This document shows positions 1 through 64,000 of a stretch of DNA of 64,000 bases, piece by piece (position 1 is the first letter of the stretch; each line of letters opens with the position of its first letter). The position numbers and the translations under genes were made by a program. Source of the DNA: Meandrina meandrites (lineage: Eukaryota > Cnidaria > Anthozoa > Scleractinia > Meandrinidae); assembly GCA_963693305.1 (NCBI GenBank), contig OY855914.1:24795472-24859471 (forward strand), written 5' to 3'. Under the pieces are notes generated by a model. That model searched no databases. It had not been told where the DNA came from and saw nothing but the letters and a program-made list of their open reading frames with translations.

Positions 1-11
1 CCATGTACCAG

Positions 12-145
12 TCGTTTCGCTAACGGCCAGTCCGCTAAGTATTACGTAGTCTCTCTTTGGACACGCTTAATGAACGAGAAATATTGACGGTTTTCACTCC
101 ATTTTAAAGTATGAGCTGTTAGCGAACTGGCCGTTAGCGAAACGA
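12..145. mobile_element. Short inverted-repeat element (MITE-like)
   Basis: The 20 bases at 12-31 recur as an exact reverse complement at 126-145. The match continues inward with a few mismatches (to about 39 and from about 118) and outward with a small indel. Two copies of GTTAGCGAA lie in the right arm. There is no coding capacity. It lies in intron or upstream DNA of the homeobox gene. No clear target-site duplication is visible. Confidence 0.6.
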
Positions 146-480
146 TTGGTTACCATTTGAAGATATTGTTTTGTGAAAGTAATGAGCCAGAACGTTTCTG
201 TCCGCGTGCCGATTGATTAATCGATTGTGTTTGTTTTACTCGGTGCAAATAGTCTTAGTTTTTTCCACTGGTGTTTTGTCTGCTTTCCAACAAAAACCTT
301 CATTTGTACTCGTTTTTGCAAAACAAATTACATTGGAAAGAAAGAGCTTTAAAATTAAACAGAGTACTGGCTGCTTGGAATCACCGTAAGGGTAAGTAGA
401 CCCACTGTGTTGATATCACACAACCGTGAGGTGTACATGTGCAGTTTTATTCACGCAAGCTTTATTCATTTTCTCTCCAG

Positions 481-963
481 GTTTGGTTCCAAAACCGCCG
501 CGCAAGATGGCGCAAACATGAGATCAAAAACAAACCTGCCCCAGCCCTCCCTGCTACAAAGACGCAAGTAGACAACTGTGACGTCATCCCACCAGTCATG
601 TTCCAGCCGACGCCCGCCATTTTCCCGCCACTGAACAAACCGTGTTTCAGACCATGGAGCCCATTCTACTCTCCGTATGCAGCCCGCACTTCCTTACTTC
701 CGCCCAGTGGAATGTTCAGACCGGAAGTCTTCAAGAGGGGTGCCCATTTCCCTCGTGCCGCTTCACAAACAGTCAACGTGATGGTCCGTCCGCGTGTATC
801 AGCTTCAGCAAGCCCTCCGTTCAGTCACAGTACCTCGCCCGTCACAAGCCTCATGACTCAGCACCAGGCCTCAGATGATTCGGACAGCGGAGAGAGTCGA
901 CACTCTATGGACGATTATTTGGCTGCTGTAACTTTGGCCAGCGGCTTTCAGCGGGAAAATTAG
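481..963 (+). CDS. Homeobox transcription factor, paired-like class, last exon (partial gene)
   Basis: This is the 3' coding exon of a DNA-binding transcription factor; earlier exons lie outside the window. A pyrimidine-rich acceptor ending CTCTCCAG precedes 481. The exon opens in phase 0 with VWFQNRRARWRKHE, the end of homeodomain helix 3 (W48, F49, Q50, N51, R53), so the intron falls between homeodomain positions 46 and 47, a position typical of paired-class genes. Q50 is the common form. The remaining ~145 residues are low-complexity and rich in Pro, Ser and Ala (residues ~20-115), then acidic and serine-rich (SDDSDSGE), ending in SMDDYLAAVTLASGF. I see no OAR motif. The stop is TAG at 961-963. 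An ATG at 439 is open in frame but lies upstream of the acceptor and is probably intronic. The homeodomain class is well supported; the exact family (Alx, Arx, Dmbx or other) cannot be decided from 14 homeodomain residues. Confidence 0.85.
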   Translation, partial: VWFQNRRARWRKHEIKNKPAPALPATKTQVDNCDVIPPVMFQPTPAIFPPLNKPCFRPWSPFYSPYAARTSLLPPSGMFRPEVFKRGAHFPRAASQTVNVMVRPRVSASASPPFSHSTSPVTSLMTQHQASDDSDSGESRHSMDDYLAAVTLASGFQREN

Positions 964-1215
964 GAAACCATTCAAACAACGTGCGCTAATGGTTTAGGTC
1001 ATAGAACATCGAACTTTTTATGGAAATGCTAAACCTCTCGAACGGTTGAGAGATTTCAGTTTAAAAAGTGTGTTTTTAATAAGAGAGGATAAAAATAAGT
1101 GATATTGTACATTTAAGATGAGTAATTTTAAGCTTGCAGTTGTTGTAGACTTTTGTAGGATTTGAAAAAGGTTCGAGTTGTTATCATATGTAAATTACAA
1201 GTTTTATGAAAACAA

Positions 1216-1221
1216 AATAAA
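1216..1221 (+). terminator. Poly(A) signal of the homeobox gene
   Basis: AATAAA lies 253 bases after the TAG stop and is followed within 25-40 bases by a GT/T-rich stretch (TTGTGTTATGTC). The 964-1215 interval is a plausible AT-rich 3' UTR. Confidence 0.7.
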
Positions 1222-1730
1222 CTCATTGACATCAAGAGAAATTGTGTTATGTCTTTATTTTTCTTACTTGGGCAGACTGTCCCAGGGGTCTTCTCAGCTC
1301 ATTGATTTGTACGACCTCGCCCCCCCCACTCCCACCTTATAAACGAAAGAATCCCTAGAATCGCTTACCGTATTTTCTCAGTTAAACTCAGGACTCGTAT
1401 AAAGCAAAACTTAAAACAGCAAGGGACCGAAAACAACAATGCAAAACAAGAGATCTGATCAGCCGAAAGACTGAAATAACATTGACAAACAATGCAGCCC
1501 TGCTATGTCTGTTCTGGTCGTGTTGGTGTCTCGCAAAGTCTACTTTTTCACATAGTGTCAGCCATGCATTGTTTGCCTCGTATAAACGCCGGGTCGAAAC
1601 GGTTTTTTTTTAGTGAACGCCGGGGGTGCTTAATCGAGGCCCCGGCGTTCATTTGCGTTCGAACCAACAAGTTGATTTTACTGCGACATACAAGTACGCT
1701 ATGGTATTTTGATAATCTTAATAATAGGAA
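1222..1730. other. Intergenic spacer with a dispersed repeat fragment
   Basis: No gene is seen. About 1410-1555 holds a fragment related to sequence near 28830-29000 and 29350-29415. The shared parts are a GCAAGGGACCG motif and a stretch reading TCTCGCAAAGTCTAC here and as its reverse complement there, so this is a dispersed, rearranged repeat. Confidence 0.45.
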
Positions 1731-2059
1731 TAGAAGACGGCTGACACACTTTAGACTATACGAAATTTAAACATACCAAATTAGCCACCGAAAGTAAAAT
1801 GTGATTTGGCATTATACACGTTTCTCCATAACACAAATAAAGAGCCAATACAGTCGTGATGACAGCCGAATTTTTTCAAAATGTTCAAAACTTGTCTATA
1901 GGAGAAATACACTCGACAATTTTACGCGATTTTCACGAATTTTACAACATTACGTTATATGGGAATGTAAAACGAACACTTTTGTTTTGCACTAGTTTCT
2001 TCACCCGGGCTCTCTCGACCGTATGGCGCTTACGCTCTCTTTCGCCCTCTTTCTCTTTA

Positions 2060-2069
2060 CATTGCCCCC

Positions 2070-2111
<42 letters not shown>

Positions 2112-2160
2112 CTTCGCCACCACTTAGTTTCTTCATCCGGGTCCCCCCCCCCCCCCCCCG
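2060..2160. repeat. (AC)n microsatellite and poly-C run
   Basis: An AC dinucleotide run at about 2073-2110 is followed by a C homopolymer at about 2143-2159. Unit 2 has a shorter AC run and two C runs at 14540-14616. These runs create spurious open frames on both strands. Confidence 0.85.
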
Positions 2161-3053
2161 CATCGTGTTTACGCCCTCTCTTTCTTGTTCCCCTTCCACA
2201 TCCCCCACTCCACGCACTCCCATCACCATACCCCTCCCTCAAACACACACATCTTTGCCACCACCTCCGCCCCTGACCACAAGCTTTTGTCACACAGGCT
2301 TTTCGAAACTAAAATACTATTCGTGAAGCAACTTTAGTTTTAGATGATCTTGGTATCTTCTTTATTGATGCGAACACGAGGGTGAGGTAAGATATCAAGC
2401 ACGAAAGTGAAGCGGTGCGTCATCACATTTCCAAACACCGAGAAGAGAGTTGAAAATAAGACGCGCAGCGGAATATTTTTGACGAACTACGAGGAGTTTG
2501 GAAATATGAAACACTGTCTGGAGTGTTGTCATATCTTCTCAATAGAAACTGAAACTAAGGTTTAAATGGAGAAATAAAATCATAAAAATCTATGCTAATT
2601 ATGGTAAGATTTCCAAACTGCAATCATGGATCACAGCTATATATAGTGAGTTTGAGAATCAGATTTCTAATTTAAATCTTAGTGCTGTCAGTCTGTGTAC
2701 AGCCGCTGACTCCTCAAGATGCATAGGGCGGGCGTCTGTATTTCGACGTTGATAAACGGGTTCAAGGCCACGTGATTTAGTTGATCGATTGTTCACGGCG
2801 GTTTAATTAATATACTGTCACGTTTCAAAATGGCTGAACCAAATGACTTACGTTTTATCGTTCGTACTGGGAAATATCTGGAAACTTCCTACATTTTGTT
2901 GGTGAAGTTTACATTTAAATTTAAGTTCACTAAACAACATTTTTTAACTACGAAACTATTCCCCGGGTGCCGTGTTTTATCTTTAAATATTCTTCGGGTG
3001 GTGTGTTTTTTCCTGTAGATAAATTATAAAAGGACATCATTTCAGCTTTCTCG
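2161..3053. other. Non-coding 5' part of duplication unit 1
   Basis: No gene is seen. The stretch at 2340-2530 (from GATGATCTTGGTATC to CTGTCTGGAGTG) is the most strongly conserved part upstream of the gene when compared with unit 2 (14797-14980). It could hold regulatory DNA or be an older repeat. Confidence 0.4.
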
Positions 3054-3065
3054 TGCAAGGGTCGC

Positions 3066-3433
3066 GTAGTAAAGTCTGTATACGAGCCTAGGGGCCCATC
3101 AAGCCGGAGCTTATCCCGGTTTCCGTAGCATGAAGCGACTAGGAGTATTGCTACTCCCCTCTGGATGGGATGCTAGTCCATCGCAGGGTTACCCCCAGCA
3201 GTAAATTCGCCGGTACCCATTTATACAAATGTTTAAACAAGCAAGCAACCGTGGACGATGGTCCTACTGGTATACGTTGGATCAATAATGATCTGGGTGG
3301 AGAGAGGCACTATGAGAGTAAAGTATCTTGCCCAAGAACACAACGCAGTGCCCCGGCCAGGGCTCGAACCCGGACCTCCCGATCCGGAGTCCAGCGCACT
3401 AATATTAACCATTAGGCCACCGCGCCTACCACA
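3066..3433 (-). mobile_element. tRNA-derived SINE with 12-bp target-site duplication
   Basis: On the minus strand the head has a perfect Pol III A box (TGGCCTAATGG, plus coordinates 3409-3419) and B box (GGTTCGAGCCC, 3360-3370). A body with a GGGCAAGATACTTTACTC motif follows, then a tail carrying the GATGGACTAGCATCCCATCC motif common to many metazoan SINEs and LINE tails. Exact 12-bp repeats CAAGGGTCGCGT at 3054-3065 and 3434-3445 flank it, as expected for LINE-driven insertion. Unit 2 lacks it. Related copies lie at about 45930-46065 and 51620-51845. Confidence 0.85.
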
Positions 3434-3445
3434 CAAGGGTCGCGT

Positions 3446-4924
3446 GCAGACAGCATTTTTTTTTTGTTGTCTCCGCGTGTCACGTCAGACGATGGAGCAC
3501 TGATATGGTTTTAATGCATGGATAATTTATGCGAGGAACACGATTATCAACGGTAACACACAGGCTCACTTCTCCGAATTTTGTTGACGTGAACAGGCGG
3601 CTGTACACTCTCTATACTTCTCAACATCAATATTTTTATCGTGTAACCGCTTGAGTTGGTCATGTGACAAGTTGTTTCTCGGAATATCGGGGAACACGTG
3701 GGCCATAGATAGGCTCATTCATTTTCCTACGAAATTGAAATATGAAAAATGACAGTTTGTAGTTCCAATAGAAAAACCGTTTTCAAACGTTACTCTTTAT
3801 CTGCCCCTAAAAATGTCATTGCAACTTTCATTTCTTTCATGATCAGTTGAACCAAAATAAATATTGAACATGTAATGTTTCGGTTGTAGGCTGGTCGGAG
3901 TTCCCGTTGTCTTTTTGCTTAGGGTCACTGTTTCGATAATAATAATTAAAATAAAAACGGGTTGTTGCGAGTAATTTCGTGGCAGTAAGAAACTTTGAAA
4001 TCTTCTAAAATCGCTTTTTCGCTTCCTTACCAAGAAACAGGCCGGATCTGAATGGGGTTTAACGGAGAGCTGAGAATTTTTATTTTCCTGCTGAGAAATT
4101 GCGCGTTCTCTAACTGATAGCTGAGATCTGAGATCTGCGAAATTTACTGCATGCGATAGCTGAAAAATCGTGGAACATTTTACTGATAACAGAGATTCCA
4201 ACACGCCTTGCGAAACCCTTCAAGAGCACTCACTTGTGATATTTGTTGTACTTCCCTCTTTTGTTTTTATTTGAAGCCAACTGACGTTTACCTGAAATTC
4301 TTTCATGTTTGTTTGAAGCCGCCGACGTTTGCCGAAAATATCACACGCGACAAATATTACAAATTTCGCTTCTTGCTTTATATACAGCCCAGGTATGCTT
4401 TTCCGCTTAATTGTTTTCTTCTCGAGAGAGACAGCCCCAACTACCCAACGAGAGCAGATTATGTTTACACATTCGACACCACTGACTAATCTCTAAACCA
4501 TTAAAAAGCGCCTTCAATGTGTTTAGCCATTGACAAAATCACTCCAAACTGTGCATGATGCTGGATAAAAAACGGATTCTCAAAATGTTATTTTTTTATA
4601 TTTTTGAAACTGAAACATCTGAAATGAAATCTAACTCGATAATTTTATTTTCTAATTTCTCAAAGAACGTCTGACGTTGCGTTTCACGGACATCCGGTTT
4701 TTGTTTCCAAAACTAACAGTATTGAGCTTGACAGTGAAGTTTACTCCAAACAACAAGAAAGACAAGCCAAGGAATACGTGTTGGTCTTTATCAGCCATTT
4801 ATTTCAACTGACTGGCGTGGTGAGGAAAACTTGTCTTGTATTGTATGCTTTTTGTAATGTTTACCATAACAATCACAGCTTAATGTCTTTATAAACATGA
4901 AACTATCCCTTCTTGCTTTTGTAA
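3446..4924. other. Non-coding upstream region of TPR-CHAT copy 1
   Basis: No supported gene. It matches 15700-17219 in unit 2. Small open frames near 4208-4489 recur in unit 2 (16492-16770), but they differ in length and have no recognisable domain. Confidence 0.45.
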
Positions 4925-5153
4925 AGGCGGTGGCAAACGAGGACACATTGTTGGGGACACAAATGTTTCCATGTTTGCCCGCGTGCGCAACATTTGTTGC
5001 AGACACAAAATTTGTGTCCGAGACACAAAAATGTTTCTGATTTCTTTCAGAAACATTTTGTGTCCGCAACAAATGTTTCCCGGTTCGCGCAGCATAGAAA
5101 CAATCATGAGCAACAATGTGTCCGCAACATTGTGTCCTCGTTTGCCATCACCT
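4925..5153. mobile_element. Harbinger-like MITE inserted in unit 1 only
   Basis: The ends are inverted repeats (AGGCGGTGGCAAACGAGGAC against a closely matching reverse complement at the right end), and the interior is palindromic around ACACAAA and TTTGTGT motifs. It is flanked by TAA at 4922-4924 and 5154-5156. Unit 2 has a single TAA at the same place (17217-17219), so it is an empty site. A 3-bp TAA/TWA duplication fits PIF/Harbinger-type elements. Confidence 0.85.
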
Positions 5154-5156
5154 TAA

Positions 5157-6003
5157 GTTACATGTAAAATGTGTCAACGTAATAGCTTTTTCACTATGTG
5201 ATTAGTGAATGGTCACTCACTCCCGTGTTAAAAGCAGCTTTCTTGTCATATTTCAATTCACTTTTCAGATTTACAAAATTTCTTTTCAATTGAAGAAAAG
5301 TTCAAAAAATATTTGAATGCAAAAACACCATAACAATGTATCGAAACTGTGCTGACAAGGGCGGTACACGAACGAAAAACTTGCCTCAAGTGTCACTGCG
5401 CTATTCTGAACAATGTAATAAAACAATCACGTTCTACGACTCTACTGTGTAAAGAGAAAAGCGTTAATAGGGTCATGGATCGACGGATTTGTCCTTGAAA
5501 AACCGCACGGATTGCGGACGATAACAATAAACAGAGAGGAATCAATTCGCTTATTTTTAAAATACGACGGATCAGCTGAGAATTTCGCTCGGATTCCGAA
5601 CTCTTTCGGTCTTGATATTGGGTTCATGCATACTTAAAAAATTTCGGACGTCTGTTGGCCTTGTTCGGCCTTGGTCGCGTTTTGTCCATTTTGCTTTCTG
5701 ACGATACTCGTGTTACATCGGAATTGACGCGAGACAGACAATTGCAAGCAGTGACACCAAAATTCTTGACAAATTACCATAAACTGAGAAAACATCTGTA
5801 ACAGTTCCGTGCAGTGAAATTTTACATGCAACCGAGAAGGTTTTCAACTTATGCGGATCCGGATTTGAGCTAGTGAAAATAGAGACGCGGATTTGGCCAA
5901 AAATGTATATATAATTCAGATCGACGGATTTCTGTATCCCTATTGAGCCCCTTCTCTGTTTATGTTTTAGTTACGTTGAAACTTATACATTGAAGAAGGC
6001 GTC
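5157..6003 (+). promoter_or_regulatory. 5' flank and likely untranslated leader of TPR-CHAT copy 1
   Basis: This matches 17220-18059 upstream of copy 2. A polypyrimidine tract ending TTTTAG at 5970 resembles a splice acceptor, so the stretch from 5971 may be the end of a leader exon. An in-frame TGA at 5977-5979 rules out coding extension upstream of the ATG at 6004 within that exon. No clear TATA box could be assigned. Confidence 0.45.
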
Positions 6004-9000
6004 ATGAACAAAATAGAAGAAATCATAGAAGCCATCTTTATAGCCTTAGTTGTTGCCACTTTCCTTCTCAACACCGGTCGTGCACTGAAAGCCATCGAGT
6101 TATGCAAGGAAAGCTTGATTATGCTAAACAATAAAGCGCCGAGTATAAAACAGAAATTTGGCAAATTAGTTTACATCTTTTACGGAAAAATCTACTGTAC
6201 AATGCTCAAAGCGTACAGCCTTATCCACGATAACACAAGTGCTATAACCTATGGCAAAATACTTCTCGCCATTTACTGCGAGTGTGGTGACATAGTCTCC
6301 GAAGGGAATCTTAGCATAGACCTGGCGCAAAGATATCTGAGTCAATGTAAGTATGCTGAGGCAAAAGAACTTACTGAAAGAGCAATCACTATCATGAGAG
6401 AAACTGGGGATAAAGGAGCAGAAGCATTTGCATATCACACCCTAGGAACTGTGTTTAAATCTCTCGGTGAATATGTTAAGGCTAAAGAATATCTAGAGAA
6501 AGCACTTGCGATCAGCATGGAAATTGACGACAGAGCAGGAATAGCAACAACTTACGGAAACCTAGGAACTGTGTTTAAATCTCTCGGTGACTATGTTAAG
6601 GCTAAAGAATATCTAGAGAAAGCACTTGCGATCAACATGGAAATTGGTGACAGAGCAGGAATAGCAGTAAATTACGGAAACCTAGGAACTGTGTTTAAAT
6701 CTCTCGGTGACTATGTTAAGGCTAAAGAATGTTACGAAAAAGCACTTGCGATCAACATGGAAATTGGCGACAGAGCAGGAATAGCAGTAAATTACGAAAG
6801 CCTAGGACCTGTGTTTAGATCTCTCGGTGACTATGTCAAGGCTAAAGAATATCTCGAGAAAGCACTTGCGATCAACATGGAAATTGACAACAGAGAAGGA
6901 ATAGCAGCAAATTGCGAAAACCTAGGAACTGTGTTTATATCTCTCGGTGACTATGTCAAGGCTAAAGAATATATCGAGAAAGCACTTGCGATCAGCATGG
7001 AAATTGACGACAGAAAAGGAATAGCAGCAAATTGCGGAAACCTAGCAACTGTGTTTAAATCTCTCGGTGACTATGTCAAGGCTAAAGAATATCTCGAGAA
7101 AGCACTTGCGATCAACATGGAAATTGGAAACAGAGCAGGAATAGCAGTAAATTACGGAAACCTAGGAAATGTGTTGCAACGTCTCGGTGACCGTGTCAAG
7201 GCTAAAGAATATTTCGAGAAATCACTTGCGATCAACATGGAAATTGGCGACAGAGCAAGAATAGCACTAAATTACGGACACCTAGGAACTGTGTTTGAAT
7301 CTCTTGGTGACTATGTCAAGGCTAAAGAATATATCGAGAAAGCACTTGCGATCAACATGGAAATTGGTGTCAGAGCAGGAATAGCAGCAAATTACGAAAA
7401 CCTAGGAACTGTGCTTCATTCTCTCGGTGACTATGTCAACGCTAAAGAATATCTCGAAAAAGCACTTGCGATCGACATGGAAATTGACGCCGGAGTAGCA
7501 ATAGCAGCAAGTTACGGAAACCTAGGAACTGTGTTAAAATCTCTTGGTGACTATGTCAAGGCTAAGGAATATCTCGAGAAAGCACTTGCGATCAGCATGG
7601 AAATTGGTGACAGAGCAGGAGAAGCAGCATGTTACGGAACCCTAGCAACTGTGTCTTCTTCGCTCGGTGACTTTGTCAAGGCTAAAGAATATGTCGAGAA
7701 AGCACTTGCGATCAGCATGGAAATTGGTAACAGAGTCGGAGAAGCATTCTGTTACGGCAAGCAAGGACGTGTGTCTTATTCTCTTGGTGACTATGTCAAG
7801 GCTAGAGAATATATCGGGAAAGAACTTGCGATCAATAAAAAAATTGGTGACAAAGCAGGAGTAGCAAGCAGTTTCAGAAAGCTGGGAAATGTTTATCTAG
7901 GTCTTAGAAAATATAGAGAGAGTAAAGAACATCTGAAGAAAGCACTCGCGATGACAATTAACATTGGTGACAGAGCCGAAGAAGCATCACTTTACACAAG
8001 CCTTGGAGATCTAGATCAATCTCTTGGGGATAATTTCAAGGCTAAAATGTTCTATGAAAAGGCACTTGCAGTCGCAGTTGAAATTGGTAACAAAGGTCTT
8101 GAAGCAGTCAGTTACTTACGACTAGGTACAGCGCTTAACTTGCTCGATGATTACGTCTCAGCCGAAGAATATCTCGAGAAGGCACTTTCAATAAGTAAAG
8201 ATATTAGAGAAGGTGAATTTGAGTTTCAGTGTTACTGTTATCTTACACTGACGAAGCTATCGCAAGAAAAGTACCAGGAAGCTAATTGTTGCCTCTTACG
8301 AAGTATTGAAAAATGTGAAGAAATGCGAGGTTTTAATACAGACAACGATGAAATCAGCATATCTTTCGCGGACATGCATGATTTTCCCTACAAGAAGCTC
8401 AGTGCATTGTTTTGTTCAGCTAGAACACCTAACAATGCTCTGTATGTTGCAGAGCTGGGACGGGCTAGAGCCCTAGCAGACCTAATGGCAACTCAGTACT
8501 CCGCTGAAACACAGACATCAGCTAACCCGCAATCATGGATTGGTATTGAAAATATCATGACGAAACAAACCAACTGCACTTGTCTGTACATTTCTTATCA
8601 TGCCCAGAGAGTATTTTTGTGGATCCTGAAGACAAGCGGAGTCATTTCTTTCCGGAAAATGACAGTGGATAAAAATACTCTTTACAAGACACTAGCACAG
8701 CCAGCTAAAGATTTGGATGAATTTTTTGCTATGATGGCTAAAAGTTTTCGCAGCTTTGGTATTTTGCCGGAAGAGGTTTGCGAAAATCGATCTTTAAATG
8801 ACATTGAGCCGGCTGAAACTGATTCTTCTCAGGAGGAGAGCCACGCAGCCTTGCGACAGGGAGAAGATGAAGAAAACCCCGAACCGAGTTTAAGTTTGTT
8901 TCACAAAATGCTCATCAATCCTGTGTCCGACTTACTTGACGAGCCTGAAATCATCATTGTTCCCGATCGCAACTTGTACCGTGTTCCATTTGTAGCTTTA

Positions 9001-9753
9001 CTCGATAAAAATGGAAAGTATTTATCAGAGACTTTCAGGATTCGCATCGTTCCTTCACTGACCACTCTCAAGCTCATTCAGGACAGTCCTGCAGACTATC
9101 ACAGTCAGACTGGTGCTCTGATAGTGGGTGATCCTGATGTTGGTCATGTGATTTTCAACGGACGTCTCTACAAAAATTTTTATCCATTGTCTGGTGCAAG
9201 AGAGGAAGCAGAAATGATTGGGCGACTGCTGGGCGTTCAGCCTTTGTTAGGGCAGCACGCAACGAAGCAGGCGGTACTTGAAAGGATAGCTTCTGTGAGT
9301 CTGATACATTTTGCTGCACATGGTGATGCTGAAAGAGGAGAAATTGCGCTTTCCCCTCCAAGATCTACCACTGAGATCCCACAAGAAGACGACTACCTTT
9401 TGAAAATGTCCGACATTTCAAAGGTTCAACTGCGAGCTAAACTGGTAGTACTGAGTTGCTGTCACAGTGGCCGTGGACAAATTAGGGCGGAGGGAGCTGT
9501 TGGAATCGCTCGTGCGTTCTTAGGATCCGGTGCACGCTCAGTGTTGGTGGCACTTTGGGCCTTAGAAGACATCGCAACAAAACAGTTCATGAGTTGTTTC
9601 TACGAGCACCTTGTTCGCGGGGAAAGCGGCAGTGAATCTCTTCACGAGGCCATGAAGTGGATGAGAGATAACAGTTTTACCAAAGTTTCCGAGTGGGCAC
9701 CGTTTATGCTGATTGGTGATAACGTGACATTTGACTTCGCAAAAGAAAAGTAA
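6004..9753 (+). CDS. TPR-CHAT protein, copy 1 (TTC28-like putative cysteine protease)
   Basis: Single long open frame of 1249 aa. Residues 1-100 are helical and TPR-like. Residues 101-140 form a diverged TPR and about 141-740 hold fifteen 40-residue TPRs of consensus LGxVFxSLGDYVKAKEY. A bridge with ELGRARALADLM (about 817-828) is typical of CHAT proteins. An acidic linker (about 938-961) precedes the CHAT (caspase-like) domain, about 970-1240. The likely dyad is intact: H1106 in HFAAHG and C1153 in VVLSCCHSG (second Cys, by alignment to the usual LSAC-x-TG motif). TPR-CHAT proteins are known or predicted proteases; bacterial relatives are activated by a bound partner. Coral models of this type are often called tetratricopeptide repeat protein 28-like. 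The start is set by the in-frame stop at 5977. The TAA at 9751 sits inside a GTAAGT splice donor, so a spliced form could continue into 10295-10358. Substrate and location are unknown. Confidence 0.92.
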   Translation: MNKIEEIIEAIFIALVVATFLLNTGRALKAIELCKESLIMLNNKAPSIKQKFGKLVYIFYGKIYCTMLKAYSLIHDNTSAITYGKILLAIYCECGDIVSEGNLSIDLAQRYLSQCKYAEAKELTERAITIMRETGDKGAEAFAYHTLGTVFKSLGEYVKAKEYLEKALAISMEIDDRAGIATTYGNLGTVFKSLGDYVKAKEYLEKALAINMEIGDRAGIAVNYGNLGTVFKSLGDYVKAKECYEKALAINMEIGDRAGIAVNYESLGPVFRSLGDYVKAKEYLEKALAINMEIDNREGIAANCENLGTVFISLGDYVKAKEYIEKALAISMEIDDRKGIAANCGNLATVFKSLGDYVKAKEYLEKALAINMEIGNRAGIAVNYGNLGNVLQRLGDRVKAKEYFEKSLAINMEIGDRARIALNYGHLGTVFESLGDYVKAKEYIEKALAINMEIGVRAGIAANYENLGTVLHSLGDYVNAKEYLEKALAIDMEIDAGVAIAASYGNLGTVLKSLGDYVKAKEYLEKALAISMEIGDRAGEAACYGTLATVSSSLGDFVKAKEYVEKALAISMEIGNRVGEAFCYGKQGRVSYSLGDYVKAREYIGKELAINKKIGDKAGVASSFRKLGNVYLGLRKYRESKEHLKKALAMTINIGDRAEEASLYTSLGDLDQSLGDNFKAKMFYEKALAVAVEIGNKGLEAVSYLRLGTALNLLDDYVSAEEYLEKALSISKDIREGEFEFQCYCYLTLTKLSQEKYQEANCCLLRSIEKCEEMRGFNTDNDEISISFADMHDFPYKKLSALFCSARTPNNALYVAELGRARALADLMATQYSAETQTSANPQSWIGIENIMTKQTNCTCLYISYHAQRVFLWILKTSGVISFRKMTVDKNTLYKTLAQPAKDLDEFFAMMAKSFRSFGILPEEVCENRSLNDIEPAETDSSQEESHAALRQGEDEENPEPSLSLFHKMLINPVSDLLDEPEIIIVPDRNLYRVPFVALLDKNGKYLSETFRIRIVPSLTTLKLIQDSPADYHSQTGALIVGDPDVGHVIFNGRLYKNFYPLSGAREEAEMIGRLLGVQPLLGQHATKQAVLERIASVSLIHFAAHGDAERGEIALSPPRSTTEIPQEDDYLLKMSDISKVQLRAKLVVLSCCHSGRGQIRAEGAVGIARAFLGSGARSVLVALWALEDIATKQFMSCFYEHLVRGESGSESLHEAMKWMRDNSFTKVSEWAPFMLIGDNVTFDFAKEK

Positions 9754-10358
9754 GTTTAACATAGCGAAGAAAACATTTCATGATTTTGGTTAGTTAGTTT
9801 TCTGTGTGAGTTAAATCCAAGTTAAAAGTTAAAAGTATCTTTCATTTCATTACAACTTATGAAGTCAGGTTCAAAATGTTACCGTGTCGTCTCAACTGAA
9901 TTCCTGCAGTTGTTGAGATATTTGCAAAACCAAAACACTTGTTGGTGATGATCAGATCACGTATTTTTGTGATCTGTCTACAAAATTAAAGTGGTTTCTT
10001 TCAGAAGCTTCCTATCTATTTAAAAACAATTTTCAATAAGCAAAAGTAGTGTTTTCAGTTCAGATCTTTTTCTGGGCTAATATCTGACATTTCAAGTTTT
10101 GGACAGTGCTGGAAGTCAAAATATGAAGTAGTGTGTCGGGTCGACTTCATTATCAGCTGGTATGGCTGCTTGAAACCAACACCGCTGTTACTTTTTGAAA
10201 AGACTTAAAGCGAAATTCTAATACACAGATACAGAGTTGAACCTTTTTCGATCAAGTTTCCTTAACTTCAGTTTTGTCTTTTTTGTTGTTGTAGGAAGAA
10301 GAGGCTTTTATCAGTGGAGGACTGCATGCAGACAAAATCAAGCAATGATCATGCGTGA
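9750..10358 (+). other. Possible 3' intron and short alternative last exon of TPR-CHAT copy 1
   Basis: A strong donor (AAAA|GTAAGT, intron from 9750) and acceptor (TTGTTGTTGTAG, ending 10294) would replace the terminal K-stop with KKKRLLSVEDCMQTKSSNDHA and a TGA at 10356-10358. Unit 2 keeps donor, acceptor, frame and stop position (22154-22675, exon 22676-22739). All five base differences between the two short exons change the amino acid, so selection for the peptide is not shown, and splicing inside the 3' UTR is an alternative. Confidence 0.5.
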
Positions 10359-11121
10359 AAGAATTCCTGCGATTACAGTGTAAAGTAACAAAAACAGCAT
10401 TGATTTCCATTTACGTTTACAGTCGAAGCTCTCTTAACGGACACTCTCGTAAGCGGACAGCTCTACTTACGGCCGCCTTGTTTGAAACCCCGTTTTAACT
10501 CCCATACAAACTTTACGTTTATTATCTGTTAATTAAAAGCATAACATTTCTATTTCTCTCAAGCAGCTAAGTAACAGTTTTTATTTTGATTTTAAAGGTT
10601 TTTTCCAAAGATCTCGTAAGAATCGAACGGGTGAAATACGCGAAGTTTTAAGTTAAAATAGGCTGAGTGAGTTGGTTGGGGTGGGAGGGGAGGGGAGGGG
10701 GGGGGGGGGGGGGTAAGGGAGTGGAAGGGGAGGGAACAGTTCCAAAACTAGCTCTAACTTTTCGTTTGTCCAAAACCGTACCGGATCAAAACTGGGTAAG
10801 TGATAGGAATAACAGGTCCCGGTGGAACCGAAAAGCCTATCCAGGTCGATTTCTCATTGGTTCGGATCGGTGTCAATCGCTTCTTTTAAAGAAAACGCTT
10901 CTTTTGGTGGGGTTGGGTGGGGCGGGTCAGAGAGGGGGCTTTACTACTATGATCGGGCTGCTTCAATGTAAAGTGTACCGGATCTGGGCGCGGATCCACG
11001 TACTATAATCGTGTCAAATGTGAAAACAAGCCCAATGATAAATGTCTGAAGAAGTAGGAGAGAGAGAAAACGCAATCTCGAGCTACAGACGAGTACCAGT
11101 CCCTATGCTAATATGTTTCTT
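10359..11121. other. Downstream non-coding DNA of copy 1
   Basis: No gene is seen. A segment at about 10435-10510, absent from unit 2, lies between two copies of TTTACGTTTA and begins CAGTCGAAGCTC. A G-homopolymer lies at about 10698-10713. CCAGG at 10841-10845 and TAAAGT at 10969-10974 are the empty sites of two elements inserted in unit 2. Confidence 0.55.
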
Positions 11122-11264
11122 TGTGCGAGAGAAGATTGGTTACGAGGTGGGCGGAGGAACGCCGGGAATCACGGGAAGACGCAAAGGATTCTGTCCCTTG
11201 GTCTCTTCCCGTGACTTCTCGCGCGCCTTCATCCACTCTAGTTTTCAGTTCTCTCTCGCACCAA
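11122..11264. repeat. Fold-back repeat, unit 1
   Basis: Inverted arms: GTGCGAGAGAA at the left against TTCTCTCTCGCAC at the right, and an inner pair CACGGGAAGAC and TCTTCCCGTG. The same structure is at 23781-23919. It gives rise to similar short open frames in both units, which I do not regard as genes. Confidence 0.65.
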
Positions 11265-13106
11265 AAACATGCAAATAGTGACTGGGCACAAGTCTGCTTT
11301 TTGAGTTGCGAGAAATGTGTATTGTAATCTTTATGATTAAGAAAAGACACAACTGGACACATTACCATAAAGTCCAACATAATAAACTGATTAATCATGT
11401 AGTTATTATAGGAAAAAAACTACTTCATTGTTGTCGATGTAAGATTGTTAAGCGGAGCTTGACCCCAGGAGGGAACTCCAATATGAAATGGTCGGGTATG
11501 CTTGTTGCCTTGCTTAGAGGTGTGAATTACGGACTTTGTTTTCAATTAGCAAATATACTTCCCTTGGAGGTTTTGATCAGGGTTGCATGTGAAGAAATGA
11601 AAAAATGACGCTGTCACACTGTGCTTGGAGTCTTGACCAATCAGGTTTGAAAATGATGGGTGCTTACCATTTAGCCAAAAAAATCCGGGAAGTTTCGGTT
11701 GAAAGTCAAATGGAACAGTAATCTCCCGTAAAATCCATTCGGAAATCGTGGACTACCTCAAGAGGTACTCATCTTTTTCCGTTCGGAACGGAACATCGGA
11801 AATTTACATTCACACGGTTTCCTAGTGCAAGTCTCTCATCAACGGAAAACAATAACAGGAAACCGGACTGGAAATGGTAAGCAGCATCTCTTTCCATTGC
11901 ATGCTTTGCTGATTTTGTGAAAATTCTTACAATTTTTCAATAGTCATCCCAACCGCTTCCTTGCGACAAATTGTAAGCACCCGGTATCTTTTAGGAATCA
12001 AGAAAGCTTGAGCCTCGCCCAGATTGATCTCCTTTAGAGGTTTAAATCAGATTTTTCCGACGAGCATTCCCATCCCTTTCATATGGTAGCTCCCCATCCA
12101 AGAAGCTTGCCGCTACTAAAAACTAAACTTTGAGCTACAAACAAAATAGAACTAATTACGGCCCGGAAAAGCAAACTAGATTCTATACATTACAAAAAGT
12201 CGCAACCGTTATTGAGCATAGTATTGTTGCACCTACTTTAAAGAGTGTAAAATTTTGATTTTTAATTCCTCAAAATTAAATATAGGCGAATATCGATATT
12301 AAATCAAAATTGTATTTTCTATCTGTAAGCTAAGGTTTTTGTTGTCAATAATTTGTTGTGAATGTTCATAGCATATAGATACAGTGGTAATTAAAAAGTG
12401 TAATGAAGAGCCAATAAAAATGTGAAAGAGAAAAGTTGTTGTAGCGCTGATACTTAATATTATTTCTTTTCTTTTTTAATGCATCACCGTCGCAAGTTTC
12501 ATACATCAGTTAAATACCGTAGAATTCCTAAAGTACCGATCCCCGTTATCTTTCGGATTCTGCTGGCCAAAGTCTAGTGTCGCTTTTTCGCGAAGCTGCT
12601 TCTTTCGCTTGTTCGTTAAATTTATTTTCGGAGGTTAAAATAAAATGGACCGAAGCTCGTTTCTAATTGGCTGAGCGCGTTGCACTTGGTTGGCTTCTTG
12701 ACGGCGGGATTTTGAGCAGAATTTTCAATGACAGCGCTCGTTGTATGTCGCTTCTGAATTTGGTTTCAGTTTCCCGTTATTTGATGAAAAAGGAATGGAA
12801 ACCTGGAAACCGGGTGAAACAATTTCTGAAAACAAGCGTGACATTAATTCTTAATTTTACTCGGCCCCATGCGATTACCTATACCAATACACAAAAACCA
12901 TTTAAGAACAAGAAAATGTGAAATAAAAACTCATTTGTAAGCAAGTTTGTCAAGTAATGGATTTATAGTTATAGCAACGTTTTGACTTCTTTATATATTT
13001 CAGCATGGCACAATTATGTTAAATAAAGAGCCCTTTGAAATAGAATATTTTATTTTCGCGAGTATTTTATTTTCATTATTTTCTTGCATCGTTAAAAGCT
13101 CACAAA
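11265..13106. other. End of unit 1 and unique spacer
   Basis: 11640-11890 is a repeat bounded by GCTTACCATTT-like inverted ends, also in unit 2. Similarity to unit 2 ends near 12576. 12577-13106 has no counterpart elsewhere in the window. An open frame at 12667-12921 has no recognisable domain. Confidence 0.45.
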
Positions 13107-13390
13107 ATTAACCACCGAAAGTAAATGTAAATTGGTATTACTCACAAATGTTTTATTGCTTATTTATTTATTGGAAGCGACTCATGGAATTTCGCGAATA
13201 TTGTCTACTCGGCAATTTTACGCCATTTTCACGAATTTTACAACATGACGTTACATGGGACTGTAATATGAACACTTTTAGTTTTGCGCCAGTTCTTCAC
13301 CCAGGTTCCCTCCGCATAGCATTATGCTCTCTTTTGCAATCTTTCTCTTTCCACATCCCCCTCTCCCCCCTCCCACACACAAACACACGT
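13107..13390 (+). repeat. Third, diverged copy of the duplication-unit start
   Basis: The sequence runs from ACCACCGAAAGTAAATG through a TTTTCACGAATTTTACAAC motif to the C-rich ACACAC tract. It matches 1779-2100 and 14250-14570 in order, but with more changes and a different central part. It stops where the 20-bp minisatellite begins. Confidence 0.8.
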
Positions 13391-13395
13391 TTGCC

Positions 13396-14190
13396 TACGT
13401 TTAAGTTCGTTTTCCTACCTTTAACGGCGTTTAACTACGTTTAACTTCGTTTTCCTACGTTTAACTTCGTTTTCCTACGTTTAACTTCGTTTTCCTACGT
13501 CTAACTTAGTTTTCCTACGTTTAACTTCGTTTTCCTACGTTTAACATCGTTTTCCTACGTCTAACTTGGTTTTCCTACGTTTAACTTCGTTTTCCTACGT
13601 TTAACTTCGTTTTCCTACGTTTAACTTCGTTTCCCTACGTTTAACTTCGTTTGCCTACGCCTATTTTCGTTTGCCTACGTTTAACTTCGTTTTCTTACGT
13701 TTAACTTCGTTTCCCTACGTTTAACTTCGTTTGCCTACGTCTAACTTCGTTTGCCTACGTCTAACTTCGTTTTCCTACGTTTAACTTCGTTTACCTACGT
13801 TAAGTTCGTTTGCCTACCTTTAACTTCGTTTGCCTAGGTTTAACTTCGTTTGCCTAGGTTTAACTTCATTTTGCCGACGTTTAACTTCGTTTACCTACGT
13901 TTAACTTCGTTTGCCTACGTTTAACTTCGTTTGCCTACGTTTGATTTCGTTTGCCTACGTTTAACTTCGTTTGCCTACGTTTAACTTCGTTTGCCTGCGT
14001 TTCACTTCGTTTGCTTACGTTTAACTTCGTTTGCCTACGTTTAACTTCGTTTGCCTACGTTTAACTTCGTTTGCCTACGTTCAACTTCGTTTGCCTACGT
14101 TTGATTTCGTTTGCCTACGTTTAACTTCATTTACCTACGTTTAACTTCGTTTGCCTACTTTTATCATTTTTTGCCTACGTTTAGCCCCCG
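13396..14190 (+). repeat. 20-bp minisatellite (GTTTAACTTCGTTTGCCTAC)n, array 1
   Basis: About 39 units of 20 bp with scattered substitutions (mainly GCC to TCC) and occasional one-base indels. It lies exactly between the third boundary fragment and the start of unit 2. Confidence 0.95.
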
Positions 14191-14569
14191 TTTGGGTAAG
14201 GAAGAGAAGGCGGCTGACACACTTCAGACTATATGAAATTGAAACAAACCAAATTAACCTCCGAAAGTAAAATGTGATTTGGTATTACGCACGTTTCTCT
14301 AAAATATAAATAAAGAACCAAGACAGTAGTGATGACAGCCAAATTTTTTTGTTTTTGCTCAAAACTTGTCCGTAGGAGAAATACACTCAACAATTTTAAG
14401 CGATTTTCACGAATCGTACAACATTACTTATATGGGACTGTAAAACGAACACTTTTAGTTTTACACTAGCTTCTCCACCCGGGTTCCCTCGACCATATGG
14501 CGCTCACGCTCTCTTTTGCCCTCGTTCCCTTTCCATTCCCCCCCCCCCCCCCACACACACACAGCTTCG

Positions 14570-15458
14570 CCACCACTTAGTTTCTTCATCCGGGTATTCC
14601 CCCCCCCCCCCCCCCGCATCGTGTTTACGCCCTCTTTCTCTTTTTCTCCTTCCACATCTCCCACTCCACCCACTCCCGCCACCATACCCCCTCCCTCAAA
14701 CACACACACATCTTTGCCACCACCTCCACCCATGACCACAAGCTTTTCTCACACAGGCTTTTCAAAACTAAAATACTATTAAACAACGTTAGTTTTTGAT
14801 GATCTTGGTATCTTCTTTATTGATGCGAACACGAGGATGAGGTAAGATATCAAGCACGAAAGTGAATCGGTGCGTCATCACATTTCCAAACACCGAGAAG
14901 AGAGTTGAAAATAAGACGCGCAGCGGAATATTTTTGACGAACTACGAGGAGTTTGGAAATATGAAACACTGTCTGGAGTGTTTTTTATACCTTCTCAATA
15001 GAAACTGAAACTAAGGATTAGATGGAGAAATAAAATCATAAAAATCATGCTAATTATGATAAGATTTCTAAACTACAATCACAGATCACAGTTGTATATG
15101 GTGAGTTTGAGAATCAGATTTCTAATTTGAATCTTAGTGCTGTTAGTCTGTGTACAGCCGCTGACTCCTCAAGATGCAGAGGGCGGGCGTCTGTGCTTCG
15201 ACGTTGATAATCGTGTTCAAGGCCACGTGATTTTTCACGGAGCGAGTTGAAAATGTCCTGATTAGTTGATCGATTGTTTACGGCGGTTTAATAAAGTGTC
15301 ACGTTTCCAAATGGCTAAACCAAATGACTTATGTTTTATCGGTCGTACTGGGAAATATCTGGAAACTTCCTACATTTTTGTTAGTGAACTTACATTTAAT
15401 TTTAGTTTAGAAGCCCGTTTAGTGAAATTAAACAGCATTTTATAGCTACGAAAGTATT
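14570..15458. other. Non-coding 5' part of unit 2
   Basis: No gene. It matches 2100-2960. C-homopolymers at 14540-14551 and 14600-14616 and short CA runs create false open frames. Confidence 0.45.
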
Positions 15459-15570
15459 GGTTTAAACCCAAAGGCATGGTACACTTAGTATGGATTGGAG
15501 GGACAGGCGTCCTCCAATCCATACTAAGCTCTCTTATTTTAAAAGTGTACCATGCCTTTGTGTTTAAACC
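15459..15570. mobile_element. Nested fold-back element in unit 2 only
   Basis: Outer arms 15459-15486 and 15543-15570 (GGTTTAAACCCAAAGGCATG and its near-exact reverse complement, 27 of 28) enclose a second inverted pair (CTTAGTATGGATTGGAGG and its reverse complement) with a short loop. It lies near where unit 1 has the SINE. It is predicted to form a strong hairpin. Confidence 0.75.
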
Positions 15571-18059
15571 AATAACCATGAAATTTGGTGAATTTACTAA
15601 TTTTTGGATGCTCTTTCAGATGACGTGTCCCATTTTGAATTCAATCGATATTGAATGTTCGCACTAAGAAAAAATATGTTCGTACCCAGTCCCCTGCTCG
15701 TTTAGAACATGGCCAATGGAGCACTGATATGGTTTTAATATTAATGCATGCATACATAATTTATGCGAGGAACACGATTATCAACGGTAACACACAGGCT
15801 CCTCTCTCCGAATTTTGTTGAGGTGAACAGGAGGCCGTACACGGGATAAATCCTGTGAGAATCTATGTCGCTTTCTATACTAATTAATCAACATCGGTAT
15901 TTCTACCTTGTAACTGCTTGAGTTGGCAACACATGTGTTTCCCGCATGACGTCACGTGACAACCTGTTTTCTCGGAATATCCTGAAACACGTGGATCATA
16001 GATAGCCTCATTCATTTTCCTACGAAATTGAAATATGAAAAATGACAGTTTGTAGTTCCAATAGAAAAGCGTTTTCAAACGTTACTCTTTATCTGCCCCT
16101 AAAAATGCCATTGCGACTTTCATTTCTTTTATGATCAGTTGAACCAAAATAAATATTGAACATGTAATGTTTTGGTTGTAAGCTGGTCGGAGTTCCCGTT
16201 GTCTTTTTGCTTAGGGTCTCTGTTTCGATAATAATAATTAAAATAAAAACGTGTTGTTTCGAGTAATTTCGTGGCAGTAAGAAACTTTGTAATCGCTTTT
16301 TCGCTTCCTTACCAAGAATCAGGCCGGTTCTGAATAGGGTTTAACTGATAGCTGCATGAGAATTGGTCATAATTTTTATTATACAAAAAAAAAACAACTG
16401 ATAGCTGAGATTTGAGATCTGCAAAATTTACTGCATGGATAGCTGACAAATCGTGGAACATTTTATCTGATAACAGAGATTCCAACACGCCTTGCGAAAC
16501 CCTTCAAGAGTACTCACTTGTGATATTTGTTGTACTTCCCTCTTTTGTTTTTATTTGAAACCAACTGTCATTTACCTGAAATTCTTTCATGTTTGTTTGA
16601 AGCCGTCGACGTTTGCCAAAATTATCACCCGCGACAAATATTACAAATTTCGCTTCTTGCTTTATATACAGCCCGGGTATGTTCTTCTGCTTAATTATTT
16701 TCTTCTTGAGAGAGACAGCCCAAACTACAAAACGAGAGCAGATTATGTTTACATATTCGACACCAACTAATCTCTGAACCATTAACAAACTCCTTCAATG
16801 TGTTTATCCGTCGACACAATCACTCCAAACTTTGCACGATGCTGGATAAAAAAGGCATTCTCAAAATTCTGTTTTTTTTTTTAATTTTTGAAACTGAAAC
16901 ATCTGAAATGAAATCTAACTCGATAATTTTATTTTCTAATTTCTCAAAGAACGTCTGACGTTGCGTTTCACGGGCATCCGGTTTTTGTTTCCAAAGCTTA
17001 CAGTATTAAATAAGCTTGACAGTAAAGTTTACTCCATATACAAGAAATACAAGCCAAGGAATTCGTGTCTGGTCTTTATCAGTCTTTTATTTTAACTGAC
17101 GTTGGTGTGGTGAGTAAAAGTTGTATGCTTTTTATAGTGTCTACCAGTTTAATTACAGCGTAATGTCTTTGTTTAGCCATGAGATATAAACATGAAACTA
17201 TCCCTTCTTGCTTTTGTAAGTTACAAGTGAAATGTGTAAACGTAGTTTAAGAGAATATCGTGGTAATAGCTTATTCACTATGTGACCAGTGAATGGTCAC
17301 TTATCCCGTGTTTAAAGCAGCCTTGTCGTCATATTTCAAGTCTTTTTCTGATTTTCAAAAATTTCTTTGAAATTGAAGAAAACTTAAAAAACTATTTTGG
17401 TACAAAACACCATAACAATGTATCAAAAAACATGCCTTGTCACTGCGCTATTCTGAATAATGTAATAAAACAATCACGTTCTACGACTCTACTCTGTAAG
17501 GGGAAGAACGTTAATAGGTTCGCGAATCGACTGATTTTTCCTTGAAAAGGCGCACGGATTGCGGACGATAACAACAAACAGAGTGGAATCAATTCGCGGA
17601 TTTCCAAAATACGACGGATCAGCTGAGAATTTCGCTCAGATTCCGAACTCTTTCTGTCTTGACATTGGGTTCAGGCATACTTAAAAAAAATTCGGACCTC
17701 TGTTGGCATTGTTCGGCCTTGGTCACGTTTTGTCCATTTTGCTTTCTGACGATACTCGTGTTACATCGGAATCAGTGACGCATAAACGAGACAGACAATT
17801 GCAAGCAGTGACATCAAAATTCTTGACAAATTACCATATACTGAGAAAACATCTGTAACACTTCCGTGCAGTGAAATTTTACATGCAACAGAAGGTTTTC
17901 AACTTATGCGGATCCGGATTTGAGCTAGTGAAAATAGAGACGCGGATTTGGCCAAAAATGTATATATAGTTCGGATCGACGGATTTCTGTATCCCTATTG
18001 AAACCCCTTCTCTGTTTATTTTTTAGTTACGTTGAAACTTATACATTGAAGAAGGCGTC
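15571..18059 (+). other. Non-coding upstream region and leader of TPR-CHAT copy 2
   Basis: No supported gene. It matches 3460-6003. The polypyrimidine tract ending TTTTAG near 18026 and the in-frame TGA before the ATG are conserved with copy 1. Confidence 0.45.
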
Positions 18060-21000
18060 ATGAACATCATAGACGAAATCATAGAAGCCATCGGTATAGC
18101 CTTAGTTGTTGCCACTTTCCTTCTCAACACCGGTCGTGCACTGAAAGCCATCGAGTTATGCAAGGAAAGCTTGATTATGCTAAACAATATAGCGCCGAGT
18201 ATAACACAGCAATTTAAAAAATTAGTTTACATATTTTACGGAAAAATCTACTATAGAATGTTTAAAGCGTACAGCCTTATCCACGATAACACAAGTGCGA
18301 TAACATATGGCAAAAAACTTCTCGCCATTTACTGTGAGTGTGGTGACACAGTCTCCGAAGGGAATCTTAGCATAATCCTGGCGCAAACATATCTGACTCA
18401 ATGTAAGTATGCTGAGGCAAAAGAACTTACTGAAAGAGCAATCACTATCATGAGAGAAACTGGGAATAAAAGAGGAGAAGCAATCGCATATAGTACCCTA
18501 GGAAATGTGTTTAAATCTCTTGGTGATTATGTCAAGGCTAAAGAATATTGCGAGAAAGCACTTGCGATCAGCATGGAAATTGGTGACAGAGCAGGAATAG
18601 CAGCAAGTTACGGAAACCTAGCAACTGTGTTTAAATCTCTCGGTGACTATGTCAAGGCTGAAGAATACCTCGAGAAAGCACTTGCGATCAACATGGAAAT
18701 TGGCCACAGAGCAGTAATAGCAGCAAGTTATGGAAGCCTAGGAACTCTGTTTGAATCTCTCGGTGACTATGTCAAGGCAAAAGAATATGTCGAGAAAGAA
18801 CTTGCGATCAGCATGGAAATTGGTGACAGAGCAGGAATAGCAGCAACTTACGGAAACCTAGGAACTGTGTTTAAATCTCTCGGTGACTATGTCAAGGCTA
18901 AAGAATATCTGGAGAAAGCACTTGCGATCAACATGGAAGTTGGTGACAGAGCAGGAATAGCAGCAACTTACGGAAACCTAGGAACTGTGTTGCAACGTCT
19001 CTGTGACCATGTCAAGGCTAAAGAATATTACGAGAAAGCACTTGCGATCAGCATGGAAATTGGTCACAGAGCAGGAATAGCAGCAAGTTACGGAAACCTA
19101 GCAACTGTGCTTAAATATCTCGGTGACTATGTCAAGGCTAAAGAATATCTCGAGAAAGCATTAGCGATCAACATGAAAATTGGTAACAGAGCAGGAATAA
19201 AAGAAAATTATGCAAACCTAGGAACTGTGTTTAAATCTCTAGGTGGCTATGTCAAAGCTAAAGAATATCTCGAGAAAGCACTTGCGATCAGCATGGAAAT
19301 TGGTGACACGGCAAGAACGCCAGCAAATTATGCAAACCTAGCAACTGTGTTTAAATCTCTCGGTGACTATGTCAAGGCTAAAGAATATTTCGAGAAAGCA
19401 CTTGCGATCAGCATGGAAATTGGTGACAGAGCAGTAATAGCAGCAAGTTACGGAAACCTAGCAACTTTGTTTAAATCTCTCGGTGACTATCTCAAGGCTA
19501 AAGAACACCTCGAGAAAGCACTTGCGATCAGCATGGAAATTGACGACAGAGAAGAATTAGCAGCAAATTGCGGAAACCTAGGAACTGTGTTTATATCTCT
19601 CGGTGACTATGTCAAGGCTAAAGAACACCTCGAGAAAGCACTTGCGATCAACATGGAAATTGACGACAGAGAAGGAATAGCAGCAAATTGCGGAAACCTA
19701 GGAACTGTGTTTCAATCTCTCGGTGACTATCTCAAGGCTAAAGAATACCTCGAGAAAGCACTTGCGATCAGCATGGAAATTGGTCACAGAGCAGGAATAG
19801 CAGCAACTTACGGAAACCTAGCAACTGTGTTTATATCTCTCGGTGACTATGTCAAGGCTAAAGAATATCTCGAGAAAGCACTTGCGATCAACATGGAAAT
19901 TGGTGACAGAGCAGGAATAGCAGGAAATTACGGAAACCTAGGAAATGTGTTGCAACGTCTCGGTGACCGTGTCAAGGCTAAAGAATATTTCGAGAAATCA
20001 CTTGCGATCAACATGGAAATTGGCGACAGAGCAAGAATAGCACTAAATTACGGACACCTAGGAACTGTGTTTGAATCTCTTGGTGACTATGTCAAGGCTA
20101 AAGAATATTTCGAGAAAGCACTTGCGATCAGCATGGAAATTGACGACACAGTAGCAATAGCAGCAAGTTACGAATGCCTAGGAACTGTGTTTCTCTGTGA
20201 CTATGTCAAAGCTAAAGAATATTTCGAGAAAGCACTTGCGATCAAAAGGAAAATTGGTGACAGAGCTGGAGTAGCAGGAAGTTTAAGAGAGCTGGGAAAT
20301 GTTTATCTAGGTCTTAGAAAATATAGACAGAGTAAAGAACATCTGAAGAGAGCACTCGCGATCACAATTAACATTGGTGACAGAGCCTTAGAAGCATCAC
20401 TTTACACAAGCCTTGGAGATCTAGATCAATCTCTTGGGGATAATTTCAAGGCTAAAATGTTCTATGAAAAGGCACTTGCAGTCGCAGTTGAAATTGGTGA
20501 CAAAGTTCTTGAAGCGGGCAGCTACTTACGACTAGGAGTGGCGCTTTACTCGCTCGATGATTACGTCTCAGCCGAAGAATACCTTGAGAAGGCACTTTCA
20601 ATAAGTAAAGATGTGGGTGAGGGTGAGTTTGTATGTTACTGTTATCTTACACTGACGAAGCTATCGCAAGAAAAGTACCAGGAAACTTATTGCTGCCTCT
20701 TACGAAGTATTGAAAAATGCGAAGAAATGCGAGGTTTTAATACGGACAACGATGAAATCAACATATCTTTCGCGGACAAGCATGATTTCCCCTACAAGTC
20801 CCTCAGTGCATTGTTTTCTGCAGCAAGAACTCCTATCTATGCTCTGTATGTTGCAGAGCTGGGACGGGCTAGAGCCCTAGCAGACCTGATGGCAACTCAG
20901 TACTCCGCTGAAACACACATATCAGCTGACCCGCAATCATGGATTGGCATTGAAAATGTCATGACGAAACAAGCCAACTGCACTTGTCTGTACATTTCTT

Positions 21001-22157
21001 ATCATGCTCAAGCAGTATTTTTGTGGATTCTGAAGACAAGCGGAGTCATTTCTTTCCGGGAAATGAAAGTGGATAAAAATACTCTTTACAAGACACTAGC
21101 ACAGCCAGCTAAAGATTTGAATGAATTTTTTGCTATCATGGCTAAAAGTTTTCGCAGCTTTGGTATTTTACCGGAAGAGGTTTGCGAAGATCGATCTTTA
21201 AATGACATCGAGCCGGCTGAAACTGATTCTTCTCAGGAGGAGAGCCACGCAGCTTTGCGACAGGGAGAGGATGAAGAAAACGCCGAACCGAGTTTAACTT
21301 TGTTTCACAAAATACTCATCAATCCTGTGTCCGACTTACTTGACGAGCCTGAAATCATCATTGTTCCCGATCGCAACTTGTTTCGTGTTCCATTTGCAGC
21401 TTTACTCGATAAAAATGGAAAGTATTTATCGGAGACTTTCAGGATTCGCATCGTTCCTTCACTGACCACTCTCAAGCTCATTCAGGACAGTCCGGCAGAC
21501 TATCACAGACAGACTGGTGCTCTGATAGTGGGTGATCCTGATGTTGGTCATGTGATTTTCAAGGGACGTCTCTACGAAAATTTTTATCCATTGTCTGGTG
21601 CAAGAGAGGAAGCAGAAATGATTGGGCGACTGCTGGGCGTTCAGCCTTTGTTAGGGCAGCACGCAACGAAGCAGGCGGTACTTCAAAGGATAGCTTCTGT
21701 GAGTCTGATACATTTTGCTGCACATGGTGATGCTGAAAGAGGAGAAATTGCCCTTGCCCCTCCAGGCTCCACTGCTGAGATTCCACAAGAAGACGACTAC
21801 CTTTTGAAAATGTCTGACATTTCAAAAGTTCAACTGCGAGCTAAACTGGTAGTACTGAGTTGCTGTCACAGTGGCCGTGGACAAATTAGGGCGGAGGGAG
21901 CTGTTGGAATCGCTCGTGCGTTCTTAGGATCTGGTGCACGCTCAGTATTGGTGGCACTTTGGGCCTTAGAAGACATCGCAACAAAGCAGTTCATGAGTTG
22001 TTTCTACGAGCACCTTGTTCGCGGGGAAAGCGCCAGTGAATCTCTTCACGAGGCCATGAAGTGGATGAGAGATAACGGCTTTACCAAGGTTTCCGAGTGG
22101 GCACCGTTTATGCTCATTGGTGATAACGTGACATTTGACTTCGCAAAAGAAAAGTAA
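18060..22157 (+). CDS. TPR-CHAT protein, copy 2 (TTC28-like putative cysteine protease)
   Basis: Single open frame of 1365 aa, paralogue of 6004-9753. The order is the same: helical N-terminus, one diverged TPR, then eighteen TPRs of 40 residues (copy 1 has fifteen), bridge with ELGRARALADLM, acidic linker and CHAT domain. The 116-residue excess equals three 40-residue repeats minus four residues lost at two places (GTVFLCDYV in one TPR, and GEGEFVCYCY). The dyad H1222 (HFAAHG) and C1269 (VVLSCCHSG) is intact. The CHAT region is nearly identical to copy 1, but the TPRs do not line up one to one, except two adjacent repeats (containing NVLQRLGDRVKAKEYFEKS) shared almost base for base. No frameshift or internal stop, so it is likely functional. 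Start and stop contexts match copy 1, including TAA inside a GTAAGT donor. It may be an innate-immune or cell-death sensor protease (inference). Confidence 0.92.
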   Translation: MNIIDEIIEAIGIALVVATFLLNTGRALKAIELCKESLIMLNNIAPSITQQFKKLVYIFYGKIYYRMFKAYSLIHDNTSAITYGKKLLAIYCECGDTVSEGNLSIILAQTYLTQCKYAEAKELTERAITIMRETGNKRGEAIAYSTLGNVFKSLGDYVKAKEYCEKALAISMEIGDRAGIAASYGNLATVFKSLGDYVKAEEYLEKALAINMEIGHRAVIAASYGSLGTLFESLGDYVKAKEYVEKELAISMEIGDRAGIAATYGNLGTVFKSLGDYVKAKEYLEKALAINMEVGDRAGIAATYGNLGTVLQRLCDHVKAKEYYEKALAISMEIGHRAGIAASYGNLATVLKYLGDYVKAKEYLEKALAINMKIGNRAGIKENYANLGTVFKSLGGYVKAKEYLEKALAISMEIGDTARTPANYANLATVFKSLGDYVKAKEYFEKALAISMEIGDRAVIAASYGNLATLFKSLGDYLKAKEHLEKALAISMEIDDREELAANCGNLGTVFISLGDYVKAKEHLEKALAINMEIDDREGIAANCGNLGTVFQSLGDYLKAKEYLEKALAISMEIGHRAGIAATYGNLATVFISLGDYVKAKEYLEKALAINMEIGDRAGIAGNYGNLGNVLQRLGDRVKAKEYFEKSLAINMEIGDRARIALNYGHLGTVFESLGDYVKAKEYFEKALAISMEIDDTVAIAASYECLGTVFLCDYVKAKEYFEKALAIKRKIGDRAGVAGSLRELGNVYLGLRKYRQSKEHLKRALAITINIGDRALEASLYTSLGDLDQSLGDNFKAKMFYEKALAVAVEIGDKVLEAGSYLRLGVALYSLDDYVSAEEYLEKALSISKDVGEGEFVCYCYLTLTKLSQEKYQETYCCLLRSIEKCEEMRGFNTDNDEINISFADKHDFPYKSLSALFSAARTPIYALYVAELGRARALADLMATQYSAETHISADPQSWIGIENVMTKQANCTCLYISYHAQAVFLWILKTSGVISFREMKVDKNTLYKTLAQPAKDLNEFFAIMAKSFRSFGILPEEVCEDRSLNDIEPAETDSSQEESHAALRQGEDEENAEPSLTLFHKILINPVSDLLDEPEIIIVPDRNLFRVPFAALLDKNGKYLSETFRIRIVPSLTTLKLIQDSPADYHRQTGALIVGDPDVGHVIFKGRLYENFYPLSGAREEAEMIGRLLGVQPLLGQHATKQAVLQRIASVSLIHFAAHGDAERGEIALAPPGSTAEIPQEDDYLLKMSDISKVQLRAKLVVLSCCHSGRGQIRAEGAVGIARAFLGSGARSVLVALWALEDIATKQFMSCFYEHLVRGESASESLHEAMKWMRDNGFTKVSEWAPFMLIGDNVTFDFAKEK

Positions 22158-22739
22158 GTTTAACATAGCGAAGAAAACATTTCATGATTTTGATTAGTTA
22201 GTTTTCTGTGTGAGTTCTTAAATCCAAGTTAAAAGATAAAAGTATATCTTTCATTTCATTACAACTTATGAAGTCTGGTTCAAAATGTTACCGTGTCGTT
22301 TCAACTGAATTCCTGCAGTTGTTGAGATATTTGCTAAACCAAAACACTTGTTGGTGATGATCAGATCACGTATTTTTGTGATCTGTCTACAAAATTAAAG
22401 TGGTTTCTTTGAGAAGCTTTCTATCGATTTAAAAACAATTTTCAATAAGCAAAAGTAGTGTTTTCAGTTCATTTCAAGTTTTGGACAGCGCTGGAAGTAA
22501 AAATATGAAGTAGAGTGTCGGGTCGACTTCATTATCAGCTGGGATGGCTGCTTGAAACCAACACCGCTTTTACTTTTTGAAAAGACTTAATGGGAAATTC
22601 TAATACACAGATACAGAGTTGAACCTTTTCGATCAATTTTCCTTAACTTCAGTTTTGTCCTTTTTGTTGTTGTAGGAAGAAGAGGCCTTTATCAGCGGAG
22701 GACTCCATGCAGACAAAACCAAGCAATGATCATGGGTGA
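22154..22739 (+). other. Possible 3' intron and short alternative last exon of TPR-CHAT copy 2
   Basis: The donor GTAAGT from 22154 and acceptor GTTGTAG ending 22675 lead to exon 22676-22739, coding KKKRPLSAEDSMQTKPSNDHG and TGA. This is parallel to copy 1 in position and frame. Confidence 0.5.
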
Positions 22740-22977
22740 AGGAATTCCTGCGATTACGGTGTAAAGTAACAAAAACAGCGTTGATTTTCATTTACGTTTA
22801 TTATCTGTTAATTAAAAGCATAACATTTCTATTTCTCTCAAGCAGCTAAGTAACAGTTTTTATTTCAAATTGATTTTAAAGGTTTTTTCCACGATAATAT
22901 TTAAAAAGATCTCGTAAGAATCGAACGGGTGAAATACGCGAAGTTTTAAGATAAAATGGGAAAGTGAGTTGGTTGGT

Positions 22978-23008
<31 letters not shown>

Positions 23009-23125
23009 GAGTGGAAGGGAGTGGAAGGGGAGGGTACAGTTCCAAAACTAGGTCTAACCGGATCAAAACTGGGTAAGCGATAGGAATAACAGGTCCCGTG
23101 GGAACCGAAAAGTCTATTATCCAGG
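22740..23125. other. Downstream non-coding DNA of copy 2
   Basis: No gene. A (GT)n tract followed by a G run lies at 22976-23009, where unit 1 has only a G run. CCAGG at 23121-23125 is the left target-site copy of the next element. Confidence 0.5.
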
Positions 23126-23142
23126 CCCCAGTTGTTCAAAGA

Positions 23143-23177
<35 letters not shown>

Positions 23178-23218
23178 GGCGGATAAGTGTTGGGAAAACA
23201 AATTAGACTATCCACTGA

Positions 23219-23249
<31 letters not shown>

Positions 23250-23268
23250 TCCCTTTGAGCAACTGGGG
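23126..23268. mobile_element. MITE with long inverted repeats, unit 2 only
   Basis: Ends CCCCAGTTG and CAACTGGGG. The arms are about 60 bp and match with few mismatches (shared GGATAACGCTATCCACCGG). Flanked by CCAGG at 23121-23125 and 23269-23273. Unit 1 has one CCAGG at the same place (10841-10845). A degraded relative is at about 51173-51275. Confidence 0.88.
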
Positions 23269-23410
23269 CCAGGTCGATTTCTCATTGGTTAGGATCGGTG
23301 TCTATCGCTTCTTTTAAAGGAAAACGCTTCTTTTGGTGGGGTTGGGTGGGGGGGGGGGGGTGGGGGAGACAGAGAGGGGGCTTTACTATCGGGCTGCTTA
23401 CATGTAAAGT

Positions 23411-23626
23411 AATGTCTTTACAGCGTTGAACAACTTTTTCGAAAACCGTTATACACTAAAAAGAAAAATTACAACACATATATAAATGCTAATTTGAATA
23501 GAAAAAACAATAGTTAGATAACAAAAGGGAAAAAACGCCTTAACCAAAGATAAACTGAATTAACAATTCCTGTGAAATACATTACAATTTAAATAACAAT
23601 CGTCAAATACTTTCGGAATAACAACA
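23411..23626. mobile_element. 216-bp AT-rich insertion in unit 2 only
   Basis: Flanked by TAAAGT at 23405-23410 and 23627-23632, with a single TAAAGT in unit 1 (10969-10974). It has no clear inverted ends or coding capacity, and its superfamily is unknown. Confidence 0.75.
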
Positions 23627-23780
23627 TAAAGTGTACCGGATCTGGGCGCAGATTCATGTACTATAATCGTGTCAAATGTGAAAACAAGCCCAATGATAAA
23701 TGTCTGAAGAAGTGGAAGAGAGAGAAAACACAATCTCGAGATACAGACGGGTACCAGTCCATATTTTAATATGTTTCTTT

Positions 23781-23919
23781 GTGCGAGAGAAGATTGGTTA
23801 CGAAGTGGGCGGAGGCACGCCGGGAATCACGGGAAGACGCAAAGGATTCTGTCCCTTGGTGTCTTCCCGTGACTTCTCGCGCGCCTTCATCCACTCTAGT
23901 TTTCAGTTCTCTCTCGCAC
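23781..23919. repeat. Fold-back repeat, unit 2
   Basis: Counterpart of 11122-11264 with the same GTGCGAGAGAA arms and the inner CACGGGAAGAC and TCTTCCCGTG pair. Confidence 0.65.
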
Positions 23920-24506
23920 CAAAAACATGCAAATAGTGACTGGGCACAAGTCTGCTTTTCGAGTTGCGAGAAATGTTTATTGTAATCTTTATGATTAAGA
24001 AAAGACATAACTGGACACATAAAGTCGAACATGATAAACTTATTAATCATACAGTTATTGTAGGAAAAAAACTATTTCATTGTTGTCGATGTAAGATTGT
24101 TAAGCGGCGCTTGACCTCAGGAGGGAACTCCAATATGAAATGACCGGGTATGCTGATCGTTTCGGTTAGCTGTGCGAATTACCGACTTTGGTCTCCCTTG
24201 GAGGTTTTGATCAGGGTTGCATGTGAAGAAATAAAAAATGACGTTGTCACACTGTGCTTGGAGTCTTGACCAATCAGATGTGAAAATGATGGGTACTTAC
24301 CATTTAGCCAAAAAAACCTGGAAAGTTCGGTTGTAAGTCAAATGGGACAGTAATTTCCCGGAAAATCCATTCGGAAATCGTGGACTCACCTCCAGAGGTA
24401 CTCATCTTTTTCCGTTCGGAACGGAACATCGGAAATTTACATTTACACGGTTTCCCAGTGCCAGTCTCTCATCAACGGAAAACAATAACCGAAAACCGAA
24501 CCAGAT

Positions 24507-24691
24507 ATGTCCAGGATTGAACGCTAATGAGATGCACGTTCTTTATGATAGACATCACAAAGTGTCCTCTTCAATAAAAGTTCACCAAAACACACCTAAT
24601 TCTTTCAAATATGAAGTAATATGGAAATGTGAAACAACGCAGTCAAACATGAAGTACTTATTAAACAATACTTTCGTTCAATCCTAGACAT
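24507..24691. mobile_element. MITE with ATGTCCAGGATTGAACG ends, unit 2 only
   Basis: 17-bp inverted ends with one mismatch (24507-24523 and 24675-24691). Unit 1 has no such sequence between its AACCGGACTGG and GGTAAGCAGC (about 11863-11886). The duplicated target is imprecise (GAACCAGATATG against GAACTGCATATG). Confidence 0.75.
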
Positions 24692-25486
24692 AAGTGAACC
24701 GAACTGCATATGATAAGCAGCATCCCTTTCGGTTGCTTTACTGATTTTGTGAAAACTCTTACCATTTTTCAATGGTCATTCAAACCGCTTCCTATCGACA
24801 AATTGTAAGCACCCGATATCTTTCAGGAATCAAGAAAGCTTGAGCCACGTCCAGATTGATCTCCTTTAGAGGTTTAATTCAGATTTTTCCGCGAGCATTC
24901 CCGTCCCTTTCATATGGTAGCTCCCCCTCCACGAAGCTTGCCGCTACTAAAACCTAAACTTAGAGCTACATGTATATACAAAATAGAACTAATTAGAGTC
25001 AGGAAAAGCAAACTAGATGCTATACATTACAAAAAGTCGCAACCGTTATTGGTTTATTTAGCATAGTATTGTTGCACCTACTTTAAAGAGTGTAAAATTT
25101 AGATTTTTAATTCATCAAAATTAAACATAGGCGAATATCGATATTAAATCAAACTGTATTTTCTATCTGTAAGCTAAGGTTTTTGCTGTCAATAATTTGT
25201 TCTGAATTTTCATAGCATATAGATACAGTGGTAATTAAAAAGTGTAATGAAGAGCCAATTAAAATGTGAAAGAGAAAAGTTGTTGTAGCGCTGATACTTA
25301 ATATTATTTCTTTTCTTTTTTATTGCATCACCGTCACAAGTTTCATACATCAGTTACATACCGTAGAATTCCTAAATTACCGATTCCCGTTAAATTTCGG
25401 ATTTAGCTGACCAAAGTCTAGTGACCAATGTCTGAATTTATAACAAAGCCTGGTCTGCTGTTTTTTCCAGCAAAGGCACAGGTATT
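24692..25486. other. End of unit 2
   Basis: Non-coding; it matches 11880-12576 until about 25423. Nothing recognisable follows until the microsatellite. Confidence 0.45.
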
Positions 25487-25574
<88 letters not shown>

Positions 25575-25611
25575 ATCGATCGATCGATCGATCGATCGAT
25601 CAATCAGTCAG

Positions 25612-25641
<30 letters not shown>
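25487..25641. repeat. (ATCA)n tetranucleotide microsatellite
   Basis: About 38 units, with an internal block of ATCG units near 25570-25600 and two GTCA units near 25607-25613. Confidence 0.97.
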
Positions 25642-25645
<4 letters not shown>

Positions 25646-25674
25646 GCAAACTGTCACTTGTTAGCATGCACTCC

Positions 25675-26275
25675 AACGTTTAACTTCGTTTTCCTGCGTT
25701 TAAGGTAGTACCCGCAAAAACGACAAAAAGTGACTTTCCGAGAACAAACAATTTGGAGCTCAGAACCCTACGTGCTATCTCTATTTTCTAGCTGTGGGGC
25801 TATTTTTTGTTATTTCAAAATGCGCGCCATAAAATTCTTTTGGTTTCATTTAACTTCGTTTGCCCATGTTTAGCTTCGTTTTCCTACGTTTAACTCTGTT
25901 TGCCTACGTTTAACTTCGTTTGCCAACGTTTAACTTCGTTTTCTTACGTTTAACTTTGTTTGCGTTTGTCTAACTTCGTTTGCGAAAGTTTAACCTCTTT
26001 TCTATAAGTTTAACTTCGTTTGCCTTTGTTTAACTTCGTTTGCCTACGTTTAACTTCATTTCTCTACGTCAAACCCTACGTTGAACCCCTGTTTGGCTGC
26101 GTTTAATTTCGTTTGCCTACGATTAACACCGTCTGCCGCCGTTTACCCTGTTTGTCTAAAGTCAACCCCCTTGCCTATAAGCTTACCACCGATTACCTTC
26201 GTTTAAATGAACCTGTCTGCCCACGTTTAACTTCGTTTGACTACGTTTACCCATTTTTGCCTACGTTGGCCAAGT
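25675..26275 (+). repeat. 20-bp minisatellite, array 2 (degenerate, interrupted)
   Basis: Same TTTAACTTCGTTTGCCTACG unit as 13396-14190 but more diverged. An unrelated insert at about 25706-25845 interrupts it. It lies just after unit 2. Confidence 0.85.
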
Positions 26276-26392
26276 TTACAATTTTCGAACTCATAAGCGA
26301 AAGTCGTCTCCGGTTCCCGATATCCCAAATAAAACGATTAAACGATCTACAAATAAAACACAACAGCCGATTCAATGCAAAATCCAAATAGA

Positions 26393-28085
26393 ATATCCAT
26401 ACAAACCCTTATATCCAATACAAACCCTTATATCCATACAAACCCTTATATCCAATACAAGCCCTTATATCCATTCAAACCCTTATATCCATACAACCCT
26501 TATATCCATACTAACCCTTATATCCATACAAACCCTTATATCCATACAAACCCTTATATCCATACATATCCATACAAACCCTTATATCCATACAAACCCT
26601 TATATCCATACAAACCCTTATATCCAATACAAACCCTTATATCCATACAAACCCTTATATCCAATACAAGCCCTTATATCCATTCAAACCGTTATATCCA
26701 TACAACCCTTATATCCATACTAACCCTTATATCCATACAAACCCTTATATCCATACAAACCCTTATATCCATACATATCCATACAAACCCTTATATCCAT
26801 ACAAACCCTTATATCCGTACAATCCCTTATATCCATACTAACCCCTATATCCATACAAACCCTTATATCCATACAAACCCTTACATCCATACAAACCCTT
26901 ATATCCATACAAACCCTTATATCCATACAGCCCCTTATATACATACAAACCCTTAAATCCACACATATCCATACGAACCCTTATATCCATACTAACCCTT
27001 TTATCCATACTAACCCTTATATCAATACAAACCCTTATCTCCATACAAACACTTATATCCATACATTCCCTTATATCCATACAAACCCTTATATCCATAC
27101 AATCCCTTATATACATACAAACCCTTAAATCCATACAAACCCTTATATCCATACTAACCCTTATATCCATACAAACCCTTATATCCATACAAACCCTTAT
27201 ATCCATACAAACCCTTAAATCCATACATATCCATACGAACCCTTATATCCATACTAACCCTTTTATCCATACAAACCCTTATATCAATACAAACCCTTAT
27301 ATCCAACAAACCCTTATATCCATACTAACCCTTATATCCATACGAACCCTTATATCCATACTAACCCTTTTATCCATACAAACCCTTATATCAATACAAA
27401 CCCTTATATCCAACAAACCCTTATATCCATACTAACCCTTATATCCATACAAACCCTTATATCCATACAAACCCTTATATCCATACATATCCATACAAAC
27501 CCTTATATCCATACAAACCCTTATATCCGTACAATCCCTTATATCCATACTAACCCCTATATCCATACAAACCCTTATATCCATACAAACCCTTACATCC
27601 ATACAAACCCTTATATCCATACAAACCCTTATATCCATACAGTCCCTTATATACATACAAACCCTTAAATCCACACATATCCATACGAACCCTTATATCC
27701 ATACTAACCCTTTTATCCATACTAACCCTTATATCAATACAAACCCTTATCTCCATACAAACACTTATATCCATACATTCCCTTATATCCATACAAACCC
27801 TTATATCCATACAATCCCTTATATACATACAAACCCTTAAATCCATACATATCCATACGAACCCTTATATCCATACTAACCCTTATATTCATACTAACCC
27901 TTATATCCATACTAAGTAAACCCTTATATCCATACTAACCCTCATATCCATACAAGCCCTTATATACATACAAACCCTTATATCCATACAAACCCTTATA
28001 TCTGTATCCATAGAAAGGGCAGTCAAGGCTTTTCTGAGTTTTTAAACAACGACTTATATCCATAAAATTCTTATATCCATACGAA
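26393..28085. repeat. 18-bp satellite (CTTATATCCATACAAACC)n with higher-order repeats
   Basis: About 90 units. A block of at least 400 bp recurs 712 bp downstream (26719-27240 against 27431-27850), keeping rare variants such as CCGTAC at 26815 and 27527. A shorter period of about 209 bp is visible at 26451 and 26660. The last units near 28050-28085 are isolated and decayed. Confidence 0.95.
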
Positions 28086-29733
28086 CAGACGTTGTTTCGC
28101 TCAATGGATACAAAACGAAGGAAATTATAAACTGAAATCACTGAAGTTCCTAGTCTCATGTTTAACTCTTTCTTAGTTAAAGTTTACAAGTAAGCGCTCG
28201 TTTCATGGTCTTCATGTGTAGCTCGCTTGTTTCGACTGATGAATTAAGAGCAAGGTATTTAATTTAATGTGTAGTGCGCTTGCTTCGACTCGGGGTTAAA
28301 AGAACGAGGTTTTATTCGACAGTGCGGGCCGCGGTAGCATTCTGTGTCCAGGTAGTCAAACGTCTGCTAGGATAGCAATCATTCCTCAAGTTATGAGCGT
28401 ATATGAAGTTTCCCGGTGAAGTTTGTTCATTTTTACACTTGTTTGGAGCGAATCCCTTTTTGATGGAGCGGTATCCGGACGTTATGACTCGCAAGTTTTG
28501 TACATGCCTTCAGTGCATTCCCCACTCGTCTACCCGGCTTGTCTCGCTGCCTCACATATTGTATACACTCTTTAAAAAATGCGTGTCACAGCAAGAGTTG
28601 AATTATTTCTCAAGATTAGAGGCAAATATCATTTGGGGACTAATCAACTTCAGTTTGGAGGCTAATCGACTTGAGTGTGGGGGCTAATCGACTTCGGACT
28701 CGAGGCTATCGGACTGGGGGCTAATTGACTTGGGGGCTAAACGAACTACAGTGGAACTACAGTTTGATGGATCGGACTTGGAGCCATTATGTTCACGGAT
28801 TTGCGGACCTATAATTTCCTTAAGTAAAAAAGTAAAACTGCAAGGGACCGCAAACGATAATGCTGCTATTCGTAGGAATTCTAACTGATCATCAATAAAA
28901 TGAAATAACAATAAACTGCAAGCAAGGCTGATCATACTACGTGAAAAGTAGACTTTGCGAGACAACACCACGACTAGAACCGATACAGCAGGATTGCAAC
29001 CGCAGGCAGCTGTTTCGTCCTTATTGGAACTCTCCAGTGCGGTGTAGCGAATCTAAATGACGCCAGCTCGGAGAGCTAACGCAAATAAATTGCCCAATAA
29101 CCCATACACTGTATCAAGTTCCGTACTTTGAACTTACTTGTCCCCGAATCACGCGCTGCCACATCATGTGTTTCGGGGGACAAGAAACTCAAAGTGTCAT
29201 GGTGAGTCTCGCAAAGCAAAATAACTTAAATGTGGTAGGCACAGCCATTCCGAACATTTAAGCGCATGGACAAAACCATGCTAAATAAACGCATAGCATA
29301 TCGGATCTGAAAAGATCTACGGTCCAAAAATACGTTAAGACTAACAAAACTGCAAAGAACCGCACTTTGCGAGACAACACCACGACTAGAACCGATACAG
29401 CAGGATTGCAGAATCGATCCAAAACATCCGACACAGCGCAAGTTATTTATTAAGCTTTTATTTCACATTTTTATCGAGCAAACACTTTTTCTGCGAGAAA
29501 TACCAGAAATACGATACTTCCTTGTCAATGGTATTTCCTTATAAAAAGTTGAGCCTTCAACCCGTTAGATGAATTTACCTGCGGTTTTCTATAGTGACGC
29601 ATGCTCACGTGGGCTTTCAAGTTTATTCTTGCAGAAAATTATATTTGCAGAGATGTTTTTTAAACTCTAGAGCCTCGTTTTGTACAATTCTTCCCTCGTT
29701 TTTTTCGTCAGTGTGTTTTAATTTTCTTTTACA
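28086..29733. other. Spacer upstream of sortilin with repeat fragments
   Basis: No supported gene. 28635-28745 is a short degenerate tandem repeat of GGGGCTAATCGACTT. 28830-29000 and 29350-29415 carry the dispersed repeat also at 1410-1555. 29130-29187 has inverted arms CTTGTCCCCGAA and TTCGGGGGACAAG. The sortilin promoter and leader must lie in the last few hundred bases, but no core element is clear. Confidence 0.5.
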
Positions 29734-29988
29734 ATGCGTCCAGTTATTTTAATAAGTGTATTTCTCGTTGTATCCTGTTGCTGTGGGGTATTGAGCGTGA
29801 AGTTTATCCGCCAACAACCTTCAAATGATTTGCTGAAGTTGACCTCGACAAGGAAAACGGAAATTTCTAAACGTCGATTTCGTCGAGATGCTAAGGACGA
29901 TGACCCAGATGTTTTCAACGTAAACAAAGAAGAAGGGCGCTGTAACAATCCCACCGAGGAAGATGGACAGGAAATAACAAAATTGGAT
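29734..29988 (+). CDS. SORT1: Sortilin exon 1: signal peptide and propeptide
   Basis: Residues 1-21 form a signal peptide (MRPVILISVFLVVSCCCGVL). The basic propeptide ends at a furin-type site R48-F49-R50-R51 before D52, as in other sortilins, where the propeptide blocks the ligand site until cleaved. The exon ends in phase 0 before GTAAGT. The TTTTACAATG start context is free of nearby upstream ATGs. Confidence 0.88.
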
Positions 29989-32900
29989 GTAAGTCTTAAC
30001 TTCCACTAGTTTGTGATATCCTTTGTTTACCTGCAGCGTTTACATCCCATTTAGCAAATATTGGAGGTTCTGTTTTTTTCCGCTTTCGTGAGTAATATTT
30101 ACTGTACGTTTTGTTTTCGTTTAGTGGACGTTTAAAAATGAAACGAAACTCAGCATCGCAATGAGCTGGATTGGCAAAAGAACTACTGGAGAAGCCTCGG
30201 TGAGTTGTATTTCATTAAAGTCATGTGATTTAAGCTTCAGTTTAGGAGACTTCATTCTTCAAGACTTGATTTCAATACACAGATACACTAACCGAGTTTT
30301 TTTAATTTGATGCTGTTTTTAAAAGCATCACTGCATCTTTTTTTTTATTCCATTGCCTTTTCAAGCCGTTTTGTTGATATTTGCTTTTGGCAGTGTTAAA
30401 CATCACGAACGTCTTTTTATCAAGTTTTCTTATAAATAATTAATTTATTGCCATGGATTCCAAAATTCCGTATAAGAATTTAAATTTGTTTACTGGCTTT
30501 TCTCCCGAAAGTTTTTATTTTTTTTCTTATTCGTTTTATATAGAAATGGTGTTTAAAATAAAACTTTCATAAAATTTATATAAATTAGATTGTTATGAAA
30601 AATTATGTTATAAGAAATTTTATTAAATTTATTATCATTTTACAAATTAAGACCATTCATTACATAAAGTTTAATTATACGACCCCATCAATAATTCTAT
30701 TCAGTGAAATAGTTTTAAAAACACAATAAGAACTAACAAATGAAAATTTAAAATGAAATAATATCCACTGAAACTTAAACTGTGTTAAAATGATCATCAC
30801 AGGAAGGAAAAGGATTGTTTGTTATCTCAGCTGTCGATGTTGTTGTATCACCGTCATTGAATAATTTTGGATCATCTAGCTTGCATGGTCAAACAGGCCT
30901 GATTATTTTGTAGAATTTGTTATCTTAGTTTAACTTGATGGCAATATAAATGGTGCCTTGAAGACTCCAAAACATCAGTTTATATCGCTAGTTTTTACCT
31001 GTTTATGTATAACAAAATCATTGTTGATCATCCAATTGGAAGGCGCAAAAAGCCCGGTGTATCCAATCGATGAAATCGATAATCGATGACAATCGATATC
31101 AATCGATACCAATCGATATCAATTAATCGATTGATATTGATAATCGATGACCAATCGATGGCGAAGTTTCGTGTGGTTATCAATTGGTATTGATTTTCAA
31201 TAACAATCGATAGATTAATTGATATCGATTGGTATCGATTGGTTGCAGATTTTGTCACGTTTTAAATTCTGAAAGCTGACGGAATCGGCAAATAATTATC
31301 ACATCTTTGTACGCACTAATTGCAAACACATTTCATTTGAATGCTTTCAACGTTAACAGAAGAACAAAACTCTCAGAAACAGAAACGGAGATAACAATGA
31401 ATGTGTTTTATATAATTCGGGATATTTCATATTCGTTTGCCCGGATTGTTTGTTACAGTTTTAATAAAAAACGTTTCACTTGCACTGAAATATTTGCATG
31501 TACAAGTGGCAAAAGAGAATCCACAAGCTCGGATTGTAGGTGGCCGAGCTGTCCACGATGGTTAACTACTTTAAACACGTTTCCGCGTTCTCCCCTCTTC
31601 TTGTTTGCGGTAAACACTTCGCCGACATTCACCTCGAAACGGCAAAGGGTGATTCCACGTTGCGGACATTACATTCAGACACAAAAATTTGAATTTGTAG
31701 CTTTTGACAAACCTTTACACAGCTTACTGAGGTGCTCAAACTTATGTGTTGAATTACTTAAGTTACTCCTAACATTTTCTCAAAAAGAAAACTTAATTTG
31801 CTCTAAATGCCTTTGAACAATAAACTTAAGAAGGTGTGTTGCAGACATTACAGAAAAAAACAACCAAATGATTGAGTGATTTCCCTCAAATTAAATTTCC
31901 TGTGAATTTAAAAAACTTGACAAGAAAAAAATTGTAGTTTCAAACATTGGTATAGTGAAATTTTCCAACTGTCTTGAAAAAACTCTTAGTCATCTACTAT
32001 ATTTGATTATATAAACAAAAACTTGTGTTGTGGACATTACAAAGAATCTGTTGCGGACATTACATTTTTGGGAACTCATTTCAAATCGTATTTGTTTTAG
32101 TCTGTTGGTGATGCTGGGTACTTGTATATGTTTTAAAGTGTGTTGTTAGGGAAATAAAGCTCCAAATAACTTTTTTTTTGTCATTTTCTATACCCATAAT
32201 TTCCTGGAGGTGGCATTACATAATAATTTGAGTACCTCATTTCATGTATATTTAATATTATTTTTAAACACCTTTAAATTAAGTTTATTTTAAACTGGAA
32301 TGGGAGAGTCTGACAAGAAATGTGACTCGGGACATTCCTTTCAGTTTCGAAGATTGTATTATCTACTGACAGATCTAGAGAAATAAAAATGTGAAACCTC
32401 AATGATCAAAGTGTGCCTGCTTGAGCAGGACTGATTGAGCAGAGGTGGCCAGACCAACAGAATTTTGTGTTATATTACATACAGGTGTATGTGGATTAAC
32501 ACTTAAAACAAATGTGCAGTTGTTTGTAATGCACCTGTTTTGATGCATATGGTTGAACAACTTTGAATTGATAATTAGTACCATTAGCTTGATCATATTG
32601 TTCTGTTAAGTTGAAAGTGTAAGAATGGCACAAATTTATTCAATCTGCATATTATTACTTTTTGTAATACTTTTAACATAATGTTTTCCTTGATTCTTGA
32701 ATTTAGCTTTGTTTTAATAATTTCTTTTGCTTACTGAAGATAGCACTGCCTGAAATGAATTATATTCTCTTCAAAGCTTAATTTGTCATAAAAGTAAGAT
32801 GCTGAACATGTAATGTCCGCAACATAATGTATGCAACACAATAACCCATGTAATTTCTGGACACAGTAAACCTGCCTGGCTAACTTTCTTGGACTAAAAC

Positions 32901-35900
32901 AATGTTTGTATCAATCTAAAAGAGCAGCATAAATAAATCTTAAAAATGGTGTAACAATTTTCTGTGAATGAAAAGAAAATGCCTCAATGTTGCGGACATT
33001 ACATAATGTCTGCCTTTTCATCATGTTTTCCTTGATTCTTGAATTTAGCTTTGTTTTATTAATAATTTATTTTGCTTACTGAACATAGCACTGTCAAAAT
33101 AAGTTATATTCCGTTCAGAACTTTGTTATTTGTCATAAAAGTAAGATATAGAACATGTAATGTCTGCAACGTAATGTCCGCAACAAAATAACCAACATAA
33201 TTTCTGGAGACAGAAAGCCTGCCTGGCTAACTTTCTTGTAATAAAACAATGTTTGTATCAAACTAACAGAGCAGCATAAATAAATCTTGAAAATGTTGTG
33301 ACAATTTTCTGTGAATGAAAAGAAAATGTCTCAACGTTGCAGACATTACGTAATGTCCGCAACACAAATTTAATTGCTTTTTTCCCAGAAACAAACAACT
33401 GATTGGTTAAATTTTCAAAGCTTTATGATTGCTTAAGATCAAGGCTTTGCACTCATACTCCAATGATTATTTAAATCTTTTTAGTGTTTTTGATATACTG
33501 TCTTAAGTTCTCTTCCAAACTTTTCCAAACAGTAAGGATTTAAATAGCCCCGAATTCCATAGCCTCCTGGCGAGCGAGTGTGGTCAAGATAAGCAGAATC
33601 ATGGTAATTTCAAACAGCACAGAGTATTAGCTTTCTGCTAGTACAACTTTAAACCAGATAAAATCAATTTGAATTTTTTCACTTTTGCAATGTCTCATGT
33701 GGAATCACCCCAAAGATGATAGCCTTTGACGACGCATTTTATATTCAGCAGAGCCTCTTCCCGGACTTCTTGCTTGACATAATGAAACGGAAAGGCAATG
33801 ACGGGCAAGTGTGTAATTCGAGTACACGTGCATGTGCAGCAGTGTTTGTTCTTTGTGTTGAGAAGACTGGGTCGGAATTTTTTACCAATTTCGTTACCAG
33901 GGCTTCCTAAAAATGGCGGATGATCGGACAGGTAGCGTGCGTGGCGTCTGTTCGAGTTAAATGTGCCAATCGATACCAATCGATGAACGGTTTTTGTGTG
34001 GTTATCGATTGATCATCGATTGACCGATACCAATCGATACCAATTAACTAATTTTATCGATTGATATCGATTGATCGATTGGTTTTCCGATCATCGGTTT
34101 TCATCGATTGGATACACCAGGAAAAAGATACTCTGAGTAGAAAAGGGGTAACTTGCTTAATCCTCGTCATTCCCAGTGAGACATAAGGCAGCAATAATCT
34201 CTTTCCGTTTATACTGTAGCTCCGTTTTGTGCAGCATGTTGTACCTTGCCCCATGCGAGTTTTACCTCACTGAGCTCAGCCATGGGGTGGTATATGATAA
34301 ATCCGAGACTCTGTGAGATGACGCAAGACTAATATCAGTTTGTGAGCACAAGACTTTCTTAGCCTTTTAAAAGAAATTAAAACCCTGAGATGGGGTAGCA
34401 AAAATTAAAACAATGAGCACACTGTTAAATGCAATTGAAGGGCCATTCCCCAACCCTTAATAAGAGTTCTGATGTGTTCTGATGGATGTGCAGGTGAAAC
34501 TCATTTTCATATGAATAGTTTTGCACGAAGACACGTTTTGACACAGAGGCAACAGGTAATTCGGAAATGGCCTATTGCTTTTTGAGCCTGAAAAAAAAAT
34601 TCAAGTTCCATATCACGTTTCTTTCGCAGTTCGCGTTCATGTATTCACTAGTTAGGTCATCTATTCCATATGTGGGACAACTGACCTACCCTCAATGTAT
34701 CAAGGCTTCATACATGTAGTTCAGTTTTTTTTTTAGTTGGGAAAATAATCGCCAGTTGAATAAGACTGATTTTTCTGAAGAAATGCATCATGAAAATGCT
34801 GAAAATAGCGTTTTAGAAACCCCTTGGTAGCTTGCACATCCAAGACCCACACCCCTCAGACCTCCCTAGTGGCTCACACAACCAAGACCCACATCCCTCA
34901 GACCTCCCTAGTGGCTCACACAACCAAGAACAACACCCCTCAGACCTCCCTAGTGGCTCACACAAAAAAAGACCCACATCCCTCAGACCACCCTAGTGGC
35001 TCACACAACCAAGAACAACACCCCTCAGACCTCCCTAGTGGCTCACACAAAAAAAGACCCACATCCCTCAGACCACCCTAGTGGCTCACACAACCAAGAA
35101 CAACACCCCTCAGACCTCCCTAGTGGCTCACACAAAAAAAGACCCACATCCCTCAGACCACCCTAGTGGCTCACACAACCAAGAACAACACCCCTCAGAC
35201 CTCCCTAGTGGCTCACACAAAAAAAGACCCACATCCCTCAGACCACCCTAGTGGCTCACACAACCAAGAACAACACCCCTCAGACCTCCCTAGTGGCTCA
35301 CACAAAAAAAGACCCACATCCCTCAGACCACCCTAGTGGCTCACACAACCAAGAACAACACCCCTCAGACCTCCCTAGTGGCTCACACAAAAAAAGACCC
35401 ACATCCCTCAGACCACCCTAGTGGCTCACACAACCAAGAACAACACCCCTCAGACCACCCTAGTGGCTCACACAAAAAAAGACCCACACCCCTCAGACCA
35501 CCCTAGTGGCTCACACAACCAAGAACAACACCCCTCAGACCTCCCTAGTGGCTCACACAACCAAGAACAACATCCCTCAGACCACCCTAGTGGCTCACAC
35601 AACCAAGAACAACATCCCTCAGACCTCCCTAGTGGCTCACACAAAAAAAGACCCACACCCCTCAGACCACCCTAGTGGCTCACACAACCAAGAACAACAC
35701 CCCTCAGACCTCCCTAGTGGCTCACACAAAAAAAGACCCACATCCCTCAGACCACCCTAGTGGCTCACACAAAAAAAGACCCACACCCCTCAGACCACCC
35801 TAGTGGCTCACACAACCAAGAACAACATCCCTCAGACCTCCCTAGTGGCTCACACAAAAAAAGACCCACATCCCTCAGACCACCCTAGTGGCTCACACAA

Positions 35901-38900
35901 CCAAGAACAACACCCCTCAGACCTCCCTAGTGGCTCACACAAAAAAAGACCCACACCCCTCAGACCACCCTAGTGGCTCACACAACCAAGAACAACACCC
36001 CTCAGACCTCCCTAGTGGCTCACACAAAAAAAGACCCACATCCCTCAGACCACCCTAGTGGCTCACACAACCAAGAACAACACCCATCAGACCTCCCTAG
36101 TGGCTCACACAAAAAAAGACCCACATCCCTCAGACCTCCCTAGTGGCTCACACAACCAAGAACAACACCCCTCAGACCACCCTAGTGGCTCACACAACCA
36201 AGAACAACATCCCTCAGACCACCCTAGTGGCTCACACAACCAAGAACAACATCCCTCAGACCACCCTAGTGGCTCACACAACCAAGAACAACACCCCTCA
36301 GACCTCCCTAGTGGCTCACACAACCAAGAACAACATCCCTCAGACCTCCCTAGTTGCTCACACAACCAAGAACAACATCCCTCAGACCACCCTAGTGGCT
36401 CACACAACCAAGAACAACACCCCTCAGACCACCCTAGTGGCTCACACAACCAAGAACAACACCCCTCAGACCTCCCTAGTGGCTCACACAACCAAGAACA
36501 ACATCCCTCAGACCACCCTAGTGGCTCACACAACCAAGAACAACACCCCTCAGACCTCCCTAGTGGCTCACACAACCAAGAACAACACCCCTCAGACCTC
36601 CCTAGTGGCTCACACAACCAAGAACAACATCCCTCAGACCACCCTAGTGGCTCACACAACCAAGAACAACATCCCTCAGACCACCCTAGTGGCTCACACA
36701 ACCAAGAACAACACCCCTCAGACCTCCCTAGTGGCTCACACAACCAAGAACAACATCCCTCAGACCTCCCTAGTGGCTCACACAACCAAGAACAACATCC
36801 CTCAGACCACCCTAGTGGCTCACACAACCAAGAACAACACCCCTCAGACCACCCTAGTGGCTCACACAACCAAGAACAACACCCCTCAGACCTCCCTAGT
36901 GGCTCACACAACCAAGAACAACATCCCTCAGACCACCCTAGTGGCTCACACAACCAAGAACAACACCCCTCAGACCTCCCTAGTGGCTCACACAACCAAG
37001 AACAACACCCCTCAGACCTCCCTAGTGGCTCACACAACCAAGAACAACATCCCTCAGACCACCCTAGTGGCTCACACAACCAAGAACAACACCCCTCAGA
37101 CCTCCCTAGTGGCTCACACAACCAAGAACAACATCCCTCAGACCACCCTAGTGGCTCACACAAAAAAAGACCCACATCCCTCAGACCTCCCTAGTGGCTC
37201 ACACAACCAAGAACAACATCCCTCAGACCACCCTAGTGGCTCACACAACCAAGAACAACACCCCTCAGACCTCCCTAGTGGCTCACACAACCAAGAACAA
37301 CATCCCTCAGACCTCTCTAGTGGCTCACACAACCAAGAACAACACCCCTCAGACCTCCCTAGTGGCTCACACAACCAAGAACAACATCCCTCAGACCACC
37401 CTAGTGGCTCACACAACCAAGAACAACACCCCTCAGACCTCCCTAGTGGCTCACACAACCAAGACCCACATCCCTCAGACCACCCTAGTGGCTCACACAA
37501 CCAAGAACAACATCCCTCAGACCACCCTAGTGGCTCACACAACCAAGAACAACATCCCTCAGACCACCCTAGTGGCTCACACAACCAAGAACAACACCCC
37601 TCAGACCACCCTAGTGGCTCACACAACCAAGAACAACACCCCTCAGACCTCCCTAGTGGCTCACACAACCAAGAACAACACCCCTCAGACCTCCCTAGTG
37701 GCTCACACAACCAAGACCCACATCCCTCAGACCACCCTAGTGGCTCACACAACCAAGAACAACATCCCTCAGACCACCCTAGTGGCTCACACAACCAAGA
37801 ACAACATCCCTCAGACCACCCTAGTGGCTCACACAACCAAGAACAACACCCCTCAGACCACCCTAGTGGCTCACACAACCAAGAACAACACCCCTCAGAC
37901 CACCCTAGTGGCTCACACAACCAAGAACAACATCCCTCAGACCACCCTAGTGGCTCACACAACCAAGAACAACACCCCTCAGACCTCCCTAGTGGCTCAC
38001 ACAACCAAGAACAACATCCCTCAGACCTCCCTAGTGGCTCACACAACCAAGAACAACATCCCTCAGACCACCCTAGTGGCTCACACAACCAAGAACAACA
38101 CCCCTCAGACCTCCCTAGTGGCTCACACAAAAAAAGACCCACATCCCTCAGACCACCCTAGTGGCTCACACAACCAAGAACAACACCCCTCAGACCTCCC
38201 TAGTGGCTCACACAACCAAGAACAACATCCCTCAGACCTCCCTAGTGGCTCACACAACCAAGAACAACATCCCTCAGACCACCCTAGTGGCTCACACAAC
38301 CAAGAACAACATCCCTCAGACCTCCCTAGTGGCTCACACAACCAAGAACAACATCCCTCAGACCACCCTAGTGGCTCACACAACCAAGAACAACATCCCT
38401 CAGACCACCCTAGTGGCTCACACAACCAAGAACAACACCCCTCAGACCTCCCTAGTGGCTCACACAACCAAGACCCACATCCCTCAGACCACCCTAGTGG
38501 CTCACACAACCAAGACCCACATCCCTCAGACCACCCTAGTGGCTCACACAACCAAGACCCACATCCCTCAGACCACCCTAGTGGCTCACACAACCAAGAA
38601 CAACACCCCTCAGACCTCCCTAGTGGCTCACACAACCAAGACTCACATCCCTCAGACCACCCTAGTGGCTCACACAACCAAGACCCACATCCCTCAGACC
38701 ACCCTAGTGGCTCACACAACCAAGAACAACATCCCTCAGACCACCCTAGTGGCTCACACAACCAAGAACAACACCCCTCAGACCTCCCTAGTGGCTCACA
38801 CAAAAAAAGACCCACATCCCTCAGACCACCCTAGTGGCTCACACAACCAAGACCCACATCCCTCAGACCACCCTAGTGGCTCACACAACCAAGAACAACA

Positions 38901-41900
38901 TCCCTCAGACCACCCTAGTGGCTCACACAACCAAGAACAACACCCCTCAGACTTCCCTAGTGGCTCACACAAAAAAAGACCCACACCCCTCAGACCACCC
39001 TAGTGGCTCACACAACCAAGAACACCCCCCCTCAGACCTCCCTAGTGGCTCACACAAAAAAAGACCCACATCCCTCAGACCACCCTAGTGGCTCACACAA
39101 CCAAGAACAACACCCCTCAGACCTCCCTAGTGGCTCACACAACCAAGACCCACATCCCTCAGACCTCCCTAGTGGCTCACACAACCAAGAACAACACCCC
39201 TCAGACCTCCCTAGTGGCTCACACAACCAAGACCCACATCCCTCAGACCTCCCTAGTGGCTCACACAACCAAGACCCACATCCCTCAGACCACCCTAGTG
39301 GCTCACACAACCAAGAACAACACCCCTCAGACCACCCTAGTGGCTCACACAACCAAGACCCACATCCCTCAGACCACCCTAGTGGCTCACACAACCAAGA
39401 ACAACACCCCTCAGACCTCCCTAGTGGCTCACACAAAAAAAGACCCACATCCCTCAGACCACCCTAGTGGCTCACACAACCAAGAACAACACCCCTCAGA
39501 CCTCCCTAGTGGCTCACACAAAAAAAGACCCACACCCCTCAGACCTCCCTAGTGGCTCACACAACCAAGAACAACACCCCTCAGACCTCCCTAGTGGCTC
39601 ACACAAAAAAAGACCCACATCCCTCAGACCTCCCTAGTGGCTCACACAACCAAGAACAACACCCCTCAGACCTCCCTAGTGGCTCACACAAAAAAAGACC
39701 CACATCCCTCAGACCTCCCTAGTGGCTCACACAAAAAAAGACCCACACCCCTCAGACCTCCCTAGTGGCTCACACAAAAAAAGACCCACATCCCTCAGAC
39801 CACCCTAGTGGCTCACACAACCAAGAACAACATCCCTCAGACCTCCCTAGTGGCTCACACAAAAAAAGACCCACACCCCTCAGACCACCCTAGTGGCTCA
39901 CACAACCAAGAACAACACCCCTCAGACCTCCCTAGTGGCTCACACAAAAAAAGACCCACATCCCTCAGACCACCCTAGTGGCTCACACAACCAAGAACAA
40001 CACCCCTCAGACCTCCCTAGAGGCTCACACAACCAAGAACAACACCCCTCAGACCTCCCTAGAGGCTCACACAACCAAGACCCATATACCTAAGACCTCC
40101 CTAGTGCCTTGTATAGCCAAGACCCACACCCCTCAGACCTCCCTAGTGGCTCACACAACCAAGACCCACATCCCTAAGACCTCCCTAGTGGCTTGCATAG
40201 CCAAGACCCACACCCCTCAGACCTCCCTAGTGGCTTGCATAGCCAAGACCCACATCCCTAAGACCTCCCTAGTGGCTTGCATAGCCAAGACCCACACCCC
40301 TCAGACCTCCCTAGTGGCTTGCATAGCCAAGACCAACCCCCCTCAGACCTCCCTGCTAGTGGATGGAACCTTCGGCAGTTGCAGATCTTGCCTCAGTTAG
40401 GCCAAATGTTTGGCCAAAGCCCTGTTACATGTATGTGAACCAGTTCAGTTTGGATGGAATTGATAAGAGCTGTTTTAGTTTGACCTTATGTTGTCTTACT
40501 ATAATTGTCTTGTATTTTAGTCCATGCTGCTTTTGGCCACAACAGAGTTTATGTTTCTGTTCAGCAAACCATCAGAACTTTATAAAAGGTATGGTATGAC
40601 TTTCAACTGCTTACTAACAGAGTACGTGGGCCACACCGGACAAGGGCCAATATTCCCTAGTATAGCTCGTTCAGGCTAAGCCAAGTTTTTTAAATGGCAC
40701 TCCTTTTCCCTGCAAATTTTGAATTTGCTGTCTTTCAAAAACAAAGGAAAAATACACAGCTCATGACGATTTCTATGGAAAAGGTCTACAGTATTGTGAA
40801 AAAGTAATGCAAACGATAATCGACGAATATCGCGATATATCGGCGATATTTAACGAGATTTTATCTTGAACGATATATCGAGCGATATCTCGTTAGAGCT
40901 ATTGTTTCATTTCTTGGCGAGATATCGTCGCTTTGCGAGATATCGTTTCCTGTCAGCGATATATCGTTTTCGCTTTGCGATATATCGTTTCCCCTTTGCG
41001 ATAAATCGTTTCCACTTAGCGAGGTATCGTTTCCGCTCAGCGAGATATCGTTTCGGTTTAACGTTACATCTTTTCCGCCCAACAAGTTATCGTCGCGGCA
41101 TTGTGAAATACATGTACATTTCTCCAAAGATCATTTACGATAATGACGAATCCTCTTCGTTACGAAGTCAGCTTTTTGAGATGGCGGGTGGCGTGTTTAA
41201 TGTTTTCAATGTTCGCTCATTAACTCTTAACTATAAGCATGTTTAAATCTATCGACCTACCTGCCTTGGTTCCATAAAAAACATCCACTCTATTACTTGT
41301 AAAACCCTATTACAGATTTCATAGCAAAGAAGGCAACTGTATGACAGGATTATCAAAAGCCAGGGAAATTGGATGCTACGCGTGTTTCAGACGGCTCTTT
41401 GATAAGAACAGCAAATTGCCTTCACTTGGATCCAGTTTCCATACGGACGTTTGATTGTTGATTGGCATAGCAACGCGAGAAATGGAATCAACTACGACGC
41501 TTAACAGTAATATTCAAAGTTATTTCAAAGTCATTTAATTCGGCAGGCATACTTGTTTTTCTATCTCTTTATTCTCACTTGATGAAGCAATGTTTAGGCA
41601 AATTACTTTATTATAATTTCCCTGGGTACGAGGGTGTGCAAATTTTGAAAAGCTGCTCGAAAAAAATTCATGACCACAAGCAAACATGACTGCACAGAGG
41701 CCTGGGTTAAATCTGGAAACTGTGTGTGTGTTACAATCAGCTCAAATCGCGTTTCAGCAAGCGAATTCTAAATTTACCTCGATTTCCGCCGCTTTCTCGG
41801 CTCTGACAACAAAACAAAAGAAAACCTGCGATGCTTTTGGGTTGTAGGATCACCTTCGCAATCTATCTATAGAGAGAAACCAGGTATTAAGTTTATTTAA

Positions 41901-44900
41901 GCTTTGATGAATCAATAGTAACTTACTTGTAAATATTCGAAAGTTTATGCGCTAGCTGTGCAATCGCGTGAAAATTGTTATCATTTCCGTGACAACCATC
42001 GACCAATCATTACACAGACGCTGTTTGTTATAAGCCACTGATTTTGGCGGCAGATATTTTTCTATTTTTCCTCACTATAGTTAACGTTCTGTTCGGACTA
42101 AAGAAAACAGGCTATGTACACAGACACGGATTCATCGTACACAATCGCTTCACTATGTTATCATCGCATTATGATAACGATACAATCAGCGGGACTTCAA
42201 ACATCGTACAACATTTATTCTCAGCTTACAAATACGAGTTTGACTGAAAGGAAAAGAAAGGCAACAAAATAAATATTAACAACAAATCTAGCGGGATAAA
42301 ACTAAAAGAAAACTAATGAACATGAACTTACAGAATTTTTCCCGGATGATCAATAGAATCGCCGGCAGGATAGCTTCAAAATTAATAACATGACGAACGT
42401 TGTAGTCACCGCTAACGGTTTAAAAAAAAAATCTAATTTTATGCGCACTAGACTCTGTCCCGGTGGGACGCGGGTAAACCTAATTTACATGAAGTAAAGC
42501 CTAAGTGTAAATTAGTGCGAGAATGTTACACACTACGATAAGTCATTGAAGCGAAGTTCACTACGATATATCGTTACAACGAACTTCGCCGCAACAATAT
42601 ATCATGGCGATATATCGTTTCGCTTTGCGAGATATCGTTGCAACGAAGTCTCGCTAGAACGATTTCTCGGCGAGATATCGCGAACATTGTACCGATATCT
42701 CGCTGATTTATCGTTTTAACCTTCACCGATCCGTGCGATGTTTCGCTGATTTATCGGCGAGAACAAAGCACGATATTCGTCGATTATCGTTTGCATTACT
42801 TTTTCACAATACTGTATATGGCAAAGTCCTGACCACTAAGAACCAGTCACAATGGTCTGATTCACCACAAGTCTGCCTCGCCATATAATAATAATATAAA
42901 TTATTATTAATAAAAACTTTTAATTAGCGGTATACCAAGTGGTAGCAAACAGAAAACAAGAAGATGCAAACATCTTTTAACCACGCTTTTAAAAATTAAC
43001 TCCATTTTTGCTAATTAACAACTTTCTTCCTCAAAGTCACAGTTGAGTTTAATTTTTTGTACTATGAGTAAAGGACTAGTAAAGTAGTCACACGAGTCGC
43101 ACAATCTGTGGTTTATGTTATCCCCAGCTATCTTTTGGACTTAAGCTAGGTGGGTTTTTTCCCTACTAATGACGTAACCCCTGCAAGTATGGGCACACTC
43201 AATTGTTTACCCGTGTCGGCAAATATTTAGTTTTCCTTCAAATCTCTAAACTTGCTTTGATTAAAACAGCCAAAGACTTTACTTCAATTGCCTAAACCCA
43301 CAAGAAATACTTGGAAAATTGCAAATAAATTAATGACCATCGCTTCTGGCTAAATAAACTTGCAAAGTAGACACTATCTTATTTGTCATGTAGCGAAAGT
43401 GAAAGCTGCAACATCAGCGCATTCCATGGCTGATTTAATACCTTTTTTAGTCTATTCGATTTTCCCTTTGAATCCAACATTCTTTTCTTCCTTGGTTTTT
43501 ATCAGTGATGACTTTGGAAAAACATTCAAGCGTATCAATGCTGAAATTTTCAATACTCGTATCAGGAAGGATAGTGGAATTATGAAGAGTCCGGTGAACC
43601 CAAAAAAGGTTTGTTGCATGGATATAGACTATTGTGATAATATCCCGCATGTTATAAAAATATAATTATTACAGGTGTCTATGGCCATGTTTCACAAGGA
43701 CTGGGAACTACCAAATTCAAAAATTTGATTAAAAAAATCAGTATTGACCATGGTGTAGATTTTTGGCCATATCATAAAGTAACATAGTCAGTCCATATGG
43801 GGGAATCTTGACCTCAGTTGTGAGTACAACACAATTACTCTGTCCTCAAACCCACATACCCTTTTATCTGAAATCCAGCAGGGGGGGGGGGGGGGGTGGG
43901 GGCGGGGGGAGGACTCCCATATGGAAGGGATGGGATGCTCATCGGAAATTTTGAATTTAACCCCTAAGAGAGACCAATCTGGGCATGGTGGAAGCTTACG
44001 CAGACCCCTAAAAGAGACCAGTTTAAAGTGCAGACTTGTAAAACATTAGGCAAAGACATTTTGTTACAATGGACTTAGATATTAATGTTATTGAAAACTT
44101 TGTTTATATGAATCAAGTAAATATAACAAATCAAAATTCTTTCTCGTGCAACCCTAAATGGGGGGGGGGGGGGGGGGGGGGCACACTAACCATTAGGCCA
44201 ACATGCCTGCCATGAATATGGAAGTCACCTGATAATGGCTAATTCCTGCTTTTTTATTTATTTACATCTATTTTAGGTGATTCTTGTATCCCACACCATT
44301 CCGTTTTTCCAAAGCAACTCTGGCATTGTAATGACTGAGGACGGAGGAAACACTTGGAAAAAGGTTGTGGTTCCATTTCAGATCTCTGGGCCACTTCTTT
44401 TTCATCCGCGTGAAGAAAACTGGATCTTGGCTAGAGCTGTTGTGAATGGAAGGGTAAGAAGATGCCGAGTGTTGTTTCTACTGCCTGGTTTTTAGCACCA
44501 GTCAAGCACTCTTTAGTTAGGTTTGAATTTTTCCAAACCACCTGATACTGTACTGTTTTTCAAAAGATCTGTTTAGCGCGGATCTGGACCTTCTTTAGCT
44601 TTGTGTAATGCAAGAGTGATGCAAGACAGGCGACTGATAAATTAGATCCAATTTGTTTTCTTTATTGTGTATTTGTAGGCATTCTTATCAAAAGACTTTG
44701 GAGTTACCTGGAAATTTTTGCAGAGTTATGTAAGAAGCCTAAAATGGTGAGATCAACAAAATAATCTTCAATCTATATTAGTACATGTTTTGTGTAATAT
44801 CATCCATTCTTGTTGTGACATTGGACACATTAGGCCTCTTTGTGGGTATAATGCCCTTGGCTGGACATTGTGTGTTTTAAACTTCTTAAGTTTATTCCAC

Positions 44901-47900
44901 CGTTTTGCCATTTCGCCGTATTATGTCACTGAATAGAACACGCAAAATATGACATGTTTATTACACTGTGTCTGTAAATACAGACAGAAAGTGGAGCAGC
45001 AAAATGGCCGGACTAAAGGACCCAAACTTTGCCTTATTTACCTCTTAAATAGTGGAATATTTAATAAATCCCTTATGATGGTTTAACATATAATACGTGT
45101 GTACATTTTGTTCATTGCTTGTATTTTTTTCTTGCCCCTACAGGGCCCAGAAAAAAAATACAACTGGAACTTGCAAAAAACTCATTATATTGTTAAACCA
45201 TTAAGTACATGAAATGTATACAGTATGTAAAACAGCTAGACAGTATAACTACTGTTTGACTTTTGTTATTTTTCTTGAGAGAGTTCCATAATCTTCTGTA
45301 ATTAATAACATTGATATTCTTCTGTGTTTTGAATAGATTCATTAATAAAATCTTAATCATTCCAACAATTCAATTACAAATTTAATAAAATTAAAATTAA
45401 TATTTGACAAACAGGATGGTGTATTAGAGTGACATGCTGGATTTGTAAATGTAACCACTTAACCAACATATTTACATGTGAAGTCATGGTTTATTCATAA
45501 GACTGGAGGTACACATTATTTCAAATGACCATAACATCGAAAAAAAAAAAAAACAGCTGTACAACAGACATTTCTGAGTTACCTTTTGCCTCTGTGTCAA
45601 AGTGAGTCTTCTTGTTCATGAAACCATTCATATGAAATTGAGTTGAACCTGCAAGTCTATTTTCTTGTCAATTTCATTTTGAATGGTTTCGTACGAGGAC
45701 TTCTTTTGAAACCAAGGCAAAAGCCAGCTTGGAAATGAGTGACCTATTGGTCAGGAATAATATTCTTGGTAATTGATTGTTTTCTCAGGGGTGCCAGAAC
45801 AGATCAAAAAGAGGATAAGGAGGAACAAACAATTCTTATGACAGTCTCAACTGGTATGCAAATAAGTGTTTGAAACATACTATATTGTGCACATTTAAAT
45901 GTTGATAAGCTGACGTGACACTTTGACACTTTATACACTAAGTAAAGTAAGGTAGAAAGTGTCTTGCCATAGAACACATCAACAGAATGCCCCCAGCCAG
46001 GGCATGAACCTGGATGGTGTGATCCGGAGTCCAGCACGCTGACCATTAGGCCACTGTGCTGACCAATTCTCAGTTTGGGAATAGTAAAATGGTGTTGATG
46101 ATGATGATGATGATGATGATGATGACAATCATGGTCAGGTGATGATTATGATAACGGTGATGTTGACAAACAATGCTAAGTGTTCTTCTTTCTAAATTAG
46201 TTTTCTGACTGTGAGTGTTCATTTTGCTGCAATTTGACAGATGCTCGGAGCTTCTTAATGGGCGATGCTAAACTGATCAGATCAAGAGACCTGGGAGAAA
46301 ATTTTGAGTGTAAGTTTCCTGTTGAACACACTTTGTTTGTTGTTGTTTGTTGCCATGGATGCGTGGCACAAATGCTCGACTGTCTCTTATTGAACTGTGA
46401 AGCTGCTCAGAGCTTATCAGCTGCAAGCTCTTTTTTTTTTCAGGTCTGTCTTGATAATTATTGTAAGGATAATTTAAATGTTGATTTGAGTGGTTTCTCT
46501 GTTGCTAATGTTATTATTATTATTTAATTTCAAACTGTCGCACACTTTAGCAATCCATGTTCAGCATGTGTACACCTTTGGACTTCAAGGGAAGTTCCTC
46601 TATGTCTCTGTGGACCACAATAAGGTATGCATGACTGATTTGCATGGAAACCAACTTTAGTATAGAGCTCAAAGTGATCTGCTCTGGAGCTTTCTATAAA
46701 CTACCCCAGTCATAGATAGTATTCTTGCGGCGATTGGCCAAATTGTATGGGCTGTACAAAACTTATATACCACATGCTTCCAGGCACTTTGCAGCTTGAA
46801 ATGTCGCGTTCTCTCCAGAATGATGGATATTAAATAAAAATCTTGTTAACCTCATTTTCACGATGCATACCGCAAGAAATAAGGCCAAAGCACAATGGCT
46901 GTGGGCTGTAAAAAGCAGTGAATTTTCTTGTGTTTCCTTTCCTTTTAGAATAACAATACACGTATCATGCATGTGTCAAAGAATGGCGGAGATTCCTGGG
47001 ACCCAGTGCAAGTACCAACTGTCACACCAGAAAGGGTACTTTAATTTATTATTATTTTATTATTAATAATTATTATAAGATGGAATAATGTCCATCCCCA
47101 TGTCCATGGTCATAATGACCATAATGCTTTAGTATGCATGAAAATTCTTTTTTTCTCTTCACAGTTCTATTCCATCATGGATATGTCTGAAGGACTGATT
47201 TTCCTTCATGTTGACGATCCTGGAGGTTTGTCAAGCTATTGAATGAGATTGAACTCATTGCATTTACATATCTTCAAGTTCCCTGTGATTTGAACTAAAA
47301 AACATATATTTCAAGTGTGATAAATCCTTCTTTACTTAATTGTGTAACAGATACTGGACAAGGAGTATTGTACACTTCAGATGCTGACGGAATTGTGTTT
47401 AGTGAATCTCTTCCAAACCATGTGGTAGGTAAACAATGTGTTGTATACATAATATGGAAATTCAAGTTTGATTAAGATTGGTACAATGTAAATTATGTTT
47501 TCATGACAATCACTGGCAGAACTGAGATTCTTAGGGGGAAATTTCCAACAAACTTGTTATTGGTGTTTAGTGGAAAAACTGTGTATGATCAATCATAGAC
47601 ATTGCTTGGCCAATGAGAGACTAGGTACCATGCAAAAATGTGGTTGATGTGTTAATGTGGTTTTTTTTTTTCAGTACACAAATTTCTTAGAAATAAATGA
47701 TTTTTGGAAAGTGGAATCCATGAGAGGCACCTACATTACAAGCATGATGAACAGTGGTGAGTGTGTTCTGAAAATATTATCTAACTCTCTGTACACATTG
47801 CAGGCAGATGATGATGGTGATGGTGAAAGTGCTGCTGATGAACATTGTTCATGAGGCTAAAAAATTTATTAAGGCAAAAGTTAAACTCGAAGTAATGCAG

Positions 47901-50900
47901 CCAGCAGTTTTCCCCCTCAGCAGTATGTGACCTGCAGGCGGCCATTTGGTGTTTTGCAGGGCTTTTGTTTCCCTTTACATTACATGTGCTGTTCATTCAG
48001 CTGATCTTTGCCTATCAAGCTTTTCTTGCTTTAGCGAATGTTTCTGACTGAGTGTTCACTTTGCCGCAATTTGACAGATGCTCAGAGCTTCACTGGTTTG
48101 TACAATAAGTTCACTGTCCCTTACATGTTACATTCTAGAGTACTAGTTTTAAGATATTATTTTCAGACAAAACTGTTACGACAGTGATCAGCCATGATCG
48201 TGGTGGTGAATGGAAAACGATTCCCTTGACAAAGGAACAATGCAAAGAGGTTGCAATGAAGTTGAAGGTATAAGCACACAACATCGTGTGTCTAGACTAA
48301 TCACGTCAGTACTAGCAGTTTCACTTTTTATTAAGAGGCCATAACAGTATCTTTTTGGGCTGTTGCTAGCTATAACTAGAGAAAATTCAATAAGCTGCAA
48401 CTTCAAATAACTTTGTTATTACTCAACCAAATTATTAAACGTTTTGAAATTGAGACTATCTGTTAAAACATTTTTACAAGCCATTCCGAAAATCTAAACC
48501 ATTAGAAATTTTCTTTCACCTGTTAAATCCAGTAACTAAAGACACTACCTCTCTGGAACCTCTATTTTCATTCGCCCGCTGTAAACACTACCTCTTTAAT
48601 GCTTTAATAAGATACTCCTAAAACAGTAAAAACTATACTACCTCTATTGTTATTCAAGGCTAGGGGCATTGTTATGAGCTTTTATCTATTGTAGAACCAA
48701 TGAAGTATCTCGTACCGAGAGGCAGTGGGCGGCCCGTTAAATCTGTATACCAAACTGTTTGAAGATTTTGAAAAAAGTTTTGCTTACTTTTCACTAGCAA
48801 TTGATTTTTGCCCATTTAATGGTAAAGCAATTTAGTGGTGTACATTTTCCCATGGAAGGTCACATGTCAACCTGAAGTCCCAGTGCAAGGATAAACAGTA
48901 GAGCTGGTTCAACAGTGTTCAAGGGACACTGTCACAGACATTTTTTAGCTTTCTTAGTAAAACTGCACTAAAATTATGACTAAGTACTCTCAACCATTCA
49001 GGAAATGCTTCTAACGTAAAGGGAAACTAGGATATCTAGCAAATTGTTTAAAGAAGAGGGTGACTGTAAATTATTTTCATCATTTTTTCCAAACCACAAG
49101 GACAGAACATGAAAAAGTCAGGCTAACTTTTCAAGTTGAGATCTAAATTTCCCGATGGTATCACAGTGATATTACTCTATATTTAGCTTCAGTACACTGG
49201 TATAGTAATTTTAAGAAAACGTGACCACTGTTAATAGGTTTCCAATGGTGTAAACATGTTTTGGGCTGTCAAATTTTTGAAGTTATGCTAATGTGACTGG
49301 CCCTTTAATGTGAACTTTCTGTTCAACAACTTCCAGGAAGGTGAGAAGTGTTCACTTCAGATTCACAACCGTTTTAGTCACAGCCGCATGGTTCCGTTTG
49401 CGATGGGACCCCTGAGTGTGCCAAACGCTGTTGGCATCATCATTGCTCACGGTCACCCGGGTAGTGCTTTAACGAGACGGACAGATGTGTGGATGTCACG
49501 CGATGGAGGCTATTCATGGTACAAGGTGGGGCCAAATGATACAGCTGAATTACTAAGCATTTTACAAGCTTATTGAGTGAGTACAAGTCATGCTTTGTGT
49601 GCAAGATGCCACTCACTACACCCGTGAACTTGACATTGCTCTTGGAAATCATTCATTTTGCATGCTTTAGAGCAGATTAGTGCATAAGATGTAGGTTGTG
49701 CTGATTTGCAGAATAAGCGGTAGGCTTTTAGCCAATGAGAAGTCAAAAAACATAATGACTAGAATCTATATATAATAAATACAATTTTTATAATCTTTTG
49801 GTGTTATTAAGTCGGTCCTGAGTAGTTTTGGTGGTTCATCTTCTCGAGGCAATATTAACCTAAGTTTCAGGCTTTTCTAAACGGGACCAGAGGAAGAGAA
49901 GAGGCACCTTCCCCCCTCCCCTTAGGAAGGCCTGATACTCAATATCTCCTAGTTGAGGAATATCTTTATTCTCCCCACCTGTCAGCTTGACAGTGTATTG
50001 ATATTGTAAGGAGAAATCAGGTGTTAATCACTGCTGCTCTATTGTTGTCTTGCTTAGGTTCTGAGTGGAACTCATCACTATGCAATTGGAGACCATGGCA
50101 ATTTAATTGTAGCTGTACCAGCAAAGACTACCAATTATCTTATGTGAGTTTAAATACTTGATTTCCACAGCATGTTGGAATAATGCAATTACTAAATTCT
50201 GGTGCAGTCAGTCTGTGAACCAGCGACCAAAAGCTTGTTCCGCCCCCCAAAAAGCTTGTCCCCACCACCCCGCATGTTACCAGGGTATTCTATAAAATGC
50301 CTCTAATTGGCTGTTGCATATGGCCATTCTTTCCTGCACTGTGATTGGTCGAGTGAATCGCATGAAACCACTCACACATCCACAAGCTGCCTCTTCCCGG
50401 AAGAGGAACAAAGACTAAACTTGAGGCTTTGGGGAGGCCTACATAGCAAAAAAAACCTGACCAAGCTAAAGATTAAAACATTTTTTTGTTCTTTTGCTTG
50501 TGTCCTCTAGGCCTTGCAATTAAGCTGTATTTTAATACATTGAAAGAAGCCTTTTGCAAAGGGAATGAGCTATCACATTTGGGACCCTTCCATCCTGGAA
50601 TCCCCAGAAGGGTGAGGTGGGGAGGGACTCCTGTTTTGGCCTTGTTTTGAAGATGGCACGTGAAATGGTCAGAATGTCAACAAACATTTTTGTCTGTTAA
50701 ATGGCAATCGCCATTATAATAACCTTAGTTTATAATGCTGCTGTTATGATTCCCAGGTTTTCTGTAAATGAAGGCCGCTGTTGGTTCAAGTACAAATTCA
50801 CAGAGCACGATTTCCACGTGACTGGATTAGTCACGGAGCCAGGCGCAAGGACAATGAAGTTCAGCTTGTGGGGCAACACCTTACCTTCACCTGAATGGGA

Positions 50901-53900
50901 AGTCATCACTGTAGACTTTGAAAAAGTGCTGAAAAGAGCTTGTAAGTTGATAAACGTTTAAGAGAAGCCATGCGTAGGATGTGTTACTTTGTAAGTAGTA
51001 GATCTATAAAATATGAGCGGGAGATCTGTATTGGGCGTTTACAATGGTGAGCCTATCGGCTTGCCATTGTAAACGGCCATACAGATCAAACACAAACATT
51101 TTATTCTACTTCCGAAATGAAAACAATAAATTGAATGCAGAGTATTGTCATGCGATTCAGTAGAGATCTGGCCTCAGTTGTTCAAAGGGTGGATAACCCT
51201 GTCCACCGGATAAATCACATATCTTATTAACACTTATCCACCGGAATGAGCATTATCTACGCTCTGAACAACTGGGTCCTGTATATCAAAAGTTAATAAA
51301 TACTAATTAGCTGAGCAGGGATTTGTATCGAAAATTCTAAATTCTAAATTCTAATTCTATTCTAACATGTACGCAGTTGTGTGCATGTGATCTGAATACT
51401 GTGCTGGGATTGGTTTACACCCTCATGAATAGTTACAAATGTAATGTAATGCAGTGTTAAGCTGGAGAAGAGGAGGGGCTGAGGAAGGGAGGGCAAGGCT
51501 GGGCAAGGTGGGGACTTTTGACTATTCTATTGGACTTTTTAGAAACATTTCTTGAAATTTGGTGACTACATTGATCGTCCACAACTGCTCTCAGGAAGTT
51601 TGGTATTTCAACAGAAAATCATCCCAGCTAAGTTAAGCTTATCCCCGTAGGAGTATTTGGATGGGATGCTAGTCCATCGCAGGGTTACCCCAGCAGTAAA
51701 TTTGCCGGTACCCATTTATACACCTGGGTGGAGAGAGGCACTATGAGAGTGAAGTGTCTTGCCCAAGACCAGAACGCAGTGCCCTGGCCAGGGCTTGAAC
51801 CTGGACCATTCGATCCAGAACTATTAGGCCACCAGATAACTTGGAGGAAAAAACCCTTGAGCAAGGACAAGAACCAACAACAAACTCAACCCACAATCAT
51901 ATCTGATGGCTTGTCCAGGAATTCAGACTCGGCGGCCATTTTGGTGGGAGGCCTACAGTTGTTCCCTCTTGCACCAACTCAAGAAAAATTGAGCCACAAT
52001 AATTCTCTTAACAGTTAGATTTAGAAAAAAAAGGAATTATTGAAGATTTAGATATGATTCACATTTTTTGTAGGTAAGGATGGTCCAGACCCAGAGAAGT
52101 CTGATTATGAGAGATGGATTCCTCATGGAGAGGGTGCAAATGCAGGCTGTCTGCTTGGTAAAAAAGTTACCCTCCAGAGGCCCAAGAAGGAAATGTTGTA
52201 AGTGACGTTAACATTAGGAAACTAAAGCAAATGGAACATCAACTTTCATGAAGCCACAGGCAGGGCGGGTGCAATGAGTGCATCCACCCCTCCCCCCATG
52301 GACCACAAAGATCTGCCAAATCGGGGAGTGAGGGTTAAAATGACTCGCAGGATGCAGAAAATGTGGACTTCACCAACTTGATTTTTCAATATTTCCAGGG
52401 AGAGGTACCCCCAGACTCCCTTAGATGCAGATGCCTCTGGCAGTTGCACCCACCCATGCAAACCCTGCAGATGGCCCTGTTTTAAATGAAAACTGGATGG
52501 CAACTGGAAGTCTCATGCTTTCCTTTATCGAATGTTTTGATGTCATCATTGCCTGGGGAGAGGAGCAGAGACCAGTTGTTAAAAGACTGGAAAACACAAC
52601 CCAAATGATTAATTGGTTTCCAGTGGATTTAAATCTTGGCAAAACAAACTATGCTATCCATTTCTTAGGGACTGGTCATTATTTAGAGGGGGGGGGGGGG
52701 GGGGGGGGGGGAGGAGAGCCCAGTGCAAACCAGGCTTTTAGCCAGGCGGCCGTCCAGCCGTCCAAAGGACGGCCACTTTTAAGAAATAGGTGATTTTCGA
52801 CGGCCTGTTTTGGGCGGCAATTTACGAACTTCTGTGCTTAATGTAACAAAACAGTGTGTATAAATTTAAAAAAAACTTACATTCCTTTTTATTCTCGAGT
52901 TGTTTTAGTCTTGCTGGCATGTTTTTCTTCTCTATTTACACTTTTTTAGCGAGTTTCCTTACTGTTTTGTTCGTTCGCATGAATCAAAGTTGAGCAAAGC
53001 GATTTCTAGTCTCCTTCGCAGCCGTTTTTAGTGTCGTCACGCAACGCTCCTCCCCTGTGGGGAGGAGCGTTGCGTGACGACACTAAAAACGGCTGCGAGG
53101 GAGACTAAGCGATTTCACAAGCAAGGCGGCTGTTCAATAATATTGACTCCCTAGTATACCAGAATGCAGTTCGACCAACAAAGCCACGCATGTCTGTTCT
53201 TTCGTGTAAGTTCGTGGCTTGACAACTTCAATTTCAATCACTGTTCATAACAACTGGAGTTTCTGTCCCAAATATAATTCAATGTTAAACAAGGTAAGTT
53301 GAGGAAAGGATAGTTTTGTAAAATTATCAAGGAAAACAGCGGTTTAATAGCTTAATTGAAAGACGTTTACAGCTGCTCAGAATCACGGAAATCACATCTA
53401 AGATGCTTTAATTTTTCAAAATTTTCTGGGGGGGGCATGCCCCCACCCCCCCCCCCCCCCTAGAAACATGACGCTTGCGGCGCCATGTTAAGTGGGCCTT
53501 CGGCCCACTAAGAATTTGGACTCCCATTTTCAAATTCCTGGCTAAAAGCCTGGTGCAAACCGTTGTCAAAAGTACTGACCTGCATGTCATATTTTCAACA
53601 CTCTTGTGTTTGATACAATTATTGCTTAATATTTCTATGATTGTGCAAAGCATACAACTCTCTGATGACATCACTTCTTGTCACTAGTTGTTTTAATGGC
53701 GTGGATTATGTTCACAAGCAGACGACTGAATACTGTAAGTGTACAAAGGCGGATATGGAATGGTAAGGAAATGTTTGTTTATATGGTATCCTAAAATTTG
53801 ATATAGTGTCGGATGCTAGATCAAGAAGCACAGTTACCATCGTCATTATCACAACCACTATCATCATCACCGTCATCTTGTGTTGCACTTTGTGCAGACG

Positions 53901-56900
53901 CCGACAATAATTAATGTAACCCTTTGGTCTGAAGGGGGTCCAGACCCCCCCTGGAACCTCCCCCTGAATTTGTGGCTGTCATAGATAATCTCCCTCATTC
54001 TTCCTATAGGAAGTTTCTCTGGTAAGAAGTCCTTTAGCTTTGTAGCTACATGTAGTCCCCTTTTTGGAAAGCCCCTCCCCCACCCTTTGTTAAATGGGCC
54101 CCTCTCATAAACAGTTGTCCCCCAGCTGGATGCATTATTATGAAGTTCAAACTGATTTTCACACTGGCTGTTTTGTTTATCTTTTCTAGTGACTATGGTT
54201 ATTATCGAGAACCAGACTCTGAAAAGTGTGTTAGGGATGCAGTTAAGCCTCCTGATCTCTGCATCAATGGCGACATAGAGAAGCTGAAAGACACTGTGGG
54301 GTTTGTACTAAGCTTTTGTTGCATTATAGATTGGGCTAATAATTACAGTTACACTTGAACTCAGTGGATCTCACCCAGGGGTCAGTTGTTCGAGGGACAT
54401 TTTCGTCCCTGTAGCCCTATTCGCTTCCCTTAGCCAGCAGGGCCTTGGCAGAGAAACGAAGGGCTCTGGGGATATGGGATTTTTGAATAAATTCGAATTT
54501 TTTGATTGGCCGTTTGAAACAAAGAAATCTTGAGCGGAAGTAAAAGACGCAATGACGTTCCCATACACGACTGCATACACGACATACACGACTGCATACA
54601 TGAAGACCGGAAGTCCTGAATCTTTGTCTCCAGAGCACTTCGTTTCTCGTGCCAATGCCCTGCTGGCTAAGAGAAGCGAAAAGGGCTATGGGGACGAGAA
54701 TGTTCAAGGGGCAGTTAATTCCGTACTTGGATCGATCGCCATCCAGTAGCCAAGTTTTGACGAAACATCTAATGGAGGAACACCCTACCACCGGGGACAA
54801 CTTTTCTTCATAAATTAATAATCAGTTGTTTTCAGATATCGTCGTATTCCTGGTGATGTGTGTCGCGGAGGGGACTCAGTAGTGACGCGCTATTTAGACA
54901 CGCACCAGATCTGTAGGAACGCGTCCTGGTACGAATATGGAATGAACTACAATTACGAGTCAAAACATCAAACGTCCAAGGTGAGTCACTAATTTTTTTT
55001 TTAACCACCTAGTTCTTACATCACTGAAAAATACTGTATTCTGCCTAATTTACACAGAGGGCTCTTTTGTAACTTTTTTCGCCTTTTGCAAACCCGAAGA
55101 TCACCGAAGATTTCTCGGAGGTCCACCAAAAAAAAACCAAAAATGGTACCCCGAAGATTTCTCGAAGACCTCCGAATACTTCAAAGTTCACCCCAAGATT
55201 GTTGTAAGATGCCACGACGAATTCTTAAGATTTTCAAAATTGACACGAAGAATTCGGAAGTTACCCGAGCACCACCGAAATTTTTTTCAGTGTCTAAATA
55301 CACGTTTCTACTTTTATAACTATAAATAACTGCATTTTAAATTAAGATTGTTTTCTAAGAAAGAGGAGCTCCGTCAGCGTGGCACATCGAAAACTAAAAT
55401 GTCGTGTTTTTGTAATCTGTCTCAATCTTTTCCAATCTTAACCATCCTTGTTCCTTTTTGGTTTAAAATTACTTTTTTGATGTTTTTCTACCTCAAAAAA
55501 GTATTATTTTGAGGTTTCCTCCTGAGTGTGTCAAAGCATTTCTGTGTAACGCATAATAACCCTATATCACTTTTCACGTTCTTCGTTCGTAATCCGTATC
55601 AATCTTTCCCAGTCTTAACCATCCTTCTTCCTTTTTGGTTTATTATTACTTCTTTGATGTTTTTCTACCTAAGTAAACCATTATTTTCAAGTTTCCTTTC
55701 TATGTGAAGGTATATACTTGGACACCGCACAGTTTTACTCGTTTGATTAAATCTTTTGTTCTGTTACGTTCATTCATTCAGGATACTTGGACACCGCACA
55801 GTTTTACTCGTTTGATTAAATCTTTTGTCCTGTTACGTTCATTCATTCAGGATACTTGGAGACCGCACAGTTTTACTCGTTTGATTAAATATTTCGTTCT
55901 GTTAAGTTCATTCAGGCTTAGTGTTAACCTGACCTCTCATATTTCTTTTTTTCTGTTCTTCGTCTTTTTTTTGCAGAAAGGACACAGCATGGTTGTTGTA
56001 TTCTTGGTTGTTCCTGCGCTGTTGATTGCAATTGCCGCAGCTTTGTACTTTGGCAAGAAATACTGGAACCTTGGAAAGTTGTAAGTTGATCATGTTGCCT
56101 ATACATTTGATGACACAAAAACGTCAGAAAAAAGTACCTTACAACAAGAAGCCAAAATGCAGGTGCTGCGAAACCGTGCAAAATGTTGACAAACTATGGA
56201 AAACTAACAAGACGTCTGAACGTTGATTAGTTCAGCTGCATGTATTTTAATGAACAAGAAGTTCCGGTGTAAAAGGCGCCTACAATCAGTGTCAAAATCT
56301 TGGCACATTTGCTTTTTTTTTTCAAATGAAACACCGAAATATTTAGTAACTCCCCTCTCCCCCTTTCCGATGTTGCGTAGCATGCAAAAATTAATGCCTC
56401 CGTCCGATCGCTGCTATTTTTTCTTACAAACTGAAACGCAATGGACAATACGTTGGGGGTTGCTATGCCAAAGACTTGTGTTAAAGATGTAGCTTAGTTA
56501 TTTCCATGTTCAGTTGTCAATCAACCATCCAAGCATAAACAGCTGACAAATTCAAAACACTGCGAGGATCATTACTTTACATCTATCCGCAGTTCAAATA
56601 TGAATTATTTCTGTTAATACTTTACACCATTCTATTCTTTCACGGGAAAATAAGAACTCAAAATTGACCTTGCTTCCAATGTGTGGCTTTATAGCTCAGC
56701 TGGTAGAGCATCGCACTGCTATTGGGGAGGTCACGGGCTCAAAACCCGGTGAAGCCCTGAATTTTTTTCAGTCTTCTTTCTTTGCAATTTCGTTTATTCC
56801 AATATCACTGCGAGGATCATTTGCTTACTTTGTTCCTGTGTTGTTGTTTTTCAGCCGTCCTACTTATCGCTACTCGCAGCTGTCACAAGATGACGATGAC

Positions 56901-57596
56901 GATTTGGAAGGCTCAGAAACTTTTAAATACAACCCCAGACCCAAAGGATTGCGGGCTTACCGGGATTATGATACGAGTGATGACGTAAGCAGTGTTGATT
57001 CTTTGCGTAAATTCATTTGAAAATAGAGGTCATAATATACTCCGGGATTTGTGCTTTAAGGTCGGGGGTAACCTTCAAAGTCAGGGAATTTTGTTGCTAG
57101 TGGGGAAAATTTGGAATTTTCTTCTCCTTGCCATGCTCCTACTTTATCCCAGGCCATTAAAAAGACGGCGACAACTTCTTGTTATCATATGACCCGTGCG
57201 GACCCGCGCGGTTCTTGTGGAAAACCATATGAAAAAAGGTCCCGTATGAGGGCCGTACGCCTTGCCTTATCTGACAGGGCCGGAAAAAGCCGTACGGCCC
57301 TACTAGAAAAGCTTACGGACCCGCGACTGCCGCGAGATTGAAATTTGAAAGCTTTTGATTCTATAATTTAGAATTTAGAATGAGCGAAGTTACCACCGTT
57401 TGCATTAATACGCGAGGATCGAAATTAAACACCCGCTGAAAAGTTTTTAAGATTATGACAACTAAAAGTGTCTTTAATTTCACGATCTTTTGAAAATCGC
57501 GAAAATTAAGTGCCGCGAAAATAAGTAACAATAAGTTTGTTAAGACTAACAAGATTTGTTTTCTATTTGCAGGATGCAGCTATGATAGACCTCTGA
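29734..57596 (+). CDS. SORT1: Sortilin (VPS10-domain sorting receptor), 24 exons placed
   Basis: Type I receptor that sorts ligands between Golgi, endosomes and the cell surface. Exons: 29734-29988, 30125-30199, 30803-about 30909, 43506-43608, 44277-44453, 44679-44746, 45789-45853, 46241-46309, 46551-46624, 46949-47035, 47165-47225, 47351-47424, 47675-47756, 48167-48267, 49337-49525, 50058-50143, 50757-50941, 52074-52197, 53688-53762, 54190-54300, 54836-54980, 55977-56080, 56855-56984, 57573-57596. All have GT-AG borders and compatible phases, summing to 2571 bases (856 aa; human sortilin is 831). The layout is signal peptide, furin-cut propeptide, ten-bladed VPS10 propeller with Asp boxes, 10CC module with exactly ten cysteines, one membrane helix and a tail with sorting motifs. 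There are no fibronectin, LDLR, PKD or leucine-rich modules, so this is sortilin rather than SorLA or SorCS. The exon 3 to exon 4 join is the only weak point. Confidence 0.93.
30125..30909 (+). CDS. SORT1: Sortilin exons 2 and 3: start of the VPS10 propeller
   Basis: Exon 2 (30125-30199) codes WTFKNETKLSIAMSWIGK, matching the first propeller strand. Exon 3 starts at 30803 in the required phase 0 with EGKGLFVISAVDVVVSP and then NNFGSSSLH, which aligns to the next strand of known sortilins. Its 3' border is unsure: GT at 30910 gives the phase exon 4 needs but is a weak donor and adds residues GQTGLII. An unseen small exon is possible. Confidence 0.72.
31053..34121. mobile_element. 3.07-kb inverted-repeat DNA element in sortilin intron 3
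   Basis: Ends begin GGTGTATCCAATCGATGAAA two bases in (23 bp, one mismatch, right end in reverse complement), flanked by AAAAAG at 31047-31052 and 34122-34127. Both subterminal regions (31060-31250 and 33965-34120) are packed with CGATTGATATCG-type palindromic units. The interior has nine copies of GTTGYRGACATTAC and a 340-bp tandem duplication. An open frame at 31307-31816 has no recognisable transposase motif, so it is probably non-autonomous. Confidence 0.85.
32680..33362 (+). repeat. 340-bp tandem duplication inside the 3.07-kb element
   Basis: 32680-33012 and 33022-33362 align in direct orientation at roughly 85-90 percent. Both begin CATGTTTTCCTTGATTC and end in a GACATTAC palindrome. 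Confidence 0.85.
34490..34580. repeat. Dispersed repeat arm
   Basis: It contains TTGACACAGAGGCAACAGGT and matches the reverse complement of the left arm of the fold-back at 45560-45755. Confidence 0.6.
34828..40350. repeat. 5.5-kb minisatellite of 42/43-bp units in sortilin intron 3
   Basis: About 131 units of AGTGGCTCACACAACCAAGA followed by (ACAACACCCC or CCCACATCCC) and TCAGACCTCCCT. Most units are 42 bp. Those with an A7 run in place of AACCAAG are 43 bp. Dimers of 85 bp alternate at 34922-35430, and a ten-unit, 420-bp higher-order repeat spans 36181-37080. The last units (40090-40350) have a GTGGCTTGCATAGCC variant, typical of array edges. Because 42 is a multiple of 3, long open frames arise on both strands; they are not genes. 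Confidence 0.97.
40787..42816. mobile_element. 2.03-kb element with perfect 46-bp terminal inverted repeats
   Basis: 40787-40832 and 42771-42816 are exact reverse complements. They read TA-CAGTATTGTG inward, so TA would be the target duplication and CAGT...ACTG the ends, as in Tc1/mariner-type elements. About 300 bp inside the left end and 280 bp inside the right end are crowded with CGATATATCG and CGAGATATCG palindromes. There is no transposase open frame, so it is non-autonomous. Confidence 0.9.
42817..43505. other. Rest of sortilin intron 3
   Basis: No gene or repeat recognised apart from AT-rich stretches near 42885-42915. It ends in a strong polypyrimidine tract and TATCAG acceptor at 43505. 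Confidence 0.5.
43506..50941 (+). CDS. SORT1: Sortilin exons 4-17: VPS10 ten-bladed propeller
   Basis: Blades are marked by Asp-box motifs at turn positions: ISDDFGKTF, MTEDGGNTW, LSKDFGVTW, IRSRDLGENF, VSKNGGDSW, TSDADGIVF, ISHDRGGEW, MSRDGGYSW and FSVNEGRCW. PNAVGIIIAHG in exon 15 and VTGLVTEPGART in exon 17 are strongly sortilin-like. Exons 5, 9, 10, 12 and 14-15 end in phase 0; the others are joined by matching split codons. Conservation of every border supports a working gene. Confidence 0.93.
43868..44215. repeat. G-homopolymers and repeat fragments in sortilin intron 4
   Basis: G runs lie at about 43879-43896 and 44161-44180. Between them, 43905-44045 holds a CCCCTAAAAGAGACCA-type repeat seen twice. 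44181-44215 (CTAACCATTAGGCCA) is a remnant of the head of the tRNA-SINE family at 3066-3433. Confidence 0.7.
45560..45755. mobile_element. Fold-back element in sortilin intron 6
   Basis: Imperfect arms of about 75 bp: the left contains TTTTGCCTCTGTGTCAAAGT and ATGAAACCATTCATATG, and the right contains the matching reverse complements (GAATGGTTTCGT and CCAAGGCAAAAG). Confidence 0.65.
45930..46065 (-). mobile_element. Truncated tRNA-derived SINE in sortilin intron 7
   Basis: The minus strand has a TGGCCTAATGG A box and GGTTCATGCCC B box, then the GGCAAGACACTTT body motif. It is the same family as 3066-3433 without its 3' part. A short GAT triplet microsatellite follows at 46095-46125. Confidence 0.8.
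48041..48095 (+). pseudogene. Duplicated relic of the sortilin exon 8 acceptor and start
   Basis: About 53 bases match 46202-46253, covering the end of intron 7, the TTTGACAG acceptor and the first codons of exon 8 (GATGCTCAGAGCTTC against ATGCTCGGAGCTTC), with three substitutions and a 2-base gap. It lies in intron 13. The frame stays open into exon 14, but no good donor follows, so it is likely a dead pseudo-exon. Confidence 0.75.
48920..49306. mobile_element. Possible inverted-ended element in sortilin intron 14
   Basis: The left end AAGGGACACTGTCAC and right end GTGACTGGCCCTTT are imperfect inverted repeats about 385 bp apart. The assignment is tentative. Confidence 0.4.
51023..51087. 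repeat. 65-bp hairpin repeat in sortilin intron 17
   Basis: The arms GATCTGTATTGGGCGTTTAC and GTAAACGGCCATACAGATC flank a short loop; about 30 bp per arm with few mismatches. Confidence 0.75.
51173..51275. mobile_element. Degraded copy of the CCCCAGTTG MITE
   Basis: The ends CCTCAGTTGTTCAAAG and GAACAACTGGG and the internal CCACCGGATAAATCAC match the element at 23126-23268, which shows the family is dispersed. Confidence 0.75.
51620..51845 (-). mobile_element. tRNA-derived SINE copy in sortilin intron 17
   Basis: The minus strand has a GGTTCAAGCCC B box, a partly deleted A-box region, GGGCAAGACACTT, and the CGATGGACTAGCATCCCATC tail motif. Same family and orientation as 3066-3433. Confidence 0.82.
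52074..54980 (+). CDS. SORT1: Sortilin exons 18-21: 10CC module
   Basis: From the split codon at the exon 17/18 border to VCRGG and ICRN in exon 21 there are exactly ten cysteines (including FCFNG, YCKCT, MEC, EKCV and LCIN), the number expected for the five disulfides of the 10CC module that clasps the propeller. DYGYYREP in exon 20 is a family hallmark. Confidence 0.93.
52731..53552. mobile_element. hAT-like non-autonomous element in sortilin intron 18
   Basis: The ends CAGGCTTTTAGCCAGG and CCTGGCTAAAAGCCTG are exact 16-bp inverted repeats, flanked by the 8-bp duplication GTGCAAAC (52723-52730 and 53553-53560). An 8-bp duplication with CA...TG ends fits hAT. There is no transposase. It hosts a nested palindrome at 53007-53107. 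Confidence 0.88.
53007..53107. mobile_element. Mutator-like palindromic MITE nested in the hAT-like element
   Basis: Two 49-bp arms (53007-53055 and 53059-53107) with one mismatch and a 3-base loop; ends TAGTCTCC and GGAGACTA. A 9-bp duplication AGCGATTTC lies at 52998-53006 and 53108-53116, as expected for Mutator-type insertion. Confidence 0.9.
54396..54705. mobile_element. Long-armed inverted-repeat element in sortilin intron 20
   Basis: The arms 54396-54461 and 54638-54705 are about 66 bp and match with several mismatches (shared TTAGCCAGCAGGGC and its reverse complement). The inside contains repeated CATACACGAC units. The target duplication is unclear. Confidence 0.75.
55395..55915 (+). 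repeat. Direct repeats in sortilin intron 21
   Basis: A block of about 110 bp at 55413-55520 recurs at about 55593-55700 (shared TCTTAACCATCCTT and TTTTTCTACCT). It is followed by about three tandem units of 66-69 bp (55714-55915) carrying CACAGTTTTACTCGTTTGAT and ending CATTCATTCAG. Confidence 0.85.
55977..57596 (+). CDS. SORT1: Sortilin exons 22-24: membrane helix and cytoplasmic tail
   Basis: Exon 22 codes the membrane span (MVVVFLVVPALLIAIAAALY) and a basic stop-transfer KKYW. Exon 23 has a tyrosine motif YSQL (Y-x-x-hydrophobic) near the membrane, where vertebrate sortilins have YSVL, then an acidic run. The gene ends in SDDDAAMIDL on the 24-base last exon. The final D-x-x-M-I is like the GGA/retromer-type D-x-x-L-L signal of sortilin and the M-containing variant of SorLA. 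Confidence 0.9.
56558..56821 (+). mobile_element. tRNA-headed element with terminal direct repeats, copy A
   Basis: Exact 16-bp direct repeats CACTGCGAGGATCATT at 56558-56573 and 56806-56821 bound a segment with a shared body (CACGGGAAAATAAGAACTCA) and a tRNA-like part at 56685-56756. Copy B, inverted, is at 60812-61053. Confidence 0.75.
56685..56756 (+). other. tRNA-like sequence (72 nt) inside a repeat
   Basis: A seven-pair acceptor (GGCTTTA and TGAAGCC, one G-T pair), a perfect A box TAGCTCAGCTG and a near-perfect B box GGCTCAAAACC. The anticodon stem has a mismatch and the anticodon would be GCT without the long serine arm, so it is probably a SINE-type derivative, not a working tRNA. 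Confidence 0.65.
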
Positions 57597-57720
57597 AGCT
57601 GCTGTGAAATGGTTTACCAGCCAGATGTACATATATGTTAATTGTCACGAATGAACAGTCATCCGGATTGTCACGCAACGCTACTTTTCACTGTATGTTG
57701 CGTGACAAAACAACTGAAGG
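57573..57720 (+). promoter_or_regulatory. Sortilin last exon with 3' UTR hairpin
   Basis: 71 bases after the stop, arms TTGTCACGCAAC (57668-57679) and GTTGCGTGACAA (57697-57708) form a perfect 12-bp stem with a 17-base loop. The TCACGCAACGCT arm is shared with the MITE at 53007-53107, so this is likely a MITE remnant that is now part of the transcript. Confidence 0.65.
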
Positions 57721-58320
57721 CTCGTAAATCCTATAGTCTGGCAAAAAAAATTCTGCTCCACTGTACATAACTCTGGGAGCAAAATGCGAGGTGTATCTGC
57801 TTTTATTACGGATAGGTATTTATAGTGTTCTAGGAGAACTTTATAAGAGATGAGAAAATTTGTTTCAGGCCTAAGTTACGGCTGTTTTATCGTAACTTTC
57901 GTTGAAAATCTGATTATTTATTGACAAAAAGAAAGCTTAGCTTGAAAATAGTTTTGATGTTAGTGCGTAGGTTTGAAAGAAAGTTGTAGCTGCATATCAT
58001 TTTATCAAATGTTAATGATTTAATTCTGCCTATTAGTTACGTCACGACATCATTGTCTCTACACAAGAACGTGACAAGTTGAGGGGATCGCTTTGTATCA
58101 CAATAAGGCTCAGTTGTAGCTTCAGATAGTTTAAAGCACAGAAAATGTGTGCGATATAAATGCTAGCTTTCTGTTGCTTCTCACACGGTACTCATTAATT
58201 TTAAGTTTATAATAATCGTAAGTTTTTCATTTTATTGTCCACGGTTTATTTTAGTAAACCTCATATTAATAGTTTCTCCTTTGTTTTAAAAATACAACTT
58301 TTAACTTTTGTAGCAAACAA

Positions 58321-58326
58321 AATAAA
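58321..58326 (+). terminator. Poly(A) signal of sortilin
   Basis: AATAAA about 725 bases after the stop, followed by a TG-rich stretch (GTTGATGTGAAG). No earlier AATAAA was seen between the stop and this site. Confidence 0.65.
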
Positions 58327-60300
58327 CATTGCTTTAGTTGATGTGAAGTTCTGAACATTTCTTGTCAGTTGGGGAGATTTAAATTTCCCGCACTTGATAA
58401 TAATGCGAAGACAGATTCAATCGTAAGGCAAAATTTTTCTCGGTTGTTTTGGTTGCGATTGAGCTCACATTTTGCAGAGATATAAAGGAATGATTGAAAT
58501 TTGCGAACGCCGTCCATTATTTGGTAGACTGCGCTTTATAGCAATGTAAGAACCCCATTAGTGCCAAATTGAAAAAAGACAAGCTTACGGAACCTCGTGT
58601 GTCATGACGGAAACGTTTTTATTTTATTTGATTTTTTTTTCAATTTAGGGTTTGTCAGCAAGTTATAATCGTTTAAATGTGCCAAATTTGTCATCCGCCT
58701 ATATTTTTTAATGCCTTCTATCTTTTTCTAAAGAGCTCTTTTAGAATTCCGCTTCTACCATGACACACTTCAGTATTCCTAGTTTACCTGTCTGCGGTGT
58801 CATGCCAGGTCGTAAAGTTCTTTTGAGATCTCTGAAGGTGTAGCGACTAAAACACGAGTGCCAAGGGAGAGATGTAATTTTGCCGGGTGATTACATTCTA
58901 CGCTTTGATGTTGAGATCCAAATGGATCCAAAAAAAAACACGTTTATTAATGTAAATGCATCTTACTGTTTTGCGAAATGGTTTACTTTAAATTTTATCA
59001 CAACCCATCAAAAAGAAAAACATGCAACTGAAAAGAAATCTTCGGCTCAGAGAAAATAGCAATTCAAATTTCTAAAGAGCTCTCACATTTTTCTTTTTTT
59101 TTTATTAATCTCAGAAACAGGTATATCTATTTTTCAGAGCCCATTACATGTTACTTTTGAGTAAACATTTTTCAGTTGTTCGCAGTGTGCGTGCTACACA
59201 CGTGAACACGTGAAATCACGCGCGCATATTTTTGTCCAGTCATGAAAATCTCGTAAACTTGCCAATACATGTAATTTTAAGTCGTTTCATCCCGTGCATA
59301 CTCATTTTATAATGAACTACATAATGGTGAGAGCAAGGTGTCCCCTTCCGGTGCGCGGTCACAAAAGTTTGAAAACTAGATTTAAATTGCAAATTATACA
59401 CGTTGACGCTTCATCTTCTTCGCTTGAACGTTTCGTGTCCAAAATTTCAATTTTACGTCAAAAATACACTGTAACTGAACCTTTGATCTCGTCCACTGCT
59501 ACGAACAAGCATCAAGCTAACTTCAGTGTGGGATTGGCCTCACGTTTGGAGATCATATAATGTTAATGAAGCACAAGAACTTGACTTCAAGCAAGCGTTG
59601 GAAGCAGGCGTGCTTGAATCAATGATGCCGTGTATTTCCAGCAAATCAGTCATTTTCATGTCTTCCTCCAGGTAAGAACTCTACGCTCAAGTAATGTTAC
59701 ATTTTGTAGCGATAGCTTTACTATTTCACCCGAAAAGCATTGTACAAACTACGTTAGAAACATTGGTCGACAATCAAGTGTACGCCGACTAGGCTAAACT
59801 ATATATAAAAAAGCCAATTCGTATTTAACAGAGGGCCGTATTTTCAGCCAAAAAATACAGAGATATGATGAACCATTTGCTAAACATTTGGTCATAAATT
59901 TATTAGTTGGTTTCAAAAAATGCTGAAGTTATTTTAAATAGGTCTTTTCCACCCAAGACAGTTTACCATCAACTGATTAATTATTTATTCTGCATATATG
60001 AAGTTCAAGTTTATTTCGATAACACTATAATGATATCCCTCAGACTGCGAGCCCAAGATGTGTATGAGCGAATAGTTAACAAAACGGTGCCGAGTCGATT
60101 ATATCGCTCATAGCAGTCGAGGGCGAGTAGTGTAAGTTTCCGTAGTCTTTGTTCGAGTAGAGACAAAAGGATTGCAATCCAAAACCTACAATTTTAACTT
60201 TTCTAAAATTGTTCCTTATTAAAGTTTCTTCTAACAGATGATAATTTCGTTGACCTGGACGTTAACGCGCTGTAATTTTAGCTGACACAATTTAAAGGGA
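58327..60300. other. Intergenic DNA downstream of sortilin
   Basis: No recognised gene. 59294-59560 is open but has no known domain. A good donor (CTCCAG|GTAAGA) at 59672, preceded by ATGTCTTCCTCCAG, could end the first exon of the gene whose acceptor appears at 63998. This is speculative. Confidence 0.4.
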
Positions 60301-60450
60301 CCCTATCTATAAAAGATCACACCAGGATCACAATGATAGCCCACCATACCCTATCCCGCGGGACATACCCATATAGCCCATCTATGGGAGTAACCCCCAC
60401 CCCCACCCCCACCCCCACCTCACCCCCACCTCACCCCGGGTCTGAGGCTA
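60300..60450. repeat. (CCCCCA)n tract
   Basis: About 60401-60435 is a C-rich hexamer repeat in a repeat of the GGGAGTAACCCC type. Confidence 0.7.
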
Positions 60451-60811
60451 ATTTACCAATCTCGAAAGAAAATGTGTGAAGAAGGCCGTACATCGAATGC
60501 TGTATAAAATAAATATTTTTTTTTCAATCCTTATCAAGGGCGTGAAAAAGCTTTATGGGGCCATTTATGAAGAGGGCTCTTCGCATAGGGACCTTTCACA
60601 GGTAACATAGCTAAAATATCAACTTTCCTCATATTTTTTACCATATGTTATCTTTGATGTCAGTTCAGGTGGTACATCAAGAAAGTTGTAGATGACTTGC
60701 TTAATTCTCATCACCTTTTTGTTTGACAATGTACTGGTATTGTAGGGAGAAATAAATTTTTGAAAAAGATTGCAAAAGAAAACATAGCACAATTCAAAAA
60801 AAAAAAATGAA

Positions 60812-61053
60812 AAATGATCATCGCAGTGAATTTCCAATTTTAGCAATTGGAATAAAGAAGCCTGAAAAAAATTCAGGGCTTTAACAGGATTCGAGCCCGT
60901 GACCTAGCTATGAAGCCACACATTGGGAGCGAGGTCAATTGTGAGTTCTTATTTTCCCGTGAGAGGAGTGAAATGACGTAATGTATATGAAATGATTCAT
61001 ATATGAACTGCGGATGTATATGAAAGTCATAAATGATCATCGCAGTGAATTTC
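60812..61053 (-). mobile_element. tRNA-headed element with terminal direct repeats, copy B
   Basis: A 23-bp exact direct repeat (AAATGATCATCGCAGTGAAT plus TTC) lies at 60812-60834 and 61031-61053. The inside matches copy A (56558-56821) in reverse. Its tRNA-like part (60877-60917) has lost about 30 bases from the D arm through the anticodon arm but keeps the B box and acceptor. Confidence 0.75.
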
Positions 61054-62261
61054 GTTGTTGTACTGGGACCTTGCATTGCATGAGTGGTGATTTGTTATTT
61101 GAGAACGAACCAGTAGTGTAATTCTACTGGTCCTCTGTAGCTGTTTGATGAGTTTTTTTCTTGTTTGTCTAAATGTCTCAACAATTTCGTCTTTACTCAT
61201 GGCCTGCTTTTTAAAATCAAATCTCTTTGTAGATAATGGTGTTGCTGAGTTGAAGCGCCTAATGCATTACACTGTCAAGTTGAAAAAGACAATAGCCTGC
61301 TAACGTTAACAGCATTGGTGAATTATTGGTTCTTTACTCAGCATTTCATTTTTCCTGGTCGTGTAAATGTGTTGTTCATGCAGTACAAACCTTCATATCC
61401 TAAGGCACGTTTGCAAATTCGAGCTTTGTTATCTGTTATTAGCTAATAGTTATGGACGTAATTGTTTTCAGACCTGTGCCAATTCTTGAATAGCAGCGGA
61501 ATTGCCATAAAATTGTCATTAATTGACAAAGAAAACTTAAGTGGTACACGAAAATCTCCCTAACAGAACTGTAAACTAGCAAAAAAAAGTCGTCCCCGTG
61601 CAAAGGGAAAAGAAGGGAAAAACGCTTCTACAGCCATGTTCAGACAGCTAAACGTCACAAGACAAATGACAGCCTGCTCGCGTCTCCCCTCCGCCCGTGG
61701 GTACTCCCATATATAAGCTATAAGAGTATGTGCAGCCCCAAAGGGAGGTTATGACTTTGACTATTTTGGTCTGAAATAGGGAATGGCTTGTGCACTCTGG
61801 TGAGTCTGGTCAGCAAGTCCTGGAAGAAACTATTTCTATCGTTGTTATCATGCACCCCTTAAGAAGTTTGGGAATTTGAGGCAAACCGAGGCAGTTTCTG
61901 GGTACAATCGGGTCTGAAATAGGGTATCGATTTTGGTGTCAGGTTTGAAAATAGTGTAGGGAAAATCGCATAGCTTTGTCTGAAACAGGATAAGGGTTTC
62001 TTGAAGCGTGCTGCACTTACAACCCAACTAAAATTTTTGAAGAGTTGGAGAGCCCCCCCTCTCCCCTCTAGCGTCTATCTTGATGTCGTGTGGTGTGAAA
62101 ACTCGGAAATTCAAAATGCTGTACTAGGTATCTCAGTCTGTGTTATAAATACTTGTTATATCGTCAGCCTTGTCTAACCATCACATTATTCTTCATCAGT
62201 AAAGGAGAACGGATCACACGATGTTATACGACTGGAGAAATGTCTTGTGATTGACATGGAG
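61054..62261. other. Intergenic DNA with old repeats
   Basis: No gene. 61690-62060 is a repetitive region with GGTCTGAAATAGGG units seen at about 61767 and 61910, flanked by GGTACTCCCATATATAAG. Confidence 0.5.
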
Positions 62262-62974
62262 CAGGGGCACCCAACGACCGAATCTTTCCAAAGACGTCAG
62301 AAGTGTCGTAAATGGATTTCTCTATGTTCTAGAAGGCTTTTTAGTTAATTTGGAGATGCCCTAAAAAATATTTATCTGTTCGGATATTTAAGGGGAACGT
62401 TCGTCGTTTCGAAAATTCTAGGGTCCTTTTTTGAGTCATCCGAAAGTTTTAGCTATCCTGATGGATCTTGTCGAAAGTTCGAGGACACTGAGAGACCATA
62501 TTTTCACTAGAAAATTTTAGTGGAAGTTTTTCGTTATACGTGTGCCTATCGAAATTTCGCGAAAATACTAGGCAATATAAATGTTTACCCGAATATTATA
62601 GGCGTTAAACCTATTCATCCGAAAACGTTAGGGGGTGTAAATTATACGACAGGATCGAGCTCAATCACCTCAATTGCCTTTATCTTTCATTAGGTTCACG
62701 TACATTCCTGATTACCTCTAATGCTCACCGAAACTTTTAGCAGCTTTTGGAATAATTAAGCCAAACGAAAATTTTAGAGAACAAACAAAACCGTCCGAAA
62801 ATTATGGGACATGATAAAAGTGAGCACATCAATTCCGAAAATTCTAGGGAAACTTTATGGTTTTCCGAAAAAAATTGAGAAGTCTAGAGCGTCGCTGGGA
62901 AAAAATTTCGAAATTCTTAGGCGACCTTCCATCCGAACAGATATTTTACCGAAATATTCCGTTGGGTGCCCCTG
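62262..62974. mobile_element. 713-bp inverted-repeat element with internal decayed tandem repeat
   Basis: Ends CAGGGGCACCCAACG and CGTTGGGTGCCCCTG (exact 15-bp inverted repeat), flanked by ATGGAG at 62256-62261 and 62975-62980. A second inverted pair around ATCTGTTCGGAT lies inside. About 12 variants of TCCGAAAATTCTAGGG fill 62390-62900. No transposase; class unsure. Confidence 0.88.
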
Positions 62975-62980
62975 ATGGAG

Positions 62981-64000
62981 ACACACACAGTAGGGTGGCC
63001 ATGTTGCTGAAACAACAGGTTAGTCTGAGTCTTGTCAACACTTACCATTCCCCCCCCCCCCCCCCCCCCCTGCCCCTGGTCAATTGCCTGGCAGGTGAAT
63101 CTTTGCCTCCTAGCTTAAAACCAACCTTACTTCATCGTACTGCTGAAAATTGTCGAGTGACTTACATGTATACTCGAGACGCAGAACAGGAATCCTTAGA
63201 TTTTATAATAACCTTGAAGTTAATAAATGATGTTGGATGTTAACTCGGCTGTGGGCAGTTTGAAGAGAAGCTAGGCTCGATTTCCGTCGCTCTCTCGAGT
63301 TTAAAGCGTTTTATGTCAAGCAAATGATCTGGTTTTTTTTTTCGATTTCCAAGAACATAACTGATGAATCAAAAAAAAAATGAAGAGAATGAAGAAAACC
63401 GTTTTACTTACAGTCTTCAATTAAAACTTCCAATTAAGTGCAAGTTTCATTAGCTTTAATTTTATGCGATCGAGCGCCGAATGATTTTTATTCATAAACA
63501 TGATCACAAACACACACAAAAACCTAACATGTATGTATTAACATAATTCTTGTACCTCGACAGGAAAATGACGAGCATAGAAAGGCAGAGCCGCTGCAAA
63601 TTACTGAACAAGACCTATAGTAAAGAAGGACAACTTTAAACCTGGCGTTTTTTGACGAGGTTAGTAGATTAGCTTTAAAGCTCGCATCTAGTCCGTATGA
63701 ATAATATTTGTTTTGAAGGTTTAAGTTTGAACACCAGAATTTATTTATTTCGGGCGTGAAAAAATGTATCAATTCTGTACGTTTTTGATTAATTGGAAAT
63801 TTCTCAAAAAAGAACTACAAGAGTGAAGATATCTCAACAAAAATTGCGAATGAAAAATGTCTGTACATAAGCCGAAAAATATTCAATTTGGGTTTGTTTA
63901 CATAATTTCCTGGTATTTTGAAAATTTTGATATTAGGCACCGATGCCTTCTGTGTGTTCTATTTAATGATTGTTTGTTTTGTTTTTATCTTCATGCAGGT
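62981..64000. other. Terminal spacer ending in a likely splice acceptor
   Basis: A C-homopolymer lies at about 63052-63070. No gene is recognised; short open frames have no domain. The window ends TTTTTATCTTCATGCAG|GT, which reads as a 3' splice site at 63998 for a plus-strand gene that continues outside. Confidence 0.5.

Follow-up and report, generated by a model that had tools for sequence, protein, structure and literature searches.

Two tandem TPR-CHAT paralogues in a coral genome with a constrained putative protease domain beside an unconstrained TPR array

The TPR-CHAT (TTC28-like) genes of corals form a family whose size varies between 6 and 362 genes across the corals compared, with 276 and 304 genes in two Acropora genomes and 362 in Pocillopora effusa (PMC12314368; this and the other papers are cited for the portions of their text that were consulted). 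According to the same source, the Acropora genes show tandem duplication where the assembly has no gaps and the length of the TPR region is very variable; the two Acropora species expanded the family independently, in non-syntenic regions with many transposon domains, and CHAT is among the most enriched domains of the non-syntenic regions in the two genomes. The family is also covered for Montipora (PMC9145168), and in Pocillopora damicornis TPR proteins with a CHAT domain are among the coral-diversified genes, for which apoptotic signalling or bleaching has been suggested (PMC6208414). Moreover, 56 TTC28-like genes, mostly downregulated, were differentially expressed in bacterium-treated Pocillopora under heat stress (PMC10668361), the Acropora millepora loci under selection include a TTC28 that is grouped with symbiosis (PMC10363134), and TTC28-like TPRs are among the domains fused to TRADD-N in animals (PMC8195603). 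Human TTC28 has been named a putative homologue, and the roles of its TPR and CHAT parts are described as poorly understood (PMC12314368). For Craspase, which contains the type III-E CRISPR TPR-CHAT protease Csx29, it is reported that the CHAT active site opens when a non-self RNA target binds and the linker moves (PMC9729208).

We report that a 64-kb stretch of coral DNA (hereafter the window) carries two TPR-CHAT copies, and that these are tandem paralogues of the family already reported to be hugely expanded in corals. The search for relatives gave at least 2922 matches at E up to 0.001 among at least 7988 scored candidates. Among the 120 relatives listed most rows are nameless, and those with a name all come from Oculina patagonica, Orbicella faveolata or Stylophora pistillata, which agrees with the animal and coral setting of the original prediction; the named closest relatives among the matches listed are coral TTC28-like or uncharacterised proteins. 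That prediction had also suggested an expanding family, which is correct, yet already published (PMC12314368, PMC9145168, PMC6208414, as far as consulted). No further TPR-CHAT stretch was detected in the window outside the two open reading frames (ORFs) by tblastn at E 1e-3, and among viral contigs 0 of the 27 pattern matches encode a relative. The features of the locus are as follows.

1726-12579, + strand: duplicated unit 1 (blastn self-comparison, blocks of 86-91% identity to 14199-25423)
6004-9749, + strand: TPR-CHAT copy 1, main coding exon (ORF; Pfam TPR_12 and CHAT; N-terminus as in relatives)
6436-7875, + strand: copy 1 TPR array, 12 full 40-aa units, residues 145-624 (120-bp tandem repeat, unit list)
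8887-9720, + strand: copy 1 CHAT domain, residues 962-1239 (Pfam PF12770, E 9.6e-55)
10295-10358, + strand: probable 3' mini-exon of copy 1 (GTAAGT donor at 9750 and an AG acceptor, reading frame preserved)
13388-14183, no strand: 20-bp minisatellite 3' of unit 1 (tandem-repeat search and self-comparison)
14199-25423, + strand: duplicated unit 2 (blastn self-comparison with unit 1)
18060-22153, + strand: TPR-CHAT copy 2, main coding exon (ORF; Pfam)
18492-20171, + strand: copy 2 TPR array, 14 full 40-aa units (residues 145-704) plus a shortened unit (120-bp tandem repeat)
21291-22124, + strand: copy 2 CHAT domain, residues 1078-1355 (Pfam PF12770, E 2.6e-55)
22676-22739, + strand: probable 3' mini-exon of copy 2 (splice sites match those of copy 1 and preserve the reading frame)
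25849-26069, no strand: 20-bp minisatellite 3' of unit 2, of identical kind to that of unit 1 (tandem-repeat search and self-comparison)

The tandem direct duplication of 11 kb with one long open frame per unit, as originally described, is borne out by the self-comparison of the window and by the ORFs: the units are direct and consist of collinear blocks with 86-91% identity, and the offset between them rises from 12,473 bp (5' end) to 12,844 bp (3' end). As the 20-bp minisatellite follows both units it may be part of the unit, in which case unit 1 extends to 14183 and unit 2 to 26069. Both genes are full-length, as claimed, with a Pfam CHAT match after a long TPR array. The unspliced frames, including the stop, are 6004-9753 (1249 aa) for copy 1 and 18060-22157 (1365 aa) for copy 2. 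We consider the start Met to be well placed because an in-frame stop is present shortly 5' of it in both copies (at 5977 in copy 1) and because the N-termini of the relatives P0004, P0005, P0008 and P0020 resemble those of the two copies; the N-terminal segment of each copy is without a Pfam match and is common to relatives. At the other end, a GTAAGT donor overlaps the apparent stop in both copies, with an AG acceptor approximately 0.5 kb further 3', and hence judging from the splice signals both coding regions probably end in a spliced mini-exon. The predicted splicing adds 20 residues (1269 aa for copy 1 and 1385 aa for copy 2), and the C-terminus of the Oculina relative P0008 is similar to the mini-exon stretch.

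Elsewhere in the window, part of a homeobox gene is present at 430-960 (+), left of the duplicated units, with the homeodomain end QVWFQNRRARWRK (Pfam PF00046, E 2.5e-4, score 21.2 bits where the cut-off is 22.9); this was the one match in a Pfam scan of 10 of the 97 other open stretches of at least 75 codons. Two further minisatellites were noted: approximately 92 copies of an 18-bp unit at 26393-28002, with an extreme GC skew of -0.80 in 26001-28000, and a strongly skewed 5.5-kb array at 34835-40354 with approximately 131 copies of a 42-bp unit, which has long open frames on both strands because 42 is a multiple of three. A tRNA-Ser(GCU) gene at 56685-56757 (+) is the only Rfam match at the gathering threshold in the window.

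The two copies were originally described as a near-identical, recently doubled pair; they are not near-identical, and a recent doubling is not supported. Over the whole gene Ks is 0.114 and Ka 0.079, the non-coding flanks of the units alone give blocks of 81-91% identity in a second self-comparison, and the non-coding flanks, where alignable, diverge by 0.085 on the upstream side and by 0.064 on the downstream side (Jukes-Cantor, gaps excluded). In addition, the TPR arrays are of unequal length.

Each copy has a single C-terminal CHAT stretch (PF12770). The His-Cys dyad is intact, as predicted, with exact alignment to the Craspase active site: His1106 (bases 9319-9321) and Cys1153 (bases 9460-9462) in copy 1 according to the dyad alignment, and His1222 and Cys1269 in copy 2 according to the motif positions. 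One of the dyad residues is lost in 6 of the 120 relatives (P0014, P0046, P0044, P0122, P0115 and P0092); these are possible pseudo-proteases or decoys within the TPR-CHAT family. A first structure model (residues 740-1249), built on 2 sequences from the window and 31 from relatives, was of low quality, with pLDDT 62.2 and pTM 0.45, and its Foldseek matches were set aside. The fold call rests on the good model, for which the alignment comprised 2 window sequences, 16 relatives and 15 of the 16 bacterial sequences (L016 omitted), while alignment A3 comprised 12 of the 16 bacterial sequences. In this predicted model the CHAT region adopts the separase/CHAT fold, which upholds the original assignment and supports a caspase/separase-like fold. 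By sequence, no Pfam separase family model was matched by copy 1 (all 25 families, E up to 0.001) or by copy 2 among 25 of 26 families listed. The NCBIfam matches come from TPR-containing models, few of them above cut-off, and besides these one weak caspase match to copy 1 (E 6.6e-4) lies below its cut-off; the PADLOC matches fall in the TPR region.

The long N-terminal TPR array is recognised in both copies (Pfam TPR_12; PF13424/PF13176; E 2.3e-150 and 5.7e-138), with 11.9 repeat copies in copy 1 and 14.9 in copy 2 as counted by TRF, and its best PDB matches, engineered repeats aside, are GPSM2/LGN and Pins. One TPR unit is identical at 120 of 120 bases between the copies (starting at residue 385 in copy 1 and 625 in copy 2) and sits within an identical stretch of 184 bp, approximately at 7149-7332 and, in copy 2, around 19932. 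Since the next most similar units differ from this one by at least 12 bases, the identical stretch suggests gene conversion between the two genes.

Between the two paralogues, a constrained protease domain lies beside an unconstrained TPR array. In copy 1 numbering, Ka/Ks is 0.25 for the CHAT domain (residues 962-1239), 0.35 for residues 780-1249 and 0.43 for residues 641-960; for the TPR region (141-640) it is 0.99, where repeats that are not orthologous are paired, with an effect on Ka as well as on Ks, and for the N-terminal residues 1-140, outside the regular units, it is 1.01 on few changes. The change counts of 141-640 differ from those of 780-1249 (p = 0.002) and from those of the CHAT domain (p = 0.0015).

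Because the units of 141-640 were not paired as orthologues, all 26 full TPR units were compared all against all, bearing in mind that units inside one gene are not independent of each other. Over all positions pN/pS is 1.23; positive selection over the whole repeat was not detected, with omega 1.30 not significantly above 1 (codon model, lnL -1060.96 vs -1062.40) and the ratio above 1 falling short of significance in the bootstrap (P of a ratio below 1 = 0.059). TPR positions 2, 5, 9, 12, 13, 33 and 34 are described as the most variable ones and as exposed on the concave face, which is a general TPR property (PMC1261162, as far as consulted). At these seven positions pN/pS is 3.38 (bootstrap 1.86-16.84) vs 0.97 at the other 33, while the helix-B/convex control positions give pN 0.026 and pS 0.137, and the 8 structural signature positions give pN/pS 1.47 (0.87-2.97); we ourselves mapped the 40-aa unit to the canonical TPR numbering and selected the convex and signature positions. 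Amino acid change at the seven positions exceeds that of random non-signature sets (p = 0.0097), as does entropy (p = 0.013; 1266 distinct units from the 120 relatives listed). The concave pN/pS is reached by random sets of 7 non-signature positions in 9% of cases when both copies are taken together; the figure is 21% with copy 1 and 7% with copy 2 taken singly, and without the two diverged copy 1 units this control gives p = 0.036 (exploratory). Positions 33 and 34 are conserved in these coral units. The concave set is a literature set, first of 5 positions and then of the 7 of PMC1261162, and since it was picked once the per-position tables were known the test is not blind. For the concave positions alone the likelihood grid peaked at omega 5, the upper end of the values covered, and is not used as proof; the corresponding codon fit with iqtree stuck at its start values on 5 codons. 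Taken together, these data are suggestive, not proof, of diversification in the groove, i.e. on the concave face. Judging from titles and abstract openings, no report of groove-level selection in coral TPR-CHAT proteins was found among the papers listed by the literature searches.

As to how such proteins might work, we lean with moderate confidence towards tandem coral TPR-CHAT paralogues that are ligand-gated proteases, with a diversifying TPR groove and a constant CHAT domain. Each gene encodes the N-terminal segment, a TPR superhelix built from near-identical 40-aa units and a single CHAT cysteine-protease domain with the predicted separase/Csx29 fold and an intact dyad; this domain would be catalytically active. 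The concave face of the superhelix would bind a partner or ligand, binding would bring the active site of the CHAT domain out of a resting geometry into an active one, and the protease would then cut a specific host substrate. Gating of the coral protease in this way is proposed by analogy with Craspase. Gene duplication, gain and loss of TPR units and possibly adaptive amino acid change in the groove would diversify binding while the protease stays constant, and the proteins may have a role in immunity or symbiosis. The contrast in constraint between TPR and CHAT lends limited new support to such a putative sensor-protease role. With the catalytic centre intact and a constrained protease beside an unconstrained array, the receptor-protease idea becomes testable. 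It may be taken further, in that coral TPR-CHAT proteins could represent an NLR-like repertoire of receptor-proteases in which the groove is under diversifying selection, and unit turnover and gene conversion generate new specificities for microbes or symbionts; this we regard as possible, on the doubtful side.

Several other explanations have to be weighed against the ligand-gated protease. Assemblies of heterozygous animals can contain false duplicates, and the pair could represent a single locus or two alleles placed end to end. That it is an assembly duplicate or an allelic pair is, however, unlikely because flanks, coding sequence and repeat number all diverge (6-8% non-coding mismatch, Ks of 0.114, unequal repeat numbers), and we attach very little weight to it; moreover, Acropora tandem arrays of the family have been published from regions without assembly gaps (PMC12314368, as far as consulted). 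Another reading, which appears improbable to us, takes the gene products as TTC28-like housekeeping scaffolds that serve cell division or the cytoskeleton, in the manner of human TTC28/TPRBK. The CHAT domain would then either have a structural function or cut a cell-cycle substrate, and the copy number would result mostly from the instability of the genome regions concerned. It draws on the shared architecture of human TTC28, for which the sections consulted report a role in the cell cycle and cytokinesis and not in immunity (PMC12314368, PMC9145168), on GPSM2/LGN and Pins as best PDB matches, and on the location of the Acropora expansions in non-syntenic regions where transposon domains abound (PMC12314368). 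However, a repertoire accounts better than a single conserved scaffold for the published copy numbers in the hundreds and for two Acropora species having expanded the family independently, and likewise for the conserved dyad and the constrained CHAT domain beside the unconstrained array.

Alternatively, constraint on the TPR arrays might be relaxed, so that they drift by gene conversion and unequal crossing-over and new binding is not selected for. Such drift is consistent with a unit-level omega over all positions that does not differ significantly from 1, with the ratios at the signature positions and, on few changes, in the N-terminal segment, with the likely conversion over the 184-bp stretch, and with the random-position control (p = 0.09). 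The constraint at the helix-B/convex positions and the excess of amino acid change and entropy at the concave positions over random non-signature positions argue against it, and we judge drift of this kind to be an unlikely account.

Among described systems, the two copies are closest to the coral TPR-CHAT/TTC28-like family, with which they agree in domain order, tandem duplication and variable TPR length; no structural difference was seen. The bacterial protein DdvA (8rot) also has a CHAT domain, but unlike the coral copies it is deposited as a transmembrane anti-sigma factor, and where separase might be considered the coral protein is instead read by Pfam as a TPR array plus CHAT. Csx29, the protease of Craspase, shows 13-17% identity to the coral protein in structural alignments, and in contrast to Csx29 the coral copies carry a long array of near-identical 40-aa TPRs; the comparison with type III-E CRISPR and gasdermin systems is one of analogy in fold and dyad. 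Finally, human TTC28/TPRBK combines a TPR array with a C-terminal CHAT domain as in the coral copies (PMC12314368, PMC9145168), and, in the sections consulted, TTC28 is reported with one or two copies in most non-anthozoan animals, unlike in corals (PMC12314368).
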